DNA of 64,000 nucleotides from a virus, in the IMG/VR virus record IMGVR_UViG_3300044630_002618, positions 27,404 to 91,403 of that record. One strand, 5' to 3'. Positions 1 through 64,000 of the stretch are shown piece by piece; positions within the stretch are counted from its first letter, which is position 1, and each line of letters begins with the position of its first letter. The notes beneath the pieces are model-generated. The model made no database searches, had not been told where the DNA came from, and saw only the letters and a list, made by a program, of their open reading frames with translations. A program made the position numbers and the translations under genes.

Positions 1-49
1 CTAAGTTGTACCACTGGTTTGTTGTATAAGACTCATTTGCCCGTGCCAT
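1..49 (-). CDS. Partial tail/baseplate gene, start only
   Basis: The start ATG (47-49) overlaps the TAA of the tape-measure gene as TAATG, which suggests coupled translation. Only 16 codons lie in the window (MARANESYTTNQWYNL). The position directly downstream of the tape measure suggests a tail or baseplate protein, but nothing in the short sequence shows a function. Confidence 0.6.
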   Translation of the reverse strand, partial: MARANESYTTNQWYNL

Positions 50-2748
50 TATGCGTTCCTCATATTCCTTAATCGCATTTCGCGCTCAATAATCATTGTT
101 ACCTCACGAGCAATAATCTGTGCGTCAGCCTGCGGATTATCACTTCCGTTTACATTAATAACTGGGGCAATATTAAAAGTTGCACCAGTTGTTAAAGTAG
201 AAACACTCATACCACTACCTCGTGATGAGGTGCGGAGGTCAGGGTCACCTGTATCACTAAATCCTGCATTTATAACTGCCTGACGAGCCGCCTCAGGGTT
301 AGTGCTATATAAAGCGTCTTTACCCTTATATGGACCCCACGCATAGAAGTCTTTACCGCCAGACATTTGGAAGGCGGCTTTCATGTTTATCGCTGGGTCA
401 TATAATTCTTCATTACTAGAAAGACCAAATTGCTTAAGTCGTGATGGTCCAAGAGCGCCGATCATGTTGATCTGCATGAGGCCGTACGACAAATCTTTAG
501 TAGAGGCATTAGGGTTATACGACCCCGCATTCCACCTACTCTCACGGTAAGCAATAGCCACTGCTTTAACTAGGTTTTCACCACGGAAACCAGCGTTGTA
601 TGCATATCGTGCTACATCTTCACCAGTTAGTTGACCACCAGACTTAGTAGGCATAGTGGATGAACCAACACCACCTCGGCGCCGCGGGCTACCTTTTCCA
701 CCACTTAAACCAGTAGAACCAAGAAATCCACTTGCTCGGAACGCAGAGATAGCATCAGCCATGCTCATACCCGCAAAAGATGCAGTAGTTACGCCTGCGT
801 TAGTGGTACCACCACCTCCGTAAGCATCATCAGTGTGTTCAGTTCTTCCAGATGAGACACCTCCTGATGACATTGGCTCACCACCCCAAGGGCGGCCCTG
901 CTTTTCGTATTCAGTACGACCATTAGGAAGTTCCGATGGCTGGACATGCCAAGGCTCCCCCATACTTTCAAAGTGCTTCAAACCAAAGCGGGCGGCATTA
1001 GCGGTAACCCAACTCATGTCACCAGTTAAGTCAGCCGCAAGACCAATTTCGTGCATTGAGCGACCAGGAGGAGCGGCTTGAGCACCACTCACATGCTCCC
1101 AGTAAGAGCCATCCCATTCCCAGTTCTTTTTACCTTCAGCATCCACAGGGCTAGAGGTCTTACGATAACGCGAGCGGAACATAGTTTCTTGGGCGGCTTT
1201 ACTACGGTAACCTGTACCCAATCCAACTTTTCCACCAGATGCGGCAATTAGTTGATCCACACGCTGTTGCATGGTGGGGTGCATTTTCCCTGTGACACCT
1301 GATGTATTTGGATCACCAGTTTTACCCATTGAGGGTAGATTACGACCAGGACCTGGGTCACCAGCAGGACCATCCATAGCACCACCGAATGCAGTTGCAA
1401 GACCACCAAGTATCATTAATGGCACACCAACAGCGGCGCCAACACCAGTGGTAGAAATAGCCGCACCAGCCATCATTGCGGCTGGACCTAATGCCTTAAG
1501 TACACCACCAGTCGCCTTTCGCTGAGGCTTGGTTTCAATAGCCTTACCAACAATTCCTGAAAGCCTATCCTCAAGGTCCCCAAATGCCCGTTCAAGGCTT
1601 TGAGTTGTCTTTTCAAGTTTGGCAAAGTTGTCCTGTTGACGACCATAGAAATCTTCTTCGCGCCCAGTTTTGACGCGCGTGGTTTCTTCAATCTGTGTAG
1701 CGAAGTTGTCTTCAATACCTACAAACTCCCTCTGAGACTTGCTAGAAGGGTCATACATACCCTTGCCACCCTTAGCAGCATACTGCTGGTTTGCCATTGC
1801 ATATTGGATAACTATGTCTTGAGTGGCAGAGTCAATACCCATATCTGCTAAGCGGGAACGCGTATTACTACCTTGCTGTAAGGCACCGCCAGGGTTTCTG
1901 AGATTAGTTAAACCTGATGCTCGCGCTAGGTTTTGGATAACTTCAGTACCACTACGCTGACCACCCCCAGGCATATATAGACTTTGACCAGTCATCATGA
2001 ACATGCGGTTAGTAGTTTGGGCGCTACCTAAACTAGTAAGCATATTAGTAACACCCTCAGCACCGAGGCTGTATCCCGATAGAGCATTTAAGCCCTCAAC
2101 AGTGGATGCATTACCAAGAGCACTAATACCAGTAGATGCCTGCATTCCCATTAGGGCATTAATACCGTTAGTACCGAGGCGGTAGTTAGTTAATGGTTGG
2201 CGGTAAGCATTACGGACACCAGCATTACTGAGACCAGTAATTTGTTGATACATAACTGACATCTTGTCGGCTGATGATGAATATTCATAACCTCGCGCAA
2301 TACGCGAATCCATTGCCGCAACACCAGCACCAACCACATTACCAATAGCCATTGCCGCACTCGTGAATGCTCCACCACGACTTTGTTGCATTATCTCCAT
2401 TGCAGACATGCGGCGATTACCACCACTTGCGGCTGGATCAAGACTGTAGTTAGTGTTACTACTAGTGGTGGATGCTGGACCACTATTAACTAGTACTGGA
2501 TGACCTTGGCTACCCTGAGCAACACCAGTGGTGACACCCCCAATAGCGCCAACATTAATCCCCTTTAGAGCGGCGGCGGCTTTAGTTCCTTTGGCAGTAA
2601 TGGCATCTAATGATCTAGCAACACCAGCAAGAGCAACCGACAATGAAGTTGCCTCCCGTGTCATCTTTGCAAGACGACTTCCTCCGCCAGTGATTGGGGT
2701 AGGGGTAGCGCCATTTCCTGCTATGTTTGGTTCATTTGGCGGTGCCAT
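49..2748 (-). CDS. Tape measure / tail lysin with M15 peptidase and transglycosylase domains
   Basis: This 899-aa protein lies after sheath, tube and chaperone genes, where the tape measure is expected; that protein sets tail length and fills the tube. The N-terminus (about 20-180) is Ala/Gly-rich and helical. Around residues 490-620 is an M15 (VanY-type) D,D-peptidase with the zinc motif SMHEIGLAADL and a later EPWHVQ. Around 715-820 is a goose-lysozyme/SLT-type domain with a catalytic Glu in AYRESRW and the motif YGLMQIN. Both domains would open host peptidoglycan during entry. The short C-terminal end is charged. Start: ATG 2748 follows a good GGAGGG site. A virion-associated lysin or hub with a separate tape measure elsewhere is possible, since 899 aa would give a fairly short tail. 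Confidence 0.8.
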   Translation of the reverse strand: MAPPNEPNIAGNGATPTPITGGGSRLAKMTREATSLSVALAGVARSLDAITAKGTKAAAALKGINVGAIGGVTTGVAQGSQGHPVLVNSGPASTTSSNTNYSLDPAASGGNRRMSAMEIMQQSRGGAFTSAAMAIGNVVGAGVAAMDSRIARGYEYSSSADKMSVMYQQITGLSNAGVRNAYRQPLTNYRLGTNGINALMGMQASTGISALGNASTVEGLNALSGYSLGAEGVTNMLTSLGSAQTTNRMFMMTGQSLYMPGGGQRSGTEVIQNLARASGLTNLRNPGGALQQGSNTRSRLADMGIDSATQDIVIQYAMANQQYAAKGGKGMYDPSSKSQREFVGIEDNFATQIEETTRVKTGREEDFYGRQQDNFAKLEKTTQSLERAFGDLEDRLSGIVGKAIETKPQRKATGGVLKALGPAAMMAGAAISTTGVGAAVGVPLMILGGLATAFGGAMDGPAGDPGPGRNLPSMGKTGDPNTSGVTGKMHPTMQQRVDQLIAASGGKVGLGTGYRSKAAQETMFRSRYRKTSSPVDAEGKKNWEWDGSYWEHVSGAQAAPPGRSMHEIGLAADLTGDMSWVTANAARFGLKHFESMGEPWHVQPSELPNGRTEYEKQGRPWGGEPMSSGGVSSGRTEHTDDAYGGGGTTNAGVTTASFAGMSMADAISAFRASGFLGSTGLSGGKGSPRRRGGVGSSTMPTKSGGQLTGEDVARYAYNAGFRGENLVKAVAIAYRESRWNAGSYNPNASTKDLSYGLMQINMIGALGPSRLKQFGLSSNEELYDPAINMKAAFQMSGGKDFYAWGPYKGKDALYSTNPEAARQAVINAGFSDTGDPDLRTSSRGSGMSVSTLTTGATFNIAPVINVNGSDNPQADAQIIAREVTMIIEREMRLRNMRNA

Positions 2749-2750
2749 GA

Positions 2751-2894
2751 CTACCCTCCATTACTTTGCCACCGTGCTAACTTTCCCCAGAACAGCCGTT
2801 CTCTGACGGGCATGTTCTTTACCTCATTTAAAGAAAATCCTTTGTAGACAGTGGCTATGGAGTTGTATTCCCAGTATATATTATCAATATTAAC
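2751..2894 (-). CDS. Probable frameshifted extension of the tail assembly chaperone
   Basis: The +1 frame after the stop of the upstream gene is open from GTT (2894) to TAG (2751), just before the tape-measure ATG. It encodes about 47 residues, including YWEYNSIATVYKGFSLNEVK and MPVRERLFWGKLARW, which look like a real protein. No ATG or ribosome site is available; a TTG at 2912 is the only in-frame initiator. It is best explained as a +1 (or -2) programmed frameshift product of the 2890-3663 gene, as is known for tail assembly chaperones upstream of tape-measure genes. The shift site is not certain. Confidence 0.6.
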   Translation of the reverse strand, partial: VNIDNIYWEYNSIATVYKGFSLNEVKNMPVRERLFWGKLARWQSNGG

Positions 2895-3663
2895 CGAATA
2901 AAAGTGAGACCCAGTCAAACATCAATGTAATCTCCTCATTACAGTGTCCGCACGGGGCATTCACCTCCCGAGGACTCGGGCCTACTTTGGCGTTGAATAC
3001 TGCACTGATAATGGTAGAACGATCTGCAATGCTTAGATTTCGTGCCCATTGTTCTTTATTAGTAACATCAATCTGAGCGCAACGGGCGATCATCATGGTG
3101 TTTTGTTGCGCTGTATTTTTACCTGAACGACCAATCTTGGCGCTGTCATCTGAGTTGGGGTGATTCAAGTTAAGTGTTGAACCATCCCTGAGGATAACTT
3201 TGATTTGCTTGCGGACTGACTCTTGATCTCCCTCAATTGGGAAGTCAGAGTTCAGGTCAATAAGTAAATCGTTTGATTGATTGCAATGTGGGCACGAAAC
3301 TTTGAATTCTCGCGTTTCGCCGTATGTAGCGCGAATAACTGCCAAGAATAGTAAGTCACGATCTCCAATAATCAACTCGTTAAGAACTACTGGAGTTTGC
3401 TTAATTGAGATATCACCAATTGATACAACAACGCGCTTCAACAAGGCAAGTACATACTCACCATAGTTAGAAGTTGTTCGGGCTTCCATGCTGGAAAGGA
3501 ATTCTTCATCCTCACCAGTCATCTCCCGGACGATTGCATTTGTAACCCAATCACTTCCTATTTTAATTCCACGAATAAGTTCAACACCCGTATTGGGTGG
3601 CTTAGGCATGGTTGGCGCGCTCTCCATAGAGATAGCGTCAAAACTCTGGACATTTGTTGTCAT
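2890..3663 (-). CDS. T4 gp26-like baseplate / tail assembly chaperone
   Basis: The 257-aa protein resembles the T4 gp26-like baseplate family found between the tube and tape-measure genes of many myophages. It carries two Cys pairs, SCPHCNQSN near residue 125 and APCGHCNEE near 238, each inside a beta-rich segment and probably a zinc ribbon. The family is thought to act during baseplate or tape-measure assembly. Start: ATG 3663 has an AAGGAG site. The C-terminus ends LLFG, exactly where the +1-frame extension (2751-2894) begins. Confidence 0.7.
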   Translation of the reverse strand: MTTNVQSFDAISMESAPTMPKPPNTGVELIRGIKIGSDWVTNAIVREMTGEDEEFLSSMEARTTSNYGEYVLALLKRVVVSIGDISIKQTPVVLNELIIGDRDLLFLAVIRATYGETREFKVSCPHCNQSNDLLIDLNSDFPIEGDQESVRKQIKVILRDGSTLNLNHPNSDDSAKIGRSGKNTAQQNTMMIARCAQIDVTNKEQWARNLSIADRSTIISAVFNAKVGPSPREVNAPCGHCNEEITLMFDWVSLLFG

Positions 3664-3715
3664 GTAATGCTCCTTGTTAGGTACTCATAATATACACCCT
3701 AATGAGTGTTATGTA

Positions 3716-4366
3716 TCAGACTGCGACTGGGGTTGTGGTTGGGGTTGAAGTTGCGGGTTCGTTAGTTGGATTCCAGTTAATTTCAAAACCTTCATGGTTA
3801 ACCGTCATCTGCTGGATCATGATTGAACTATTACCAGCGTTGAGGTCACCTAATGCATAGCCAGCGGGCCATGCATTATAGATTGTGAATTCAAGTTTCT
3901 TATTACCAGGAGAGATAACACGACCCAATGACCCTGGGTCCTGTGAATAACCCGCATTACCAGAACTATCTGCTGCTGCTGCTGTGAATGGGTGGTCATA
4001 AACAGTAACAATAATGTTACAACGGTAATCATTACGGCTACCAGTACTACCAGCATCATCAGCAAGAGCACCTTGAGTCCAAGAATGCATGAATTGCTGC
4101 CAGCGCCACAATTGGTCTTGTCCTTCAAACACGCCACGACTGAAGGTAATGGGGTTAAAGTCTGACTGACCAATCATCTTGTGTGGATGGGTATTCATAC
4201 CACCTTCACGATAAGGGATCATTTCGTTAGTAACGCTTAGTCCAGTAACAACGGCAAAACCAAGATTACCAATGTTCGGGGTAGCATCTTCCAAAATCCC
4301 CGTTGGGACAATCTTTACCGTGAACTTAAAGTCACGCAATGGATCGGTACGAGTTAATACTGCCAT
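3716..4366 (-). CDS. Tail tube protein (T4 gp19-like)
   Basis: A 216-aa tail tube subunit of the T4 gp19 family. The N-terminal DPLRDFKFTVKI strand, the FAVVTGLSVTNEMIPYREGG segment and the later VNHEGFEI strand are typical. It would polymerise into the inner tube inside the sheath. The C-terminus is a short Thr/Pro tail (STPTTTPVAV). Start: ATG 4366 with AAGGAG. It sits 8 nt downstream of the sheath gene, the usual sheath-tube order in contractile phages. Confidence 0.9.
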   Translation of the reverse strand: MAVLTRTDPLRDFKFTVKIVPTGILEDATPNIGNLGFAVVTGLSVTNEMIPYREGGMNTHPHKMIGQSDFNPITFSRGVFEGQDQLWRWQQFMHSWTQGALADDAGSTGSRNDYRCNIIVTVYDHPFTAAAADSSGNAGYSQDPGSLGRVISPGNKKLEFTIYNAWPAGYALGDLNAGNSSIMIQQMTVNHEGFEINWNPTNEPATSTPTTTPVAV

Positions 4367-4374
4367 GTTTCTCC

Positions 4375-5940
4375 TTAGATAGTTTCAATGGTGGTACTTC
4401 CACCAAGCCATTGACTTACATTAATAACAATAAATTCCGCTGGGTACAACAACGATACACCAATTTGTACATTCACTTGTCCGTTACTAATAGATGTTGC
4501 TGTGTTGTTTGTGGAGTTACATACAACAAAGAATGCCTCGCTCGGGGTACGACCCTTAAGTCCACCCGATCCCCACAAATCAGCCAAAAACTTGTTAAGT
4601 TTTACAGTAATGCTTGACCACAAACGCGAATCGTTGGGTTCAAAGAGAGCAAACTGAGTGAGTTCTTTTGAACCGTTCTTAACATAGTTTAAAGTACGAC
4701 GAACAGGGATGTATTTGTCAGCCTTATTCAAGTTCAAAGTACGAGCACCTTGGATAATAATTCCAGCGCCAGGAACTGCCTTAAAAGTATTAACACCTGA
4801 TTCGTACAACAATCCGACTGTTACTTCTGTGAACGGAGTAACAAGTCCGAGAGCATTACGAACCTCAAGGCTGTAACCTGCGGGAGCCTTAGCAACTGTG
4901 CGCTCTACCTCAGTACGAGCAAACATACCAGCAACTGCACCACCTGGGAATGTGTCACGGATTGCGCCAACACCAGTCTTAGTGGGATCGGTCATCTTCA
5001 ACATTGGGTAATACACTGCGCCATAACCCTGATCAGAGTTATAGGTGTTAGCCACTGCTGAGATACCAACCTGCGTGGTAAGTGACGGGTCTGGGTCAAT
5101 AATCACAAATGAATCACCGCGAGTAGCGGCAACTGCGAGTGCTGACTTGACAATTTCAGAACGGAATTGACCAACTGCGTTAATAATAAGAGGTTCAGGA
5201 ATACTAATCAAATCATTAAAAGCCGTAGAGAATGGGGTGTCCCAATCTGCTGGTGCGGCTGATCCGACAGCGGCAGTACCAGCAGTACCACCAGTAAATG
5301 CTTTATTTAAAGCAAATCCAGCAACGCTCGCTCCTGTGTAAGTAAACCCAGCGGATGCCGATGTCTGTGCGGCAAAATTAGTAAGATTTACATATGCAGA
5401 GTAGTTGTTAACAATAATTGGAGCATAACGGCTACTGTTTGGTGATGGACTGAGTTCATTCCATAATTCAACTTCTACACCATTTAGTTTAACCGACAAG
5501 TTAAATGTTGGGAAGTTATTTGAAGCCACATCTAATGTGGTGGTGCCAGCAGTTGTGGTTAGCGTGATGTCATTACCAAAAGTACCTGGATCAAGCGCCG
5601 TGGCACTAAACAATGAGGCTGACGCAGTAGTGCTATTTGGCTGGTAGTACATAACTGAAGCAGCGGTGGCTTTGACTGCGTTAGCGTAAGTAACGCGAGA
5701 TACATAACAACTACGACCACCATTGGCAAAGAATTGATATACGGCATAACCCAAATCATATAAGGTGTTAAGGTCACCAAATTGATTGGTATATGCGGAC
5801 CATGAGGTAATCAGGGTTGGAGTAAGTGGTCCACGAGGGTTAATACCAACAAAAGCCGCAGTAGCGGTTCCGTTGTCTGCTCGTGCAATTGTCTTTAACG
5901 GAGATTCTGTTACATAGACTCCGGGGCGGGTATAAGCCAT
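4375..5940 (-). CDS. Contractile tail sheath protein
   Basis: A 521-aa sheath subunit. The N-terminal motif YTRPGVYVTESPL is diagnostic of the family, followed by a TAAFVGINPRGP strand. The conserved C-terminal part includes KYIPVRRTLNYV, LFEPNDSRLW and a final strand YPAEFIVINVSQ that would join neighbouring subunits. A middle segment (about 100-260) rich in Ser/Thr/Ala is probably a surface insertion. Contraction drives the tube through the host envelope. Start: ATG 5940 with GGAGGA. Its presence makes this a myovirus. Confidence 0.95.
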   Translation of the reverse strand: MAYTRPGVYVTESPLKTIARADNGTATAAFVGINPRGPLTPTLITSWSAYTNQFGDLNTLYDLGYAVYQFFANGGRSCYVSRVTYANAVKATAASVMYYQPNSTTASASLFSATALDPGTFGNDITLTTTAGTTTLDVASNNFPTFNLSVKLNGVEVELWNELSPSPNSSRYAPIIVNNYSAYVNLTNFAAQTSASAGFTYTGASVAGFALNKAFTGGTAGTAAVGSAAPADWDTPFSTAFNDLISIPEPLIINAVGQFRSEIVKSALAVAATRGDSFVIIDPDPSLTTQVGISAVANTYNSDQGYGAVYYPMLKMTDPTKTGVGAIRDTFPGGAVAGMFARTEVERTVAKAPAGYSLEVRNALGLVTPFTEVTVGLLYESGVNTFKAVPGAGIIIQGARTLNLNKADKYIPVRRTLNYVKNGSKELTQFALFEPNDSRLWSSITVKLNKFLADLWGSGGLKGRTPSEAFFVVCNSTNNTATSISNGQVNVQIGVSLLYPAEFIVINVSQWLGGSTTIETI

Positions 5941-5962
5941 GAGTAATCCTCCAGTGGATTAT

Positions 5963-6643
5963 TTAATAGGTTTCGGTCAGGTTGGAGTTCGTATCAGAAA
6001 TACTACTACTAATTGTGGCAACTCGCTTAGAGGCTACCATACTTGTAGTTGTCATTTCTGCGGACATTTTTAAAGTATACACTTTTCTAAATATCCTCTT
6101 TCGGTAGCCAGCCTCAGGGTCAAGGAGGTCGGCTGTAACCCAATCAAGGAGATCAAATCTGCGGATGGTTCCATCCTCAGGTACATCTATAAAGCCATAA
6201 CGCAAACGAGCGCGACTATGGAGCATTTGAGAACTAAGTTGGCGGTCATGCAATGCAGAGCGGGTGTAAGTAGACACCTGATATAGGATATCTACTGGTA
6301 CAAATTCATTGGTGGCAACCATAGAAGCAGACGCAGCAAATTGTGTAAAATTATAGTGCTCGCTAGGCCAGTATTGAAGAGCGTTTGGCCCCGTATATTG
6401 CAAAGAAGCGGCTCCGCTAGTGGAAGCATATAACTGTACTTCTGAATGCTGACGATCCAAGGCATGAACAATGTCAATCATTTCAATGGTAATAAATGGG
6501 TAGGTTCGCTCTGTGTCACCCTCAGGGTAACGGAAGAACACCTGTACGGGTCGTGCGGCATTCTTATCATCTGTTACGGTCATACCCGAGAAACGGGCCT
6601 TTACAGCGGCATCTTCTGCTAAAAGGAATCCGGGGTTAGTCAT
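5963..6643 (-). CDS. Probable tail completion / terminator protein
   Basis: A 226-aa protein directly upstream of the sheath gene. It contains PVQVFFRYPEGDTERTYPFI and a conserved DILYQVSTYTRSALHDRQL segment, as in phage neck proteins that cap the tail and meet the head. The assignment rests mainly on position between neck and sheath genes. The start ATG overlaps the stop of the upstream gene (TAATG), with GAGG nearby. A T4 gp15-like role is inferred. Confidence 0.5.
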   Translation of the reverse strand: MTNPGFLLAEDAAVKARFSGMTVTDDKNAARPVQVFFRYPEGDTERTYPFITIEMIDIVHALDRQHSEVQLYASTSGAASLQYTGPNALQYWPSEHYNFTQFAASASMVATNEFVPVDILYQVSTYTRSALHDRQLSSQMLHSRARLRYGFIDVPEDGTIRRFDLLDWVTADLLDPEAGYRKRIFRKVYTLKMSAEMTTTSMVASKRVATISSSISDTNSNLTETY

Positions 6644-7050
6644 TACATAACCTCTTCTAGGGCATTGTCTAGGATTTTAGCCAGAATGTCTCCGCTATTT
6701 GCCATTGAACGAACACGCCCACCAGCACCATTATTAGGACCACCATACTCAAGTTCCATGTACTTTTGCTCAATATCAGAGCCACCCTGTACGGAATATG
6801 AAAGTGATTGACCATCCGTAGAGAGTTCAACCGTGAGGTGGGAAGCAATATCAGCCCACTCGGGGTACATACTTAGATTAGAGCGCGCCTCTTTTTCGTA
6901 CTTTTTAATACCGTCCATGACAGCCTTATTAAACTTATTGTTCTTACCATTAAAGAATTCAAACATCTGAACAATTGGATCATCATCAGAGATAGGTATT
7001 AAAGAATCTCTATAAGCCATAGATTTGATGCCAAAGGTATAGAAAGACAT
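6643..7050 (-). CDS. Probable HK97 gp10-like head-tail connector
   Basis: A 135-aa protein in the neck gene group. The segment YMELEYGGPNNGAGGRVRSM resembles the mid-region of HK97 gp10-type tail-completion proteins. The start chosen is ATG 7050 because AAAGGAGGT lies just before it; an earlier in-frame start 27 nt upstream has no site. The helical C-terminus ends LDNALEEVM. Function is inferred from gene order and this weak motif. Confidence 0.45.
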   Translation of the reverse strand: MSFYTFGIKSMAYRDSLIPISDDDPIVQMFEFFNGKNNKFNKAVMDGIKKYEKEARSNLSMYPEWADIASHLTVELSTDGQSLSYSVQGGSDIEQKYMELEYGGPNNGAGGRVRSMANSGDILAKILDNALEEVM

Positions 7051-7113
7051 AACTACCTCCTTTGAGAATCTAGGCAATGTGCATTGAAGACGCGCATCTC
7101 CAATACATGTATT

Positions 7114-7653
7114 TTATCCTAAATTTGCTATTGATGTGGGCCAAGGAAGGTCAGAAATTGAATAAGCCGCGGGACCAGGATCATTAACCATTTCCTGAGA
7201 GATGTAGGTCTCAATACCCTCAACAACGAGCATGACATCATCTCGGGCGCGACCACGGACTCGGTAGGACACCACGCTGAAATAGCGCCCGTCATACTGG
7301 AACATGTCGTTAAGGCGGTTTTGATATTCCCAAGGGGCAGAAATACCAGCGGCTCGGAAGTCATCAATAGATGCCACAAAGTTAGTTAATTGAGTGGGTT
7401 GACGACCCTCAGGAATAGCGCGCTTCTGATCCTCAGATTCCGTAATCATCAAGACAGGAACGACTACACCAGTCTTGTAGCGACGACCGCCATTACCATA
7501 GGTACCTTCGTCGTAAACATCATCGTAGAGGCTGGATGCTGAGGCGCTAGTGCCCAGTGGTACAAACTCATACCATACGATGGCTTCGCCAGCCTGAGAA
7601 TGATATGAGCGGTAATGCTTCCTGATAACGGATAACTCTCTGCGGACATCCAT
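7114..7653 (-). CDS. Neck protein, unknown fold
   Basis: A 179-aa beta-rich protein between the adaptor-like and gp10-like genes, the place of head stoppers in many phages. Visible features are an N-terminal basic helix (RRELSVIRKHYRSYH), a KTGVVVPVLMI strand and a C-terminal VVSYRVRGRARDDVMLVVEG hairpin. No catalytic motif is seen. The start ATG 7653 has no clear ribosome site but lies 5 nt after the previous stop. A head-completion role is inferred only from position. Confidence 0.4.
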   Translation of the reverse strand: MDVRRELSVIRKHYRSYHSQAGEAIVWYEFVPLGTSASASSLYDDVYDEGTYGNGGRRYKTGVVVPVLMITESEDQKRAIPEGRQPTQLTNFVASIDDFRAAGISAPWEYQNRLNDMFQYDGRYFSVVSYRVRGRARDDVMLVVEGIETYISQEMVNDPGPAAYSISDLPWPTSIANLG

Positions 7654-7658
7654 GGCTA

Positions 7659-8459
7659 TCAGTAATACGCGATGTTAGAGAATGATCCAGTAGGAATTGC
7701 GCCGTCAATAAGAACATCCGTACGGAGGTCCTCTTCCTTAGTCTCAGTTTCCACAATACCTGCATCAATGGTGGGCCATAGGCGTTCAGGCATTGTGTAA
7801 TCACCAAGTTCGCGCGGGCGGTACAAGGGAACAAGGTAGTTCGTGGTACGCGAGTTACGGCGAAGGGTGAACACTTCAATACGGTCAAAGCCGATATTAA
7901 GAGCGGCGGCATGTCGCTTGTATTCGCCTTCCCACTGCGCCAGTAATGCTTGCACCATACGGAAACGCTGGCTGGCTGGGATGTGGATTGATTCTGAGGT
8001 CATAACATCAATGTCACGACTGAACTCAGTCATTAGCGCCCAAAGTGCTTCGCAGATCGTGGCAATGCCGATGGCGTTAATAACAACATCAGACATTTCT
8101 TCAAGTTTATATTTTAGGTTAACCGTGTGTTTTTCAACGGCGCGCTGGGCGTAAAAAGAAAGATCATCTGGGGTAACCCATTCATAATAGTAACCCTCAA
8201 CTAACAATGTGGTGCTTGACGACAGGGTGTTAGACAGACGAACAACACCATTACGGGAGTCAATCGTGTATTCGCTGGGAGCCAATGTTGAGGCTGATCC
8301 TGAGCCTGAGTACTTGGCAACCCAAATAGTGCTGGTGTCAATGTTGATATGACCCAACTCATATGTACGCCCTACTACGGGAAAAGATACCTGAAAGAAC
8401 TTCGGGAAATCTCGTAGATAGGTTCTTGCAATTGTTTCAACATCTGTGATGGTTGCCAT
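7659..8459 (-). CDS. Probable head-tail adaptor
   Basis: A 266-aa protein that begins MATITDVETIARTYLRDFPK. A beta-sandwich stretch (YTIDSRNGVVRLS and the following YYYEWVTPDDL) is followed by long helices (AVEKHTVNLKYKLEEM and QALLAQWEGEYKRHAAALN). The mix of a beta domain with a helical bundle fits portal-bound adaptors, but no family could be named. ATG 8459 is preferred; an upstream GTG at 8465 is also in frame. Confidence 0.4.
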   Translation of the reverse strand: MATITDVETIARTYLRDFPKFFQVSFPVVGRTYELGHINIDTSTIWVAKYSGSGSASTLAPSEYTIDSRNGVVRLSNTLSSSTTLLVEGYYYEWVTPDDLSFYAQRAVEKHTVNLKYKLEEMSDVVINAIGIATICEALWALMTEFSRDIDVMTSESIHIPASQRFRMVQALLAQWEGEYKRHAAALNIGFDRIEVFTLRRNSRTTNYLVPLYRPRELGDYTMPERLWPTIDAGIVETETKEEDLRTDVLIDGAIPTGSFSNIAYY

Positions 8460-8473
8460 GAACACCTATCTTA

Positions 8474-8629
8474 CTATTGATCGCCGGAACCTGCTCCCGG
8501 AATTGAGTCTTGGGCGGCCTGATTAACGCCAGGTTGGGTATCACGCAGTCGGTGGACCATAAAACCGCGCTTCAGAATGATCTGCTCCGCGGCAACATTT
8601 TCAATTGGTTCAATAGGCGTATCACTCAT
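8474..8629 (-). CDS. Small hypothetical protein
   Basis: A 51-aa ORF: MSDTPIEPIENVAAEQIILK, then a basic stretch and a Gly/Gln-rich end. Its ATG overlaps the stop of the collar-fibre gene as ATGA, so it is probably translated by coupling. No family recognised. The tight fit between two clear genes supports it being real. Confidence 0.55.
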   Translation of the reverse strand: MSDTPIEPIENVAAEQIILKRGFMVHRLRDTQPGVNQAAQDSIPGAGSGDQ

Positions 8630-10071
8630 GTGTGGCGAATAAACCAGCGAACGCGAATGCTTTTAGAAAGGATACTGAATGCACTAGTAGAACCATTAGG
8701 GGCCGTAGTACCTGCAACAGTACCCACATCAATAGTAGTAGTTGTACTACCAACAGGAACAGTAATATTAACTGATGTTGGTAGTGTAACTGTGGGGGTG
8801 CCACCAGAACTAGTAGTGCCAGTTGTAATGTCCGTAGGTGAATCTGATGTAAGAACCATTCCAGTACCACCGTAATTACCAGGATAATAATCCGCTTCAT
8901 AGTGGGGTGTATTTAGCGGAATTGATGATCTGATAGCAAAATACTTAGTACCACCTGGTACACCACCATAGGTATAGTGAGCATGTCCAGTACCAGACAT
9001 ACTCCCAGTTAAAGAGTAGTTAGTTGCAGGGTTACCAGTAATATTACCAAAACTCGTTGTTCCAGATTTGTTACCAACAACGGTGCTGTATGTATGGTCG
9101 TGGGCGGGAAGTTTAGCGAGGTCTAGGGTAGCCGTATTTGCTGAACTGGCTACCTTACCGTTAGTACTGATTTCTGCTGAGGTTGCCCCAACTACACCAG
9201 TTTCACCAGTTAAGTTTGGTAAGTAAAAAGTATCTCCACTAGTTGGGAATAAACCAGTAGATGGATTAGGAAAAGAATAACCAATAGCATTAAATAATGA
9301 TAGATATTTATTAGATTCGCCACTCTTAGATAATCCCTGACCGTTACACTCAAGATAAAAAGCGGCGTTTGGGGAGGCGGTGGTGTTATGCGTACCAGCA
9401 AAGGCAAAAATGCCACCAATGGGAATCTTTGCTCCTTCAACATCAACCGTTGTTGACAATGCCGACCAGCCACCCGAGGTCGTTCTAACATAAGTAACGC
9501 CACCAGAGATAACAGTATCTCCAATGACATCCTTAGCATTAGTTGTAGGAGCAGACGCAGATGCATAGGTAACGGGCGCTGAGTTTATGATGCGCTTGTC
9601 CACAATATTTGCGTCAGTTAAGGAACCCGATGGGATACGATATACAGTCGCAATCAGAGCATCAGTACTTGGGTAATAATTAGAACCAACTAAAGGACTA
9701 GTTCCACTAGCAAGAGTGTTAGTACTCTGTGGGAGCGTAGGGTTAGTATCGTTCTCAACGCCCGCTACCACCGTAAGTGCGGCGGTACTTCCTGCTAGAC
9801 GAACCACAACAAGGTCAAACCGTGTCTGAGTGGCTTGGGTGGAGAGAAAATTGTCCGCCGCAAAAGAGTAGGGCACTCCATTAATAATGGCTACACCAGC
9901 GGCAACATTTACTGTGTTGCCATCTGCAACCGTAACCCCACCGCCACTACGGATATAGTTCAGAGTGTTCCCAAGTGCTTCAAAGTCAACCGAGTCGGGT
10001 TCGGCTTGGTTAATGTTTGAATACTTGTTAGAAGACCCTGTCGCAGTAGCGTTGGGGACGATCAGTGCCAT
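8626..10071 (-). CDS. Tail-collar-type fibre protein
   Basis: A 481-aa protein. The first 200 residues are a beta-rich domain (FDLVVVRLAG and ALIATVYRIPSGS). A Phage Tail Collar-type domain follows: IPIGGIFAFAG, then FYLECNGQGLS, YLSLFNAIGYSF and TFYLPNLTG. The Gly/Thr-rich C-terminal part with AHDHTYS ends SIRVRWFIRHT, typical of trimeric short fibres. It probably binds the host or decorates the particle. It is oddly placed, between the capsid gene and the neck genes rather than with the main fibre cluster at 23-29 kb, so it could be a head or whisker fibre. Confidence 0.75.
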   Translation of the reverse strand: MALIVPNATATGSSNKYSNINQAEPDSVDFEALGNTLNYIRSGGGVTVADGNTVNVAAGVAIINGVPYSFAADNFLSTQATQTRFDLVVVRLAGSTAALTVVAGVENDTNPTLPQSTNTLASGTSPLVGSNYYPSTDALIATVYRIPSGSLTDANIVDKRIINSAPVTYASASAPTTNAKDVIGDTVISGGVTYVRTTSGGWSALSTTVDVEGAKIPIGGIFAFAGTHNTTASPNAAFYLECNGQGLSKSGESNKYLSLFNAIGYSFPNPSTGLFPTSGDTFYLPNLTGETGVVGATSAEISTNGKVASSANTATLDLAKLPAHDHTYSTVVGNKSGTTSFGNITGNPATNYSLTGSMSGTGHAHYTYGGVPGGTKYFAIRSSIPLNTPHYEADYYPGNYGGTGMVLTSDSPTDITTGTTSSGGTPTVTLPTSVNITVPVGSTTTTIDVGTVAGTTAPNGSTSAFSILSKSIRVRWFIRHT

Positions 10072-10079
10072 TAGTTACC

Positions 10080-10349
10080 TCAAACGGTGTCGTAGATGTT
10101 GGAGTGACGAACGAGGTAGTCGTACAAGTCACGGGGGAGTTTGTAGCGCTTACCATCTACAAAATCAAAAGTAGTGCGACCCCAATACATCTTCCATGTT
10201 CCCTTAACGCGGGCAACAACGAAGTTGTCATCAGAGTTACTTGCAGTGGCTGGTGCTACTGCCTTAGGTGTTTGTTCCAAGACTTCCACTGCTTCATCAA
10301 TGTCATCTTGTTGTTCTGCAAAAGCCATCGTATTTTTACGCGATGTCAT
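10080..10349 (-). CDS. Small hypothetical protein downstream of capsid gene
   Basis: An 89-aa protein with an acidic N-terminus and a basic, aromatic C-terminal half (FVDGKRYKLPRDLYDYLVRH). The start ATG 10349 has TAGGAG at good spacing. It lies after the hairpin that follows the capsid gene. Function unknown; a capsid accessory role is only a guess from position. Confidence 0.55.
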   Translation of the reverse strand: MTSRKNTMAFAEQQDDIDEAVEVLEQTPKAVAPATASNSDDNFVVARVKGTWKMYWGRTTFDFVDGKRYKLPRDLYDYLVRHSNIYDTV

Positions 10350-10386
10350 GGGTTTCTCCTATTGTTTGTTTTATGAAATTATTAAT

Positions 10387-10408
10387 GGTGGGGGATTTCT
10401 CCCCCACC
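10387..10408 (-). terminator. Hairpin after the capsid gene
   Basis: A perfect 9-bp stem (GGTGGGGGA / TCCCCCACC) with a GAAA loop on the transcript strand, 26 nt after the capsid stop. The following stretch is A/T-rich but has no clean U-run. It may end or protect the abundant capsid mRNA. Confidence 0.65.
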
Positions 10409-10433
10409 ACCAACATTAGTTTGATTCTAAGAA

Positions 10434-11543
10434 TCAGGAAATTGAACCACCGAGGGTGTTGATAACAACGCGGGATTCGTGAGTAATAACTCCGAAGCCC
10501 CAAATTGCGTACCAAGCCAAACCGTGTTCACGACCGAAGTCAATGACACCACCGTCACGGAGTTCCACTGGCAATGCAATGGCGTGACCAAATGCGTTGT
10601 CACCGATCATGATGGCGTTGTAAGCGTCAGCGTTCTCTTGGAAGCCCGCCGAAGCGTTGCTGTCAAGGGTTGCGCCAAGTTCGTACAACGGGGCGCCAGA
10701 CGCAGTTGCGTCCAAGCCCTTCTTGACCTGCGTGGTTTCAATGAACACGACATCGTAGATACGACCGATTTCACCGAGCATGAAGTTGCCAGGTGCGGCG
10801 TACTTCGTGACTTCAATGAATTCGGGCCAGTCGCGGAGCGAACGAGCCTGTGCGGGGTGAACGAAGCAGACATAGGTGTCGCCCAAACGCGGGATGTTCT
10901 GACCAGCAAGAACTTCAACTGCGTCCTTGATGGAAGCAGGCGAGAGGTAGCCAGGTGCAGAAGCCGAGCCGAGGGTACCAGCGTCGTACGGGCTGAGTGC
11001 GCCACGAGCCGAAGCGGCGGTGCGACCGAAGACAACTGACGGAGCGACAGCAGAGCCGCCACCGAAAGGAACGCCAGCCTTGTACAGCGTGTTACGGGCC
11101 TGGATGTCCATGCTCTGTGCCATGTGGCGACCGAGCAAGCGTGAAGACGAAGCCATGACATCGTCAAATGCCGCATTAAGCAAGAGTTCCGTAACGGCAA
11201 CTGCCTGACCATGTTCGGTCACTGTGATCTGAATCTGGCTTGCTGACAATGCGACAGGCTCCATACGCACACCTTCAGTGAGCGTGGCGCCTGCTGATTC
11301 GTCAACGCTGAGGTTGTTGTATCGCATGAAGTTGATGGTCAAACCAGGCTGAACGCCCAATTCGGTCTTCTTTACTGCGAACTGCTCAAAGCGCAGAACT
11401 GGCATGGCTTGGAACAAGATTTCCTTGGACCAAATTTGTTGAATTGCGGGTGAAAGAGTTGCGTCACTGGAATAACCGGTCGTGGTAATTGAACCAAGAC
11501 CTGCTCCGGTAATCGCACCTCCTACTGGGGCGGGAAGGGCCAT
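10434..11543 (-). CDS. Major capsid protein (N4 gp56-like)
   Basis: A 369-aa protein matching the N4 gp56-type capsid family. Shared features are an N-terminal arm with LSPAIQQIWSKEILFQAMPVL, the LTEGVRMEPVALS and ITVTEHGQAVAVTELL segments, and the VCFVHPAQARSLRD motif. It follows a coiled-coil scaffold gene. Start: ATG 11543 with CGGAGGA. Codon use is GC-richer than in the neighbouring genes, which fits a highly expressed gene. It forms the icosahedral shell. Confidence 0.9.
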   Translation of the reverse strand: MALPAPVGGAITGAGLGSITTTGYSSDATLSPAIQQIWSKEILFQAMPVLRFEQFAVKKTELGVQPGLTINFMRYNNLSVDESAGATLTEGVRMEPVALSASQIQITVTEHGQAVAVTELLLNAAFDDVMASSSRLLGRHMAQSMDIQARNTLYKAGVPFGGGSAVAPSVVFGRTAASARGALSPYDAGTLGSASAPGYLSPASIKDAVEVLAGQNIPRLGDTYVCFVHPAQARSLRDWPEFIEVTKYAAPGNFMLGEIGRIYDVVFIETTQVKKGLDATASGAPLYELGATLDSNASAGFQENADAYNAIMIGDNAFGHAIALPVELRDGGVIDFGREHGLAWYAIWGFGVITHESRVVINTLGGSIS

Positions 11544-11586
11544 TTTAATATCCTCCGTGGATAGTTAGTTGTTGGGTTATTTGGTT

Positions 11587-12372
11587 TTAGAAACGGCCTC
11601 GGGAGTTCCGAGTCGCTTGCATGAGCCGTTCGCGCATTTTCGTGTACTGATCCATCGGCATATTACGGATATCATCCGCAGACATCGTTTGGTATTCCTG
11701 TTGGTTGTCCATTGGCCCAGTCGGGGGCGCAGTTACCTGCGGTCCCCGCAGACGACCACTTTGTGAGGTTGCCTGTTGGATTGATTCAATTATAGCACTA
11801 CTACGATCACGAAGTACTGCAATACTGTTTTCAATATCTTCTTCACTATTACCCGCAATGAGGTCAATCAATTCCGGGATAATTGTTTCTTGTTCTTCCG
11901 TCAAACGACGCTGACGATAAGACTCAATTTGCTGGATGCGGCGTTCTTTTTCAAGAAGCGCTTCCTGCACCTGGCGCTGTTGTTCCATGTCTTCAAACTT
12001 GGAACGCCATTCCTGCTCAACCTGGTTAATGCGTTGGTTGAACTCATCTTCGCGCTTGGCGAGGAGTTCTTTTGCGCTGAGTTCTTGGATTTCGCGCTGG
12101 CGGAGGATTTCAGCCTCAGTCTTGGCGCGCTCATCGGCTTCTTTGCGAGCGGCTTCGCGCTCCTGAGCGATGATGCTCAATTGCTCCTCAAGGGTCTTGA
12201 CACGACCGTCAGCGTCTTCAACGCGTCGGTACAACTTGTCCTTCTCCTGACGGCGAATTGCTTCAACCTCAGTCTCAGAGAACACGCGACCCTCAGTCTT
12301 GGGGGTTTGCTGTTCTTGGGGTGTGCTTTCAACGGGGATCATAATCCCGTCACCATTAAAGGCGTTACTCAT
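11587..12372 (-). CDS. Capsid scaffolding protein
   Basis: A 261-aa, highly charged protein made almost entirely of a long coiled coil (about residues 30-180, rich in Glu, Arg, Gln and Lys), then a helical segment (ELIDLIAGNSEEDIENSIAV) and a Pro/Gln-rich tail. This pattern between portal and capsid genes is typical of scaffolds that guide prohead assembly. The tail RERLMQATRNSRGRF is basic, as expected for capsid contact. Start: ATG 12372 with AAGGA. Confidence 0.8.
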   Translation of the reverse strand: MSNAFNGDGIMIPVESTPQEQQTPKTEGRVFSETEVEAIRRQEKDKLYRRVEDADGRVKTLEEQLSIIAQEREAARKEADERAKTEAEILRQREIQELSAKELLAKREDEFNQRINQVEQEWRSKFEDMEQQRQVQEALLEKERRIQQIESYRQRRLTEEQETIIPELIDLIAGNSEEDIENSIAVLRDRSSAIIESIQQATSQSGRLRGPQVTAPPTGPMDNQQEYQTMSADDIRNMPMDQYTKMRERLMQATRNSRGRF

Positions 12373-12425
12373 TTTCCTTACCTCTTTGTTGTTGGGCTTT
12401 TATTAGCAATTGTTAAATAACGGTT

Positions 12426-14099
12426 TTATTCTTCGTCGGGCACACGACGCTGGGCAAGCCTTGCTCCGTATGCTCGTTGGATTATGTTGTTAATCATCTG
12501 TCCTTCGGCGTCACCGATCTCTCCCATAGGAGGACCTGCTTGTCCTTCGGCTGTGTTTTCACCACCAGATACTACACTATTCTCTCCACCTTGTCCGGGG
12601 AAAATACCAGTAGTAATCATTACTGCCTGTTGTATTTGAGCGCGCACCATATCTAGTGCACCTTGGTCCAATGCGTCGTCACGCAATTCCTCAAAGATTT
12701 CAAGCAATTTCTCTCGTGGGAACTCTTCACCAAGAGCGCGCAATGCACCTTCCTTGGATTCTAAACCAAGAGCCATCTTGGCTTGAACTTCGTTAAGTTT
12801 GATAAGAACATCAACAGGCAATGGCTCAGGCCAGTGGACTTGAGTCTGGTAGGTAACGGGGTCGGCGGGGTCAAGTTCGTATGCCTGGTCAGGTTCGGGC
12901 ATTGCCGCAAGGCTTGGGTTGTACTGAAGCATTTGCGATTCAAAGACAGCCGCAGTACGGATGATTACTTCATTGATCTTTTCTAGACCCTTAGTGAAGT
13001 GAATCTTCTTTTGGTTGTACTTATTCATCATTGGCTGGTATTGGATAGCCAATGCCACGCCTGATGTATTAGAGACTGGTTGGAACTGACCTAAGGCTGT
13101 TTCAGGTACGCCAGTAATTTCATGCATGGCGCGCTTAATGAACTGAATGTATTCCAGTGCACCAGCCATGTTTCCGCTGGATTCAAGGTTGAACACACTG
13201 GCTTCCTTAGGAAGACCAGCCCAGACCTTCTTAGGTCCACGCTCCAACTGGCTTGCCTTGGCGCCAGTGATGATAGTGACTGGTGCGGCGTGGTAGTTGA
13301 TGATGTCCGATACTTCGGTCATCTTTTCGTTTAGTTCGCGGTTCAGAGAGATGATGTCCCAAATGTCTGACTGACCCCATGGTGATGACGAGATAGTCAT
13401 GTTAGGGATATGGACAATCGGGATAACACCAATTGCATTGTCGTACTGATCAATCAGTTCATCATTAATGTACTGCTCTACGGAATCCTCAGTCAGGATT
13501 TCGGTAAAGGTGTACACCTGACGGGTGCCCTCAGGGCTGGTGCCCCAAAAGCGGTACTTCAACTTGAACCGCAGGATGCGATCACGGTCGTGTGGGTGAT
13601 ACTCGGGGAAACAATGCGCTGGGTTCAGCGGGATAATACGGATACGACCAGCATGGGTAATACCAGCAGAGTCAATAAAGGGTTCTTCGTAGGCGACTTT
13701 GACGAAGCAGTCACCAGTTACACCAGCCAATTGACCCATTTCCCATAAGACATAGTGCTTAGAGTTATGTTGTTCCCATACTGTTTGTAGCAAATGCGGA
13801 ATAATGGCTGCGTTCTGTTCTGGCGTTTTGAACTGGATACCCTTACCAAAGCAGAAGTTAGTGATGTAGTCCGACATGGTGCGGACATAGTTCATCGTGA
13901 TGTTCTGTTCGCCCATCTCACGACGGTAAGACCAGTGGTGACCGAGGTACCATGCCCAGCACGATGAATAGCGGTTTAGGCGCGGTCCATGTACTTCAAA
14001 TTCCTCATCGGCTAATTCCACCAAGCCCAAAGGCGAGATAGAAACCGTGAGGTCACTGGATGATGCTCTATAGGATGGTGACCAAAAGTCAACGGGCAT
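12426..14099 (-). CDS. Portal protein
   Basis: A 557-aa protein just upstream of the scaffold and capsid genes. It has the portal features GDCFVKVAYEEP, SLNRELNEKMTEVSDIINYH and HEITGVPETALGQFQPVSNTS, followed by a long helix and the C-terminal acidic region. Twelve copies would form the DNA channel at one vertex. The start ATG 14099 lies just after the previous stop, with AAGGA about 9 nt before it. Confidence 0.85.
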   Translation of the reverse strand: MPVDFWSPSYRASSSDLTVSISPLGLVELADEEFEVHGPRLNRYSSCWAWYLGHHWSYRREMGEQNITMNYVRTMSDYITNFCFGKGIQFKTPEQNAAIIPHLLQTVWEQHNSKHYVLWEMGQLAGVTGDCFVKVAYEEPFIDSAGITHAGRIRIIPLNPAHCFPEYHPHDRDRILRFKLKYRFWGTSPEGTRQVYTFTEILTEDSVEQYINDELIDQYDNAIGVIPIVHIPNMTISSSPWGQSDIWDIISLNRELNEKMTEVSDIINYHAAPVTIITGAKASQLERGPKKVWAGLPKEASVFNLESSGNMAGALEYIQFIKRAMHEITGVPETALGQFQPVSNTSGVALAIQYQPMMNKYNQKKIHFTKGLEKINEVIIRTAAVFESQMLQYNPSLAAMPEPDQAYELDPADPVTYQTQVHWPEPLPVDVLIKLNEVQAKMALGLESKEGALRALGEEFPREKLLEIFEELRDDALDQGALDMVRAQIQQAVMITTGIFPGQGGENSVVSGGENTAEGQAGPPMGEIGDAEGQMINNIIQRAYGARLAQRRVPDEE

Positions 14100-14104
14100 T
14101 GGGG

Positions 14105-14752
14105 TTAATCCTTAGGTAATCCGAGTTGTTCGGCTAAAATTGATGCTTCTACGCCGACCATTTCTTGACGAGGTGGAAGAATGCTTACACGGCGTCGTCC
14201 CGATGTGGGGTCAATGCCCTTGTCTGTCACAAGGGGTGAAGTTCCCTCATGCCAAAATTGCTCTGGATGTAGGTGCGTAGGGATTTTTATGTCACCGATA
14301 TATGGGGTTTTGGCATTAGGGCCAACATTCCCTATGGAATCTTGACGACCCAATGCCCCAATTTGCATAGCGGCTTCAAGACCACCAGCAGTTTTTGGTA
14401 GTGCTACAGAGGTATCTTGCTGGACAATGCCAGTTGACGGGTCATGCCAGCCACCTTGAATCATATTTGCGCCTGGGGAACCCAGTACATCTGCGTTTCG
14501 TCGGTTAAAGTCAAGAAGTTGGGTAGTTGCAGGTTCAGAGGGGTCTACTGGAACTTCAGCCCCGCGACCTGATTCGGGTGCATAACCAACAGAAAGAACA
14601 TTACGAGCAGGACCACCTGCACCACGACCAGATGTGCGTATAGAAAACCCATCATCAGGCTTTTGTGGTCCATGCTTTGCAATTTCAGCGGGTGACAATT
14701 CACCACGACGAGTATCAGCGCGTGATCCTCTATTCCTACGGCGTAGACCCAT
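14105..14752 (-). CDS. Hypothetical protein upstream of portal
   Basis: A 215-aa protein with a very basic N-terminus (GLRRRNRGSRADTRRGE), then Gly/Pro-rich and weakly structured. I recognise no family. The start ATG 14752 overlaps the previous stop as TGATG. Its place between phosphoesterase and portal suggests a head-related role, which the sequence does not prove. Confidence 0.6.
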   Translation of the reverse strand: MGLRRRNRGSRADTRRGELSPAEIAKHGPQKPDDGFSIRTSGRGAGGPARNVLSVGYAPESGRGAEVPVDPSEPATTQLLDFNRRNADVLGSPGANMIQGGWHDPSTGIVQQDTSVALPKTAGGLEAAMQIGALGRQDSIGNVGPNAKTPYIGDIKIPTHLHPEQFWHEGTSPLVTDKGIDPTSGRRRVSILPPRQEMVGVEASILAEQLGLPKD

Positions 14753-15033
14753 CAACTGTCCCCTGACTTCTTTATCTTTACGGGAGTAATAGACCTAATC
14801 ATACCACGAGGAATATGCATAGGATTTGAACAAATAAGTATACCATCATCGTCATAATAGAAGGACGAGTACAAGGTCAGGTACTTCTCGGCATATTCAT
14901 CTATAACCCAGCCAATAGTAATGGGGTCAATAATGCGTGGTTCGTATTTGGCTGGGTCAATCCAACCACCAGGTCCGTCAAAGGCGTCATCCCAAACGAC
15001 AACAACTGCCTTAAGGTTTTCCTTGTCAGACAT
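14752..15033 (-). CDS. Hypothetical protein
   Basis: A 93-aa protein with WDDAFDGPGGWIDPAKYEPR, a YYDDDGILICSNPMHIPRGM segment and a basic end. The start was chosen for the GGTGGGGG before ATG 15033. An alternative ATG at 15051 forms an ATGA overlap with the upstream gene, so the true start is unsettled. No family recognised. Confidence 0.55.
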   Translation of the reverse strand: MSDKENLKAVVVVWDDAFDGPGGWIDPAKYEPRIIDPITIGWVIDEYAEKYLTLYSSFYYDDDGILICSNPMHIPRGMIRSITPVKIKKSGDS

Positions 15034-15047
15034 ACGACCCCCACCAA

Positions 15048-16193
15048 TCATTCCGGAGAGTAAACCTTACCACGGAAAAAAGCGGTCTTATTATGGATAG
15101 GTATCTGTTCATACCAAAAGGCGCCTTCACCATCCTCATAAGATACAACCGCTAGACCCTGTTGCCAGTCCTCCACAATGGTCATTGGGCGACCGTCTAG
15201 GTCAATACCGCCCTTAGTGCTGGGTACGGCACCGTCACAGCGGGCTAGTGTCCCTGGGGACGCCGCCATGATGGTCTTTGCCCCATCCCAGTCTTCTCGT
15301 GACCGTTCAGCCCATTCCCTACGGTGAATGTGCCCGTAGATGACGGATACCTTGCTGTCGTTGAGGTAGGCGTGGGCGGTTGAACCGTTAGACCTGACCT
15401 TGTTTCCGTGGATGACTTTGAGCCTTTGATTAATCCATACTTGTCCAGCAGGGTAGCCAGCCACATAATTAACCCCGTAATCATTGAAACGGCATAGGTA
15501 AGGCACACTAAGGCAAGGCCAAGAATCCGGAGTGTTCCCCCGACGCAAGCCGAACGAAACCTTTGCATTGTCCAAGATGAAGTTGACGAGGCGTTCTTCA
15601 TGGTTACCTGAAATCCAATCTATGACGGCGTTTGGTGCGACGGCTCGTAACTCAGCGCACAGAGTCGTAGCGCGGTCAATAGACGCCTGAGTGGTAATTG
15701 CATATGCTGGGCTGAGACGGTACTTACCGAACTCAGGAAAGTCAAGGTTGTCACCGACCATGATGATTCGGTCAGGGTTCAACTTCTTGATAATCGCCAT
15801 GGAGATAGAGAGAGCCTCTTCGTCATGGGTGGGTTCAAGACTCCCGTCAGCATTTCGGTAGTAACCGATCTGCATGTCAGGGAGGATAACCGCTACTTTG
15901 TATCCCTCTGTATTACTTTGTATTACTTTGCGTACTGGGAGTTTGATTGACGGCCCTGGTTGTACCACGGGCCAATCAGGTCCTTCAGCCCACTTGGGAT
16001 TGAATTGGATACCCATGAGGTCGTGAACCTCAGCCTGACCTTGGTCATTCTTAGTGAGTGACTGGTAGAGGGATACGCGCTTGATTGATCCCACTTCTTC
16101 AACATCAATGTTATTGCGGTTTAATAACTCCGCAATCTTTCCCAATGTTGCTTTTGCTGGGGGTGTTCCTAGATCATCACTAAGGCTTGCCAC
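15048..16193 (-). CDS. Calcineurin-like metallophosphoesterase
   Basis: A 381-aa protein with metallophosphoesterase motifs in order: ILPDMQIG (metal ligand Asp), IIMVGDNLDF, WISGNHEER, LKVIHGNKV and VSVIYGHIHRREW. It would hydrolyse a phosphodiester or phosphomonoester using two metals; the substrate cannot be told. The first 110 residues are an extra domain. The start is GTG 16193, overlapping the end of the HTH gene by 14 nt. Phosphoesterases of this kind occur near the terminase-portal genes of other actinophages. Confidence 0.8.
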   Translation of the reverse strand: MASLSDDLGTPPAKATLGKIAELLNRNNIDVEEVGSIKRVSLYQSLTKNDQGQAEVHDLMGIQFNPKWAEGPDWPVVQPGPSIKLPVRKVIQSNTEGYKVAVILPDMQIGYYRNADGSLEPTHDEEALSISMAIIKKLNPDRIIMVGDNLDFPEFGKYRLSPAYAITTQASIDRATTLCAELRAVAPNAVIDWISGNHEERLVNFILDNAKVSFGLRRGNTPDSWPCLSVPYLCRFNDYGVNYVAGYPAGQVWINQRLKVIHGNKVRSNGSTAHAYLNDSKVSVIYGHIHRREWAERSREDWDGAKTIMAASPGTLARCDGAVPSTKGGIDLDGRPMTIVEDWQQGLAVVSYEDGEGAFWYEQIPIHNKTAFFRGKVYSPE

Positions 16194-16446
16194 AACTGCA
16201 CTTCCCCTTTATATGTCGTTCTATGGTGCTTCGGCTAATTTGATGTCCGTGCTTAACTAGCACATTCGCTAACCACATAGAAGAATATACCTTAGACCTA
16301 CCCTTACCGGGGTCAGTCATAATTCTTTCTAATGCAGTATTTAGTGCGGTTAGTTCATCTCCGTGAAGTTCGTCCCTGAGAGTGGCAATACCACACCCCC
16401 AATTAATTGGACCACGCGAGAGCAATTCATTACTTAACTCGCTCAA
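16180..16446 (-). CDS. Small HTH-like protein with C-terminal Cys motif
   Basis: An 88-aa protein. The segment MWLANVLVKHGHQISRSTIERH looks like a helix-turn-helix, followed by a CxC tail (KGKCSCGKP). The TTG start at 16446 has AAGGAG 7 nt upstream. Similar small actinophage proteins bind DNA, and a small-terminase role is possible because the large terminase has no obvious partner nearby. That link is inference. Confidence 0.6.
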   Translation of the reverse strand: MSELSNELLSRGPINWGCGIATLRDELHGDELTALNTALERIMTDPGKGRSKVYSSMWLANVLVKHGHQISRSTIERHIKGKCSCGKP

Positions 16447-16588
16447 CTTTCTGCTCCTTATTGTGTGACATTTTCTGGATTCCTCCAAGAACTGATATCA
16501 ACCGTAGCACCTCTTGCTCCTCTGTGTGACCACGAGGCGCAAGTCTCGTAAGATATTGTGTAATTAATGCGGCATCTGACGGGCGCAT
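16430..16588 (-). CDS. Small hypothetical protein
   Basis: A 52-aa ORF (MRPSDAALITQYLTRLAPRG, then EEQEVLRLISVLGG and a charged tail) with an excellent AGAAGGAG ribosome site. It overlaps the start of the HTH gene by 17 nt, suggesting coupling. Function unknown. Confidence 0.6.
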   Translation of the reverse strand: MRPSDAALITQYLTRLAPRGHTEEQEVLRLISVLGGIQKMSHNKEQKVERVK

Positions 16589-16654
16589 ACTCTCTCCTTC
16601 TACTGGGAAGGAAAGGTTATCAGAGCCTAGAAAGTACTGTTATTGCGATAACAA

Positions 16655-18049
16655 TTAGAACAATGTAAGTTGTCCTCTTTCTTCAGGAGTAGGTGGTGCT
16701 TTGACTTCTGCTACTGGTGACTTACTTGCTTCTTTGGCTGCTTTTTTGGCGTCCTTAGCAAGTTGTTTTTGGGCTGCGTTGTACTCTTCATCTTCGCCAA
16801 GTACATGTCGCCGCTCTTCCACCCATGCAATGGCTTGGGCGGCTCGGGGAGTAATATGCTCATCATCAAAACTAAAATGCTCGGCGGATTGGCGGGTGGC
16901 TTCTTCATTGTAGGCATGCCTAATCTCTTCAGTTTTAACTGACGGATCAAAGGTCTTTGTACCTTTTGCAGGCTGTACAATATTTTGTGCTTCTCTTGAG
17001 GTTGCCCCTGTAGTACCCTGTCGGGCGGCTTCTTTAGCACTTAGGTGATTCATTGCGTAATCTTCAACTGCCTCGTCAGACTTTGATGGATCAAATCCAG
17101 TTTCTTCAGCCGCGGACCATAAATGACTCTGATGAAATGTTCTTGTTCTACCTTTTCCATTGCCTTCTACAAATGTGGGTGCTTGTGCCCTTCTTCGGAA
17201 TATTTCATTATTAAAAGCATTTTCTTCTGGACTAGCGAGTTGGATTGCTCGTGAGAAATTACGAGTCTTAGGGACTGCTCCTACTTGATTTACTTCATCA
17301 AATGTTTTTCCGCGAACAACAGCAACAGCCTTAGTTGCAATCTTACGGCCCGCTGAATTTAAAGTTACTCCAGTAACTTCTCTTGAAAGGTGTCTTTCAT
17401 CAAGAGGTACAGGATTATTTTGCGGTATACCGTGCTTGTCTCTAATCGCTTGACTCTCAGCATAACCAAGGTGAGCAACACCTTCATCTGATAAATCACC
17501 AATGCGTTGTTCCCCTGCGGCAATGTCGGGATTACCCATGTGGGGAACCATCCCAGGTGTAATTTCTACCATACGATCTGGGTTTCCAGCAATACGGCCC
17601 GCCGATTCAGTGGCTATTCTTTCTTGTTTTGGTGTATTCTTGACACTTAGTACACCAGCGGCATCAACGATGCTACCAATGCGTGTGCCAGTTCTGTTAG
17701 CAACATCACGATAGCCAGATTGGTGATCTGTGTACCAATCATAACCTTCAGGAGTATATGAACCCGCGGGTAGACGCCCAATTGCGGCTTGAATGGCGTT
17801 CACACGACTTGCTACAGAATCAGCCATGAGTATTGGATGACCATACGCCTTCATACCAGCATCTGCCATTGAACGATCAATATGTTCTCTGTCTTCAACA
17901 GGAAAATCTCTATATGATACGGCTTTTTTTGGGACAATATACCCTGGATCAACTAAACTTTCTGTATTGGTAGTATCACGCTTTGGCGTTGCCAGACGCT
18001 TCTTTGGTGCTGCTGGTGCTGGTGCTGATGTTTCTTTTTTCTTAGCCAT
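16655..18049 (-). CDS. Hypothetical protein ending in a clamp-binding-like QLTLF
   Basis: A 464-aa protein with a Lys/Ala/Pro-rich N-terminus. A segment around residues 105-150 (YDWYTDHQSGYRDVANRTG and AGVLSVKNTPKQERIA) recalls a widespread actinophage family with the pattern WY..A...G....AGV.A.LSP. Near residue 290 lies APTFVEGNGKGRTRTFHQSH. The last residues are EERGQLTLF, a near-consensus beta-clamp-binding pentapeptide at the free C-terminus. Start ATG 18049 overlaps the previous stop as TGATG. Function unknown. Confidence 0.7.
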   Translation of the reverse strand: MAKKKETSAPAPAAPKKRLATPKRDTTNTESLVDPGYIVPKKAVSYRDFPVEDREHIDRSMADAGMKAYGHPILMADSVASRVNAIQAAIGRLPAGSYTPEGYDWYTDHQSGYRDVANRTGTRIGSIVDAAGVLSVKNTPKQERIATESAGRIAGNPDRMVEITPGMVPHMGNPDIAAGEQRIGDLSDEGVAHLGYAESQAIRDKHGIPQNNPVPLDERHLSREVTGVTLNSAGRKIATKAVAVVRGKTFDEVNQVGAVPKTRNFSRAIQLASPEENAFNNEIFRRRAQAPTFVEGNGKGRTRTFHQSHLWSAAEETGFDPSKSDEAVEDYAMNHLSAKEAARQGTTGATSREAQNIVQPAKGTKTFDPSVKTEEIRHAYNEEATRQSAEHFSFDDEHITPRAAQAIAWVEERRHVLGEDEEYNAAQKQLAKDAKKAAKEASKSPVAEVKAPPTPEERGQLTLF

Positions 18050-18522
18050 CACAGAACCTTAAACTTTCCTGGGGTATACAAAGCATGACCAAACTGACCA
18101 GCAATATAAGAAGGCTTATTAGACTTATAGCGGTTGTAGGAAGTCACGCCCTTACGGCGCATTTTATTAGAATCAAACTTCTGACCTGGATTAGTGATCA
18201 TAGATTTACCGTACTTACGGCCCTCTAGGTCTAACTTTTCAGACTTGAAGTTTTGCATTGGGTCAATAATGAATTCACCAATACCTGATGCATAACGGGG
18301 CATATTTAATGACCGCTTACCACCCAAGGGGCTAGGCACAAACGGGTTAGAGACCTTGGTGGCAACACCAAAGTTCTCAGCGCGCGCCGTAACTAGTTCA
18401 TTACTTTTTTGGACGCGACGAAACATCCCCGCAACTGCCTCATAAGTAGACAATTCCGGAGATGACCCAATCGTGCTACTCGGTACTGGGCCAGTTACCG
18501 AGAAACCCTCGGCAGTGCCCAT
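18049..18522 (-). CDS. Hypothetical head-region protein
   Basis: A 157-aa, basic protein, rich in Ser, Asn and Lys in its C-terminal half (KMRRKGVTSYNRYKSNKPSY). No family recognised. The ATG lies directly after the previous gene and has no strong ribosome site. It may be an internal or decoration protein of the head, by position only. Confidence 0.5.
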   Translation of the reverse strand: MGTAEGFSVTGPVPSSTIGSSPELSTYEAVAGMFRRVQKSNELVTARAENFGVATKVSNPFVPSPLGGKRSLNMPRYASGIGEFIIDPMQNFKSEKLDLEGRKYGKSMITNPGQKFDSNKMRRKGVTSYNRYKSNKPSYIAGQFGHALYTPGKFKVL

Positions 18523-18524
18523 GA

Positions 18525-18926
18525 TCAGTCGTAAACGACTGTTGGGTTCGGGCGGTTCATGTGACCACCCGTGTTGTACGAGTATTCAAATTGCGGGATG
18601 TGATCTCCAGCCATTGAACCCTGTACGAACTCACCGAGCACGGTCGGGGCCTCAATCCACGAAGCAGACCCAACATGGGCGCGCTCGCGCATTGTTTCCT
18701 CAGCGTACTTGTAGAACATCTCAGGGTTGTTATGGTTCTGTCGCATGGGCGACGGAGCGGTGTCCTCGTAAGCACCAACGCCGAAGTCATAAGGGACATC
18801 GGTATCGGTGGCTACGCCTTCTTCAAAGCGGAGCGGGCCACGGTTACCCGGGATGCTTGGGGCGTACGAACGCTCAAACACTGGGGTGCCTTTTTCTGGA
18901 AACATGGGAACAGGTGCAACTGCCAT
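18525..18926 (-). CDS. Hypothetical protein downstream of terminase
   Basis: A 133-aa protein with a Pro-rich N-terminus and a helical segment (NNPEMFYKYAEETMRERAHV). It has one of the best ribosome sites of the block (AGGAGGAATCC). No family recognised. A strong site next to the terminase suggests it is made in quantity, perhaps a virion protein. Confidence 0.6.
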   Translation of the reverse strand: MAVAPVPMFPEKGTPVFERSYAPSIPGNRGPLRFEEGVATDTDVPYDFGVGAYEDTAPSPMRQNHNNPEMFYKYAEETMRERAHVGSASWIEAPTVLGEFVQGSMAGDHIPQFEYSYNTGGHMNRPNPTVVYD

Positions 18927-18975
18927 CTATGGATTCCTCCTAGTAGGGGTTTATCTCCACTTATCGTAGCATAGT

Positions 18976-20550
18976 TTACCTGTAAAAGGGAGAGTTAAAT
19001 GACTCTACCATTGGCATTACCTCTAGTGCTGTCATACTGCAAGCAATTGCTAGTGAATCGGGGTAGTCGTCAAACGCACCCTTCTCATCAGGGGCGGCTG
19101 CTAATAGGTACGGACCGCGGTAAATCTTTTCAAGGTCACACATCTGTTGGTTGAACTTCTTCCATGATCGGGTGCGCCGAGCCTTGGAGTGTCCAGGAAT
19201 AATCAACTGTTCCCGTTGCATTAACTCGGTTAGATGGACCCATCGCTCGTTCTGAGTCTTGGCATCAGACGAAACAGCCAACACCTCAATCTCAGGGAGC
19301 AAGAGTTGTAGACGCTCGGTGACAGCGCCGCCCACACCTTGGGAGTCCACACCAATGCGGTAGACATCAAAGTTACGGATGAAGTCAATCATCTCAAAGT
19401 ACTGCTGTTCCCACTCAACATTGTTAATTTCTAACCAGTCAAGGACGCGGTGCTCAAAGAAACCAAACCCATCAGGGTGGTCCCAATCAACCCATACTGC
19501 GGTAGCCACGGTGGAGTCATTGGTTCGCGCCACATCTATACCCATGACAATGGGGCTACGCCACCACTTTTTCACAATAGCCATAGATGGGTCGTACAGG
19601 CGCTCTAGGCGCTCCTCGGTAACAAACATACCCTTTTCCAAAATCCACTTGTTGCAGTAGGACATTTGGAACTCGTCAGAATCTTCACCAATACGGGTCT
19701 TTTCCTTAGCAATGAACTTGCCGTAGTTATCGTTGTATTTAGCGGCAACTCGCCAGTCGTACTCAAAGTGTGCCTGTCTGTGGCCCCGTCTGGCGTTTGT
19801 GTCACGGCGCTTATTAAACTGGATCATCTTATAAAAGTAAGACTTATTCCTAGTAGCCGTGCCCGTAAGAACAATAGAACCGTTGTTGAACGCCAACATT
19901 GGCTTAATTGACTTAGAAATCATGAACTCGTCAGCCTCTTGGGCTTCGTCAATCATGACGAAGTGGTAGGTCTTAGATTCAATCTTTGCCTTAGGGTTAC
20001 AGGTCTGCATACGGCAGAGTGACCCTGACTTCTTCAGGCTGATAATGCGACCCTTACCTCGGGCGCCACCTGATGCTGCTTTGTCGTCAATCTCGGGATC
20101 AAGCAGGAAGTTCATGGCGTGTTCGCTGGTCAACTTACTGACGATACGACCGAACACGGTGTCAGCCTGATCCTCAACGGGGGCAAACACACCGCACCAA
20201 AAGCCCCTCTCAAACTTACCCAGCCATGTGGGATAGACCTTGGACAGGCGCGGGAGAATGACCATCATGGATGCCATGACATTAGAAAGAACCTCAGACT
20301 TACCCGATTGGCGGGTAGCAACGAGGGTTATTTCTTCACCGTCGCCAAGGACAATTGATTCAATGATCCGATAAGCAATTGGGACCTGATAAGGGAACAA
20401 GGTGACATTAGTGAACTCTTCGGTAAAGACGATTAACTTCATGACCAGTTGGTCAACGAATTCCGTAGATGTTTCGTCTAGTTCTTCCTCTTGGTAGTCA
20501 CCAATATCTTCGTTGTATTCCGTATCTTCAATATCTGATTCTTCACTCAT
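18976..20550 (-). CDS. terL: Terminase large subunit
   Basis: A 524-aa packaging motor. The N-terminal ATPase has Walker A ATRQSGKSEVL near residue 78 and Walker B FVMIDEAQEAD near 200, followed by the coupling motif VLTGTATRNK. The C-terminal nuclease has the RNase H-like motif VMGIDVARTND near 338, with acidic residues downstream (IGVDSQGVGG and GAFDDYPDSLA). It cuts concatemers and pumps DNA into the prohead. The gene probably has a leaderless start: TATACT lies 7 nt before the ATG and there is no ribosome site. Confidence 0.93.
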   Translation of the reverse strand: MSEESDIEDTEYNEDIGDYQEEELDETSTEFVDQLVMKLIVFTEEFTNVTLFPYQVPIAYRIIESIVLGDGEEITLVATRQSGKSEVLSNVMASMMVILPRLSKVYPTWLGKFERGFWCGVFAPVEDQADTVFGRIVSKLTSEHAMNFLLDPEIDDKAASGGARGKGRIISLKKSGSLCRMQTCNPKAKIESKTYHFVMIDEAQEADEFMISKSIKPMLAFNNGSIVLTGTATRNKSYFYKMIQFNKRRDTNARRGHRQAHFEYDWRVAAKYNDNYGKFIAKEKTRIGEDSDEFQMSYCNKWILEKGMFVTEERLERLYDPSMAIVKKWWRSPIVMGIDVARTNDSTVATAVWVDWDHPDGFGFFEHRVLDWLEINNVEWEQQYFEMIDFIRNFDVYRIGVDSQGVGGAVTERLQLLLPEIEVLAVSSDAKTQNERWVHLTELMQREQLIIPGHSKARRTRSWKKFNQQMCDLEKIYRGPYLLAAAPDEKGAFDDYPDSLAIACSMTALEVMPMVESFNSPFYR

Positions 20551-20557
20551 AAGAGTA

Positions 20558-20563
20558 AGTATA
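20558..20563 (-). promoter_or_regulatory. -10 box for leaderless terL transcript
   Basis: TATACT on the minus strand, followed by 7 nt and then the terL ATG. This places the transcription start at or next to the A of ATG, as in actinobacterial leaderless mRNAs. No Shine-Dalgarno site is seen. Confidence 0.5.
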
Positions 20564-20583
20564 AAACAAAAAGCAACATAGGG

Positions 20584-20805
20584 TTACTTACTGATATCTC
20601 TGGAGGCGATTTCTTTTAATATCTCGTGGAATACTTCAGCGGCCTGGAGTACCTCATCGTTAGTACCATCTCGGTAGCGCCAGTTATCAAATGACTGACA
20701 AGTGTAGATAAGGCACTGCTCTCCCCATGTGGCTAATTCTGACTTAGTCATCTTTTGGAGTCGGGCAATCTTTGGGAGATCAGACTTAGGCTTGCGTCGC
20801 ATCAT
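20584..20805 (-). CDS. Small hypothetical protein
   Basis: A 73-aa, basic then acidic helical protein (KSDLPKIARLQKMTKSELAT, later ILKEIASRDISK). The start overlaps the previous stop as ATGA. No family recognised. Confidence 0.55.
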   Translation of the reverse strand: MMRRKPKSDLPKIARLQKMTKSELATWGEQCLIYTCQSFDNWRYRDGTNDEVLQAAEVFHEILKEIASRDISK

Positions 20806-21209
20806 TTCCAGTCCCTGATTTCTTTTGCTTTGTCTTTAAGGAAGCGCCCCTGAACAGCGGTCATCAGACCATCATCGTCAGACATGTCAGAACCTACCTT
20901 AGAAATACCAATTTGGAAGGTATGTTTCCGAACTTTTATTTGGATGCCCTTACCGATGCGCCACGGCGCAGATGTTTGGCGCATAAAACCAAATGCAATA
21001 AATGGTGTACCCACAGGTACCACATCTCTACAAATCCAATACACAGGACCTACCGCCTGGACGGCATTCATGGTGTCCTTGAATATTAGGAACGATATGA
21101 AACAACTAATCAGTAGGGCGATTCCTGTCATGGGGGACATAAGGATAACGCTTACTATTACCCAAACGATTGACGCCAACCATGCTGACATGGCTAGAAA
21201 TGCTCTCAT
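20802..21209 (-). CDS. Two-helix membrane protein
   Basis: A 135-aa protein with two closely spaced membrane helices in residues 8-45 (ASIVWVIVSVILM and TGIALLISCFISFLIF), then a soluble C-terminal domain of about 85 residues. Start ATG 21209 with AAGGA. It lies between the KTSC-like gene and terL. A role in lysis or membrane docking is possible but not shown. Confidence 0.6.
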   Translation of the reverse strand: MRAFLAMSAWLASIVWVIVSVILMSPMTGIALLISCFISFLIFKDTMNAVQAVGPVYWICRDVVPVGTPFIAFGFMRQTSAPWRIGKGIQIKVRKHTFQIGISKVGSDMSDDDGLMTAVQGRFLKDKAKEIRDWK

Positions 21210-21224
21210 TGTAATTCCTTGTTG

Positions 21225-21797
21225 TTAAACGGGCCAATTGCTCTTAGTGTATCCAAATGGTTCAAGAATCTGCCTAATACCCTTACCCTTAGAACTGTAC
21301 TCACGATAATTGCGGTAGATGTCTAACGGCATGGGTCCATATTTGTAAACGCCACTGGTGACTCCAGCGCGGTTACGAAACATCACATACACATAGCCAA
21401 GGATGTTATATGACGATCCGCCCTTAGAGCGGTCAGTTTTTTTAATCCTAGAGAACTGCTTAGAAAGGATACTTAACCCCTCATCAACGCTGTCCCCAAT
21501 GCCCATGTCTTCAGTTATTTCATCCTTAGTGGCGACAGGTACGAACACATGGGCCACGACGCAAGAACTCTTGGTCGGACCCATGTAGTACTGATCTACT
21601 GGTTGTACCCAGTAGACACCAAAGTCATCACCGCTAGGTATGAGTTCATTCATACCTGCGTAGAGGTTTGTGGGTGGCAGACGGGCGCCCGTAGATGGAT
21701 CTACACGACCAGTGGAACCGCCGTCCCGTTTTCCTTCTTCTAACCTGTCCCAGACGCTTTGAGCGCCTGGACCTAATCCTCGTTTTTTAGTCGCCAC
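21225..21797 (-). CDS. KTSC-like domain protein
   Basis: A 190-aa protein. The end, with GYVYVMFRNRAGVTSGVYKY, then PLDIYRNYREYSSKGKGIRQ, resembles the KTSC domain, a small fold common in phages whose role is unknown. The N-terminal half is Gly-rich. The start is GTG 21797 and lacks a strong ribosome site. Confidence 0.5.
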   Translation of the reverse strand: MATKKRGLGPGAQSVWDRLEEGKRDGGSTGRVDPSTGARLPPTNLYAGMNELIPSGDDFGVYWVQPVDQYYMGPTKSSCVVAHVFVPVATKDEITEDMGIGDSVDEGLSILSKQFSRIKKTDRSKGGSSYNILGYVYVMFRNRAGVTSGVYKYGPMPLDIYRNYREYSSKGKGIRQILEPFGYTKSNWPV

Positions 21798-21803
21798 TGT
21801 TTA

Positions 21804-22601
21804 TCAGCCGAACATGGCTTTCCATGTCGTCGGACCAACAACGCCATCATAAGTAAGACCCTTAGCCTTCTGCCAGTTACGGACAAGTTCATGGGTCTTG
21901 GCACCAAAGTCACCATCGGGCTTTGCGCCAACGATTGCCTGAACCAACTTGACGGAGTCACCCTTTGAACCCTGCTTAACGGGTGTTCCTGGGTAAGTAA
22001 AAGTAAGTGCGGGTGCGCCTGCAGGAGCGGCGGCTGGTGCTACGGGAGCGGGTGCGCCATTAGGGGTGGCATCACCGAGGCAGTACTGCCAGTGCCATGC
22101 CTCAAACTCTTTTGACTTTGGGTCTGAACCCTGCAAGTAGAAACCGTATGAGGGTGCATTAGTGCACATCCACTCAAAACACTTGCCACCCATTGAGGTA
22201 AGTTTGCCGTTGACATCATAACCAAGGTCAATTGCTAGCCCCCAACCGTGGTTAGAACCTTTTAGCCCTGTTGGGTCTGGAGCGGCTGAAGGGGCTTTGC
22301 CCTTCTTGAGGTACCAAGTCTTACCGTCATACTTGCGAGTAACGCCAGTACCAGTGTCTGTCGTGACATAGCGATCCATGAACATATTCAACTGACCTTC
22401 AAATGAGCGGTAGTCGCCCACATTTTTCAATTTAAAGCCAGCGGCGAGAGCGGCGTCGTACAACTTATTGAATTGCTCTGCGACTGGTGCGTACATCTTT
22501 CCGCCAGTCTTAACGGAAGCCAAAACGCTTGGTGCTAACTGACCGTTCTTAAACTGCTTAAGTGCGGTAGGCACTACCAGTTTGATGCAGGGGTAATTCA
22601 T
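21804..22601 (-). CDS. Endolysin: M15 peptidase plus peptidoglycan-binding domain
   Basis: A 265-aa lysis enzyme. Residues about 30-165 form an M15-type L-Ala-D-Glu or D,D-peptidase: GDYRSFEGQ, then the zinc motif NHGWGLAIDLGYD and AWHWQYC. A Pro/Ala linker (about 170-195) leads to a C-terminal PG_binding_1-like domain (KQGSKGDSVKLVQAIVG and FGAKTHELVRNWQKAKGL). It cleaves the peptide part of the cell wall at the end of infection. Start ATG 22601 with AAGGAG. No signal peptide, so it needs a holin; candidates are 9-12 kb upstream. Confidence 0.9.
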   Translation of the reverse strand: MNYPCIKLVVPTALKQFKNGQLAPSVLASVKTGGKMYAPVAEQFNKLYDAALAAGFKLKNVGDYRSFEGQLNMFMDRYVTTDTGTGVTRKYDGKTWYLKKGKAPSAAPDPTGLKGSNHGWGLAIDLGYDVNGKLTSMGGKCFEWMCTNAPSYGFYLQGSDPKSKEFEAWHWQYCLGDATPNGAPAPVAPAAAPAGAPALTFTYPGTPVKQGSKGDSVKLVQAIVGAKPDGDFGAKTHELVRNWQKAKGLTYDGVVGPTTWKAMFG

Positions 22602-22612
22602 AGATGTCTCCT

Positions 22613-22873
22613 TTAGGCTGAACCGCCGTCGGTTCCAGTAGTTGTCTTTAACCAGAATACATTAGAAAACTGGTCGTCGTCGCTTGCAACAATGATCATA
22701 TCACCCGGAGTAGGTACGGACCAGACACCACCAATTGCCTCCCTATCCACATAGGACAGGGGTAGATAACTATTTTCACCCATAACATGGGGCAAAGACA
22801 CATAGATTTCACCCGTGGTGCTGTCGGACGACTTAACGAGCGCCCTATAAATCTTGCCACCTGGGTTAAACAT
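22613..22873 (-). CDS. Probable OB-fold baseplate protein (gp5 N-domain-like)
   Basis: An 86-aa, all-beta protein. The order IYRALVKSSDS, EIYVSLPHVMG, GGVWSVPTPGDMIIVASD, FSNVFWL resembles the OB-fold of T4 gp5-type spike proteins, where the WxxPxxGDxVxV pattern is typical. Here it is a stand-alone domain. It would sit at the baseplate hub. The call depends on a fold pattern only. Confidence 0.45.
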   Translation of the reverse strand: MFNPGGKIYRALVKSSDSTTGEIYVSLPHVMGENSYLPLSYVDREAIGGVWSVPTPGDMIIVASDDDQFSNVFWLKTTTGTDGGSA

Positions 22874-22875
22874 AG

Positions 22876-23016
22876 TTACTCAGTAACTTCCTCGTTATTG
22901 GCTTTCTGTATAGCATCAATCGTAGCCTCTAGGACAGCGATACGCTGGGCCTGCTGTGAAATCTGGTTTACCAGTGATTCAACAATCTTGTTGACATCTA
23001 GTTGTACATTGGACAT
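22876..23016 (-). CDS. Small coiled-coil protein
   Basis: A 46-aa ORF, MSNVQLDVNKIVESLVNQIS and a further heptad-like stretch (AQRIAVLEATIDAIQKA). ACAGGAG lies 9 nt before the ATG. Likely real and expressed with the tail genes; function unknown. Confidence 0.6.
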   Translation of the reverse strand: MSNVQLDVNKIVESLVNQISQQAQRIAVLEATIDAIQKANNEEVTE

Positions 23017-23018
23017 TA

Positions 23019-23432
23019 TTATTCTCCTGTTGTTGGGGGTAACGCTTCATTTTCTAGTACTGGAATATCTATAATAACCCATTCTTGAGTTTCTTCGTTC
23101 CATCCCCAAGGTTCATCACCTTCTGGTCGTGGAATAGGGTAAGTCCATAATCCTGTTTCGGGGTCAACGACAAATGAGGGAAATTCTGTTGGCTTAGGTG
23201 GGATAAAAGCATCTAGTGCTTCGTCGTAAGTGTAACCAATTCCAGCATAGTTTTTCCGTACTGGTTCTTTGCCATTCTTATGAATACCACCAATAGTATT
23301 AACTGATGTTTGAATCCATCTTCCACCAAGATTGTCAACAAACCAATCATAACCCTCATTAGGCATATTGTTATCCCCGACAAGCACATTGATAACAATA
23401 TTGTTATCGTCTATTTGTGCAAAGTGACTCAT
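23019..23432 (-). CDS. Conserved phage tail-region protein
   Basis: A 137-aa protein of a family common next to fibre genes in aquatic phages. Markers are MSHFAQIDDNNIVINVLVG, WIQTSVNTIGG and RKNYAGIGYTYDEALDAF, then a Trp/Pro-rich end. ATG 23432 is chosen over an upstream start because it forms an ATGA overlap and has AAGGTGG before it. Its role is unknown; fibre assembly or host contact is likely. Confidence 0.7.
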   Translation of the reverse strand: MSHFAQIDDNNIVINVLVGDNNMPNEGYDWFVDNLGGRWIQTSVNTIGGIHKNGKEPVRKNYAGIGYTYDEALDAFIPPKPTEFPSFVVDPETGLWTYPIPRPEGDEPWGWNEETQEWVIIDIPVLENEALPPTTGE

Positions 23433-24232
23433 TTCAGCCACCTTAAATAAACTATTCCGCCTGTACCTACAGAGCCAGGGCCAAAACTTGCGTCGTTTGC
23501 TCCTGAACCGCCTGCGCCACCTGAACCTTGATAACCTGAAGTGGCGTTCCTACTGTTCCAGTTACCGCCATCTCCACCTTTTCCAAATGTATTCATAACT
23601 GTTGTTGTATTTCCACCAAGTGCGCCTACATAGTAAGTTACTAGTGCTGATGCGTTAGAGCCAGCACCTGCGCCACCTCCACCACCATTAGCAGCACTTC
23701 CGTTATACCCATTTGTCCCTGAATATGTACCATTCCCACTGCCAGTACCACCAGAGAAGCCATATGGATAGTAAACAAAACCACCACCACCACCAGCAGG
23801 GCCAGTTCTTGAAATAGTAACTGCTGCTGGTGTCAGTATGGAAGAGGTGTTACCAGTACCACCTTGGTTACCCTGTATGAATGTACCAAAACCACCATTA
23901 ACTGCCCTAGCACCACCTGCTCCACCACCACCAACAGTTATGGTGTAGTTACCAAGTGGGGCATTTACGATGGTTGTATTATTTGCTAGTGCTCCGGCTC
24001 CACCACCGCCAGCAGAGTTATATCCATAAGTAAAATTATGGGCACCTCCTCCGCCTCCTCCTCCGCCAGCAACTACAAGAACTTCAATGTCTCTAACACC
24101 ATTGATAATAGTAAATGTTCCACTTGACAAAAAATACACGCCATTATAGTTGCCTTGAGTGTAGGCAGTTCCTCCAGTAGTATACAAACTACTTCTACTG
24201 CTCCCAATTAAACCAGAAACTGCACCAGCCAT
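23429..24232 (-). CDS. Glycine-rich fibre tip / adhesin
   Basis: A 267-aa protein dominated by poly-Gly runs (for example VVAGGGGGGGGAH and SAANGGGGGAGAG) alternating with short strands, typical of phage Gly-rich adhesins that form polyglycine II sandwiches. The N-terminus FTIINGVRDIEVLVVAG is a common fibre motif. The Gly loops often determine receptor specificity. Overlaps both neighbours by 1-4 nt. Confidence 0.75.
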   Translation of the reverse strand: MAGAVSGLIGSSRSSLYTTGGTAYTQGNYNGVYFLSSGTFTIINGVRDIEVLVVAGGGGGGGGAHNFTYGYNSAGGGGAGALANNTTIVNAPLGNYTITVGGGGAGGARAVNGGFGTFIQGNQGGTGNTSSILTPAAVTISRTGPAGGGGGFVYYPYGFSGGTGSGNGTYSGTNGYNGSAANGGGGGAGAGSNASALVTYYVGALGGNTTTVMNTFGKGGDGGNWNSRNATSGYQGSGGAGGSGANDASFGPGSVGTGGIVYLRWLK

Positions 24233-24777
24233 CAGGTCAAGCCGTTTCCGCTAATCATCCATGTTGTTGCAGTAACTTTAACAGCAGTTGCCATACCAAA
24301 TGGGGCAAGAGTTCTAGAACCAGTTGACCCACTACTAACCAAAAGTAAAGTGTCAGATGTGATTGCAATAGTTGCGGTTGCGCCTGTAGCGTTAGCAAAA
24401 GTAATAGTTGTACCAATAGGCATGGCAACGCTTGCATTAGAGGGAATGGTTATTGTGCGAGTCGCAGTGGAATAAATGTGTTTCCCAGCATCAGCCGCAA
24501 CTATCGTATAAGAACCTGTGGTCGTAGCGTTTTGAGGCAGACCCATGTAACCGACACCACTCGCACCAGTTGTGGTTGTCCCATTAATAACAGTTCCAGT
24601 AATTTCAGAAGCGTCCGTAGCATACAGCAAAGATGTCCATGCCGTAGAACCAGTACCAATTTTAAGTTTTCCTGTGTCTGTCTCAAATCCCATCTCACCT
24701 GAAGCAAGAGTTGGGTTTGTAGATGTCCAGTTAGCGGCGGTATCACGCCGTACTTGTATGAGTGCGTTACGAGCCAT
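24232..24777 (-). CDS. Tail fibre subunit
   Basis: A 181-aa protein whose N-terminus, IQVRRDTAANWTSTNPTLA then GEMGFETDTGKLKIG, is the hyaluronidase-type or tropism-determinant N-terminal domain that attaches fibres. The rest is Thr/Ala/Gly-rich beta structure. Start by TAATG overlap with the upstream small ORF. Confidence 0.7.
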   Translation of the reverse strand: MARNALIQVRRDTAANWTSTNPTLASGEMGFETDTGKLKIGTGSTAWTSLLYATDASEITGTVINGTTTTGASGVGYMGLPQNATTTGSYTIVAADAGKHIYSTATRTITIPSNASVAMPIGTTITFANATGATATIAITSDTLLLVSSGSTGSRTLAPFGMATAVKVTATTWMISGNGLT

Positions 24778-24938
24778 TATTCAGCCGTCCATTCTTCGGG
24801 GGTGTTACCTTCAGCGAGCCAAGCAAGATACTTTTCATATTCAGGGTGTTCATTATGTTCAGATGTGAACGAGATTCTAAATCCGTTTTCTTCGTACCAT
24901 ATCACAGTTGCATTGTTTGTTGTTTGAATGTTATACAT
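24777..24938 (-). CDS. Small acidic protein in fibre cluster
   Basis: A 53-aa ORF (MYNIQTTNNATVIWYEENGF, ending NTPEEWTAE). The start overlaps the upstream fibre stop as TGATG, and its stop overlaps the next start as TAATG. Similar small Trp/Glu-rich ORFs follow fibre genes in other aquatic phages. Function unknown. Confidence 0.6.
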   Translation of the reverse strand: MYNIQTTNNATVIWYEENGFRISFTSEHNEHPEYEKYLAWLAEGNTPEEWTAE

Positions 24939-26176
24939 CACAACTCCGAGTTAAAAGCGACAGATGCCGATGCGTTGTTGGTTATCAAAACTGAACCTTG
25001 CAAAGCGGTTCCAGAGGTTTCAGTGCTGTTGTAAAAATAAGCCGAGTTAGTGGATGAATACTGCAATGTGAATGAGTTAAATGTGTCTGTGGTCAATCCA
25101 TAAACAGAAGCATAATAATCTGTTCCTGATGAAGCAACAAGTGCGGGTGCAATTCTCATCGTTACAGGGAAAGGAACAACTGTAGCGACAAGTGTAGAAA
25201 AAGAATAAAACGCCATGCCTATTGGCAAGTTTGTTGCACCACGCACCAAAGAATAATAATACCGTTGACATAACGCTAGTTCTGTGCCGATAGGTCGCTG
25301 TTCAAACGGTGTAGCAACACTGCCACGCTCAACCTGAACACCCCAAATATCAAAAGTATTATTTTGAATACCAAGAGTGTTTAATCGCGCATTAAATGAA
25401 GAACCAGCAGAAGTCCACAAGTTTACATTTAATGCTGAGTCTGAATTAGTCCCCATTGTTTTACCATTAATATTAGGAACATTTATTGTCACCGAATATC
25501 TTGCCCACGATGTAGACAAAGTTACTTGATCAACATAATTATTAACATCTGCCGATGGAGAACCACCCGTACCAAAAATTTGAGACAATTCAACAGTTAC
25601 TTTAGGTGTGCCACTAGCGGCTTTAGCAAAAAAAGAAACAGTAACTGTACTGTTAGCAAAAGTGCGTACATCTTCAATCCGTTGTTGAAGAACAGCAAAA
25701 TCTCCTGAAGCGGATTGGCTCGCAGATACTAGACGAGCAAACTTTACTGCTTCATATCCAGTTGCAGCAGGAGAACCAACAGTGAAAGATTGCGTTGAAT
25801 ATGTAACAGTACCGCCACCAGCAAAAAAAAGCCATCTATCAAATCCATATGTACCCGATGTTGTACTGCTAGTAAAAACTCTTTGGTTAATACCAAAGTC
25901 ACCGTTAATTATCTTGTTACGGAAACCCTGATACGGACTCAAGTAATCCGTATCCTGCAAAAACTGCGTGCCCTCAATAGTACCGTTAACATCCAACGCA
26001 TACGCAGGAGACTGATTGTTGATACCAACCCTAGCGTTAGTAGCGTCAACTTTTAACACAGATGGCGAAATGTTGGCAGCATAAGAAATCCATGTTGTGC
26101 CATCCCACTGCCATGACTTACTGCCTGAGGTAAAGACCTGACCGTTAGTTGGTGATGCTGGAAAAGTAATAGCCAT
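24938..26176 (-). CDS. Tail fibre with carbohydrate-binding-like domain
   Basis: A 412-aa fibre. The N-terminus MAITFPASPTNGQVFTSGSK has the TxGQxxxxGxxxWxWDGTxW pattern shared with 26325-27200. A central RNKIINGDFGINQR ... GTYGFDRW segment opens a jelly-roll, carbohydrate-binding-like module ending FDIWGVQVERGSVATPFEQR. Probably binds surface sugar. Starts by TAATG overlap with 26176-26322. Confidence 0.75.
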   Translation of the reverse strand: MAITFPASPTNGQVFTSGSKSWQWDGTTWISYAANISPSVLKVDATNARVGINNQSPAYALDVNGTIEGTQFLQDTDYLSPYQGFRNKIINGDFGINQRVFTSSTTSGTYGFDRWLFFAGGGTVTYSTQSFTVGSPAATGYEAVKFARLVSASQSASGDFAVLQQRIEDVRTFANSTVTVSFFAKAASGTPKVTVELSQIFGTGGSPSADVNNYVDQVTLSTSWARYSVTINVPNINGKTMGTNSDSALNVNLWTSAGSSFNARLNTLGIQNNTFDIWGVQVERGSVATPFEQRPIGTELALCQRYYYSLVRGATNLPIGMAFYSFSTLVATVVPFPVTMRIAPALVASSGTDYYASVYGLTTDTFNSFTLQYSSTNSAYFYNSTETSGTALQGSVLITNNASASVAFNSEL

Positions 26177-26322
26177 TATTCATCCACCTTGGGCAGTGCA
26201 AAGCCACCTTCGCTTAAAGGGGTTTGAGACAATTCTTGTAGTTTTAATAAGTTAGCGTACTCTTCATCCGTCATGGGGCGCACAAGGTCATCAATTTGAA
26301 TGTTTGGTCGTTCAGTTTTCAT
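26176..26322 (-). CDS. Small acidic protein in fibre cluster
   Basis: A 48-aa ORF, MKTERPNIQIDDLVRPMTDE followed by a helical, acidic end (KVDE). It sits between two fibre genes with TAATG overlap downstream, mirroring 24777-24938. The weak TAGGAA precedes the ATG at 26322. Function unknown. Confidence 0.6.
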   Translation of the reverse strand: MKTERPNIQIDDLVRPMTDEEYANLLKLQELSQTPLSEGGFALPKVDE

Positions 26323-26324
26323 TA

Positions 26325-27200
26325 CTAGTTCCTATATCCATAGACGCGAATTGTTCCGCCTGTAAAAGTCCCAGCAGTACTAGCCAAAGTAAACGCAGTA
26401 AACGATGTATTTGCTGAATGTACACCCGAAGCATGTCCAAAAGCAGCATCGGGATGTGCAAGGTATGCTGATGTTTCCATACGAGTGTGACGAGTTAAAA
26501 ATGGGTTAAATAACTTAAAATGAGCATATGCATCGTTGCTTGAACCGCCACCAACCCAAGTAAAGGCAGACTGCACAGTACTTGCCGCTAAAGGCGTTGA
26601 ATTATTGGAAACATAGACAAGAGTAGTTCTATAGTTTGCATTTGCTGAACCAAGTTGACAAGTAAATTGAGCATCAATTGTTGCTAACGATGTACCTGTA
26701 TAAATAATCTCATAATTATCATATGCCGAACTAAATGCATCAGAAACAACAACAGAACTAGCCGTACCTGTTACTGCTTGACTTTTTACTAACACCATTC
26801 CTGGTGCAAGACTAGATGACATGTTAGTAACAAGGTTGCCGTAAGTAATCTTACTAGAAGCCGTAGCACTAGCAGGATTATCAACCACAGGAAACACATC
26901 ATCCGAAGTCAACGAAGTAACCGCACTCAAAGCAGTCACCTGACTAGGTTGCAACGCCCCAGCAATATCCGTAGCGTTACCCACCTCAACCCATGCTGTT
27001 CCAACATAGGCAAATAGGCGACCAGTGTCTGTTTCATACCAAAGATCGTTTGCGTTAGGCGAAGATGGGGGCGCATCAGATGCGCGTAAAACTGGGCTAG
27101 TACCATAAGCAGACCAATAGGTACTATTCCACTGCCAGGTCTTACCACCAGCGGTGTAGAGGTCACCTGCGGTAGGGCTATTTGGGAAGTCAATTGCCAT
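26325..27200 (-). CDS. Tail fibre subunit
   Basis: A 291-aa fibre with the same N-terminal WxWNSTYW unit as 24938-26176, then NANDLWYETDTGRLFAYVG. The C-terminal half is a beta-sandwich (YDNYEIIYTGT to GGTIRVYGYRN). Ribosome site GGAGG. Likely stacks with neighbouring fibre proteins. Confidence 0.7.
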   Translation of the reverse strand: MAIDFPNSPTAGDLYTAGGKTWQWNSTYWSAYGTSPVLRASDAPPSSPNANDLWYETDTGRLFAYVGTAWVEVGNATDIAGALQPSQVTALSAVTSLTSDDVFPVVDNPASATASSKITYGNLVTNMSSSLAPGMVLVKSQAVTGTASSVVVSDAFSSAYDNYEIIYTGTSLATIDAQFTCQLGSANANYRTTLVYVSNNSTPLAASTVQSAFTWVGGGSSNDAYAHFKLFNPFLTRHTRMETSAYLAHPDAAFGHASGVHSANTSFTAFTLASTAGTFTGGTIRVYGYRN

Positions 27201-27895
27201 TATGCGCTACCTCCATCTAAAGTTGCGTAGTTTGGCGCGCTTGTGTCAATCCAGTATGAGTCATAATACACAAGAAGGTTGCCAGTATCAGATTTAAACC
27301 ACAAGTTTCCTGATGATGGCGAACCTGGCGCAGTGTCAGATACTGCCATAACTCCAGAGGCACCCGTTTCGCCTGCTAAATGGACACTAAAAGATGGGTC
27401 AAAGTCTGGTGTCCCAACAGTTACATCAGGGGCAACAGACATATAGTAAGAACCAGAAAAGAAAGAAATAGCGTAACAAGTACCAAGTATGTAATTACTT
27501 GAATCCTCTTCCACCCGTACATAATCGCCAGACGCAAATGCTCCGACGCTACTAACCTTAAAACTCCAATCGCCAGATTCAGGGTCTTCTTCTGCTAATT
27601 CTGCCGTGCCAATAACATAACCAAGACCTTGTGCACCAGTTGGGCCAGTTGCTCCTGTAGGGCCAACAGGACCAGTTGTATTTACCCAATTAGTCCCGTT
27701 GTACACCAATAATTGGTCTGTAGCAACAGAGGTAATAACAACATCTGTAAGGTCGTTTAATGCCGCTACTGCTGATCCACCGACAGAAGCCGCCCCAAAC
27801 TTAGTTCCGTTATATACAAGGGCATCACCATTAGAGGCTCCTGCTGTATCAATTTCAACCCCCTTAACAAAGAGGGACTTTAGAAAGTTAGCCAC
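27200..27895 (-). CDS. Tail fibre with short collagen-like repeat
   Basis: A 231-aa protein with a Gly-X-Y collagen-like stretch (VGPTGATGPTGAQG) near residue 80 that would trimerise the fibre. The C-terminal NLWFKSDTGNLLVYYDSYW is a common fibre unit. The GTG start at 27895 follows AAAGGA. Confidence 0.7.
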   Translation of the reverse strand: MANFLKSLFVKGVEIDTAGASNGDALVYNGTKFGAASVGGSAVAALNDLTDVVITSVATDQLLVYNGTNWVNTTGPVGPTGATGPTGAQGLGYVIGTAELAEEDPESGDWSFKVSSVGAFASGDYVRVEEDSSNYILGTCYAISFFSGSYYMSVAPDVTVGTPDFDPSFSVHLAGETGASGVMAVSDTAPGSPSSGNLWFKSDTGNLLVYYDSYWIDTSAPNYATLDGGSA

Positions 27896-27915
27896 TGTTG
27901 TCCTTTAATGACAGA

Positions 27916-29157
27916 TTAAGCAAGAATGACGACTCGGTACTGGTTTGAAGTGGGGGCAGTGGCAAAATATACAGTTGTTGTAGAACTGGTATTAACAATA
28001 TCAGCGTACACAACTTCTCCTGTGGAAACTTCATATACCGATACGGAAATGTCTGCGGTGCCAAGCCCATGGGTAAGTGCATAAGAAGTGGCGCTAGTGG
28101 CTAAGGTTTCAGCATGCTTCTTCTTTGTCCAAACTGGTGCGCTTGCTCCTGCGGTAAGTACATGTCCTGAAGTTCCTAACCCAAGGGTGCTTGTTGTTGC
28201 AGAACCAGTCTGATAAACAATTGAACCAGCGGCACCACCAGTAACATTGGTGGCAGTTGTAGCAGTTGAGGCATTGCCCGTGTACTCAGTTGCTGATAAT
28301 ACCTGGGTACCAGCAATTTTAAGTACTTTGCCTGCCGCAAGATCAAGGTTCTCAGAAGAAGTCCATGAACTGGTTGCAGACACCCAGTTCCAGGTTTTGT
28401 CTCCATCTACACCACCTGCAACAGTGATACCTCCACCATTTGCGGTGCTGTTGGTTGGAGTAGTTACTGAACCCAGGACAATGTTTAGATCGTCTACGGT
28501 GACAGTAGTGCTATTAATAGTAGTGGTAGTACCGTTGACCACCAAGTCACCAGCGATTGTGGTGGTGCTATTGGAAGCACCAATATTGACCGCAGTAGCC
28601 GCACCAGCAAAGTTGACAGTAGCAACTGTGGTGTTAAGCAAGTCAAAGGAAGAAGAGCCAGTTGTCAAACTGGTGGTAATGGCTGGTGAGGTGCCAAAAA
28701 CAAGAGCACCAGAACCAGTCTCATCTGAAATGACACCAGCAAGGGCAGATGAGGTAGTAGCCGCAAACTGCCCAAGGGTTCCAGAAGTTACAGCCACTCC
28801 CGTGACTGCACCAACGCTTGCGTTGACACTACTAACACCAGTACTTGAAGTTAGGTAGGTAGCGGTGTCAACTGACCAATTACTAGCACCATCGGTTTTA
28901 AGGAAGCCTGCGGTACCCGTGAGGGCGGCAATAGCCGTGAGGTCAGCATCTGCTGGTTGCCAAGTTCCTGATGCACCAGATGAGAGTTCTACCCAGGCGC
29001 TACCGTTGTAGTACTTAAGTTTATTTAACCCGCTGGCGGTATCAAAATATAAGCCACCTAGTTTTGCACTAGCGGCTGGGGCGGTACCAGTGTTATGAAT
29101 TACAATATTCTGTAGTTCATTACCAGTTAGATCAATATTTGTAAGAAACTTAGACAT
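27916..29157 (-). CDS. Long tail fibre
   Basis: A 413-aa, Thr/Ser/Ala/Gly-rich repetitive fibre. Markers are LGGLYFDTASGLNKLKYYNG near the N-terminus, WQPADADLTAIAALTGTAG in the shaft, and a beta-helix-like shaft with ITTSLTTGSSSFDLLNT. The tail end SYALTHGLGTADISVSVYE forms a small C-terminal domain shared with 29164-29589 (THNLGFFP...). Start ATG 29157 with GAGGTATC. Confidence 0.75.
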   Translation of the reverse strand: MSKFLTNIDLTGNELQNIVIHNTGTAPAASAKLGGLYFDTASGLNKLKYYNGSAWVELSSGASGTWQPADADLTAIAALTGTAGFLKTDGASNWSVDTATYLTSSTGVSSVNASVGAVTGVAVTSGTLGQFAATTSSALAGVISDETGSGALVFGTSPAITTSLTTGSSSFDLLNTTVATVNFAGAATAVNIGASNSTTTIAGDLVVNGTTTTINSTTVTVDDLNIVLGSVTTPTNSTANGGGITVAGGVDGDKTWNWVSATSSWTSSENLDLAAGKVLKIAGTQVLSATEYTGNASTATTATNVTGGAAGSIVYQTGSATTSTLGLGTSGHVLTAGASAPVWTKKKHAETLATSATSYALTHGLGTADISVSVYEVSTGEVVYADIVNTSSTTTVYFATAPTSNQYRVVILA

Positions 29158-29163
29158 GATACC

Positions 29164-29589
29164 TCACGATAAATAGGCTTTTCCACCAAAGGAAGCGTTG
29201 AATGATACGGTTACAATGTTTTGTGATACATAGTTTACATCACCTATTACATAGTTGCCCCCGCTATCCACTACGGATACGGCAGGGAAAAACCCAAGGT
29301 TATGTGTAATTGTCCAAGTTGTAGACGAAGTTATTTGGTTATGCGTGTAATTACCACCAACTGGTAGAACAAAATTAAGAGTTTGAGACGGCGCTGTACC
29401 AGTAAGTGTTACCGCAGGAGCAGGTCCAGAAACGACTGTACCAACCGTTAGAACATTAGGTGGCCCAGCCACACCAGGGTCGTGTATCTCCAGCAGACGA
29501 TCAGCGGGTTCTGAGACCACTGAGTCTGTCTTAGTGCGGGTAACCGTAATAAATGTGCCCGCGGGCTTGGATACCTCTACAGTGCTCAT
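29164..29589 (-). CDS. Fibre or baseplate-associated protein
   Basis: A 141-aa protein starting MSTVEVSKPAGTFITVTRTK. The C-terminal half TWTITHNLGFFPAVSVVDSG is a small beta domain common at fibre ends. ATG 29589 forms ATGA with the upstream stop, so the longer reading frame is rejected. Confidence 0.6.
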   Translation of the reverse strand: MSTVEVSKPAGTFITVTRTKTDSVVSEPADRLLEIHDPGVAGPPNVLTVGTVVSGPAPAVTLTGTAPSQTLNFVLPVGGNYTHNQITSSTTWTITHNLGFFPAVSVVDSGGNYVIGDVNYVSQNIVTVSFNASFGGKAYLS

Positions 29590-30323
29590 GCTGGGGGCGT
29601 AGACACCGCTTGCTGGACAAATAGCGTTCCCGATGCGAGGTTGTCCCAATCTCCAGCGGAGTCCTTAACGAACAGGTCAAATGAGTGATTACCAGCGGGA
29701 ATGCTGTTCTTATCAGAAATATGAATTTCTAAGGTAGCGCCAGCCTTGGGTGCAATGTAACCACGACGATTAGCCGTTAGCGCAAGAATGGTAGCCTCAT
29801 TGGGAGCGGTGGCATACCAGCGTAGGTCTAGGACCGTAGTACCTGCGGCGTCTTTTGCCTGCATATATGCGTCTGTGACTGCAATAATGACACCATCTGC
29901 ATCGCGCCAAGTAAAATTACGGCGGAAGTCCACATACTGTTTGAATCTGATCTCCATTTTTTGTGAGTCCTCCGAAGGCGTAATGTCATCCGATTCTGAT
30001 ACTGAGATAATCCCGCGGATAACTGGTTGGGTAGTTGTGGATGATTGACCAGTGTAATAAACCAAGCGGTTACAGGTAGCAATAACATCAAATTCAAGAT
30101 CACCAACTGGTAATTCTCGTGTCTGTTCGGCAGTCAGGCAGATGAATATTTCACCCTTATTTGTAAGGTTTATGTCAAACTCAACAATGCTGGCGTCACT
30201 GGTTTTGATTGACCCACGGGCCTCCTGTACCTTTACGAGTCGTCGCGTACGGCGGTCTTTGACGACAACGAGCCGTTCCCACGGCAAACCTTTAGTAAGT
30301 GTATATGCGGCCCGATTCGTCAT
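29586..30323 (-). CDS. Baseplate/fibre protein with duplicated beta-sandwich
   Basis: A 245-aa protein built of two similar Ig-like halves: a 'KVQEARGSIKTSDAS... VEFDINL' half and 'RDADGVIIAVTDAYMQAKDA... GNHSFDLFVKDSAGDW'. The same layout is seen in upper-baseplate proteins of other phages. It probably links fibres to the baseplate. The start may be leaderless: TATCAT lies 6 nt before ATG and no good ribosome site is present. Confidence 0.6.
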   Translation of the reverse strand: MTNRAAYTLTKGLPWERLVVVKDRRTRRLVKVQEARGSIKTSDASIVEFDINLTNKGEIFICLTAEQTRELPVGDLEFDVIATCNRLVYYTGQSSTTTQPVIRGIISVSESDDITPSEDSQKMEIRFKQYVDFRRNFTWRDADGVIIAVTDAYMQAKDAAGTTVLDLRWYATAPNEATILALTANRRGYIAPKAGATLEIHISDKNSIPAGNHSFDLFVKDSAGDWDNLASGTLFVQQAVSTPPA

Positions 30324-30329
30324 GGTCTA

Positions 30330-30335
30330 ATGATA
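30330..30335 (-). promoter_or_regulatory. Possible -10 box, leaderless start
   Basis: TATCAT on the minus strand, 6 nt before the ATG of the duplicated beta-sandwich gene. A GAGGT further upstream could instead serve as a weak ribosome site, so the call is tentative. Confidence 0.3.
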
Positions 30336-30337
30336 CC

Positions 30338-30508
30338 TCATTCATCATCATCAGGGGTAAGTACTCCTGCCATATGAAACAACAATGATACTACTGAAAT
30401 AACTACACCAAGGTCACGAGTTGACCCTGAGAGGGTAATAAGAACTAATCCAGTACCTCCAAGGGTCCAGGCCAATCCTGATGATTCTTTCCATAATTTC
30501 TTAAACAT
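30338..30508 (-). CDS. Small membrane protein (holin-like)
   Basis: A 56-aa protein with two hydrophobic helices (SGLAWTLGGTGLVLITL and LGVVISVVSLLFHMAGV), a positive N-terminus (MFKKLWKE) and an acidic tail (DDDE). Size and layout suit a class II holin, but several other candidates are close by. It follows the Thr-rich surface gene. Confidence 0.5.
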   Translation of the reverse strand: MFKKLWKESSGLAWTLGGTGLVLITLSGSTRDLGVVISVVSLLFHMAGVLTPDDDE

Positions 30509-30510
30509 GG

Positions 30511-31791
30511 TTACTGCTTTCGGGTCACTGGGGCGGGCATTGCGAATATGACTGCTGTTGCCGCGACTATTGCTCGTCGTGCCCCTACTGAGACTGCTGA
30601 TCCCGTTGGCACATAATTATCAAATTGTCCTCCGAACACATTAATCTGATCCTGGAATTCTTCTTTTACATCGTCAGGGGCATCTGTTAGTGCTTCTGAG
30701 AGAGCCGAAGCCTGTTCATCAGATAGTTCACTCGGGACGATGGCATCAATAAGTTGCGTTACTTGCTCATCGGATAGTTCGCTAAGTACTTCTTCGCTAA
30801 AGACAGCGGAGATTGATTCCTCGGTTAATTCACCTATATCAATAGATTCTACTAGATTAGTGATTTCTTCATCAGATAATTCGTCAATTGACGAAACTAG
30901 TTCATCTGCTAATTGGTTAATTTCTTCAGTTGTGGGGTTATCAGGTATAACTGTTTCTTCTTCAGGTACGGTCGTTATAGGTGGCTCTGTACTCTCTGGA
31001 ATCTCTGGAATCGTCGTAGGTGCAGATGTAACAGTCGGGGGCACACTCGTGCTTGATGTTGTCAGGGGTGTCGGGAAAAAGGGACTTAAAGTGGTTGTAG
31101 GAGTCAGAGAAGTTTGAGGGACCTCCACAGTACCAACAGATTGGCTCGTCGTAGGCATTGTAGAAGGAGCCACAGTAACCGCAACAGTAGTGCTCGTAAT
31201 CTCCGTAGTAGTTGGGGAGTTTGTTGTCGTTGAGACTTCCGTAGTTGTCGTTGCCTCGGTGGTCGGAACTTCCGTTACAGGCACAGTCGTTGTTGGGGCA
31301 ATAGTAGTACTCGTCGTCGTCGTTGAAGTTGTGGATGTTGTAGTTGGGACCCATGTTGTAGTCGTCTCCGGAATAGTGGTCGTTGTATTTACGGGATTGC
31401 CATTAAATGATAACTCATATTGAATGTTCCAAACAACGCCGTCACGCCAAACATCTGGTTCCCAGCAACAAGTACCTGCTCGTAAGCGGTAGTTACCTGC
31501 TGGTACTTCTAAGTCAATATTAGATTGAAGACCAATGTAATCATCATTAGAAATGATTAATTCCCCAGTATCGTCGTTGTACAACCAAAGTTGGGGGTCT
31601 GACTCAAATCCAGGTGACTGATATGTTTGTGCCAAGAACTGGGTTGGTTCTGAGTATGAAAACCAGAAGTCGGTAATTTCCGTAATTATTGGGTTCGTAT
31701 CAGCCTTAGCCGATGGTACCGGAAATATTGCGATGGCTATTAAAGCCCACTGTAGTGATTGTGTGATGCGCCGAAATACGGCGCGCTTCAC
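30511..31791 (-). CDS. Secreted Thr/Pro-stalk surface protein
   Basis: A 426-aa protein with: a signal peptide (LQWALIAIAIFPVPSAKA); a beta-rich domain at about 33-135 (DPQLWLYNDDTGELIISNDD, then GNYRLRAGTCCWEPD) like repeat domains of Acidimicrobiia exported proteins; a mucin-like Thr/Pro stalk at about 137-280; four acidic helical repeats of the type LSDEQVTQLIDAI at about 285-385; and a C-terminal hydrophobic helix (AIVAATAVIFAM) with a basic end. The layout is that of a host cell-surface protein. The GTG start overlaps the previous stop as GTGA. A GCGCCG/CGGCGC hairpin (31768-31785) lies in codons 3-8 and may limit translation. It could alter the surface of infected cells. Confidence 0.7.
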   Translation of the reverse strand: MKRAVFRRITQSLQWALIAIAIFPVPSAKADTNPIITEITDFWFSYSEPTQFLAQTYQSPGFESDPQLWLYNDDTGELIISNDDYIGLQSNIDLEVPAGNYRLRAGTCCWEPDVWRDGVVWNIQYELSFNGNPVNTTTTIPETTTTWVPTTTSTTSTTTTSTTIAPTTTVPVTEVPTTEATTTTEVSTTTNSPTTTEITSTTVAVTVAPSTMPTTSQSVGTVEVPQTSLTPTTTLSPFFPTPLTTSSTSVPPTVTSAPTTIPEIPESTEPPITTVPEEETVIPDNPTTEEINQLADELVSSIDELSDEEITNLVESIDIGELTEESISAVFSEEVLSELSDEQVTQLIDAIVPSELSDEQASALSEALTDAPDDVKEEFQDQINVFGGQFDNYVPTGSAVSVGARRAIVAATAVIFAMPAPVTRKQ

Positions 31792-31970
31792 TTCTTCTTT
31801 TCTAAGAAGGATGCAATGTTGGGGTTACCGATAAGGGTAGACGCCCATGCCATTACAGCAGATAATGCAGGCATAAGGATAACGGCGAATTCAGGATTAT
31901 TGCGGAAGCAATATGCGATAAGTCCTAGGACTGCGCCCTTACCTGTCTGGTCAGCGATTTGGTTTTTCAT
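31788..31970 (-). CDS. Holin-like small membrane protein
   Basis: A 60-aa protein with one or two hydrophobic segments (AVLGLIAYCF and FAVILMPALSAVMAWASTLI) and a basic C-terminus (SFLEKKK). This form is typical of actinophage holins. Overlaps the preceding membrane gene by 20 nt. Confidence 0.55.
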   Translation of the reverse strand: MKNQIADQTGKGAVLGLIAYCFRNNPEFAVILMPALSAVMAWASTLIGNPNIASFLEKKK

Positions 31971-32229
31971 TCCTGTCCTCCAAGTGTGTGTTAAAGCGGT
32001 TCTCTAAACGGTTTTGATCCTCACGAAGATACTTTACATCTACTTTTACTTCAGTAACGCTCGTGTGGGTATCAACAATCTTATCAGACAACTGATCTAA
32101 CTTATGTTGAACGATGGCGTGATCCTTGGCATTACTCCTAGTAAATTGAGTAATCAAAGCAATTAAGATGCCACCAACTGCGGTAACTACTGAGGCTTGT
32201 ACAACTTCTGATACGCCGAATGCAAACAT
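31951..32229 (-). CDS. Membrane protein with coiled-coil tail
   Basis: A 92-aa protein: one N-terminal membrane helix (ASVVTAVGGILIALITQF), then an extended coiled coil (HKLDQLSDKIVDTHTSVTEV). The layout resembles the small membrane proteins next to holins in mycobacteriophages. A lysis-accessory role is inferred. Confidence 0.55.
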   Translation of the reverse strand: MFAFGVSEVVQASVVTAVGGILIALITQFTRSNAKDHAIVQHKLDQLSDKIVDTHTSVTEVKVDVKYLREDQNRLENRFNTHLEDRNEKPNR

Positions 32230-32232
32230 GAC

Positions 32233-32391
32233 TTAACGGGAAACGGTGAGTGTCACAGACCACGAGTTGGGTCCAACTGGGTAGGTACTCATCACTACGA
32301 CATTCCGCCAACCCTCAGCCTTGGCTCGGCGCATCGCAATAGAGCGCACATCGCCAATATATGGGGTATTAATGTCGTAGGTGATGATCAT
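32233..32391 (-). CDS. Small hypothetical protein
   Basis: A 52-aa ORF, MIITYDINTPYIGDVRSIAM, then KAEGWRNVVVMSTYPVGPNS. The beta-alpha-beta pattern looks protein-like and the gene fills the gap between neighbours. No ribosome site is evident; a TATAAC-containing palindrome lies upstream. Confidence 0.5.
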   Translation of the reverse strand: MIITYDINTPYIGDVRSIAMRRAKAEGWRNVVVMSTYPVGPNSWSVTLTVSR

Positions 32392-32393
32392 AA

Positions 32394-32422
32394 GTTATAG
32401 CAGGTCAGTATAACCTGTTATA
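32394..32422. promoter_or_regulatory. Triple half-site, candidate operator
   Basis: Three copies of GTTATA/TATAAC occur within 29 nt: GTTATA (32394), TATAAC (32409) and GTTATA (32417). The last two form a 14-nt palindrome with a 2-nt centre. They fill the short space between two small genes. It looks like a binding site for a dimeric regulator; AT-rich chance symmetry is possible. Confidence 0.35.
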
Positions 32423-32424
32423 AA

Positions 32425-32664
32425 TCAGTAAGACCGATGATCCCGCAACCATTGATCAGCAGCATCTCCGTAACCCTCAGGGTCACCGTCTACTACTGGT
32501 ACGGCTCCGTACTGGTCCTGCATTTCAACGGCTTCCTGTTCGGTAACATTGCGACCAGTGAATGCCTTACGAGCCGATCCGCGACGAGCAGATGAACGCA
32601 TGTCTTCAACGCCGTGCATCCATACGCGGGCTGTAGTGTCTTGTCCTCTATGATTCATTACCAT
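32425..32664 (-). CDS. Small hypothetical protein
   Basis: A 79-aa protein, basic in its first half (SSARRGSARKAFTGRN) and acidic in its second (VVDGDPEGYGDAADQWLRDH). A CGGAGG site lies 8 nt before the ATG. No family recognised. Confidence 0.6.
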   Translation of the reverse strand: MVMNHRGQDTTARVWMHGVEDMRSSARRGSARKAFTGRNVTEQEAVEMQDQYGAVPVVDGDPEGYGDAADQWLRDHRSY

Positions 32665-32712
32665 TATAAAACCTCCGTGTTTCGGTATGGTTTTATTTTA
32701 CACGATATATCA

Positions 32713-33276
32713 CTACCGTGGGTTAAACATAAATGAACCAGTATCGCCAATACCCGCTCGTTCAGCAAATACTGGTGAAGTTCGCCGTATGCCTGGTACA
32801 GGTACTAATCCTTGTATTGGTTTTGATGTTTGCCTTGGTCGGGGTGTCCAAAGACCTGGCTGGCTTGGGGTGTGGATAATAGAAGTTGGATCATCCTCAG
32901 TACCAGCCTGCCCTGCTCTTAGGATAAGACGATGTGCCCGTGACATTTCTGTAGATGAGGGCATAGCAATTGGGTGACCCATAAGAAATGTATTTCGTGA
33001 TTTTTGTCCAGTAGTGGAGTTCCAATGATCCGCTAACTGAGTTGCATCTATCCTAATACGGGGAAACTCAACAGAAGAACGAGAAACTGATCCAAAATAC
33101 CGATGCTCACCTGTATCGTCTTTGGCTAATACTGAGAATAATGGCGAACCATGTTCCTTCATGTATTTAACTCCAGATGAGCCAGAGTCTTTATGAACTT
33201 GAACCTCAGAACCAGCGTGAGTATTGACTACTTCATCCCAATCAATAATACGCTTTGGTATTTTTCTCTTAGCCAT
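32713..33276 (-). CDS. Hypothetical late protein
   Basis: A 187-aa protein. The segment FLMGHPIAMPSSTEMSRAHR recalls GHPILMADSVASRVNAI in the 16655-18049 protein, so the two may share a small domain. The rest is Pro/Arg-rich. Its ribosome site TTGGAGG is good. Function unknown. Confidence 0.55.
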   Translation of the reverse strand: MAKRKIPKRIIDWDEVVNTHAGSEVQVHKDSGSSGVKYMKEHGSPLFSVLAKDDTGEHRYFGSVSRSSVEFPRIRIDATQLADHWNSTTGQKSRNTFLMGHPIAMPSSTEMSRAHRLILRAGQAGTEDDPTSIIHTPSQPGLWTPRPRQTSKPIQGLVPVPGIRRTSPVFAERAGIGDTGSFMFNPR

Positions 33277-33303
33277 ATAGCCTCCAATACTTTGGAGGTT
33301 ATT

Positions 33304-33570
33304 CTACCAGTCAAGAGGCATAACGACAATTGGAGTATTTTCTCCGACCCAAGCGCCAAGGATATTAAATTCAACGAACTCCACGGCGTCTTCAAAGTCC
33401 ATATTGTCACGCTCTGTCAGGATTGCAATAATCTTTTCCCAACTATAAACAGCGAGCACAGGCTCATTGATTCTTTGTGATGTGCCAATAATGGCATCAT
33501 CCAGACCATCCAGTAATAGCAGGTCGTCATGGATACTTGCGAGATGTTCGCGGATAAGGTTAGAACTCAT
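33304..33570 (-). CDS. Conserved phage hypothetical protein
   Basis: An 88-aa, acidic protein of a family seen in many phages: HDDLLLLDGLDDAIIGTSQR, then MDFEDAVEFVEFNILGAWVG and ENTPIVVM. Ribosome site AGGAG. Role unknown. Confidence 0.7.
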   Translation of the reverse strand: MSSNLIREHLASIHDDLLLLDGLDDAIIGTSQRINEPVLAVYSWEKIIAILTERDNMDFEDAVEFVEFNILGAWVGENTPIVVMPLDW

Positions 33571-33621
33571 GTGATTCTCCTAATTGTGTAGTTTTTTCTT
33601 ATATTACTTTTTAGTTACTTT

Positions 33622-34173
33622 TTATATAAAAGATGGACCGTTAATTCCAGTCACTTTTAAGTGTTCCTCCGGATTGTAGATGGTGACATCTGCGTCTGGA
33701 CTCCACGCGGCGATACTATCGCGGTTGCCATGATAACCCCAACTTGAGAGTGTGTCAGCAACATTTTCAGTGTTCTTATTAGATTTTGCCCAGTTATGGA
33801 CTGCCTGATGACCCTTACCATAATGGCTCATGTCAAAGTGACCACCGTGGTCATCTAACCATTCTTCAGGATCAGATTTACCATAGTCATGGTAATCATT
33901 CAGCGCCTGAGTAACTTGACGCTGACTCTCTAGGTGTGGGTCGTCATTAATGTCCCCATAAATACGCAATGCACGAGTTGGCTGTGTCGTGACAACATGA
34001 TCACCCCATGCACGGGCATCAACCTCACGGGTAGTCATGTATGCGCCAGGAATACCTGCGATTACATCATCACCTGAGGGTGATATACCGTGCTGAAGGA
34101 TGCTCTTTACATTGTGTCCGCTGGTTCCATGGAATAGCGTTTGGTCTTTATTAATGTACTCGTGAGCAGGCAT
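33622..34173 (-). CDS. ADP-ribosyltransferase-like protein
   Basis: A 183-aa protein. The N-terminus TLFHGTSGHNVKSILQHGIS followed by GAYMTTREVDARAWGDHVV matches the NAD-binding pattern of PARP/ART-fold enzymes (HGT motif, then helix and strand). This would transfer ADP-ribose to a host or phage target. The downstream catalytic Glu cannot be fixed by eye. Encoded with late genes, it could be packaged and injected like T4 Alt. The start overlaps the previous stop (TAATG) and CGGAG lies before it. Confidence 0.55.
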   Translation of the reverse strand: MPAHEYINKDQTLFHGTSGHNVKSILQHGISPSGDDVIAGIPGAYMTTREVDARAWGDHVVTTQPTRALRIYGDINDDPHLESQRQVTQALNDYHDYGKSDPEEWLDDHGGHFDMSHYGKGHQAVHNWAKSNKNTENVADTLSSWGYHGNRDSIAAWSPDADVTIYNPEEHLKVTGINGPSFI

Positions 34174-34418
34174 TACTCCGTCTTTTCAATTTTGTCAAAC
34201 ACTGAGTTGATCTCTCCAGCGTCTAACTTACCATCATCAATGTATGCCCGCGCAAGTCCTTCAATAACTGTGGACATACCACCGATACCAGCCATGAGGC
34301 AGGCTTTCCATAATGGTACACCTGCGATAGCGCCCGCTCCAACCACACCAAGTGCTGAGGCGGCAAATACTGCCAGAATCCGCATGCTGATGGCTTTAAT
34401 GTTTGTAATATCGTTCAT
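34173..34418 (-). CDS. Probable holin
   Basis: An 81-aa protein with two membrane helices (RILAVFAASALGVVGAGAIA and PLWKACLMAGIGGMSTVIEG) and a charged C-terminus (DDGKLDAGEINSVFDKIEK). This layout is common among actinophage holins and is the best holin candidate here. The holin would release or activate the endolysin, which lies 12 kb downstream. Confidence 0.65.
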   Translation of the reverse strand: MNDITNIKAISMRILAVFAASALGVVGAGAIAGVPLWKACLMAGIGGMSTVIEGLARAYIDDGKLDAGEINSVFDKIEKTE

Positions 34419-35098
34419 TATTGGTCCTCTCCAAACAATGATTGCTGTCCCTCAATCGGTTGACCGCGCTTAGTCTTAGGCGCTTTCTCTTCCTTACCGC
34501 GTCGTACACGACCCACCAATGTGTTACGCGCCTCACGAACAACATCGGGGTGAATTGCTTCTACCCCTTCGTTTCCGTCATACTCGTGCATGTAGTTGCT
34601 AAAAAGAGGCATGACTCGCCCTGGTGGTACCGTTGCTCGCTTTGGCACATCGCGTTTGTCAACAACACCAAACTTTGCAAGATGGCGGACAACTCTGTGG
34701 CTGTCCCGTGTCAGAGAATGGTCAGGGATTAACGGCAAACCAGCCTCAGTGGCATCCTGGTGGGCAAGAGCCATGAGACTCATTGCCGTGGTGTTATTAC
34801 CACCCATAGTTCCAGCCATCATGGACAATTTACGGTGTGCTGGTTTACCATAGTTAGCGAATAGACGACCTTGACGGACAGTCTCTGCATTTCTATTTTT
34901 ATTGTAATCCTTGGGGTAGTAAATTTTGTCTGTTGATTCTTCTTTAGTCCACTGGGTGTCATCGTGGTGTTCTACTTGAACTAACCCCAAATCTCGCTTA
35001 CTATGTGGGTCAAACGCAAAATAGGTAGTTTTTGCGGGTGAACGCCTACCACCTGAATCTTGGGCTGGTGTATGGAATCTACGGTATTCAATCGGCAT
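34418..35098 (-). CDS. QxSLF-tail family protein
   Basis: A 226-aa diverged member of the tandem family at 35904-39071. A beta-rich N-terminal part (TTYFAFDPHSKRDLGLVQVE) is followed by the helical domain TTAMSLMALAHQDATEAGLP then LTRDSHRVVRHLAKFGVVDK. It ends EGQQSLFGEDQ, similar to a clamp-binding peptide. It lacks the internal QLVMF. A leaderless start is likely (TACAAT, 7 nt, ATG). Confidence 0.6.
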   Translation of the reverse strand: MPIEYRRFHTPAQDSGGRRSPAKTTYFAFDPHSKRDLGLVQVEHHDDTQWTKEESTDKIYYPKDYNKNRNAETVRQGRLFANYGKPAHRKLSMMAGTMGGNNTTAMSLMALAHQDATEAGLPLIPDHSLTRDSHRVVRHLAKFGVVDKRDVPKRATVPPGRVMPLFSNYMHEYDGNEGVEAIHPDVVREARNTLVGRVRRGKEEKAPKTKRGQPIEGQQSLFGEDQ

Positions 35099-35105
35099 AC
35101 GCCTA

Positions 35106-35111
35106 ATTGTA
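35106..35111 (-). promoter_or_regulatory. -10 box for leaderless start
   Basis: TACAAT on the minus strand, 7 nt before the ATG at 35098, with no Shine-Dalgarno site. The spacing fits a transcript that begins at the start codon. Confidence 0.5.
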
Positions 35112-35128
35112 CTATATGTAGATACTTC

Positions 35129-35887
35129 CTATTTTTTAAGGATTACCCAAAACTCAAATGTATGCGGTGTAGTTGGGTACATTGTCTCAATAGAAAAGTT
35201 AATTAATCCAAGATCGCGCAAATCATGAATAATGTCGGTAAAACTTTCTGGAGTAAAATACCACGCATGGTCGTTACGGAGTTCACCGTTTAAAGCCTCA
35301 TATTCTTCCATTGCCTGCTTTAAGCGTTCAATACGACCTACACCAGGAAAAATAGGATTATCAGTAAATAACCCATGGTTACCAGTCCAATGTGACCCAG
35401 GATCGTTGTGAGTCATGTATAGGCGGGATTCCAGCAGGGATGACGGTGAATGCCATTTACGCTTCTCTAGGTGGGCAGAAAGGATATCAGTAATGCGAGA
35501 CTGATTCATAAAGTGATCAAAGCAGTAGCGATAGTCGGGGACTAATGCAAAGTACCTACCGCCGTCATTAAGTAACTTTTCTACCTGCTGTAGGTGACTA
35601 ACGAAGTCAGGCTGGTGCTCAATCACATGACTACTCAAGACGCTATCAAATGTCTCGTTTACAACCGATAAATCAGTTGGTTCAGCGACCCAATGAATGT
35701 GGGGGATACCCTGCGTAGTAATACCCACCAACCCAGCCTGTTCATGTAACTCTTCTGTAGAGTACACATCCACATACTTGACATGTGCTCCATGTAACAG
35801 CGGGCTGTTGAATGGGCCAATCTCCAAAGCGCTTTGTTGTGGGACTAGTGCGGCGAATTCACCGCGGTGAGTAACTTGTTGTGTCAT
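35129..35887 (-). CDS. SAM-dependent methyltransferase
   Basis: A 252-aa class I methyltransferase: SALEIGPFNSPLLHG is motif I, VKYVDVYSTEELHEQA the acidic strand, and FDSVLSSHVIEHQPD, then LNDGGRYFALVPDYR, the later strands. The substrate is unknown; similar enzymes act on small molecules or sugars. It interrupts the family of QLVMF proteins. A -10-like TATTGT lies 6 nt before the ATG and no ribosome site is seen. Confidence 0.75.
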   Translation of the reverse strand: MTQQVTHRGEFAALVPQQSALEIGPFNSPLLHGAHVKYVDVYSTEELHEQAGLVGITTQGIPHIHWVAEPTDLSVVNETFDSVLSSHVIEHQPDFVSHLQQVEKLLNDGGRYFALVPDYRYCFDHFMNQSRITDILSAHLEKRKWHSPSSLLESRLYMTHNDPGSHWTGNHGLFTDNPIFPGVGRIERLKQAMEEYEALNGELRNDHAWYFTPESFTDIIHDLRDLGLINFSIETMYPTTPHTFEFWVILKK

Positions 35888-35903
35888 ACACAAACAATAG
35901 CAG

Positions 35904-36635
35904 TTATTCGTCCCACAGGCTCAGTTGTGTATGTTGTTTACCCTTTTTAGAACTTCCGAGTAGGTCTCGTATACGGGTACGAGCGGCGGGTACTCGGGAA
36001 GATAAATCCTCTAAAGCATCCGATCCATGTGTATAAGCACCCATATGTCTATTAGCCAATACTGATCCACTGTTCCAAAATGTGTGACTATTCATCACAT
36101 CTCCTGCGGTTCTACCTTTTGGCATATCCTCAGAAGGAATATGACCCTCTGCGTGTAAACGGTCAACTAGGGCACCGCTATGGGCAGACAGGTTTTTATC
36201 TGGTACCACATTTTTACCAATAGCCTCAGTAGAAGCATTATTAGCAATACCAATTAAATTCATAGCAGAAGTCTTACCAGCAAGGCTGTTCTCTGAATAC
36301 AGTCCAGTTACTACTCTTTTTGCAGGAACATTCCTGTGACCAAACATAACTAACTGCTCACCAGGCTCTGCATAACGAGTGTAAGGAGTGATATCCAAAT
36401 TACTTTCATTAACTGGAGTGTCCGTATGCGTCATTTCATCATCCACCACAGGTTTTCCTGTGTGGAAGTTGCTTTCTTGGGTGGCACTAACCTCTGGATG
36501 ATGTTGTACAACTAATCTTGAGATAGCATCACCATCTTTATTGTGTGCTAAGTACTCCAAATATGCATCATCAGGATTACTTTCTTTATCTGATACATCA
36601 TATTCTCTATTTACAACGCGCGAATACCTAGTCAT
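35904..36635 (-). CDS. QLVMF/QLSLW family protein (paralogue 1)
   Basis: A 243-aa member of a tandem family. Common layout: TRYSR N-terminus; a beta-hairpin domain with YLAHNKDGDAISRLVVQHHP; a linker; PGEQLVMFGHRN near residue 98; a helical domain (SENSLAGKTSAMNLIGIANN, then LSAHSGALVDRLHAEGHIPS); and an Arg-rich helix. It ends THTQLSLWDE, a clamp-peptide-like tail. Function unknown. The N-terminal hairpin recalls truncated acetyltransferase folds, which is a guess. Confidence 0.65.
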   Translation of the reverse strand: MTRYSRVVNREYDVSDKESNPDDAYLEYLAHNKDGDAISRLVVQHHPEVSATQESNFHTGKPVVDDEMTHTDTPVNESNLDITPYTRYAEPGEQLVMFGHRNVPAKRVVTGLYSENSLAGKTSAMNLIGIANNASTEAIGKNVVPDKNLSAHSGALVDRLHAEGHIPSEDMPKGRTAGDVMNSHTFWNSGSVLANRHMGAYTHGSDALEDLSSRVPAARTRIRDLLGSSKKGKQHTQLSLWDE

Positions 36636-37384
36636 TCAAACCCCTCTAACTGGAGTTGTTCAGATTTAGGCTCTGCATTAAGATTTGGTGCAGATCGCCC
36701 CATCGCTTGACGAATACGAGCCTTTGCATGAGGCAATCGTGAGTTTAAGTCTTGGCTCGGGGTCTGGTTACTGTGGGGATAACGATCAAGTTTGTTTTCT
36801 GCATAATTAAAAGTAATACCGTTATCAAATACCCTTCCTGGCATATCCTCAGCAGAAATAGCACCAGATTTATGTAACTTATCAACTAATGACTTACTAC
36901 GCGTAGAAAGATTGCTAGATGGTTGTAAAGACCTACCAGTTGTAGTTGTAGAGGCAATATCAGCCATACCCACCAAGTTCATAGCGGCTGTCTTACCAGA
37001 CAAACTGTCACGAGCGTATAACTCATGCACCTGAGATCGTGCTGGTCTGTGGTAAGTTCCAAACATTACTAATTGCTCCCCTGACTGAGCGGGGCGAGTT
37101 AAACCATCTTGCCAATCAAGGGCAGTATCATCATGTGCCCTCTGACCATCAGCAATTGGTGTAGTTTCGGCTAATCCTGTGTTTGCATTACGACCATAGA
37201 TATCCATGGCTGTACTGGTATGACCTGGGTCATGTGCAATAACAGCCATGGCAATGGCTTTACCAGACTTGTCATGTGCGAAGTACTGATCCATCCCACC
37301 ATAACTATCACCCTGTGGCACATAGTCGGATGATCTACCCTGCTCTTTATCACTGGGTGGTACATAACGAGAATAGCGAGTCAT
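36632..37384 (-). CDS. QLVMF/QLQLEGF family protein (paralogue 2)
   Basis: A 250-aa paralogue: YFAHDKSGKAIAMAVIAHDP hairpin, SGEQLVMFGTYHRPA, helical domain SLSGKTAAMNLVGMADIAS, and tail SEQLQLEGFE. Overlaps both neighbours by 4 nt (ATGA), so the paralogues are translationally coupled. A GGAG-type site sits inside the upstream gene's end. Confidence 0.65.
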   Translation of the reverse strand: MTRYSRYVPPSDKEQGRSSDYVPQGDSYGGMDQYFAHDKSGKAIAMAVIAHDPGHTSTAMDIYGRNANTGLAETTPIADGQRAHDDTALDWQDGLTRPAQSGEQLVMFGTYHRPARSQVHELYARDSLSGKTAAMNLVGMADIASTTTTGRSLQPSSNLSTRSKSLVDKLHKSGAISAEDMPGRVFDNGITFNYAENKLDRYPHSNQTPSQDLNSRLPHAKARIRQAMGRSAPNLNAEPKSEQLQLEGFE

Positions 37385-38163
37385 TCAAAGCCCTCTAACT
37401 GGAGTTGCTCATTCTTAGTCTTAGTCTTAGGACCTTTACCCATTACCTCACGAATATGAGCACGGGCGGCAGGTACTCGTTCTGTTAAATCTTGGTAACC
37501 CTCATGCGATCCATAATCTTCATCTTCTAATATTTTATTAGAATGCCAAAAATCATTTTTATTACTATATTTTGGATCAAATTGGAAAGACTTATCAACC
37601 GCACCGGACTCAACTAGCCTATTAACTAATGCACCACTGTGGCTAGAAAGATCACGAGATGGTTGTAGGTGTCTACCAATTCTGGCTTTACTTGCGATGT
37701 CAGCCATGCCTAGAAGTGTCATAGCGGCTGTCTTACCAGCCATACTGTCTTTGGAATGCAACAGACTAACTGAACTACGAGGTGGTTCGTAGTTATGCCC
37801 AAACATAACTAACTGTTCACCAGACTCAGCGGGTCGCGTAAAGCCCCTATCCCATCGTGGGGCATTATTACCGTTGTCTGGTGTAATTCCTGAATCATGG
37901 GTTCTTTCATTATCAATAATGTCACGGTCAGGGTCTTCCTGAATATTTCTATATTGATCAGTAGAGTCTGAATATCGTGTACGGGTGGTATCTAAGGATG
38001 TGTAACCCTGTACCGACATTCCGGCAATGGCTTTTCCATCTTTATCATGCGCTAAATATCTATGGGTCCTCTGCTCATGATAATCATGTTCTGGGTCTGG
38101 GTTTGAAAAGTCATGCTGAGGATAACCTGGCATACCAGAAATAACTCGTGAGTACCTAGTCAT
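37381..38163 (-). CDS. QLVMF/QLQLEGF family protein (paralogue 3)
   Basis: A 260-aa paralogue: YLAHDKDGKAIAGMSVQGYT hairpin, SGEQLVMFGHNYEPPR, helical domain SMAGKTAAMTLLGMADIAS, and tail NEQLQLEGFE. The tail is identical to that of paralogue 4, which suggests recent duplication or strong constraint on the last 10 residues. ATGA overlaps on both sides. Confidence 0.65.
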   Translation of the reverse strand: MTRYSRVISGMPGYPQHDFSNPDPEHDYHEQRTHRYLAHDKDGKAIAGMSVQGYTSLDTTRTRYSDSTDQYRNIQEDPDRDIIDNERTHDSGITPDNGNNAPRWDRGFTRPAESGEQLVMFGHNYEPPRSSVSLLHSKDSMAGKTAAMTLLGMADIASKARIGRHLQPSRDLSSHSGALVNRLVESGAVDKSFQFDPKYSNKNDFWHSNKILEDEDYGSHEGYQDLTERVPAARAHIREVMGKGPKTKTKNEQLQLEGFE

Positions 38164-39071
38164 TCAAAACCCTCCAGTTGTAACTGTTCGTTCTTAGGCT
38201 CAGTATTAAGAGTTGGTACTGAGCGTCCTAAGATTTGGCGAATACGAGCCTTTGCATGCGGTAGGCGATGATTAAGGTTAATAAGTTCACCATTGTCAAA
38301 TTTACTTGTATGTTGGGTATCTAAAACTCGTGCGGCATCAGAAAAATCCATGTCGTTACCTTGAATTAATTTATCAGGTAAATCTTCCTCAGGAATAGCA
38401 CCTTTTTTATGTAACTTTTTAACTAAACCTAAACTATGCTCTGACAAGTTATCATCAGGCATTAAGCCACGACCAAGGGCATCCCTAGATGCATTATCAG
38501 CCATACCAAGGATATTCATAGTCGCAAGTTTGCCAGCCGTACTATCTCGGGCATATAAACTCGTTATCTGTCTACGAGTAGGCTTATGCTCTATACCAAA
38601 CATTACTAATTGCTCACCGGGTTTTGCGGGACGAGTGTTAGTCCCATCATGAAAGTAATCGTCTTTACCAGGAACTGGCTTAGATTTAGCATCTGTGCGT
38701 TCTAAATCAACAATAGGTGTTTGCGCTACATGCACAAAATCACCAGGTGAAGGCATTGGGCGACCAGGGGGGTTATTTACCACCCTACGGTGAGGAGGGA
38801 CTAGGTGCTCTAGGTGGTTCGGGGGCTGGCGCACTTGTCTCGTGGGAGCAGTCATGCGAGTGAATGTCTGACCGTGCGTTTGCGCTACTTGGGCATATAC
38901 CAGAGAGTTACCATCACGGTCATGTGCCATGTAATCAATAATTCTTCTACGGCGATCTGGTATGTCCTCGTTACCGCCTACATAGTCATGAGACAGGGCA
39001 GTGTAACTACCGGGAGTATCAGGAGATATGCGCGAATACCTAATTGCATCTTCTTTTTTGTCTTTTGCCAT
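38160..39071 (-). CDS. QLVMF/QLQLEGF family protein (paralogue 4)
   Basis: A 303-aa first gene of the tandem array, with a longer Pro-rich linker (residues about 75-120). It has YMAHDRDGNSLVYAQVAQ, PGEQLVMFGIEHKPT, helical domain STAGKLATMNILGMADNAS and tail NEQLQLEGFE. A leaderless start is likely: TAAAAT, 6 nt, ATG. Transcription of the array probably begins here. Confidence 0.65.
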   Translation of the reverse strand: MAKDKKEDAIRYSRISPDTPGSYTALSHDYVGGNEDIPDRRRRIIDYMAHDRDGNSLVYAQVAQTHGQTFTRMTAPTRQVRQPPNHLEHLVPPHRRVVNNPPGRPMPSPGDFVHVAQTPIVDLERTDAKSKPVPGKDDYFHDGTNTRPAKPGEQLVMFGIEHKPTRRQITSLYARDSTAGKLATMNILGMADNASRDALGRGLMPDDNLSEHSLGLVKKLHKKGAIPEEDLPDKLIQGNDMDFSDAARVLDTQHTSKFDNGELINLNHRLPHAKARIRQILGRSVPTLNTEPKNEQLQLEGFE

Positions 39072-39077
39072 AGAACT

Positions 39078-39083
39078 ATTTTA
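39078..39083 (-). promoter_or_regulatory. -10 box for leaderless start of the paralogue array
   Basis: TAAAAT on the minus strand, 6 nt before the ATG at 39071. The preceding CTATTTAATG resembles CTATTCTTAGTG, which precedes the -10 at 40464-40469. Confidence 0.5.
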
Positions 39084-39093
39084 CATTAAATAG

Positions 39094-39222
39094 TTAGTAG
39101 ATGCCCTCACAACAGGCGTCTCTTTGCCCACAATCAACGCACTTATAGTGTGCATGCTCAGGACGCAATTCTCCGCCACAATAGACACACTGTGTGGAGG
39201 TATCGCATTTATCATCAGACAT
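39094..39222 (-). CDS. Small zinc-ribbon protein
   Basis: A 42-aa protein with CVYCGGELRPEHAHYKCVDC, a classic four-Cys ribbon, and a trailing CCEG. The gene is complete from ATG 39222 to TAA. It probably binds zinc; partner unknown. Confidence 0.6.
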   Translation of the reverse strand: MSDDKCDTSTQCVYCGGELRPEHAHYKCVDCGQRDACCEGIY

Positions 39223-39271
39223 AATTAAGCGGCAAATTTTTACTACTCCGCGGAAGGATTAGTAACCCTAA

Positions 39272-39703
39272 TCAGCCCGTGTAATCGGCACGGTTTTTGT
39301 AAGCCTCGCGGATATCCTCACGGCTGTACGACTCGTCCGTGTCGCCAGCATCACGGTTCTGGCGGTACTCGCGGAGCATATCCTCTGCGTCGTATTCATC
39401 AACAGAGTCAGTGATGAACTTGCTGTTGCGCTGGCGCATGGGGCTGGCGATAGAGTGCGACATACGGAACTCGTCCTCAGCCTCACCTTCGTCATACTGG
39501 TCTGCATGATCCATCCGTGAGTCTTCCAAGTAACCACCAAGTACACGACTGAGGCGGGTAAGGTCAGAACGACCACGGAAACTACGGTTCTCGTTAGGGA
39601 ACTGTTCGGACATATGCGCTGGTTTCTTGGCGATTGCCTTCTTCAGCGGTGCAGACTTTGCCTCAGCGGCAATCTTTCCTGCCATTGATTTTTTCATAGC
39701 CAT
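39272..39703 (-). CDS. Hypothetical charged protein
   Basis: A 143-aa protein with a basic N-terminus (KKAIAKKPAH after a Lys/Ala stretch) and a very acidic, helical C-terminal half (DSVDEYDAEDMLREYRQNRD). Codon use is GC-richer than the neighbours. Start ATG 39703 with GGAG. No family recognised. Confidence 0.6.
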   Translation of the reverse strand: MAMKKSMAGKIAAEAKSAPLKKAIAKKPAHMSEQFPNENRSFRGRSDLTRLSRVLGGYLEDSRMDHADQYDEGEAEDEFRMSHSIASPMRQRNSKFITDSVDEYDAEDMLREYRQNRDAGDTDESYSREDIREAYKNRADYTG

Positions 39704-39732
39704 GGGAGACTCCTTATCGGGTAATGCTTACT

Positions 39733-39747
39733 ATTATATATCAGAAT
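39733..39747 (-). promoter_or_regulatory. Second copy of ATTCTGATATATAAT
   Basis: An exact copy of the 15-mer at 40913-40927, here between the ParB-fold gene and the charged protein gene (39272-39703). It would drive transcription into the latter, about 30 nt upstream of its start. Confidence 0.55.
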
Positions 39748-40199
39748 TAGTTCTCGCTATAGCCAAAGTACTTTTTTGGTCTTCCGTACATATGTTTGTA
39801 CTCATCAGTGGTGTTATACATAAAGTTATTATCATGGATCACGGGAATATCTACCTGATGACCTTTTTCTTCCAAATCTAAGGCGACTGAGAGGCGGTGA
39901 TGACCATTACCCATACGGAACTTATCCCTGCCAGTATTTGTTAGGACGATGTGGTCCTTGATGCCATCAGTTTCAATACCATCATGTAATCCTGAATCTT
40001 TAGCCTCTTGAAGTTTCTCTTCATGGAGGTCGCTGTAGGGGTAATCGCGTGGATCATCAATGCCACCCCCTGCAGCATCCATAAAACCACTGATTTTGTT
40101 CAAAATCTCATGTGGACGCATGAACATCTGCAACTGTTCGGGGTTATCGCCAGGATTTCTAGTCACTTTGGCGAATTGTTTGCTGATATGTGCTCTCAT
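39747..40199 (-). CDS. ParB/sulfiredoxin-fold protein
   Basis: A 150-aa protein. The core DKFRMGNGHHRLSVALDLEE carries the NGHHR motif of ParB-type nucleotide-binding or nuclease folds. Its N-terminal part contains NPEQLQMFMRPHE, another QLxMF motif like those of the tandem family. A helix and strand (VDIPVIHDNNF) follow. It may bind or modify DNA; whether it is catalytic cannot be told. Confidence 0.6.
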   Translation of the reverse strand: MRAHISKQFAKVTRNPGDNPEQLQMFMRPHEILNKISGFMDAAGGGIDDPRDYPYSDLHEEKLQEAKDSGLHDGIETDGIKDHIVLTNTGRDKFRMGNGHHRLSVALDLEEKGHQVDIPVIHDNNFMYNTTDEYKHMYGRPKKYFGYSEN

Positions 40200-40456
40200 G
40201 GCTTGTACAGCAGAGCCTTCTTGATAACTCCTGCCTTCTTGTCGGCAATGCCCTCCGGCCCAGCGTCCCGCTCGGAGCGGTAGCGGTTAATACCCCTCTG
40301 CATATCACTTAACAATTCTTCTCGCGGTATGGAGTGGTGGGTAGATGTCTTTGGATCACGGATAGACAATTCATAATCAACCAACCTATTCGCTAGTCGG
40401 GGTGTTGGGCGATACAAAATAGATCGGAATTGGTCAATGCTTACTTTGTCCTGCAT
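40196..40456 (-). CDS. Small hypothetical protein
   Basis: An 86-aa, basic protein (QRGINRYRSERDAGPEGIAD) between two ParB-fold genes, overlapping the next by 4 nt. Probably leaderless: TAAAAT, 7 nt, ATG. Confidence 0.6.
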   Translation of the reverse strand: MQDKVSIDQFRSILYRPTPRLANRLVDYELSIRDPKTSTHHSIPREELLSDMQRGINRYRSERDAGPEGIADKKAGVIKKALLYKP

Positions 40457-40463
40457 GCTTATT

Positions 40464-40469
40464 ATTTTA
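40464..40469 (-). promoter_or_regulatory. -10 box with CCCTATTCT upstream element
   Basis: TAAAAT on the minus strand, 7 nt before ATG 40456. CCCTATTCT ends 5 nt upstream of it; the same element ends 4 nt upstream of the TATAAT at 40913-40918. Two promoters therefore share a core. Confidence 0.5.
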
Positions 40470-40483
40470 CACTAAGAATAGGG

Positions 40484-40906
40484 TTACTCAGAGCGTGGAT
40501 ATGCAGGATTTTCATTATAACGGTTATAATGTATGGGTAAACCATCCACTTGATCTTTTTTTGTATAAGTAATAGGTATAAATGAGTGATCATCAGCGGA
40601 TGCCACCCTGTGGTACCCATTCTTGATTTCTATGGTCCTACCAGATACACCTAGTTCTACGGGATTTACAATGCCATGTCTCTGTACGCTTTTATATACT
40701 CCACTATTAATTGCCTCAATACCCTTACGATCCCAAAATTCATCCTCAGGTGTCGTGTAACGCCGTTCATTTGTATATGGGTCTCGGATCGTACGGCTAC
40801 CTGCATCTTCCACATCAGCAATATCTAGGTCATTGTCTACTGGTAGTGAGCGCAACCAACTCTTTGGCATAAACAGTTGATCATTTAAGTGGTGGAATGC
40901 TGCCAT
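40484..40906 (-). CDS. ParB-fold protein, first gene of the late block
   Basis: A 140-aa protein with VYKSVQRHGIVNPVELGV and the nucleotide-binding motif IEIKNGYHRVASA, as in ParB-type proteins. Similar to 39747-40199 in fold only. The start is leaderless: TATAAT, 6 nt, ATG. It is the first minus-strand gene beyond the non-coding region. Confidence 0.65.
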   Translation of the reverse strand: MAAFHHLNDQLFMPKSWLRSLPVDNDLDIADVEDAGSRTIRDPYTNERRYTTPEDEFWDRKGIEAINSGVYKSVQRHGIVNPVELGVSGRTIEIKNGYHRVASADDHSFIPITYTKKDQVDGLPIHYNRYNENPAYPRSE

Positions 40907-40912
40907 TTTCTA

Positions 40913-40918
40913 ATTATA
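40913..40918 (-). promoter_or_regulatory. Late-block promoter -10 (TATAAT)
   Basis: TATAAT on the minus strand, 6 nt before ATG 40906. The 15-mer ATTCTGATATATAAT around it recurs exactly at 39733-39747, so it is a repeated promoter element rather than chance. Confidence 0.6.
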
Positions 40919-40921
40919 TAT

Positions 40922-41000
40922 CAGAATAGGGCTACATTTGGGCGAATTAGGGGTACCCCATCTGAGCATAGAACCGGTCTCGCTCCTCAGAATAGGGCTA
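40922..41000. repeat. Direct repeat of a 13-nt promoter-linked element
   Basis: CAGAATAGGGCTA occurs at 40922-40934 and 40988-41000, and a shorter match (AGAATAGGG) at 40475-40483. On the minus strand this reads TAGCCCTATTCTG, the element that precedes two -10 boxes. The 40988 copy lacks a -10. Confidence 0.5.
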
Positions 41001-41207
41001 TTTGGCAGTTGGGCAGTGCTTGGCTCCTCGCCTCTACCCCCCCACCGATTTCCCGACCCCACTTAACCATGGGGGGGGTACCCCCACCCGTATCCCCACC
41101 GACCGACCGCCTACCTCCCTGTGTCTCCTATGCACCTGACGGATGACTGTTCGGATGGGGCGCGAAAACATCAATGAAATCAGGCTTATTTGTGCGTATG
41201 CACACAC

Positions 41208-41225
41208 TTGTTGCATATGCAACAA
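41208..41225. repeat. Perfect 18-nt palindrome
   Basis: TTGTTGCATATGCAACAA, perfectly self-complementary, in the non-coding region. A related palindrome (GTTGCA-AA-TGCAAC) lies at 41314-41327. Two similar sites about 100 nt apart suggest a dimeric protein with two operators. Confidence 0.6.
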
Positions 41226-41235
41226 CTTGCCAAAT

Positions 41236-41260
41236 CGCTCAAATGCTCAATGTTTGAGCG
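41236..41260. repeat. Inverted repeat CGCTCAAA/TTTGAGCG
   Basis: Two 8-nt arms with a 9-nt spacer, 10 nt from the 18-nt palindrome. It could form a hairpin or be a protein site in the candidate origin. Confidence 0.5.
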
Positions 41261-41299
41261 GTTTCGTGGGTCGTTGGGCGCATCGCCCCAGCGTGTGGG

Positions 41300-41305
41300 T
41301 ATAAT
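41300..41305 (+). promoter_or_regulatory. Possible plus-strand -10 box
   Basis: TATAAT on the plus strand; no strong -35 is visible at the usual spacing. The GTTGCA palindrome downstream would overlap the start of transcription. No gene follows for over 700 nt, so a primer or regulatory RNA is conceivable. Confidence 0.3.
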
Positions 41306-41313
41306 TCAAAGTA

Positions 41314-41327
41314 GTTGCAAATGCAAC
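41314..41327. repeat. Second GTTGCA..TGCAAC palindrome
   Basis: GTTGCA-AA-TGCAAC matches the core of 41208-41225 except for the two central bases. It lies 8 nt after the TATAAT at 41300-41305, so a bound protein could block that promoter. Confidence 0.5.
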
Positions 41328-41406
41328 AACCCCTAGGTTTGGGACTACCTCGGAGGCTCGGGGGATGGTTGGGGGATAGGGGTAGGAACTGACGCTTGGC
41401 GTCGTG

Positions 41407-41415
41407 TTATCCACA
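41407..41415 (+). promoter_or_regulatory. DnaA box
   Basis: TTATCCACA, a perfect match to the bacterial DnaA-box consensus, in the middle of the non-coding region. A single 9-mer can occur by chance; its place in the only long gene-free region is what gives it weight. Confidence 0.4.
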
Positions 41416-41651
41416 GTAATTCTATTGTTATGACATATCCCCTGCATATCGGTATCAAATGCACCAACTACTCGGCACAGCCCATTTAAATCGCTTCTGA
41501 CAGCCTCTACCCCCTCTCCGCCCCTTCCACCCATTCTCCCCCCTTAGAGGCGATCTGAGAGGAAATGAGGGCGCGCTCCGTGTACCAAAAACCCCTGTAA
41601 ACATTGGGCTTTTTAGCCATTTCTGACCTAACAACTGATATCAGGCAAAAA

Positions 41652-41692
41652 CCCCTAAAAAACCCCCTAAAAACCCCCGAAAACCTCCCCCC
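41652..41692 (-). other. G-quadruplex-prone tract
   Basis: The plus strand has C-runs of 4, 5, 5 and 6 separated by A-rich spacers of 6-8 nt. The minus strand therefore has four G-runs with T-rich loops, a classic quadruplex pattern resembling TTTTGGGG repeats. It may stall a polymerase or mark the origin. Confidence 0.5.
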
Positions 41693-42041
41693 AAAAAGTG
41701 CCCACACGCTGGGCATTTGACAGCATCCCCTAATGGAGTTTGTAAGACCAGTTAGTACAAACCGAGCAACTGAGACATCTCACTGCTCCCCACAATTCCT
41801 TGACAAACAGCCAACAGTGCTCAGACAGACAGGTAGTCCTGCCCCACCTAGTGGGAACGCCATCCAGTTCGGCGGTAGACGAAATGCATTGTGCAACCTG
41901 AAAATCTGCCCACCTACTAACTCAGAAAACCATGAGACAACACCTCTGATCTGAAGCGCCCAAACAATTTCGGGCTTCTCCAGTATCAACGGTCAGTCAT
42001 GTAGAACGAGCAGTGCCCACCACGCCAGCCTGACAAGCAGT

Positions 42042-42263
42042 GTGCCAAGCCGTAAGTCTCGGTGTCCCACCATGGGACAGGTAGTGACTGGTCAGCAGAG
42101 CGTGACCCCAAACACTCAAGCATCACAGGCACTCGCCGTGATGGTTTCCCCCCAGCAGATGTCTGCGCCACGGGGGATGACCGAGATGCGCCCCAGCGAC
42201 GCTGGTGAGTATGAGGGCAAGCGCCGAGCCGATACGACGAGCAACTTCACCAAGATCAAGTGA
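42042..42263 (+). CDS. Doubtful small ORF
   Basis: An open frame whose last 28 codons (MTEMRPSDAGEYEGKRRADT and on) use the GC-rich third bases typical of the plus-strand block. No start has a convincing ribosome site, and the frame runs across a palindrome variant at 42063. It could be a gene remnant. The real start, if any, is unknown. Confidence 0.25.
   Translation: MPSRKSRCPTMGQVVTGQQSVTPNTQASQALAVMVSPQQMSAPRGMTEMRPSDAGEYEGKRRADTTSNFTKIK
42063..42079. repeat. Variant of the block palindrome (CATG centre)
   Basis: TGTCCCACCATGGGACA: keeps both seven-base arms TGTCCCA/TGGGACA but has a changed centre. The only imperfect member of the family; possibly decayed. Confidence 0.5.
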
Positions 42264-42403
42264 CCAGCGAATGCACCGCCACCTGTGCCTGCTGGAAGTC
42301 CGATGGATACCCAATACAAACAACGATGTATCGGCGCCTAGCAAGCGTCAAGGTTGGCGAGCCGTTCATAAAAGATTGCAGTGCATCCAATCCCCTCGGG
42401 TGA
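42260..42403 (+). CDS. Possible small Cys-containing protein
   Basis: A 47-aa frame starting GTG 42260, overlapping the previous stop as GTGA. It has a CTATCACW cluster near the N-terminus, then PIQTTMYRRLASVKVGEPFI. The overlap and codon use favour a real gene, but neither has a ribosome site that I can see. Confidence 0.3.
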   Translation: MTSECTATCACWKSDGYPIQTTMYRRLASVKVGEPFIKDCSASNPLG

Positions 42404-42415
42404 AGCAAGGGAGGG

Positions 42416-42436
42416 GAGTCCACCGATCTTGGACTC
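42416..42436. repeat. 7-bp inverted repeat hairpin
   Basis: GAGTCCA-N7-TGGACTC just downstream of the doubtful small ORF at 42260. It could be a weak terminator or regulatory hairpin; no U-run follows. Confidence 0.4.
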
Positions 42437-42501
42437 ATACATGATCGTCGCAATTTGGGCAGGCGCCTCGGGCGTAGAGATCAAACTCACCTGTCCGCTA
42501 C

Positions 42502-42518
42502 TGTCCCACCGTGGGACA
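42502..42518. repeat. Block palindrome, C-centre
   Basis: TGTCCCACCGTGGGACA, 35 nt upstream of ATG 42553, the first gene of the plus-strand block. Symmetry extends only 2 nt beyond the core on each side. Its place before the first gene suggests an operator rather than a terminator. Confidence 0.75.
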
Positions 42519-42535
42519 GTTCAACCACCACCAAC

Positions 42536-42547
42536 GCCTGAGGAGGC
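42536..42547 (+). promoter_or_regulatory. GCCT-GAGG-AGGC leader, copy 1
   Basis: The Shine-Dalgarno AGGAGG is placed half in the loop and half in the 3' arm of a 4-bp hairpin (GCCT:AGGC). It occurs six times before genes of this block and sets the start at ATG 42553. Confidence 0.6.
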
Positions 42548-42552
42548 ACACC

Positions 42553-43314
42553 ATGAAGACCACCGACCGCCCCGTAGGACTCGCCAACTTGCTCGCTGGC
42601 AAACCAACCACCAACACAACCAAGGAGACCAAAGTGTCAACCACCACCACCAAAAAAGCCCGTACCCACACCGCCAAGCCTGTCGCTGTTGAAGCGCCTG
42701 CCGAAGTCGTTGAAGTCAAGGCGACTCCTGCCGACCTGACCGCCTTGGCTGTTGCCGAAGCCATCAAGTCCGAGAGCGCCGTTGCCGACGCCAAGTTGGC
42801 GCTCCGCTCGGCATGCATCGCCGTGTTCAACGCCAACGAGGCTGGTGTCTCGTTCCGTGCCCTTGAGTTGGCAAGCAAGAATGCTGGCGCCAAGATCGGT
42901 AAGTCCACCTACGCTCGCTACGCCAAGGCTGGCGCCATCCTCATCAAGGATGAGAGCGCCGACGCCCTTGAAGTGCTCGCCAAGATCAACAAAGCCGAAA
43001 AGGGCGAAGCCAAAAAGGCTGAGAAGTCTGCCAAGGCTGAAGCCGAGACCGAGAGCGCCGAGAGCGACGCCGACAGCACCGACGAGGCAGTGGTCGCTCT
43101 GACCGTTGCCGAGATCGTTGCACAGTTGACCGAGCATGGCGCCGAAGCCATTGCCGATGTCACCGCCAACCTGATCGCATCGCTTCAGGGTGACCACGAA
43201 GTGTTCGCCACGCTCGCCGTGGCACTGCTCCGTGCCAGCGCCAACACCGTGCCCCTTGATCAGCAAGATCGGGGCAACCTGTTCAATGCAAGCGCCGACG
43301 CCCTCAGCGCCTGA
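42553..43314 (+). CDS. Lys/Ala-rich putative DNA-binding protein
   Basis: A 253-aa protein. A Thr/Lys-rich N-terminus is followed by a helical region; FRALELASKNAGAKIGKSTY then ARYAKAGAIL looks like a helix-turn-helix. A Lys/Glu/Ala linker (AEKGEAKKAEKSAKAEAE) and a helical C-terminus follow. The histone-like composition suggests DNA binding. ATG 42553 is chosen because the GCCTGAGGAGGC leader precedes it. First and strongly GC-biased gene of the block, so probably highly expressed early. Confidence 0.65.
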   Translation: MKTTDRPVGLANLLAGKPTTNTTKETKVSTTTTKKARTHTAKPVAVEAPAEVVEVKATPADLTALAVAEAIKSESAVADAKLALRSACIAVFNANEAGVSFRALELASKNAGAKIGKSTYARYAKAGAILIKDESADALEVLAKINKAEKGEAKKAEKSAKAEAETESAESDADSTDEAVVALTVAEIVAQLTEHGAEAIADVTANLIASLQGDHEVFATLAVALLRASANTVPLDQQDRGNLFNASADALSA

Positions 43315-43322
43315 TCAACCTC

Positions 43323-43355
43323 GGGGTGAGTGTCCCACGGTGGGACACTCGCCCC
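43323..43355 (+). terminator. Block palindrome with extended arms
   Basis: GGGGTGAG + TGTCCCACGGTGGGACA + CTCGCCCC, a 16-bp stem with one G-U pair, starting 8 nt after the stop of the Lys/Ala-rich gene. No U-run follows. The core is 43331-43347. Confidence 0.7.
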
Positions 43356-43379
43356 AACCATTCACCAATCACCACCAAC

Positions 43380-43390
43380 GCCTAGGAGGC
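43380..43390 (+). promoter_or_regulatory. GCCT-AGG-AGGC leader, copy 2
   Basis: Same element as copy 1 with a 3-nt loop, 4 nt before ATG 43395. Supports that start. Confidence 0.6.
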
Positions 43391-43394
43391 AACC

Positions 43395-43724
43395 ATGAAG
43401 ACCACCACCACCGCCAACATTCAGCGCTATGGCTGGGTAGGAATTGAAAGCAAAAATGAGTTCACTTGGCTTCAGTTCACCAACTACACAGTCGTCAAAG
43501 ACGAGGGCAAGTACAGCCAGTTCATTTTCCGTGGCGTCAACCCCCTCCTTGGCTCCGACGGTGATTGCAGTGTCGTCGTTGATGCTGACAGCGTTGAGGG
43601 CATCTACGAGGTTGAAAAGCGCCCGTGCACACTGCTCAACGAGGACACACCCGTGACCATCTACGGTCTTGATTCTTGGGATCGCCTGACCTCCGACGAG
43701 GACTACGCCAACTACCCCCTCTGA
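43395..43724 (+). CDS. Hypothetical protein, paralogue of 48112-48477
   Basis: A 109-aa protein. It shares with 48112-48477 the order GW..V, W.QF, QFIFRGVNPLLGSDGD / QFRGVN..., a middle Asp-rich strand and VTIYGLDSW / VTIYGFETITW. The two are therefore paralogues within one block. Beta-rich, no membrane segments, role unknown. Confidence 0.65.
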   Translation: MKTTTTANIQRYGWVGIESKNEFTWLQFTNYTVVKDEGKYSQFIFRGVNPLLGSDGDCSVVVDADSVEGIYEVEKRPCTLLNEDTPVTIYGLDSWDRLTSDEDYANYPL

Positions 43725-43771
43725 TAGTCGCCCCATCCACCAACCATCAACCACCAACCCGAGGAGTCAAC

Positions 43772-44050
43772 ATGACCATCAACCGAACACCCGAGCAAGC
43801 ATGCGACCGAGTCGCCAGTGCATTCCGTGACCACTTCACCATGAACATCCTCACGGGTGGGAAGTACACAGAGGCGCCCGTGGAACTGGCTCAGATCGCC
43901 GTTCAAATCCACTCGGCACTCGTGCCGTATGCAGGTCTCAGCGACAGCGACCGAGTGTACAACTACCGCTCGTTCCTTGAAGAGTGTGGCTTTGACCCAC
44001 TGTTCGCCCACGAGTTCATCAGCGACGATGAGCCTGACGGCATCTACTGA
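43772..44050 (+). CDS. Hypothetical protein
   Basis: A 92-aa, mostly helical protein (TPEQACDRVASAFRDHFTMN, then LAQIAVQIHSALVPYAGLSD) with an acidic end. ATG 43772 follows GAGGAG and a CCAACC-rich leader. No palindrome separates it from the previous gene, so both may share a transcript. Confidence 0.6.
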   Translation: MTINRTPEQACDRVASAFRDHFTMNILTGGKYTEAPVELAQIAVQIHSALVPYAGLSDSDRVYNYRSFLEECGFDPLFAHEFISDDEPDGIY

Positions 44051-44062
44051 TCGCTCAACCTC

Positions 44063-44095
44063 GGGGTGAGTGTCCCACGGTGGGACACTCGCCCC
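44063..44095 (+). terminator. Block palindrome with extended arms
   Basis: Same 33-nt hairpin as at 43323, 12 nt after the previous stop (core 44071-44087). A GATAGTGA follows 10 nt later. The two 33-nt copies are identical. Confidence 0.7.
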
Positions 44096-44105
44096 ACAAA
44101 CATCT

Positions 44106-44113
44106 GATAGTGA
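44106..44113 (+). promoter_or_regulatory. GATAGTGA -10 element
   Basis: GATAGT 10 nt after the hairpin, about 25 nt before ATG 44137. The right palindrome arm (GTGGGACA) lies where a -35 box would be. One of four such composites. Confidence 0.5.
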
Positions 44114-44121
44114 ACAACGAC

Positions 44122-44133
44122 GCCTGAGGAGGC
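44122..44133 (+). promoter_or_regulatory. GCCT-GAGG-AGGC leader, copy 3
   Basis: Between GATAGTGA and ATG 44137, 3 nt before the start. This site has all three elements: hairpin, -10 and leader. Confidence 0.6.
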
Positions 44134-44136
44134 AAC

Positions 44137-44475
44137 ATGAAAACAGTATGGACAGCAAACGCCCAAGAAGTCATTGACACGCTGATCTACTCGGGAGCCG
44201 AGACCTACGAGTGGTATCGCAAACTGGACATCACCGATGAAGAACAAATGGTCTGCAAGATGGAGACGGGGGAAACGACCGACGATGGCAAGATCATCAC
44301 CAAGTCGGTCACCTTCAGCCCGAGCCGTGCCAAGGCGGTCGTCAACGACATCATCAAAGAAAAAAAGGCTGGCTGGCAAGTCGTTTTGAGCGCCGTGGAC
44401 AGCGACGACTTTGACTCAGACGCCTCCGATGTTGTGCTCCAGCACATCGTGCTCGGTGACCTCGTATTCGGGTGA
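44137..44475 (+). CDS. Hypothetical acidic protein
   Basis: A 112-aa protein with NAQEVIDTLIYSGAETYEWY, then KSVTFSPSRAKAVVNDIIKE. The last third has DSDDFDSDASD, a very acidic loop. No family recognised. Confidence 0.6.
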   Translation: MKTVWTANAQEVIDTLIYSGAETYEWYRKLDITDEEQMVCKMETGETTDDGKIITKSVTFSPSRAKAVVNDIIKEKKAGWQVVLSAVDSDDFDSDASDVVLQHIVLGDLVFG

Positions 44476-44484
44476 CCGAGCCTC

Positions 44485-44509
44485 GGGGTGTCCCACGGTG
44501 GGACACCCC
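44485..44509 (+). terminator. Block palindrome with extended arms
   Basis: GGGG + core (44489-44505) + CCCC, 9 nt after the previous stop. A CAACCAACC-rich leader of about 50 nt follows; no GATAGTGA is present here. Confidence 0.65.
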
Positions 44510-44561
44510 AACCGATCTCAACCAACCAACCAAACCAACCACCAACCAAAGGAGACCCGAC

Positions 44562-45083
44562 ATGGGACTTGACCAATACCTATCAGCCACGAAGTTCATC
44601 AGCGGTAGTCAGTGGAGCACGGACTACGAGCGCCGACTCCACGCCGACATCATCTCGGCAGTGAATGCGCCCAGCATCGTTGAAGATGAATGCCCATACA
44701 TCACCGTGGACATCACGGTTGCCCAGTGGCGCAAAGCCAACGCCATCCACAACTGGTTCGTGAGCAATGTCCAGCACGGCGAGGATGACTGTGGCAAGTA
44801 CAGCGTCAGCCACGAGCAGTTGTGGGAACTCCACGAAGTCTGCCTCAAGGTGCTGGGCGAGTTTGCCTACGGCGAAACCGTTGACGGCGAATGGGTGTCC
44901 GAGCGTGGCGTCGCCATTGCTGAGGAGTTGCTCCCGACAACCTCGGGCTTCTTCTTTGGAGGAACGCAATACGACGACTGGTACTTGGAGGGCTTGCGGT
45001 ACACCAAGGACATCCTGTACAAGGTGCTCACCGACCTCATCCCGAACAAGGGATGGAAGTTTGAGTACTCGTCGTCGTGGTGA
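44562..45083 (+). CDS. Conserved phage hypothetical protein
   Basis: A 173-aa protein of a family common in phages: MGLDQYLSATKF, then QWRKANAIHNWFVSNVQHGE, SHEQLWELHEVCLKVLG and TTSGFFFGGTQYDDWYLEGL. Widespread and conserved, but its role is unknown. ATG 44562 follows AAAGGAG. Confidence 0.75.
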   Translation: MGLDQYLSATKFISGSQWSTDYERRLHADIISAVNAPSIVEDECPYITVDITVAQWRKANAIHNWFVSNVQHGEDDCGKYSVSHEQLWELHEVCLKVLGEFAYGETVDGEWVSERGVAIAEELLPTTSGFFFGGTQYDDWYLEGLRYTKDILYKVLTDLIPNKGWKFEYSSSW

Positions 45084-45090
45084 CCAATAA

Positions 45091-45119
45091 GGGGAGTGTC
45101 CCACGGTGGGACACTCCCC
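45091..45119 (+). terminator. Block palindrome with extended arms
   Basis: GGGGAG + core (45097-45113) + CTCCCC, a 14-bp perfect stem 7 nt after the previous stop. GATAGTGA follows 9 nt later. Confidence 0.7.
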
Positions 45120-45128
45120 TACACTTAA

Positions 45129-45136
45129 GATAGTGA
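45129..45136 (+). promoter_or_regulatory. GATAGTGA -10 element
   Basis: 9 nt after the hairpin and 36 nt before the helicase ATG. The predicted transcript would start near 45141, with a 30-nt leader rich in CCAACC and an AAAGGAG site. Confidence 0.5.
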
Positions 45137-45172
45137 CAGATAAGTAAACCACCACCAACCAAAGGAGCCACC

Positions 45173-46768
45173 ATGGCATTGTCCGACCGTACCAACGCCC
45201 GAAGCGCCACTGACATCCTCGCTGAGGCTGTCGCCAAAGTCAGCACGGGCTTGCGCCCGTTCTCGGGTCGCATCGCCCCTGAGGGCATCGTAGAGCACAC
45301 GCTCGCCATCCAGCCGATGCCTCACCAGTTAGTCATCGGTGAGGTTGTCAAGGCTGGGCACACTCGTCTCTTGATCGCTGACGACATGGGCGTAGGTAAG
45401 ACCTACAGCGCCCTGTTGGCGCTTGATGAACTCAACGCCTACCCAGCCCTCATTGTGTGCCCACCAGCATTGGTGATCAACTGGGAACGCTCCATCAAGA
45501 CCGCCCTGCCCCACCGCTCGGTGTCTCGCATCTCGGGTCAGAAGCCCACGAGTGTCCCCAACACGGACATCGTGATCTGCCCCGACTCAGTCATCCAGTA
45601 TTGGGCGCTGGCTCCAGTCGCCCAAGTCAACTCATGGGCACGAGCCAATCAAGGGAAGAAGCGTGAGCAACGCACGCCGAAGCCCGTCAACATCCTCGCC
45701 AGTCACCCGTGGGCTGGCTTGGTGCAGGATGAGGCTCACCGCTCCAAGTCCGAGGACTCGGGTCGTAGCAAGGCAATGGTGACCATTGCCAAGCACCTCA
45801 CCCCCGAGGCTCCGATCTTGTTGCTCTCGGGTACGCCGATGTTGTCCCGACCAGTGGAGTTGATTCCACTGCTCAACATCCTCGGTCACCTGCCTCGTTT
45901 CGGCGGTGCGAGTCGCTTCAAGACTCGGTATTGCGACCCCGTGTTCAACGGCTTTGGTACGACATTCAATGGCGCCACCAATGTCAAGGAACTCAATGAG
46001 CAACTCACCCAGTGGGTGATGATTAGGCGCAAGCGTGAGGATGTCATCATCCTCCCCGAGTTCTCTCGGTACATCACGCCCGTCGCTCTCACTGGCAAGG
46101 CTGTGACGGACTACAAGCGAGCAGTCCGTGACCTTGAGGAGTTCCTCCAAGAGAAGCGAGACGACGACAAGTTCTCGCTCAACGACCGTGCCCACGCCAT
46201 CGTTCTGCTCGGTCAACTCCGACAGATCGCTGGTCTCGGCAAGGTGTCCACTGCCGTGGATGCCACGGTCAGCCTCTTGGATGAGGGCGAGCAAGTGTTC
46301 CTCGTGACCGCCCACAAGGAGGTCGCTTGGAAACTCCGTGAGTCCCTCATCGCTGAGGGTGTGGATGCTCGCACAATCGTCTCCGTGACTGGCGACGACT
46401 CGGGCAAGCAGAAGCAAGACGCCGTTGACAAGTGGCAGGCAGGCACGGCTCGTGTCCTGATCGGCAACATCCAAGCGGTGTCCGAGGGACTCACGATGAC
46501 ATCGGGTGCGACGATGATCACGGTTGAACTTCCGTGGACACCGAGTGCCCTTAAACAAGCCGAGGCTCGGCTCCATCGGTACGGGCAAACACGCCCGTGC
46601 ACCAACAACATCCTCGTCAGTGCCCTTGATGGCGACTCGTCGGTTGACGAGCGTCTGTGGGGCATGCTGGAGGGCAAGGCAGGCGTCGTCGGCGCCATCC
46701 TTGACGACGAGGCTGAGACCTTAGTCGGCGGTTCAACAGCCAACGAATTGTTGGACTCGTACCGCTGA
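45173..46768 (+). CDS. SNF2-family DEAH helicase
   Basis: A 531-aa superfamily 2 ATPase. Motifs: a Q-like IQPMPHQ near residue 45; Walker A IADDMGVGKTYS near 70; ALIVCPPALVINW (motif Ia); DEAH-box LVQDEAHRSK near 185; motif III LLLSGTPM near 218; and motifs V-VI VSEGLTMTSGATMITVE and AEARLHRYGQTRP near 465, characteristic of SNF2 translocases. It would move on double-stranded DNA to remodel bound proteins, with a possible role in replication or transcription. The GC-rich gene has its own promoter composite. Confidence 0.88.
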   Translation: MALSDRTNARSATDILAEAVAKVSTGLRPFSGRIAPEGIVEHTLAIQPMPHQLVIGEVVKAGHTRLLIADDMGVGKTYSALLALDELNAYPALIVCPPALVINWERSIKTALPHRSVSRISGQKPTSVPNTDIVICPDSVIQYWALAPVAQVNSWARANQGKKREQRTPKPVNILASHPWAGLVQDEAHRSKSEDSGRSKAMVTIAKHLTPEAPILLLSGTPMLSRPVELIPLLNILGHLPRFGGASRFKTRYCDPVFNGFGTTFNGATNVKELNEQLTQWVMIRRKREDVIILPEFSRYITPVALTGKAVTDYKRAVRDLEEFLQEKRDDDKFSLNDRAHAIVLLGQLRQIAGLGKVSTAVDATVSLLDEGEQVFLVTAHKEVAWKLRESLIAEGVDARTIVSVTGDDSGKQKQDAVDKWQAGTARVLIGNIQAVSEGLTMTSGATMITVELPWTPSALKQAEARLHRYGQTRPCTNNILVSALDGDSSVDERLWGMLEGKAGVVGAILDDEAETLVGGSTANELLDSYR

Positions 46769-46774
46769 CTAACA

Positions 46775-46803
46775 GGGGAGTGTCCCACGGTGGGACACTC
46801 CCC
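46775..46803 (+). terminator. Block palindrome with extended arms
   Basis: Same 29-nt hairpin as at 45091 (core 46781-46797), 6 nt after the helicase stop, followed by GATAGTGA 9 nt on. Confidence 0.7.
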
Positions 46804-46812
46804 ACAAATCAA

Positions 46813-46820
46813 GATAGTGA
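46813..46820 (+). promoter_or_regulatory. GATAGTGA -10 element
   Basis: In the same spacing as at 45129. ATG 46849 follows 28 nt after it, with ATAAGGAG as ribosome site. Confidence 0.5.
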
Positions 46821-46848
46821 ACCACCAACCATAAGGAGAACCACCACC

Positions 46849-47748
46849 ATGTCCACCACCTACAGCACTGAAGCCACGCCCAAGCAAGTCCAGTTCCTGC
46901 TTTCGCTTTGGAAGCAACTCAACGAAGTCGTCGTTGATACTCAAGACCCAGCCAGCAACTGGTCGGGCGACGATGCTCAGACCATCAAGGCTGACAACCT
47001 CTTATCTAAGACCTTGGTTGAACTTGATAAGGCAGTCGTTACAAAGTTCGTCAACAGCGAGAAGATTGTCCTCAGCACGGTTGAGGTGATCGGGTTTGCC
47101 GAGGGCGCAGAGTCCATCGCCAAGTCAGAAATATCAACAGCGATTGATGTGCTCAAGAGACTGCTTGACTCAGCCAAGGCTGAACGAGCCACATGGGGCT
47201 TGCCCACGGTTGCCCCCGACTGGGTCAGCAAGTACCCAGCAGTCCCTGCCGATGCCGAGAAGGTTATTGAGGCGAAGTTTGCCAGCAAGTGCTCGGTGTG
47301 CGGTAAGCGTGACCAGTACATCGCCTACCTCAAGGCTGGCTGGCATGCCCTGTGCCAGTCGTGTGCCCACAGTGACGGGAAGACTGACGACCGCATTGAC
47401 GAGGGCATCCAGCGAGTCCTGACAGCCGTTGGCAAGGGCAACGCCAAGGCTGGCAATGTCGGTCTCGCAGTGCCCGATCTTGACGAACTTGACGGGTTCG
47501 CCTACTACCGAGTCAGTCGCTCAGGCGTTGCCAAGGTCATCGGTGGTTCGCACTTCAACTCAGTGCAGAACCTCCCACAAGACAAGCAGGATGCTGTCCT
47601 TGCCGACCTAGTCAGGTACGACCTGCCCGAACTGGCTCGTGCGTTCGGCATGCACTTCAAGGTGTGCGGTGTCTGCGGTCGCACACTCAAGGATGAGCAC
47701 AGCCGAGCCATCGGTATCGGCTCGGACTGCCTCGCTGGTCTTGGCTGA
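46849..47748 (+). CDS. Zinc-finger protein with DUF6011-like tail
   Basis: A 299-aa protein. A helical N-terminal half (TPKQVQFLLSLWKQLNEVVV) is followed by a four-Cys zinc module, CSVCGKRDQYIAYLKAGWHA then LCQSC, near residues 145-170. It ends CGVCGRTLKDEHSRAIGIGS, then DCLAGLG, the DUF6011-type zinc motif. Such proteins occur in phage early regions beside helicases and probably bind nucleic acid. ATG 46849 is chosen by its AAGGAG. Confidence 0.75.
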   Translation: MSTTYSTEATPKQVQFLLSLWKQLNEVVVDTQDPASNWSGDDAQTIKADNLLSKTLVELDKAVVTKFVNSEKIVLSTVEVIGFAEGAESIAKSEISTAIDVLKRLLDSAKAERATWGLPTVAPDWVSKYPAVPADAEKVIEAKFASKCSVCGKRDQYIAYLKAGWHALCQSCAHSDGKTDDRIDEGIQRVLTAVGKGNAKAGNVGLAVPDLDELDGFAYYRVSRSGVAKVIGGSHFNSVQNLPQDKQDAVLADLVRYDLPELARAFGMHFKVCGVCGRTLKDEHSRAIGIGSDCLAGLG

Positions 47749-47787
47749 TCGGTTGGGGTTGGGCGTTGTGGTGGCGCCCAGCCCCAG

Positions 47788-47804
47788 TGTCCCACGGTGG
47801 GACA
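47788..47804. repeat. Block palindrome, G-centre, bare core
   Basis: Core without extended arms, 39 nt after the previous stop, 59 nt before ATG 47864. A GTTAGACCT lies downstream but no GATAGTGA, so it heads the five-gene operon at 47864-49140 without a clear -10. Confidence 0.7.
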
Positions 47805-47863
47805 GCACAACTACATCACACCCAATCGTTAGACCTACACAACAACAAACAAGGAGAAACATC

Positions 47864-48115
47864 ATGTCCACAAAAACCACCGAAATCTACGAGATTGAGA
47901 TATTCAAACTCGGCGCTCTGCGCTGGTTCACTCGCATCTACCGAGTTGAGCCGAATCCATTCGCAGACGACCTCAAGAACCTCGTTTGGAATATCACCAC
48001 CAACACCCAGTGGGGAGCAAATAGAGAAGCCAACCGACTCATCCGTGAGTTCGCCATTCTCGGGGGCGAAGCAAACGACCGCAAGACCATTACCCATACG
48101 GAGGAATCAAAATGA
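47864..48115 (+). CDS. Hypothetical protein, first gene of an overlapping operon
   Basis: An 83-aa protein with ALRWFTRIYRVEPNPFADDL, then NREANRLIREFAILGGEAND. ATG 47864 follows AAGGAG. The five genes to 49140 overlap by 4 nt each, so they are translated as one unit. Confidence 0.6.
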   Translation: MSTKTTEIYEIEIFKLGALRWFTRIYRVEPNPFADDLKNLVWNITTNTQWGANREANRLIREFAILGGEANDRKTITHTEESK

Positions 48116-48477
48116 AGACCATCAACCCAATCATCAACCATCAAGGGTGGGCGCTAGTCACCGACCCCGATCTTGCCAACCCAGCATGGGTTCAGTTCCA
48201 GTCCTGCGAGTTTGTGGCGAATAAAACTGGCGACCTCGTCGCCTACCAGTTCCGTGGAGTCAACCGCACCATCTCTGAAGATGGGATGGCGTACTGGCAT
48301 TGGACTGACATCGCCCTGATTACATACAGCGTGGAGCGCCCACTGCATCACCTCGCTGATGCTGACGAAGTCACCATCTATGGCTTTGAGACCATCACAT
48401 GGACAAACCGCCGTGAAGACGAACTACGGGAACAAGCACGACGGGCATACGCACGAAGCAGAGGGGAATCGGTATGA
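48112..48477 (+). CDS. Hypothetical protein, paralogue of 43395-43724
   Basis: A 121-aa protein sharing GW.LV, WVQFQSCEFV, YQFRGVNRTISEDG and VTIYGFETITW with the 43395 gene. The C-terminus is an extra basic helix (EDELREQARRAYARSRGE). ATGA overlap with the gene before. Confidence 0.65.
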   Translation: MKTINPIINHQGWALVTDPDLANPAWVQFQSCEFVANKTGDLVAYQFRGVNRTISEDGMAYWHWTDIALITYSVERPLHHLADADEVTIYGFETITWTNRREDELREQARRAYARSRGESV

Positions 48478-48659
48478 CCAAGTACATCGTTCACATCGGA
48501 ACAGGAACAATCATCAATGCCGACGAGTGTGTCGTCGTTGACCTAGACAAACTGGATGACTACGACACCGAGTTGTTCAATGATGGATGGGAAGACGACA
48601 TCGTTGACATTGCCAAGCGTGTCGGACAACAACTACAACCACAAGGAGAGCAATCATGA
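48474..48659 (+). CDS. Small acidic protein
   Basis: A 61-aa protein, MTKYIVHIGTGTIINADECV then a run of Asp/Glu (DLDKLDDYDTELFNDGWEDD). Overlaps both neighbours by ATGA. Function unknown. Confidence 0.6.
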   Translation: MTKYIVHIGTGTIINADECVVVDLDKLDDYDTELFNDGWEDDIVDIAKRVGQQLQPQGEQS

Positions 48660-48910
48660 AGACAGTGACCATCACACAGTGGTACGAGTTCAGCGTTGTC
48701 GCTGAGGTGCAAGTGCCCGACGACTACGACACCGTGGACATTCAGGAAGCCTTTGAGGACTTCCCGATCAGCATTGATGTCAAGGTGCGAGACGATGAGG
48801 GTTGGTTTGGAGAAGACCACGCCGTCATCTCATACATCACCGAAGACCTGACCACCACTGGTGGCATTGAAGTAATTGAACCCGAACAACCCGAAGGAGA
48901 AACAGCATGA
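48656..48910 (+). CDS. Small, highly acidic protein
   Basis: An 84-aa protein with about one acidic residue in four and only two Lys and one Arg. Beta-rich start (TVTITQWYEFSVVAEVQVP), acidic tail (EPEQPEGETA). DNA mimicry is possible but unproven. Confidence 0.6.
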   Translation: MKTVTITQWYEFSVVAEVQVPDDYDTVDIQEAFEDFPISIDVKVRDDEGWFGEDHAVISYITEDLTTTGGIEVIEPEQPEGETA

Positions 48911-49140
48911 GCAAGCCCACCGCCCAACAGATCATTGAGGAACACAGCACGATCATTGTCACCGCATTGGAGGACTACCGAGAATGGTGGTCAGGCGATG
49001 CTGGAGACGAAGAGGTCGTCGCTCAGATTGACGAAGCGATTGATGCGATCAACGGCTTCAGCGCCGAGGACACCACACTGGTGGCGACGCCCCCGTTCTA
49101 CACCCACCCCGACAGCAACGCATTCATTAGTTGGGACTGA
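48907..49140 (+). CDS. Small acidic helical protein
   Basis: A 77-aa, acidic protein: TAQQIIEEHSTIIVTALEDY, then EVVAQIDEAIDAINGFSAED. Last gene of the overlapping operon. Function unknown. Confidence 0.6.
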   Translation: MSKPTAQQIIEEHSTIIVTALEDYREWWSGDAGDEEVVAQIDEAIDAINGFSAEDTTLVATPPFYTHPDSNAFISWD

Positions 49141-49141
49141 G

Positions 49142-49300
49142 ATGAGCGACGACTGGTACTGCTGTGAGTCCACGGGCGTCAAGCCCGTGGGCTTCACCTA
49201 CTACCCCAATGTGACCGTGTGCGATACATGCGGTTTGAAGTTCCCGTACTACGACTGCGAGTGCGAACTTGTCCACCACTGTCCCACCGTGGGACAGTAA
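49142..49300 (+). CDS. Small zinc-ribbon protein containing a palindrome
   Basis: A 52-aa protein: DWYCCESTGVKPVGFTYYPN, then VCDTCGLKFPYYDCECELVH. Several Cys pairs suggest zinc. Its last codons (CPTVGQ) are the block palindrome, so the repeat lies inside coding sequence. Confidence 0.55.
   Translation: MSDDWYCCESTGVKPVGFTYYPNVTVCDTCGLKFPYYDCECELVHHCPTVGQ
49280..49296. repeat. Block palindrome, C-centre, inside a gene end
   Basis: TGTCCCACCGTGGGACA within the last codons of the small zinc-ribbon gene (stop at 49300). 42 nt before ATG 49338. Only 2 nt of extra symmetry on each side. Confidence 0.7.
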
Positions 49301-49318
49301 CTCTTACCTAAAAACAAC

Positions 49319-49330
49319 GCCTAAGGAGGC
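49319..49330 (+). promoter_or_regulatory. GCCT-AAGG-AGGC leader, copy 4
   Basis: Hairpin with the Shine-Dalgarno, 7 nt before ATG 49338; sets that start over upstream in-frame codons. Confidence 0.6.
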
Positions 49331-49337
49331 AAACAAA

Positions 49338-49688
49338 ATGGCAACATCCGTTACAAACCCGATTGAGTTTGAGTTTGAGTATCGCTTGATTCAAGCCGAG
49401 CGACACCTCAAGAGTGCTTTTGACGACTACGAGTACGAGACCCGTACCCTCTGCAAGTTGGCTAACGAGCGCCTGAACGACAACATCGGTCGGGGCACAG
49501 AAATCCTTGTAAGCAAGGCAGGTCGCCTGCTCGCACTTGAGACCAAGATTGCTGAACTGACCAGTTTGATTGAATGCCTCAGCGTTCTCAAGGAGGCACA
49601 TGAACAAGCAATCATTGTCCAAGGTGTAACAGCCGTGACAAGGTACATCAGCAGACACGAATCCGACAACGACGACGACAACGCCTGA
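49338..49688 (+). CDS. Hypothetical helical protein
   Basis: A 116-aa, largely coiled-coil protein (YRLIQAERHLKSAFDDYEYE and LALETKIAELTSLIECLSVL) with an acidic C-terminus (HESDNDDDNA). No family recognised. Confidence 0.6.
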   Translation: MATSVTNPIEFEFEYRLIQAERHLKSAFDDYEYETRTLCKLANERLNDNIGRGTEILVSKAGRLLALETKIAELTSLIECLSVLKEAHEQAIIVQGVTAVTRYISRHESDNDDDNA

Positions 49689-49694
49689 GGAGGC
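49683..49694 (+). promoter_or_regulatory. GCCT-GAGG-AGGC leader, copy 5
   Basis: Spans the stop of the previous gene: the TGA is inside GCCTGAGG. 4 nt before ATG 49699. Coupling of two genes through the hairpin is likely. Confidence 0.6.
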
Positions 49695-49698
49695 AACC

Positions 49699-49914
49699 AT
49701 GCAGGTATATCAATTTCAGATCAAGTGGAAAGATGAACTCGCTGACGAACCGCAGTGGCGATCATTCGCCATCGGCAAGTACGACGAGGACACCGTTGAT
49801 GTTCGCTTTGACGATTCAATCTTCTTCTATGTGGAGAGCGCCGAAGAGATCATTGCACTGACCAACCCCGACAACGACGAAGACTTTTATGTCATAGGAG
49901 GCATTAACCAATGA
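49699..49914 (+). CDS. Small acidic protein
   Basis: A 71-aa, acidic, beta-rich protein (VYQFQIKWKDELADEPQWRS). Overlaps 49911-50270 by ATGA. Function unknown. Confidence 0.6.
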   Translation: MQVYQFQIKWKDELADEPQWRSFAIGKYDEDTVDVRFDDSIFFYVESAEEIIALTNPDNDEDFYVIGGINQ

Positions 49915-50270
49915 GCAAGATTTGTTTTGAAATACTGACCGAGTTGCAGTACTACTCGGGCATCGGTCAGAAGTGGGATTACTTCTACATTGAAGAAGAG
50001 TTAGTCCCAGCCGACTGGAGCACCACCAGCCTTGACGACAAGTACGACTTCCTCAACGAGGGCGGTTACTGGCACTCGGGATACTCCACCGATGTCATTG
50101 ATGAGTACGGCAAGATCGTTGATGTTGATGAGAACGGCGACGCGGGCGAGCAGGATGAAGTTGTCTGCTCCTGCGAGATCGTAGTAAGTCAGGAGAAGGA
50201 AGGATTTCTCCTCATTGGTTATTCGTTAGATAAGCAACCAAACAGTTACTTACACACAGAGGATGAATGA
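49911..50270 (+). CDS. Hypothetical acidic protein
   Basis: A 119-aa, acidic, beta-rich protein with KICFEILTELQYYSGIGQKW, then VDVDENGDAGEQDEVVCSCE. One Cys pair (CSC). Function unknown. Confidence 0.6.
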   Translation: MSKICFEILTELQYYSGIGQKWDYFYIEEELVPADWSTTSLDDKYDFLNEGGYWHSGYSTDVIDEYGKIVDVDENGDAGEQDEVVCSCEIVVSQEKEGFLLIGYSLDKQPNSYLHTEDE

Positions 50271-50503
50271 TGAATCCATTCAGCAAGTTAATCCTCATCG
50301 GCGCAGGAGCCAGCCTCGTGCTGGCTCTTGCGAGCCGAGATAGTGACCAGCCCACATGCAAGATTGCCTTCCATGGCAACGGCACATGGGATGCCATTGG
50401 TTGGGACATCGCCCTTGATGGTCTCAACAACTGTGACCTACCCATTCAGTATGGTGACGCTCCCGTCATCGTTAGTCCAAACGGAACATGGAGATACAAA
50501 TGA
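50267..50503 (+). CDS. Small protein with N-terminal membrane or signal segment
   Basis: A 78-aa protein: PFSKLILIGAGASLVLALAS, then a hydrophilic body with two Cys. Could be secreted or membrane-anchored. ATGA overlaps on both sides. Confidence 0.6.
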   Translation: MMNPFSKLILIGAGASLVLALASRDSDQPTCKIAFHGNGTWDAIGWDIALDGLNNCDLPIQYGDAPVIVSPNGTWRYK

Positions 50504-52662
50504 GCAAGCCAATCATCAACCTGTCCCCCGAGGCGAAGCGTCGCCTCCAAACAGAACGCCGTCGCATCGCTCGTGATCAGAGCAAGAGCGCTCTCGTAGA
50601 GATGGAGAAAGCCCGTGGCTCGCTCCGTTCCGATTCTAGGAACCAAAGGAATCGCACCAAGGAATCACAGGGAATTGCGATCATACGCAACCTCGTGAGC
50701 CTGTGTCGTGCGGTCAATGCATCGTTCGGTGTCTCAGTACCGATTCACATGGGCGAAGCGCCTGTGGGCAGTAAATCACCAGTGGCGTATACAGACGGCA
50801 CGAAGATCGTCGTTAAGTACCCCATGCCAGTCACTGCCGATGAGGCTGGCAACACGGTGTACATCAATGACATTGAATCGCTCAAGCGATTGGTCAGCGA
50901 GGTCAAGGCGCTCCAGTATCACGAACTAGGACACATTCTGTTCAGCCAGCACATCAACTGGATGATGGCAGACTGTGGCTACGGCAACGAGGAGTGGGTC
51001 AAGAAGTACCCCACTCTGTCACAAGAGACAGCCACAAGTGTGCGCCGTGCATGGAACATCTTGGAAGATCAGCGCATGGAAACTGCACTGGTCGCTCAGT
51101 CACCGTACCTCGCTCGCTACCTGACCTACTTGAGCGTCAACTGGATTCTCAATGAGGCGAACTGGAGCACCGACAACGGTGGCATTGACAAGTCATCCGA
51201 GAAGGGAATCGCCTGCCAGTATTTGTTAGTTATCAATCGTCGGTTCTTACCCATAGAACTACGCCGTAAGTCACGGAATAACTTCAACACTTACTTTGGC
51301 GATTACGCCACTGTCTCAGCCGAAGAAGTTGTTCGGGAGTATTGCCGAGCAACATCGGTTGAAGACAAGGTCGTCGCTGTCATCAAGTTCCACCAGTTAC
51401 TTAAGGCGCTGGACATCGTTCCTCCACAGTTTGATGACCACACTGGTCATCCCCGTAATGGGAAGCGCCCCGTGCAGGACTCGGCGGATTCGGCTGACGA
51501 TCAGGATGAGGATGGCAAAGAGATCACCATGGGTAAGTCTAAGGATAAGACTGAACCTAAGGATGACGCCAAGGGTGACGACGAGTCAGAGGGAAGCGGA
51601 TCGGGCGACCCACACGAGGGTGACGACGACGCACAGGATGGCGAAGACTCATCTGCTGACGGTGACAACACCAATGACAGTGTGAACGAGAGTTCAAGCA
51701 ACGCCGACGATGATGGTAAGTGCAACAACGATGGTGATGCCAACGATGATGGCGAGGGTGGTGGTGCTGGCGGTGACGGTGGCACGGAGAAGCCACAGCA
51801 AGACGCCGATGACGCTGGCACATCCGAGGATGACACGACCTCTGACCTCAAAGAATTGTTGGATGAAATTGAGAACGAGATTCACAATGACTCCGACATT
51901 GAGGACACAGTCCGAGCCATCAACGAGGACTTCAACCGAGGCGACATCAAGCAACTCGCTCCTGAGTTGTCAGGCACGGCAATGGATGACGAGGGCGCCA
52001 ACCGAGCACGGGACATTGCTTACCGACTCGGCACGGCGTTTGACTCGGCGTCATCGTCAGCCCTGCCAATTTGGGAAGAGGGTCATCGTGAGGGTGTCAT
52101 CAACGCCTTCCGCTACCGCACTCGCAACGCTGGTGACAACGAGTACCGTCGCACACTTACCTCAACGGGTAACACTGGCTTAGACATCGCCGTAACTCTT
52201 ATGTTAGATACGAGCGGTTCAATGTCCAGTGTTGGTCGTGAGTTGGGCGTGAGCGGATTCGCCGTCAAAGAAGCCTGCGACCAAGTCGGCATTGACTGCA
52301 CCGTGGTCACCTTTGACTCAGACTCGCAAGAGTTGTGGCGAGCGATTGATCGCCATGTTGAGCCAGTCGCCTTAAAGCCAGGTGGTGGAACTAACCCCAC
52401 AAGTGCATTCAATGTGTTGGATTCACACCGTGAGGAGCAGAAGTACCACCTCGTCATCATCCTCACGGATGGTGTTTGGAATGGCGATGTCAAGTGCCAC
52501 GACTACGCCAGTGATGGTCGTGTGTTCTTGGGAGTCGCCTTTGGCGCTGAGGTTGACACTGCGTACCTCCTCAGGGTTGGTTGCGACCAAGTGGTCAACA
52601 TTGACGCAATAGAGCAACTACCTGAGGTTGTCAGAAACTTTCTTCTGAACTTCCTTGGGTAG
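50500..52662 (+). CDS. VWA-domain protein with HExxH motif (CobT-like)
   Basis: A 720-aa protein. N-terminal half: a helical, Arg-rich start, then QYHELGHILFSQH near residue 140, a zinc HExxH motif, and further helices. Residues about 327-450 are an acidic, disordered Asp/Glu/Gly/Asn-rich tract. The C-terminus is a von Willebrand factor A domain with a MIDAS DTSGS near 568 (TLMLDTSGSMSSVG), a T at VVTFDSDS and a second D in VIILTDGVW. It resembles the VWA partner (CobT type) of MoxR-like ATPases; the ATPase follows at 52809. Target unknown. Start ATG 50500 by ATGA overlap. Confidence 0.8.
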   Translation: MSKPIINLSPEAKRRLQTERRRIARDQSKSALVEMEKARGSLRSDSRNQRNRTKESQGIAIIRNLVSLCRAVNASFGVSVPIHMGEAPVGSKSPVAYTDGTKIVVKYPMPVTADEAGNTVYINDIESLKRLVSEVKALQYHELGHILFSQHINWMMADCGYGNEEWVKKYPTLSQETATSVRRAWNILEDQRMETALVAQSPYLARYLTYLSVNWILNEANWSTDNGGIDKSSEKGIACQYLLVINRRFLPIELRRKSRNNFNTYFGDYATVSAEEVVREYCRATSVEDKVVAVIKFHQLLKALDIVPPQFDDHTGHPRNGKRPVQDSADSADDQDEDGKEITMGKSKDKTEPKDDAKGDDESEGSGSGDPHEGDDDAQDGEDSSADGDNTNDSVNESSSNADDDGKCNNDGDANDDGEGGGAGGDGGTEKPQQDADDAGTSEDDTTSDLKELLDEIENEIHNDSDIEDTVRAINEDFNRGDIKQLAPELSGTAMDDEGANRARDIAYRLGTAFDSASSSALPIWEEGHREGVINAFRYRTRNAGDNEYRRTLTSTGNTGLDIAVTLMLDTSGSMSSVGRELGVSGFAVKEACDQVGIDCTVVTFDSDSQELWRAIDRHVEPVALKPGGGTNPTSAFNVLDSHREEQKYHLVIILTDGVWNGDVKCHDYASDGRVFLGVAFGAEVDTAYLLRVGCDQVVNIDAIEQLPEVVRNFLLNFLG

Positions 52663-52682
52663 GAGTTGTTATCCAAATAATT

Positions 52683-52730
52683 GAGAGATACCGTCTCTCC
52701 CCCACCTCAGTAGTACATGGGGTGGGGAGA
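52683..52730 (+). terminator. Mutually exclusive hairpins before the AAA+ gene
   Basis: GAGAGA (52683) can pair with TCTCTC (52694), or TCTCCCCCACC (52696) can pair with GGTGGGGAGA (52721). The two share bases, so only one can form. This resembles an attenuator between the VWA and ATPase genes. Confidence 0.45.
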
Positions 52731-52740
52731 TCGCAGTAAG

Positions 52741-52757
52741 TGTCCCACCGTGGGACA
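52741..52757. repeat. Block palindrome, C-centre
   Basis: TGTCCCACCGTGGGACA without extended arms, 10 nt after the hairpin region and 52 nt before ATG 52809. GTAATAAAA downstream offers TAATAA as a possible -10. Confidence 0.7.
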
Positions 52758-52808
52758 GCAGTAATAAAACCTAAACCACCAAATCACCAAACCACAAGGA
52801 GAACCATC

Positions 52809-54077
52809 ATGGCTCGCATCAGCGACCTTACAGTTGGCAAAGAGTTTGAAATCTCTGCCAAAAAGTCCAAGACAGTCAGCGCACGATTAGCCGACAGCAC
52901 TCGGGTTGAAATCCCCGTGGGCGAAACAGTCGTCATCGTCACCAATGAGGTTGACCCCGATGGCACCGAGTTCGCTCGTTGCATCCAAGTCCGTCGCACC
53001 AGCGGTGAGGTTGTCTACCTCCTCCCGAAGTTGCTCTCGGATGGCACCATCGTGACCTCAGCAGTTGCGCCAGCAGTCAACGCACCAGCATCGGCTCCAG
53101 TAGTCGTCGCACAGAAGCCCATCGTTGACCCGATGGATGTCCGTCTTGACCCGTACCGCCCATCATGGGACTTGCTCAAGAAGTATGTCTCACGCAAGTT
53201 GTTCGGTTCAATCAAGGACACCGACCTGTTGCTCCACTACTGGCGCACCCGTGACAACAATGGTTACTCAGCCAATGTCCTTTTTGAGGGCGACACACAG
53301 GCTGGCAAGACCATGTTCGTTCAGGTGCTCGCCTGCCTCGTGTCCAAGGAACTGGGCTTCCCCAAGCCCCTCCCAGTGTTCACCCTCAGCGGTTCCGCTG
53401 GTGTCACCGACTACGACTTGTTCGGTCAGTCGGTCGCACACATCGGTGCCGATGGCGTGGAGCGCCTCGTGTTCCTCAACGGCATCATTGAACTCGCCAG
53501 CAAGGTGCCATGCATCTTGTACCTTGACGAGATCAATATGATGCCCGAGCGAGTCACCTCAACGCTCCACCCAGTCGCTGACGACCGACGCTCGTTCGTC
53601 AACCGTCAGAAGGCTGTGGAGTCCGAGGGTGAGTACCTCATGGCTCAGACCAAGATGAACACGGGTTGCTGGATTGTCGGCACCATGAACCCTGCTGGGT
53701 ACCGTGGTACCTCGCCTCTCAACGAGGCATTCGCCAACCGCTTCACCAAGCGCATCCCGTGGGGATACGACCGTGATGTTGAGACCAAGTTGCTCGGCTC
53801 GCCCAGCATGGTCTTGCTTGCGGAATCGCTCCGTGAGGCTCGTCGCCTCGGCTCAATCCAAACACCAGTCGGCACCAAGTTGTTGGTGGATGCCAAGAAA
53901 GATATTGACGCTCTTGGCGTTGAGATTGGGTTGGCAGTGTTTGCCTCGTTCTTCAACGAGCGTGAGCGCCCCAAGGTGGAAGCCATCATCAATGACAAGT
54001 CCATCCGCACCTTCTTGATTGAAGAGCAGGCTGGCAGAACTCCTCAGGTGGTCGTCGGAGACGACGAACCGTTCTGA
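52809..54077 (+). CDS. MoxR/CobS-like AAA+ ATPase
   Basis: A 422-aa ATPase. Residues 1-110 form a beta-rich N-domain; 110-160 a helical link. Walker A EGDTQAGKTMF near 160, then sensor-like LSGSAGVTDYDLFGQS, Walker B CILYLDEINMMP near 235, and the arginine region NEAFANRFTKRIPW near 300. MoxR-family ATPases work as hexamers with VWA proteins to remodel or chelate-load targets. Encoded just after a VWA protein. ATG 52809 follows AAGGAG. Confidence 0.85.
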   Translation: MARISDLTVGKEFEISAKKSKTVSARLADSTRVEIPVGETVVIVTNEVDPDGTEFARCIQVRRTSGEVVYLLPKLLSDGTIVTSAVAPAVNAPASAPVVVAQKPIVDPMDVRLDPYRPSWDLLKKYVSRKLFGSIKDTDLLLHYWRTRDNNGYSANVLFEGDTQAGKTMFVQVLACLVSKELGFPKPLPVFTLSGSAGVTDYDLFGQSVAHIGADGVERLVFLNGIIELASKVPCILYLDEINMMPERVTSTLHPVADDRRSFVNRQKAVESEGEYLMAQTKMNTGCWIVGTMNPAGYRGTSPLNEAFANRFTKRIPWGYDRDVETKLLGSPSMVLLAESLREARRLGSIQTPVGTKLLVDAKKDIDALGVEIGLAVFASFFNERERPKVEAIINDKSIRTFLIEEQAGRTPQVVVGDDEPF

Positions 54078-54088
54078 GTAAGCAATGT

Positions 54089-54122
54089 CCTCGCTGGCTG
54101 GTACCCCCACCAGTCAGCGAGG
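54089..54122 (+). terminator. Intrinsic terminator after the ATPase gene
   Basis: A 13-bp stem with one G-U pair (CCTCGCTGGCTGG / CCAGTCAGCGAGG) and an 8-nt C-rich loop, followed by CTTTA. It differs from the block palindrome and resembles a standard rho-independent terminator, though the U-run is short. Confidence 0.7.
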
Positions 54123-54154
54123 CTTTATCAACCACAACAACCAAAGGAAAAACC

Positions 54155-54643
54155 ATGAATCTATTCAAGAGAGTTGCGCTGGCGAATGCCGTTGTAGCGG
54201 AACACAATGCAGGAAAAGTACGGGCGGTGATTGCTTCCGAATACGGAATTAGCGAGAACCAAGTTCAGTATTTACTGAAGCATGCTCGTGAGGCTGGCTT
54301 GTTTGTTCGCCCCGTCAAGCGTGGTCGTAAGTCAAGCGCACAGACAACCATGCGCCGTGCCGAGATTGCCAACCGCTACCGCTCAGGTGAGTCAGGCCCG
54401 AGTATCGCTCGCTCCCTCGGAGTGACCGTAGAAACGGTCTACACGAGCCTCCGCACCGTTGGTGTGGAACGACGCAAGCGAGCCAACACGGAGCGCAACA
54501 ACTCCATTGTGGTGCGCTACCAGTCGGGTGAGTCGGGCGTCAAGATTGCCAAAGACTTGGCAGTTACGCCCAAGGTCGTGTACGACACGCTCCACCGTGC
54601 TGGAGTTGTTATCCGTAAGAAAGAAGTTCTAACCAACGCCTAA
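54155..54643 (+). CDS. Triple helix-turn-helix DNA-binding protein
   Basis: A 162-aa, very basic protein with three similar HTH units: AGKVRAVIASEYGISENQVQ, RSGESGPSIARSLGVTVETV and QSGESGVKIAKDLAVTPKVV, each followed by a Y.L / Y.SLR recognition-helix end. Tandem HTHs of this type bind repetitive DNA. It is the best local candidate for a factor that reads the block palindrome or GATAGTGA elements. ATG 54155 follows AAAGGA. Confidence 0.75.
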   Translation: MNLFKRVALANAVVAEHNAGKVRAVIASEYGISENQVQYLLKHAREAGLFVRPVKRGRKSSAQTTMRRAEIANRYRSGESGPSIARSLGVTVETVYTSLRTVGVERRKRANTERNNSIVVRYQSGESGVKIAKDLAVTPKVVYDTLHRAGVVIRKKEVLTNA

Positions 54644-54650
54644 GACTTAG

Positions 54651-54679
54651 ACGGAGTGTCCCACGGTGGGACACTCCGT
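54651..54679 (+). terminator. Block palindrome with extended arms and U-tract
   Basis: ACGGAG + core (54657-54673) + CTCCGT, a 14-bp perfect stem 7 nt after the triple-HTH stop, followed by TTGTT. The most terminator-like copy of the family. GATAGTGA follows. Confidence 0.7.
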
Positions 54680-54687
54680 TTGTTGGC

Positions 54688-54695
54688 GATAGTGA
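54688..54695 (+). promoter_or_regulatory. GATAGTGA -10 element
   Basis: 8 nt after the hairpin; ATG 54721 is 25 nt further on with AAGGAG. Fourth member of the hairpin-GATAGTGA set. Confidence 0.5.
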
Positions 54696-54720
54696 CACAT
54701 CAAACCACAAGGAGAACCAC

Positions 54721-55029
54721 ATGACGATTGAGACGGGCATAGACCCGATTGCTGTTTTTGACGAGGCTGTCAAGTTACGACATCTCGCTGGGGCGCTGTA
54801 CTGCGTAGCACTACATGCCCCATGCACCTGTGAAGGTGAACTCTGCCATGACCCGAATTGCGACGAATGTACAACTGCTGTAAGTAATAACCAAGTATGC
54901 CCACGATGCATCAGCATGAGTAGGTACGAGGAATGGGTGGGCATTGAGACCCTCCCAGTCGTACACCCTCATGGGATATGGATTGGGTACACGCCCGTAG
55001 AACCACACACCGAAGAGGAGACACAGTGA
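54721..55029 (+). CDS. Cys-rich hypothetical protein
   Basis: A 102-aa protein with six Cys in CTCEGELCHDPNCDECTTAV and NQVCPRCISM, likely a zinc-binding module. The tail is acidic (TPVEPHTEEETQ). Overlaps the next gene by GTGA. Confidence 0.6.
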   Translation: MTIETGIDPIAVFDEAVKLRHLAGALYCVALHAPCTCEGELCHDPNCDECTTAVSNNQVCPRCISMSRYEEWVGIETLPVVHPHGIWIGYTPVEPHTEEETQ

Positions 55030-55433
55030 ACAACGAAGGAACCAAAGCCAGCGACTGGTATCTGTACGCCGATACCGACCTGTTTGACCCTGAGAACACC
55101 TGCCAGTTTTTCAAATACTGGCAAGCGATCAAGGGCGAACACATTGCTCACTACATCAAGCACAAGGAACTCATTCCGCAGTACGCATTGATTGAACGAT
55201 TGTGCCGTGAGTTCCCTAGGTACACCGCAGACCAAATGGAAGAGTTGTTCTGCAAGGGTTACGACACCGTGTACGCCGATGAGATTGCCCATGACATTGC
55301 CAATAATTACGAAGTAAAAAACGACGAAGAGTTGAACGAATTGACCGAGAATCTCTTTGAGTACATCAAGTCACGCATTGAACAAGATCGCCATGAGAGG
55401 GCGGTACTAAAAGCACTGGAGGAAGAATTATGA
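55026..55433 (+). CDS. Hypothetical helical protein
   Basis: A 135-aa, acidic, helical protein (TCQFFKYWQAIKGEHIAHYI, DEELNELTENLFEYIKSRIE). The GTG start at 55026 is set by GAGGAG and GTGA overlap, so upstream in-frame starts are rejected. Confidence 0.6.
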   Translation: MNNEGTKASDWYLYADTDLFDPENTCQFFKYWQAIKGEHIAHYIKHKELIPQYALIERLCREFPRYTADQMEELFCKGYDTVYADEIAHDIANNYEVKNDEELNELTENLFEYIKSRIEQDRHERAVLKALEEEL

Positions 55434-55693
55434 GCCAGCAACAGGCTTACACGGGGAACTTAGGGATTACTCTTACCGTTCCTGAGGGGTTATATTTCCC
55501 CAACCAACATCCTGATCACACAAACACACCTGACTCGGTGTGGGGCGAAGTCGCCCGAGTCATCAGGGAATACCTTGAGGGCATTGGAGCCGAGGTCAAT
55601 GGAGTCTTCCATTATGCGACCCCGTACAAACACCCATACACCCCCCAAGTACGGTCAAATTACATCATCAACCAAGACATCACACATCACTGA
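55430..55693 (+). CDS. Hypothetical protein
   Basis: An 87-aa protein with LGITLTVPEGLYFPNQHPDH, then VWGEVARVIREYLEGIGAEV. His-rich C-terminus. ATGA overlap with the upstream gene. Function unknown. Confidence 0.55.
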   Translation: MSQQQAYTGNLGITLTVPEGLYFPNQHPDHTNTPDSVWGEVARVIREYLEGIGAEVNGVFHYATPYKHPYTPQVRSNYIINQDITHH

Positions 55694-55728
55694 GGAGTGA
55701 ACAAAATGGATACAACAACAACACCAAC

Positions 55729-55740
55729 GCCTGAGGAGGC
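55729..55740 (+). promoter_or_regulatory. GCCT-GAGG-AGGC leader, copy 6
   Basis: 7 nt before ATG 55748. It sits inside what would be coding sequence if the upstream ATG 55706 were used, so it argues for the later start. Confidence 0.6.
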
Positions 55741-55747
55741 AACCGAA

Positions 55748-55987
55748 ATGAATATCTTCCAAAGAAAACAAATAGCAAAAGAAATAGCCCGCGTCCAAAA
55801 AACCAGTCAGTTTGAGATGGCAACAAATCTGCTGGAAGAAATAATGATGTTTGTTCCTGTGGACAAAGACCTCACCCCAATGGTTATTTTGGATGCACTT
55901 GGCTGTGCAGGGTTGTCACTCACCGTTGGTGAAGACGCTTCACTTACATTTATTGAAATGACAAAAAAAGAAGGAGCAACAAAATGA
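55748..55987 (+). CDS. Small hypothetical protein
   Basis: A 79-aa protein: [20 protein letters not shown], then a strand-rich end ([20 protein letters not shown]). ATG 55748 is chosen for the leader element; ATG 55706 with GAGGAG is the alternative and would add 14 Thr/Pro-rich residues. Confidence 0.55.
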
Positions 55988-56148
55988 GCAGTAAATACAA
56001 GATCGTTCGTATGTGGAAATCTGATAAGAAAAACAAAACAATCAAGCGTGGACTCACGCTTGAACAGGCTCAAGCACATTGCAAAGACCCAAACACTAGA
56101 GAGGCTGGAGTTTGGTTTGACGGATACGAGGAAGAGGTAACAGCATGA
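55984..56148 (+). CDS. Small conserved phage protein
   Basis: A 54-aa protein with [20 protein letters not shown], then [20 protein letters not shown] and WFDGYEE. This short family (YKIVR ... [12 protein letters not shown] ... WFDGYEE) is common in actinophages. Overlaps both neighbours by ATGA. Confidence 0.75.
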
Positions 56149-56501
56149 ACAAGACAGAGAAGAACCTAGTAACGGAGTACATCAAACTTCACAACGAGTG
56201 CAAGGTGGCTGAGATTCGTTTGAAGGAAATTGAGAAGGCGCTCAAGCAAGCCATTGACGAGGGCGACGAAGTCGTCGTGGATGGTTATGCGCTGAAGCAC
56301 ATCGCTCAGGATCGTCGGTCGTTTGACGCCATTGCCCTCAAGGACTTGGTCTCACCGTCGCTGTTCAAGAAGATCACCGAGGTCAGTGTCAAGGCAAGCG
56401 CCGTAGATAGCGCCATTGAACTTGGTGCCGTTGACGCCGAGGTCATTGACGCAGTCACCGAGTTGAAGCACTCGTCTTACTTGAAAGTGCTGGTGAAGTA
56501 A
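56145..56501 (+). CDS. Hypothetical protein with coiled-coil start
   Basis: A 118-aa protein: coiled coil ([20 protein letters not shown]), then a compact C-terminal domain ([20 protein letters not shown]). No family recognised. Confidence 0.6.
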
Positions 56502-56797
56502 TGGACAATTTCAAGCCAGTCTTCAAGATCAGAGTTACCCCAAGCAAGGACTTAGTTGTCCTTGAGGTGTCCGACCCTGACAATCTTGAGGACTTCATCC
56601 CGCTGATCAAAGATGCCGTAGATGTCGCTTGTTACGAAGTCATGGAGGTGTACAACGCCGAGGAGGGCGACGCCCGATTCTTCCGTGACTGGGAGCATGC
56701 TAAGTCGTACTACGGCAATGAACAGTGGCTCGGGGATGATGAGTTGGGTATCAGCCTTGACGACTTTGAGTGGGATGACGAAGATGACTTTTTATAA
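56501..56797 (+). CDS. Acidic hypothetical protein
   Basis: A 98-aa protein with a beta-rich start (FKPVFKIRVTPSKDLVVLEV) and a strongly acidic tail (LDDFEWDDEDDFL). TAATG overlap with the gene before. Confidence 0.6.
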   Translation: MDNFKPVFKIRVTPSKDLVVLEVSDPDNLEDFIPLIKDAVDVACYEVMEVYNAEEGDARFFRDWEHAKSYYGNEQWLGDDELGISLDDFEWDDEDDFL

Positions 56798-57197
56798 GGA
56801 TAAGAGTAACTATCCTGAACCCCAAATCCCAAAACAATCACCGTACGCAAAGCCGGAAGATAATTACAACGGTGACTACGAACGGTGGAGTCCAAAAGGT
56901 AAGCCTAAGTATAAGAAACCCTCAGAAAACATAAAACAAGATCAACGAAACATTTCCAACGAGCCATACCCTATTGAGCCACATCTCACCGAAGACGAGC
57001 GTCTCAAAGTCAAGGCTATGAAAGAGGAGTCTCGTCGTAAGTTAGTGGAACTCACCTATCAACGAAAAAAGTTGAAGGAATTAAAAGAGTTAGAAGAGTT
57101 AGAAGCAACACAGTCATGCATGTGGTGCGGTGAGGTAATGCCAAGCGAAGAAGAGTTAGAGAAGCACGAACAACAACACTTTGAGGAAGGTGAGTAA
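56784..57197 (+). CDS. C2H2-like zinc-finger protein with charged linker
   Basis: A 137-aa protein with a Pro/Lys-rich, probably disordered N-terminal half, a charged helix (RKKLKELKELEELEA) and a C-terminal zinc finger, CMWCGEVMPSEEELEKHEQQ then H. The finger spacing (CxxC...HxxxxH) is that of C2H2 folds. ATG 56784 overlaps the previous gene by 14 nt; ATG 56775 is an alternative. Confidence 0.6.
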   Translation: MTFYKDKSNYPEPQIPKQSPYAKPEDNYNGDYERWSPKGKPKYKKPSENIKQDQRNISNEPYPIEPHLTEDERLKVKAMKEESRRKLVELTYQRKKLKELKELEELEATQSCMWCGEVMPSEEELEKHEQQHFEEGE

Positions 57198-57619
57198 TGC
57201 AAACATTCATACCCTACGGTGATGACTTCACCGCTAATGCCAAAGTTCTAGACCGACAGCGCCTCGGTAAACAGCGCGTAGAGGGTCTTCAGATTCTGAA
57301 CACCCTGACTGGCGTCAGCACTGGCTGGCGTAACCACCCTGCCGTCAAGGCTTGGGTTGGTCACGAGGAGTTGCTTGCCCACTATGTGTTCGCCATGTGC
57401 GACGAGTGGACTGGGCGCGGTTACAAGGACACCTGCCGTGACAAGGTGCGGTCGTTGTTTACGACCATTCAAGACCTCGCTGACCTGCCTCGCTTTGGTT
57501 GGCTCGTTGACCCCGAGGTTGCTAACTCACACCGAGCCAATCTTGTCCGTAAGTTGCCTGAGCACTACGGAGTGATTTGGACAGGCGTTGACATATCAAC
57601 CCCATACAAGTGGTCGTAA
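57197..57619 (+). CDS. Pyrimidine-dimer DNA glycosylase family protein
   Basis: A 140-aa protein of the Pyr_excise family: MQTFIPYGDDFTANAKVLDR, then QRLGKQRVEGLQILNTLTGV and STGWRNHPAVKAWVGHEELL. The family includes T4 endonuclease V-like enzymes that start repair of UV-made dimers. Suggests a phage exposed to sunlight. TAATG overlap upstream. Confidence 0.8.
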   Translation: MQTFIPYGDDFTANAKVLDRQRLGKQRVEGLQILNTLTGVSTGWRNHPAVKAWVGHEELLAHYVFAMCDEWTGRGYKDTCRDKVRSLFTTIQDLADLPRFGWLVDPEVANSHRANLVRKLPEHYGVIWTGVDISTPYKWS

Positions 57620-57628
57620 GGAGCCGAC

Positions 57629-57814
57629 ATGACCGATCAAGGAGCAATGCGAGTCGCTTATCTCAACGCCTTACATCAAGGTTTAGCCACTGCTGAAGAA
57701 GACCTACGAACATTGTTAGATATCGCCCGTGTTCTTTTGAAACGAGGCGACTTATCCACAGAGGATTACGACGAACTCCAGGCAAGGATTACCGCTTGCG
57801 AGTCCCTTGGCTAG
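57629..57814 (+). CDS. Small hypothetical protein, last gene of the plus block
   Basis: A 61-aa, helical, acidic protein (QGLATAEEDLRTLLDIARVL, then LSTEDYDELQARITACES). ATG 57629 follows AAGGAG. Function unknown. Confidence 0.6.
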   Translation: MTDQGAMRVAYLNALHQGLATAEEDLRTLLDIARVLLKRGDLSTEDYDELQARITACESLG

Positions 57815-57830
57815 TTTCTTATATAAAAAT

Positions 57831-57880
57831 AACCCCCCTCCCGTGACCCTTATGGGTTGCGAGAGGGGGGTTCTTTTTTT
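57831..57880. terminator. Bidirectional terminator
   Basis: A perfect 10-bp stem (AACCCCCCTC / GAGGGGGGTT) with an inner ACCC-TTAT-GGGT hairpin. A CTTTTTTT tract follows on the plus strand, and ATTTTTAT on the minus strand. It separates two converging transcripts. Confidence 0.9.
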
Positions 57881-57895
57881 GTTTACGGCTTAAAA

Positions 57896-58315
57896 CTATT
57901 TGTTTTGTCGTAGTCGTTCGCGGATAGTTTTCTCGCTGGTCTTGAAGATCACGGAAGCCTGAGCGATGGGGTTCTCAACTTTTAACTTTCTAAGGTCTCT
58001 TACGATCTGAGTAACAGTTAAATCCTTACTCGCTCTGCCCATGCCGACATCACGGCGGTTCCTTGGTGCGATTCCTCCCCACAGCCCATACTTGATGTGG
58101 TTGTTGAGGGCAAAATCTAAGCACTCAAGACGGACTGGACACTGGGCGCACATGACTCGCTGTGCCGAGTAGTTAGCCTTAGCGCCAATTTCCTCCTGAA
58201 AGAAGGCGTCGGTGTTGGCGCCTCGGCATGAGGCTTGATCTTGCCATTTCAGTTCTGTGTAAGTCAGTGATGGTAGTTCTACATGTCGCTTGTTGGATGG
58301 TATTTTGGGTTGCAT
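57896..58315 (-). CDS. WhiB-like regulator 1
   Basis: A 139-aa protein with the WhiB pattern: QDQASCRGANTDAFFQEE is close to the family start, CAQCPVRLECLDFALNN holds three Cys, and KYGLWGGIAPRNRRD is the G(I/V)WGG turn. Four Cys would bind an iron-sulfur cluster. A C-terminal extension (TVTQIVRDLRKL and SEKTIRERLRQNK) looks like an added HTH. WhiB proteins are specific to actinobacteria and their phages and regulate sigma-factor activity. Confidence 0.9.
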   Translation of the reverse strand: MQPKIPSNKRHVELPSLTYTELKWQDQASCRGANTDAFFQEEIGAKANYSAQRVMCAQCPVRLECLDFALNNHIKYGLWGGIAPRNRRDVGMGRASKDLTVTQIVRDLRKLKVENPIAQASVIFKTSEKTIRERLRQNK

Positions 58316-58317
58316 TA

Positions 58318-59397
58318 TTACTTTCCGTATTGGTCAAATATCTGCTGGTGGAGTTGCGCCCCGTATTGGATGTCACGAGCCTTTACGCCCTCGTAACAGG
58401 CTTCTCCTTCTTCTACTCGGGCATCATAAGAGCGTAACGCATTGATGTGCCGAATCCAATCTGAGGGGCGCTTTGCTGTGCGACCAATACCCAGCGTGGA
58501 CTTCAGGTGCGTGTATGAGTCAAGGTTCTGAGCAATGAACGGGATACCACAGGCGCTGTATTCAAGACCTTTGATGTCTGACTTGGCTCGGTTGAATGGG
58601 ATGTTATTCAGGGGCACGATGCCAACATCAAAGTTCAATCCGCTTGGGTAGTTGAGATGGTCGGTCAATGGGGTCGTTGAGACCTGATCGTCGTTGAGCC
58701 GTAAGGCTGACGCCATGGTAGACATGGACGGGTGAGCGCCATGGTGGTGGAGAGTTATCTTTTCTGAGTTAACAAATGGGGTTATAACTCCAGCAAGAGT
58801 CTCTAGGTCTCGGCTTCGGTGTGCCGTACTTCCTGCCCAACCAAATGTCGGCTTGGTTGACACAACATGTCGGTATTTGGGGAAGCGAGCCACATCAATG
58901 TAGTTGGGCACAAGGATGACTTTTGTACCCCGAGCAAGTTGTTTGATGCGGTCATAGAGGTATGGGGTGCTTACTGTAAGTAAGTCTGAGGCGCATAAGG
59001 TCGCCTTGTAATGGTTGATGTTAATTTCAGGACTGGTTTTAGGGTGTGTGGCGCGGAATGCTTGGTTGGTTTCAGACAACCCCCAATACCAGTCATCCAC
59101 ATCATTGATAATGATCTGACCCTGTTTTTGAGCAAGTTTGATACGGAGGTCAGCCCCCCTGTGCATGAGGCGTTGCATCCACACGGCATCCACATCGTGG
59201 ACTGCTTCATCAGCGTCGCGTATCTGAAACGCCCCATGCTGGGGATCAAAAATTAGAGTACCGACATGGAAAGTGTGATCAGTAATGAGGGGTAGGTATT
59301 GACCCACCCGTGCCCATCCTGAGCCACCCCATCTTTCAGCACCATCGTCTACATGATCGGGGTGAACCCAGTCACCTGACGCTACTCCAATTTTCAT
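58318..59397 (-). CDS. GT4-like glycosyltransferase
   Basis: A 359-aa protein with a GT-B fold pattern: DNA ends KIGVASGDW; then a mid-domain with VILVPNYIDVARFP, TKPTFGWAGSTAHRSRDLET, ALRLND, and the donor-site region FDVGIVPLNNIPFNRAKSDI, KGLEYSACGIPFI. It may transfer sugar to phage DNA, a virion protein or a host wall component. ATG 59397 has GAGGAG; the longer frame starting in the palindrome is rejected. Confidence 0.8.
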   Translation of the reverse strand: MKIGVASGDWVHPDHVDDGAERWGGSGWARVGQYLPLITDHTFHVGTLIFDPQHGAFQIRDADEAVHDVDAVWMQRLMHRGADLRIKLAQKQGQIIINDVDDWYWGLSETNQAFRATHPKTSPEININHYKATLCASDLLTVSTPYLYDRIKQLARGTKVILVPNYIDVARFPKYRHVVSTKPTFGWAGSTAHRSRDLETLAGVITPFVNSEKITLHHHGAHPSMSTMASALRLNDDQVSTTPLTDHLNYPSGLNFDVGIVPLNNIPFNRAKSDIKGLEYSACGIPFIAQNLDSYTHLKSTLGIGRTAKRPSDWIRHINALRSYDARVEEGEACYEGVKARDIQYGAQLHQQIFDQYGK

Positions 59398-59409
59398 TTT
59401 GTGCTCCTC

Positions 59410-59426
59410 TGTCCCACGGTGGGACA
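59410..59426. repeat. Block palindrome, G-centre, before a minus-strand gene
   Basis: The only copy outside the plus-strand block. It sits just upstream of the glycosyltransferase ribosome site (core ends 13 nt before its ATG on the minus strand) and just after the end of the lysozyme-like gene. Confidence 0.7.
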
Positions 59427-59434
59427 ATCATAGA

Positions 59435-59959
59435 TTATTTACACGAGTATGTTTTGTACCACGGGTCAAACCCACAGCCACGATTAGCCTCAAACCAAAT
59501 ATACATTTCCCATGCCCAAGCAAAGTTGTAGTACGGGTCGTTAACTACTTCCCAAGTTCCGTACTTTGTTTCAATCTCGTCAAGCCAAACTTGGTTAAGT
59601 TGAAGCGGTCCTCGGTCATGACCATTCCAGTTGGGGTGTCCCTCAATGATGTTTAGACAACGGGATTCCCTATGGGCGATTGTGAGTATTTCAGGGAGTA
59701 GTTCTTGAGGCCATCCAGCCTGTAGAGCAATGGGGGCGAGTTCCTCACACTTAGAGCCGAGAGGAACCAAGGTGGTTGTGGTGGTGGTTGGGGCAACCGT
59801 AGTGGTTGGTGGGGTTGTAGTAGTTGGTGGTGTCGTTATCACCACCGTTACTGGCAGAATTGGCGCCAGTGTCTCGGTGCTCTGTTCGGAAGCCGAACAG
59901 GCGGTGGTTACTGTCAGCAGTGTGGTTACTGCAATACTTACTTTATGGATTACTTTCAA
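59435..59959 (-). CDS. Lipoprotein with lysozyme/transglycosylase domain
   Basis: A 174-aa protein: TTG start with AAGGAGGG before it, signal peptide with lipobox-like TVTTAC, a Thr/Pro linker (TTPPTTTTPPTTTVAPTT), then a goose-lysozyme-type domain with IAHRESRC (catalytic Glu) and HDRGPLQLNQ. It would be exported and cut peptidoglycan outside the cell. The Thr/Pro linker matches the style of Acidimicrobiia exported proteins. It lies between regulatory genes rather than with lysis genes. Confidence 0.75.
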   Translation of the reverse strand: MKVIHKVSIAVTTLLTVTTACSASEQSTETLAPILPVTVVITTPPTTTTPPTTTVAPTTTTTTLVPLGSKCEELAPIALQAGWPQELLPEILTIAHRESRCLNIIEGHPNWNGHDRGPLQLNQVWLDEIETKYGTWEVVNDPYYNFAWAWEMYIWFEANRGCGFDPWYKTYSCK

Positions 59960-60021
59960 GGTTTTACCCTCCTTAATAAGAAGACACATCGGAAGGGGTA
60001 GTCATGTGTCTTCGTCGGAGA

Positions 60022-60039
60022 CGCAAGGTTTGCCTTGCG
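60022..60039 (-). terminator. Hairpin after WhiB-like 2
   Basis: A perfect 7-bp stem CGCAAGG / CCTTGCG with a 4-nt loop, 12 nt after the WhiB-like 2 stop. No U-run, so termination is uncertain. Confidence 0.5.
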
Positions 60040-60051
60040 CCTTCCCACGAT

Positions 60052-60456
60052 CTATTTCAAGTTGGGGAGCACCTTATATTTGAGTTCATCAATTTGGGTT
60101 GCTTCACCAATTCTTGGATAGACCGAGAGATCAATGTTTGGCTGGTATGTGTTGTTTGCGCCAGTGCACTTGATACATGCACACCCTTGACGATATCGGG
60201 TAATAGTCCCGTGTCCTCTCAAGGTCGTCTTGCGCCCGACATTCCTTTCTTGTGGAGTTAGTCCACCCCACATACCGAATTTTTCCTCGTTATTATTACT
60301 ATAGTCTAAACAACTTGCCCATACTGGACAACGATTACAGACCTCACGCGCAACGGCATAGTAGTCATTGGGATTGGATGCTTCTAGTGGTGGGAACCAC
60401 GCATCGTTCGCCAGCCCACGGCATAGCGAATCGCTCATCCAATCAGTTAATTCCAC
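60052..60456 (-). CDS. WhiB-like regulator 2
   Basis: A 134-aa protein: DSLCRGLANDAWFPPLEA, CNRCPVWASCLDYSNNNEEK and FGMWGGLTPQERN, the full WhiB pattern. C-terminus has a further CACIKC pair. The GTG start at 60456 adjoins the previous stop and has GGGGGAA before it. It differs from WhiB-like 1 enough to have a separate origin or function. Confidence 0.9.
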   Translation of the reverse strand: MELTDWMSDSLCRGLANDAWFPPLEASNPNDYYAVAREVCNRCPVWASCLDYSNNNEEKFGMWGGLTPQERNVGRKTTLRGHGTITRYRQGCACIKCTGANNTYQPNIDLSVYPRIGEATQIDELKYKVLPNLK

Positions 60457-60702
60457 TTATTCCCCCGATAGTCGTTGTTGGTCATCCCATTGGTCACGAA
60501 CAACGCGCTTGGCTGTAGGAGATGTAAACCAGTTCCATCCAAGGGTTTCGCGTATCCACTCGCCCTGTTCCTCACCAACCGCTTCCACGATGGTAGGCGC
60601 GATATCGCTCCACCATAATTTGAATGCACTCATGTGATCAAACTTTTCTTCAAACTCTTCAAACATCCCAGCGACCCTATCAAGGTAGACGGTGTCTGTC
60701 AA
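60457..60702 (-). CDS. Small acidic protein
   Basis: An 81-aa, acidic protein: DRVAGMFEEFEEKFDHMSAF, then EQGEWIRETLGWNWFTSPTA. Overlaps 60699-62117 by ATGA. Function unknown. Confidence 0.6.
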   Translation of the reverse strand: MTDTVYLDRVAGMFEEFEEKFDHMSAFKLWWSDIAPTIVEAVGEEQGEWIRETLGWNWFTSPTAKRVVRDQWDDQQRLSGE

Positions 60703-62117
60703 TGATCTTCTACATTGATGATGTCCATTGCCATCTTGTCAAGGATGTCGTTGGGCACTGGGGCGGTCAATTCTCGGGATACTTCTCCAGCCTTGGCTCC
60801 AAAGATTCGGGACAGAGCGCCCGCAGAACCGCGCGCTTCAACTTCCATACGGATTACATCACGGGTATCAGAGATATCTTTAAACTTATTTACAAGGTTA
60901 AACATGCGATCAATCTCGCTACTGAGACCCGTATCCAGACCCTGACCTTCCATCTCTTCAGCGAACCTAGCGAACATGACGCGACTAACTTGCATCTCTA
61001 ATAAGGCTCTAAGTGCTGATTGAAGTTGGTCTTTTGTGCGGATTTCAACGGGAAGTTTGAAGCCACATTCTGTGTGTTCTTTATATGCAGGACATTTTGA
61101 AGCCAAATAGCAATTATCACAACTTCGCAATAGGTGATTTGCGTACCGAATTACGGTCGTTTCCTCAGGGTCAATTTCGTATTGTTCTCCCTGCTCAGAA
61201 CTGGTTTTGTTACCTAAGGAAGTAATCGTTTCTATGCCCATAACTGGTAGCAATACACGATCATTCTCGTGCCGCTTTTCAGGGGGGGTTATAGCAATAC
61301 TTGTACCCCCAGGAACCCCAACTTCTCCACTTGATGTAGGGGGGGTTATAGCAATTATGTCACCGTTTTCATTGGTCATGGGTGTTGCCTCCGAGGGTCG
61401 TTTTGGTAGGTCATAGACCTTAGATTCCCATGCCTGCCATGACCTGATGGCAAGCATTGCTACCTCAGTAGTATCGTCTGCAATTACGAGTTCAGGGTTC
61501 AATCCGAGGCGCGCAATATCGGCGCGATGCTTCTTGCGAGCGGACTCTTTCTGCTGGGCTGGGTACCGCCGTAGACCATGACCATCCCACACTTGGGTCT
61601 CGCCATAGCGCAGGACGCTAGTCCATGAGCCAATGACCACAGTGTGCCAAGGGAGCGCCTCAATGGAATCGGGCTTACTGGTCAGACCGTAGAGGTGGGC
61701 ACCCCAACGCTGGGACAGGGATCGGATTCGGGGTATGTTCTTACCATTAATCGCCTTGTCAGAAATAGCCACGCGACCATAACGCTGACATAAGAATGCC
61801 AATCTTTCTAGGTCTTCGCCGTCAGACCACACCGGAATGTATTTATCCCCAAGCCATGTCCCGTCATAATCGGGGCGCCCGATAACGGTGGTGATGTTGT
61901 GTTCGTGTTGGCGTAGGAAGTCGTCAAAGCGGTTGATGTCTTCGTCGTTCTCTGAAGTGTAGATCAGGGTCTCACCCGTGAAGACCTCAGATAGGACTAA
62001 CTCCTTAGTCTTAGGGATTGGAAAGTGGGTTAGATTAACCCCAAACCGTATAACATCGGCTTTCTCAAGGATGCGACGGTGTGAGCCTTTCTCGGCTCCA
62101 CCAAAGAATACCCTCAT
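60699..62117 (-). CDS. Large hypothetical protein with Cys motif and repeat linker
   Basis: A 472-aa protein. N-terminal half: beta-alpha fold (MRVFFGGAEKGSHRRILEKA, DVIRFGVNLTH, YGRVAISDKAING), resembling a family often seen in actinophages. Middle: a Pro/Gly linker with IIAITPPTSSGEV repeated as IAITPP. C-terminal part: four-Cys module (CDNCYLASKCPAYKEHTECG) and long helices. The linker DNA has two GGGGGGTTATAGCAAT copies. Two-domain layout suggests a fusion; role unknown. Confidence 0.6.
   Translation of the reverse strand: MRVFFGGAEKGSHRRILEKADVIRFGVNLTHFPIPKTKELVLSEVFTGETLIYTSENDEDINRFDDFLRQHEHNITTVIGRPDYDGTWLGDKYIPVWSDGEDLERLAFLCQRYGRVAISDKAINGKNIPRIRSLSQRWGAHLYGLTSKPDSIEALPWHTVVIGSWTSVLRYGETQVWDGHGLRRYPAQQKESARKKHRADIARLGLNPELVIADDTTEVAMLAIRSWQAWESKVYDLPKRPSEATPMTNENGDIIAITPPTSSGEVGVPGGTSIAITPPEKRHENDRVLLPVMGIETITSLGNKTSSEQGEQYEIDPEETTVIRYANHLLRSCDNCYLASKCPAYKEHTECGFKLPVEIRTKDQLQSALRALLEMQVSRVMFARFAEEMEGQGLDTGLSSEIDRMFNLVNKFKDISDTRDVIRMEVEARGSAGALSRIFGAKAGEVSRELTAPVPNDILDKMAMDIINVEDH
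61284..61358. repeat. Short direct repeat in the linker
   Basis: GGGGGGTTATAGCAAT occurs twice, at about 61285-61300 and 61347-61363, inside the Pro-rich linker of the 60699-62117 gene. It encodes the IAITPP repeat and could allow slippage. Confidence 0.6.
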
Positions 62118-62596
62118 ATGTCACCCCATGTCCTTTCAGACTTTTTGAGCGCCTGAGCGTCAAGTTCATCCACCACAGTATCCCATGCTCGGATGCTGTT
62201 GGGGGTATGGAACTCGGGGCGCATGAATTGGGGGACAGCCATCAGGAGGGCTGTGATGCCCTGCTTAACGGCATAGGCACAAGTCTCGGGGTCGGTATCT
62301 ATATAGAAGTGTGGACGACCTAATGCTGAAGCAATCGTCCATACGGCTTCGGCTCTAGGTGTTGAACCATCGCGCACGAGGTCGGTCGTCTGATAGATAG
62401 CAGAGACCTTATAACCCTCTCGCTTAAGCCATGTCTTAACCATCTCAATGTCGTCGTCTGCATCAGCAACAAGATAAACACGACCCATGTACTTGTGGAA
62501 AAACGAGTCCCATAGGCGCCGACCTTCCATGCTTGGCTGACGCTGACCAAAGGTAGGTGCTTTGGTGGCTAACGCATCAAAGTGAAAGATGATCAC
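62114..62596 (-). CDS. Probable HAD-like hypothetical protein
   Basis: A 160-aa protein with MGRVYLVADADDDIEMVKTW, then YIDTDPETCAYAVKQGITAL and PQFMRPEF. The acidic residues after a strand and the overall order resemble HAD-type phosphatase-like proteins common near the terminase of actinophages, but no full motif set is seen. Confidence 0.5.
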   Translation of the reverse strand: MIIFHFDALATKAPTFGQRQPSMEGRRLWDSFFHKYMGRVYLVADADDDIEMVKTWLKREGYKVSAIYQTTDLVRDGSTPRAEAVWTIASALGRPHFYIDTDPETCAYAVKQGITALLMAVPQFMRPEFHTPNSIRAWDTVVDELDAQALKKSERTWGDI

Positions 62597-63051
62597 GAAT
62601 CATACATCCCTTTAGCGGTACGATTCTTGTGGGTCACAAACTCTTGCGCTGGGCAGTAATGGCAGAGATATTGGCGTTGAGTCTTTGGGATACCGATCTT
62701 GCGACCAATGGTCTTGCTGTCGTCTTCATAGTCAATGCACATGCCTGCTGGGCGGTTGTGGCGACTGAAGCACTTGAGAGCCTCTACCTTGAGGTCGTCA
62801 CGCACCTCGCGCACTTCAATTTCATTCTTCATCAACTCTTTTTTGACTTGGGTCTCATCACCGAGTTTTTCCCATGTGGCTTGGTCACAACGGAGAATCA
62901 TAGATTTATGAGCATCGGGGTCGGGGTTAGAAGCCTGACCTAAATGACGCTGACATAACTCAATGAGTTCCATGTCGTACTCAGCAGGACCTTCATAGTC
63001 CTTCATTCGGTACATGGTTCCACAAGACTGGCATGTCAAAAGACGGGGCAT
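62593..63051 (-). CDS. Zinc-ribbon hypothetical protein
   Basis: A 152-aa protein with N-terminal CQSCGTMYRM and C-terminal CHYCPAQEFVTH, so two Cys pairs far apart that could fold into one zinc site. ATG 63051 follows AAGGAG. Similar genes occur next to the HAD-like gene in actinophages. Confidence 0.6.
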   Translation of the reverse strand: MPRLLTCQSCGTMYRMKDYEGPAEYDMELIELCQRHLGQASNPDPDAHKSMILRCDQATWEKLGDETQVKKELMKNEIEVREVRDDLKVEALKCFSRHNRPAGMCIDYEDDSKTIGRKIGIPKTQRQYLCHYCPAQEFVTHKNRTAKGMYDS

Positions 63052-63083
63052 GTTGTTCTCCTTATTAGTTACAGATAGTTGAA

Positions 63084-63281
63084 TCAGTTGTATTGCGCGG
63101 TTTGAACGACAGCCATTTTGATGTCGTTCATGTCGTACTGCGCCTGAAGCATCATGGCGCGTTCACGGACATCTTGCATTTCAACCTCGCCACCACGGTC
63201 GGGTGGAAGGCTTTTGAAGACGCCGTCATTGATGCCGTGTTGTAGGTCTTCGTTCATTGATCGTGAGGAGTTAACTGCCAT
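63084..63281 (-). CDS. Small hypothetical protein
   Basis: A 65-aa protein, helical (VRERAMMLQAQYDMNDIKMA). ATG 63281 is chosen for AAAGGA and short overlap with the upstream gene; a longer frame is rejected. Function unknown. Confidence 0.6.
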   Translation of the reverse strand: MAVNSSRSMNEDLQHGINDGVFKSLPPDRGGEVEMQDVRERAMMLQAQYDMNDIKMAVVQTAQYN

Positions 63282-64000
63282 AGCGGTTCCTTTTCGTTGA
63301 AGGTTTACGACCACCCGCGGATGAGGATGGTGTTTGACGACGCTCAGAGGGAATCGTCTTGGTTAAAGGCTTAGTCAGAGGCTTAGTCATAGGCTTAGTC
63401 ATATCCCCTACATTACCCGATGATTGGTCTCCCGTGGTGTCCCCCTGGCCTAGCGAACGAGACATTGCCTCGGCAACGGCTGAGGCGACTGATTCACGGC
63501 TACGGCGAGCGGTCGTAGGACCGTCACCGCGACCTAAGGTGCGCGTTGTGGGGCGTGTTAATGGTTTAGTGAGTCTCCGACCAAGTTTGCTCTCAGCAGG
63601 CTGTTCTTGTGAGGTTCCACCTAATGGGCGCTTTACGGCTTGTCGTCGTGGTAGACCTGCTGGGGTGGGCGCCTCTGAATCAAACTTAGGAAATGGTGGA
63701 ATTGGAGAACCATCACGCCTAGTTCTTGGTGCAGGCGCAGGCGTTGGGGATGGCTTTGGTGTTGGTGATGGCTTTGGTGCAGGCTTTGGTGCAGGCTTTG
63801 GTGCAGGCTTTGGTGCAGGCTTTGGTGCAGGCGCAGGCGTTGGTGCAGGCGTTGGTGCAGGCGCAGGCGTTGGGGATGGCTTTGGCTTTGGCTTTGGCTT
63901 TGGTTGGGGTTGGGGTTGGGGTTGGGGTTGGGGTTGGGGTTGGGGTTGGGGTTGGGGTTGGGGTTGGGGTTGGGGTTGGGGTTGGGGTTGGGGTTGGGGT
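63271..64000 (-). CDS. Partial gene encoding a long proline-dipeptide repeat
   Basis: The N-terminus lies beyond the window. The visible part starts with PQ repeated about 16 times, then K-P, A-P and T-P dipeptides down to about 63724, then a basic, low-complexity tail with TKPLTKPLTK and RRQTPSSSAGGRKPST, ending RYGS. It reads through without a stop. A proline-dipeptide stalk would be stiff and extended and may act as a spacer or surface protein. The Arg/Ser-rich tail may bind nucleic acid. Confidence 0.6.
   Translation of the reverse strand, partial: PQPQPQPQPQPQPQPQPQPQPQPQPQPQPQPQPKPKPKPKPSPTPAPAPTPAPTPAPAPKPAPKPAPKPAPKPAPKPSPTPKPSPTPAPAPRTRRDGSPIPPFPKFDSEAPTPAGLPRRQAVKRPLGGTSQEQPAESKLGRRLTKPLTRPTTRTLGRGDGPTTARRSRESVASAVAEAMSRSLGQGDTTGDQSSGNVGDMTKPMTKPLTKPLTKTIPSERRQTPSSSAGGRKPSTKRNRYGS
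63771..63832. repeat. 12-nt direct repeats encoding PKPA
   Basis: Five near-identical copies of the 12-mer AGGCTTTGGTGC (reverse strand codes Ala-Pro-Lys-Pro units). Confidence 0.6.
63904..63999. repeat. (TTGGGG)16 hexanucleotide repeat
   Basis: Sixteen perfect copies of TTGGGG up to the window edge on the plus strand; the minus strand codes alternating Pro and Gln. The tract is identical in sequence to a ciliate telomere repeat and is highly prone to G-quadruplex. Confidence 0.9.

Follow-up and report, generated by a model that had tools for sequence, protein, structure and literature searches.

The window analysed here, a stretch of 64,000 nucleotides corresponding to bases 27404 to 91403 of a 91.4-kb phage record (G000) whose host is probably an actinobacterium, carries a 17-nucleotide palindrome scattered through an array of genes. 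The exact sequence TGTCCCACSGTGGGACA is found at 42502, 43331, 44071, 44489, 45097, 46781, 47788, 49280, 52741, 54657 and 59410, with a one-mismatch variant at 42063; the preliminary description had listed these 11 exact copies and the variant, and every coordinate checked out. This TGTCCCA-N3-TGGGACA set is confined to positions 42063 to 59426, and no further copy with up to two mismatches to the 17-mer was found in the rest of the 91.4-kb record. The relaxed form TGTCCCANNNTGGGACA, again with up to two mismatches, matches 13 times in the window, where 0.25 matches would be expected. An SD hairpin of another sequence, CGCCT-AGGAGGC, is present six times. Rfam 15 at its gathering score gave no match across the whole window, and the tRNA, Rfam and terminator scans returned nothing at the repeat sites.

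At six sites the core is flanked by complementary arms of 4 to 9 bp, including G-U pairs, much as had been described beforehand. All six armed sites lie just 3' of a stop codon, the arm starting about 4 to 12 nucleotides past it. On the plus strand, the arms GGGGTGAG/CTCGCCCC surround the cores at 43331-43347 and 44071-44087 (whole elements 43323-43355 and 44063-44095), GGGG/CCCC surrounds 44489-44505 (44485-44509), AGGGGAG/CTCCCCT surrounds 45097-45113 (45090-45120), GGGGAG/CTCCCC surrounds 46781-46797 (46775-46803) and ACGGAG/CTCCGT, with nine pairs counting G-U, surrounds 54657-54673 (54648-54682).

The remaining copies are bare. The variant TGTCCCACCATGGGACA (42063-42079), kept in G001 and G002, lies in a control region of about 0.8 kb, and the copy at 42502-42518 is located 34 nucleotides before the start of a candidate regulator gene (42553-43314, plus strand). 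As read from the sequence, the 42502 site has a third TGTCC half-site one helical turn upstream (CTGTCCGCTACTGTCCC), likewise in G002, G003, G011 and G013; such a half-site, one helical turn away, is present at two bare sites. The preliminary description had taken these copies to be bare cores in front of genes, and bare they are, but their placement is more varied. The copy at 59410-59426 serves a leftward gene (58318-59397, minus strand), where it lies beside the SD just after TATGAT; its orthologues in a second clade of relatives are armed (CAGTGG/CCACTG and ATAGTGG/CCACTAT). The copy at 49280-49296 falls within the last codons of a small open reading frame (49142-49300), which in the frame taken from the sequence ends in CPTVGQ and a stop. 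The cores at 47788-47804 and 52741-52757, the latter before an AAA-ATPase gene (52809-54077), each follow directly upon a strong, separate GC hairpin on the plus strand (47753-47787, directly adjoining its core, and 52692-52733), with z-scores of -3.5 to -6.4; for the first of these, z is -5.0 to -6.4 in four genomes.

The flank pairing far exceeds what shuffling produces. When the right flanks of the 12 window sites were shuffled, 33 paired was the observed figure against 13.1 ± 4.1, and the observed run was reached in 0 of 10,000 shuffles; restricted to the six armed sites, the observed value was reached in 58 of 10,000. Across 25 distinct armed sites from six genomes, the arms covary, with 53 double-changed cells against 19.8 ± 3.8 in shuffles and a covariation score of 0.37 against 0.13 (slid controls, at most 0.11). 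For example, the G011 orthologue of the 45097 site has GGTGAG/CTCACC, a double change, and the G002 orthologue of the 54657 site has ATGGGG/CCCCAT, two double changes. The separate hairpins also carry compensatory changes, at 47753-47787 in G011 and at 52692-52733 between G005 and G012. Because the arms change on both sides across relatives, beyond shuffles, the comparison of sequences argues that an RNA hairpin is under selection at the six post-stop armed sites, in agreement with the claim originally made for the flanks. These six are predicted to fold into GC-rich hairpins of -23 to -31.5 kcal/mol; the core itself folds with a 3-nucleotide loop, leaving the bare copies with a short hairpin of 7 to 9 bp at about -10 to -15 kcal/mol. 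Intrinsic-terminator calling named no element; there is no U-tract 3' of the stem, where the bases are mostly A or C.

Related phages proved to have the palindrome too, in order and at conserved positions. It had been described as constant, which holds within a genome, as expected of a protein site; across relatives, only the frame TGTCCC-R-N3-Y-GGGACA is invariant. The R7/Y11 pair is uniform within every genome without exception, being A/T in G000 (12 sites), G002 (12), G003 (6) and G005 (8) and G/C in G011 (12 sites), G012 (9) and G013 (2). Both types occur in each of two clades, clade 1 comprising G000, G002, G003, G011 and G013, and clade 2 comprising G005 and G012; the core type has thus, by this comparison, switched in two separate clades. 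Over 49.7-55.0 kb, G000 and G011 share 97.5% identity, yet every core in that stretch differs, and at the 49280 copy the core difference forces a Thr-Val to Glu-Ser replacement in G011 (CPESGQ and a stop). The preliminary description, made on one sequence, could not see this genome-wide concerted switch, the most unusual feature of the repeat. Between the same two genomes, the 42.0-45.1 kb segment including gene 42553 is only about 75% identical, versus 91-97% elsewhere in the array.

The best candidate for the protein that binds the core is, judging from its sequence, the 253-residue product of 42553-43314, the first gene of the array, with HTH-like residues at about 101-132 (GVSFRALELASKNAGAKIGKSTYARYAKAG). 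Its putative recognition helix reads KSTYAR or KSSFAR in A-type phages and KSTFSR in G-type phages, and the protein is nearly the same in G013 and G011, both G-type. The allele follows the core type in the five clade 1 genomes; the clade 2 homologue lies beyond the contig ends, so this correspondence covers one of the two switches. Searches of the protein against Pfam and PHROGs gave no significant match and did not recognise the HTH, and no ParB_N domain was found in it. AlphaFold modelled it poorly (mean pLDDT 48, about 66-78 across the HTH), and a structure search with that model gave no significant match. The preliminary description had pointed instead to two WhiB-like proteins and a triple-HTH protein; no residue in any of them tracks the A-type/G-type switch, and the 42553 protein is the better candidate. 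The triple-HTH protein differs between G000 and G011 by just two replacements, S33T and L40F, and since both fall in its first HTH we keep it as a weak alternative. Among the structural-arm proteins of the window, there was no regulator-like family.

The same 17-mer occurs outside this group of phages. In Micrococcales chromosomes, one or two copies lie just upstream of a small HTH gene, which in Citricoccus, Arthrobacter and Brevibacterium encodes the helix PKSTVAR; in a homologue whose helix differs (ISQFTVIR), there is no upstream 17-mer. This system resembles the phage array in its identical 17-mer and in the likeness of KSTVAR to KSTYAR, but it is a single chromosomal locus, with neither an array nor hairpin arms. 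An hhalign comparison of its HTH with that of the 42553 protein gave 36% identity over 39 columns, in favour of the likeness, at a probability of only 21%. The palindrome in its relaxed form also lies beside gene starts in G009, an unrelated actinophage-like record in which no homologue of 42553 or 54155 was found. A megablast-level search of the phage collection returned no DNA relatives, and tblastn with the AAA-ATPase found only distant Gordonia and Brevibacterium phages. Brevibacterium phage Cantare, a distant relative, has six ATACATAGAWTCTATGTAT-like intergenic palindromes, one of them before the homologous AAA-ATPase gene; they differ in sequence, have no hairpin arms and, read by eye, fill the spacer between -35-like and -10-like hexamers, unlike in this phage. 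Among the matches listed, a scan of a genome collection returned mostly repeats in a few Rhodobacteraceae, where we take the same letters to serve an unrelated purpose. Single copies standing alone in further viral contigs resemble chance matches or parS-like neighbours and were left out.

Given the bare copies, the copy within an open reading frame that forces a residue change, and the same palindrome at the gene starts of G009, the core is best explained as a DNA site. We propose that TGTCCC-R-N3-Y-GGGACA would be the operator of an HTH regulator that the phage encodes and that acts as a dimer, the likeliest candidate being the 42553-43314 product, and would stand in front of every one of the roughly ten gene units in the non-structural array, the regulator's own gene included. 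Where the operator stands directly behind a co-directional gene, the junction would usually keep an RNA hairpin as well, supplied either by covarying arms on the operator (six sites) or separately, immediately before the operator (two sites). Such a hairpin may end or protect the upstream transcript and insulate the next unit, whose expression the operator would set, most likely through repression. The promoter evidence is mixed, in that GATAGTGA lies 14-18 nucleotides past four clade 1 cores and is absent in clade 2. We lean slightly towards this reading as a whole, with the identity of the regulator, the hairpin kept at gene junctions and the likely repression all included. That the two functions are fused in one dyad as a gene-punctuation element, the core switching as a block under selection for DNA recognition and the arms under selection for RNA pairing, we judge to be evenly balanced.

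Several other explanations share part of this evidence. A regulator bound at each core might, in the manner of cluster A repressors at stoperators, block elongating RNA polymerase, with the arms aiding release and no promoter belonging to each site. The sites would suit such a roadblock in lying in intercistronic gaps and one 3' coding end, nearly all in one co-directional array; in clade 2, the stretch from core to start codon shows no motif resembling a promoter at the rightward sites. However, the core is a symmetric palindrome and stoperators are asymmetric, promoter control is simpler for the bare copies before the first gene and beside the leftward gene start, and a search for lysogeny genes found none, which leaves the roadblock unlikely, if worth keeping in mind. 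A host regulator might instead recognise the core, with the A and G types mirroring different hosts, as could be suggested by the 17-mer upstream of an HTH gene in actinobacterial chromosomes, by its relaxed form in G009, and by the lack of type-linked residues in phage regulators encoded in fully shared regions. We regard this as distinctly improbable: of 396 genomes in the order, only 7 were found to have a homologue of that HTH gene, fewer than a general host factor would call for, and a type-linked phage allele exists in 42553.

It is still less likely that the whole hairpin is an RNA element for a phage RNA-binding protein, with the core as the RNA recognition sequence. The covarying arms, and a core that folds with a small loop and is constant per genome, would agree with this, but the bare copies give only the short stem, the 17-mer has the position of a DNA operator in front of bacterial HTH genes, a third half-site stands one helical turn off at two bare sites, and the gene to which the 59410 copy belongs runs leftward. 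Template switching is a known process at quasi-palindromes, and the arm complementarity could be mutational, perfected at a strong palindrome without selection; this we consider very improbable, as bare positions with the same core have unpaired flanks in the genomes compared, and armless post-gene sites keep a hairpin apart from the core that has itself undergone compensatory changes. Least credible is a role as parS-like centromere sites of a ParB-type protein. Canonical parS has outer letters similar to those of the core, and two bacterial contigs carry the 17-mer within and immediately downstream of parB; but no ParA-type ATPase (AAA_31) was found in seven related records, the candidate binder is without ParB_N, and the sites are distributed singly over the gene junctions, in combination with hairpins.

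If the operator reading is true, the repeated, concerted switching would amount to coevolution of a regulator with about a dozen operators at once. Two independent, all-or-none switches of specificity across dispersed sites, one of them between phages whose identity near the sites reaches 97.5%, would form a natural experiment on a long-standing puzzle of operator evolution and phage immunity, the way in which a regulator and the full set of its sites come to change in step. The switch offers specific changes to test, in the core a single base pair (A7:T11 to G7:C11) and in the 42553 protein a single candidate residue (A121S), and within one element of 17-35 nucleotides selection for DNA recognition can be told apart from selection for RNA structure. 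The gene content gives no support for a role in immunity, as neither an integrase, a resolvase nor a ParA was found.

The preliminary description knew of no named phage element of this form; comparable ones have been named, the ESAS and the stoperators. The ESAS of cluster K mycobacteriophages consist of two imperfect 17-bp inverted repeats and a spacer, are tied to the 13-bp SAS, and occur as several intergenic copies in the non-structural arm upstream of translation starts, with a consensus that differs by subcluster; in Adephagia, SigA-like promoters lie within them, and one ESAS is separated from the gene upstream by a stem-loop (PMC3203893; PMC11373665). The present element shares with them the intergenic inverted repeats of the non-structural arm upstream of starts. 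It differs in being a single 17-nucleotide palindrome, in carrying hairpin arms on the repeat itself and in switching by one base pair between near-identical genomes. The SAS GGGATAGGAGCCC had no match with up to two mismatches beside start codons, and the ESAS layout around a SigA-like promoter was not seen, the promoter-like motif lying only downstream of some clade 1 copies. The stoperators of cluster A mycobacteriophages are asymmetric 13-bp sites of a monomeric repressor, mostly in one orientation and numbering as many as about 30, in phages that have an immunity system, and their motif varies between phages along with the repressor (PMC6550527; PMC9283540). Many dispersed copies and a motif that varies between phages are common to both, whereas the element described here has a palindromic frame and 12 copies, in a phage in which no lysogeny genes were found. 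By analogy, we read it as a probable operator nested in or beside an intercistronic hairpin, comparable to both the ESAS and the stoperators and a member of neither.

The palindrome set is real, ordered and conserved. As the preliminary description had it, the 17-mer TGTCCCACSGTGGGACA occurs exactly at 42502, 43331, 44071, 44489, 45097, 46781, 47788, 49280, 52741, 54657 and 59410, with a one-mismatch variant at 42063. The relaxed form TGTCCCANNNTGGGACA, at up to two mismatches, is found at 13 places in the window versus 0.25 expected, and outside the window, which spans 27404-91403 of the 91,403-base record (G000), there are no further copies of the 17-mer at that threshold. Core copies lie in a rightward (+ strand) array of non-structural genes at 42.5-57.8 kb, among them genes for an SNF2-type helicase at 45173-46768, an AAA-ATPase at 52809-54077 and a triple-HTH protein at 54155-54643. 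Next comes a leftward gene group that encodes two WhiB-like proteins (57896-58315 and 60052-60438). An actinobacterial host is suggested by the WhiB genes and by Gordonia and Brevibacterium phages that encode distantly related AAA-ATPases. Searches of G000 and six other records for an integrase, a serine recombinase or ParA found none. Two short proteins (39747-40199 and 40484-40906) show ParB/Srx-like motifs by eye, GNGHHR and KNGYHR, and have no PHROG match.

A pattern scan of viral contigs recovered several records in which this core forms arrays. G001 equals G000 over its own length, G002 and G003 are close, and G005 is further off. Two relatives lack the original form yet carry the core in a changed one: TGTCCCG(A/T)S(T/A)CGGGACA at 12 of 12 places in G011, whose type G013 shares, and TGTCCCGTWACGGGACA at 9 of 9 in G012. 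The palindrome is present in related phages in either form, and the frame TGTCCC-R-N3-Y-GGGACA is constant across them. The R7/Y11 pair is A/T throughout G000 (12/12), G002 (12/12), G003 (6/6), G005 (8/8) and G006 (2/2), and G/C throughout G011 (12/12), G012 (9/9) and G013 (2/2); no other-type copies remain at up to one mismatch in the five genomes checked. Identity between G000 and G011 is 97.5% across 49.7-55.0 kb and 91% across 45.1-47.9 kb; at several sites the core is almost the sole change in their aligned flanks. The members of the second clade, G005 and G012, are mostly 80-89% identical to each other where conserved and about 70% identical to G000; because this clade also has one A-type and one G-type genome, the core must have switched at least two times. 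At 49280 a small ORF contains the core, and the switch replaces Thr-Val with Glu-Ser, so at that site the DNA letters dominate.

Six copies (43331, 44071, 44489, 45097, 46781 and 54657) have complementary flanks and lie closely 3' of a stop codon, as first described. The real flanks give 33 consecutive pairs, where permutation of right flanks within the window predicts 13.1±4.1; none of 10,000 shuffles reached 33. The 15-pair stem, examined on 25 distinct armed sites drawn from six genomes, is made up of 89.6% standard pairs, and 53 cells are changed on both sides versus 19.8±3.8 in shuffles, a shuffle count that is not a probability because the armed sites are related. The argument for selection on an RNA hairpin rests instead on slid controls (covariation score 0.37, versus 0.13±0.02 in shuffles and at most 0.11 when slid by 1-3 columns) and on orthologous double changes: ACGGAG/CTCCGT in G000 versus ATGGGG/CCCCAT in G002 at 54657, and GGGGAG/CTCCCC versus GGTGAG/CTCACC in G011 at 45097. 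Stem pairs 9-14, in the core, are invariant, and pair 15 (R7:Y11) differs by genome only. At 47788 and 52741, both bare in the genomes compared, a distinct hairpin sits immediately 5' of the core (z -3.5 to -6.4) and has compensatory changes of its own, in G011 at 47788 and in G005 and G012 at 52741; a hairpin therefore tends to persist at post-gene junctions, whether or not the putative operator is included. The hairpins lack U-tracts and none was called as an intrinsic terminator; they may act in factor-dependent termination or in protecting 3' ends.

The motif GATAGTGA, found six times on the + strand of the window (0.86 expected per strand), lies 14-18 nt downstream of four window cores, a spacing at which the core would cover the -35 region. 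Ahead of a leftward gene, TATGAT is directly 5' of the core. Rightward sites in the second clade have no GATAGTGA motif. A repressor would suit this arrangement better than an activator, since the same core is found at two distances from putative starts. Between core and start codon, two second-clade loci (L032 and L044) have long G-poor, A/C-rich leaders (accaaccaaccatcaaacc...), which may be unstructured or serve as Rho-type sites. Ahead of six genes, a repeated CGCCT(N)AGGAGGC (42535, 43379, 44121, 49318, 49682 and 55728) can pair into a small stem that takes in the SD; it recalls the cluster K start-associated sequences but differs in sequence. Both earlier readings hold, each for its own part: RNA hairpin for the arms, protein site for the core. 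Together these form one composite element, with putative roles in binding, transcription and termination.

The WhiB-like and triple-HTH proteins had been proposed as binders, but among genes common to G000, G005, G011 and G012 no column separates A- from G-type phages in regulators known by family. Separating columns fall mainly in genes at 20-38 kb of G000, largely structural by position, and their number resembles that of a swapped control (81 versus 57). Between G000 and G011 the triple-HTH protein has only two replacements, S33T and L40F, both in the first HTH. We consider the product of 42553-43314 a candidate binder, at about even chances. This gene belongs to the left, diverged portion of the array and has a core 34 nt upstream of its start; its HTH-like segment reads KSTYAR in G000 and G002, KSSFAR in G003, and KSTFSR in G011 and G013. 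Among the matches listed in a bacterial genome scan are Citricoccus, Arthrobacter and Brevibacterium, where the 17-mer closely precedes a small HTH gene whose product has the helix PKSTVAR; at a homologue that reads ISQFTVIR the site is absent. Over 39 columns the phage and bacterial HTH segments share 36% identity, at a low alignment probability (21%), and the AlphaFold model of the 42553 product places helices at 101-110 and 117-132 with low confidence.

The same palindrome is seen elsewhere. An unrelated phage-like record of 60% GC (G009, 4755-9462) has six TGTCCCA-N3-TGGGACA sites adjoining gene starts, two of which share one divergent spacer; no homologue of the 42553 product or the triple-HTH protein was found there. 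Among the matches listed, a few genomes of Citreimonas and other Rhodobacteraceae (L117-L195) carry many copies of the 17-mer, near gene ends and some 20-30 nt from the motif AACCCATTGATTT, and two parAB loci (L133, 7401 and 7627; L177, 4029 and 4236) have it inside and just after parB, where it reads as a parS-like sequence with one additional base at its centre. A G-type core also lies inside a parB-like gene (L114).

The nearest named elements are the ESAS of cluster K and the stoperators of cluster A mycobacteriophages (PMC3203893, PMC11373665, PMC6550527, PMC9283540). For each, defining features were looked for in the palindrome array and not found; it resembles both in being a dispersed regulatory set with a sequence particular to each phage type, and belongs to neither. 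What is new here is the concerted core switch and a putative operator nested with a hairpin. In the distantly related Brevibacterium phage Cantare, comparable places hold an unrelated palindrome of 19 nt, in one case ahead of the homologous AAA-ATPase gene; the six ATACATAGAWTCTATGTAT-like copies (12790, 17210, 18122, 19762, 22643 and 29236) are unannotated in its record. They read as filling part of the spacer that separates the -35-like from the -10-like hexamers of putative promoters, and this favours an operator function for arrays of this kind in the wider group.
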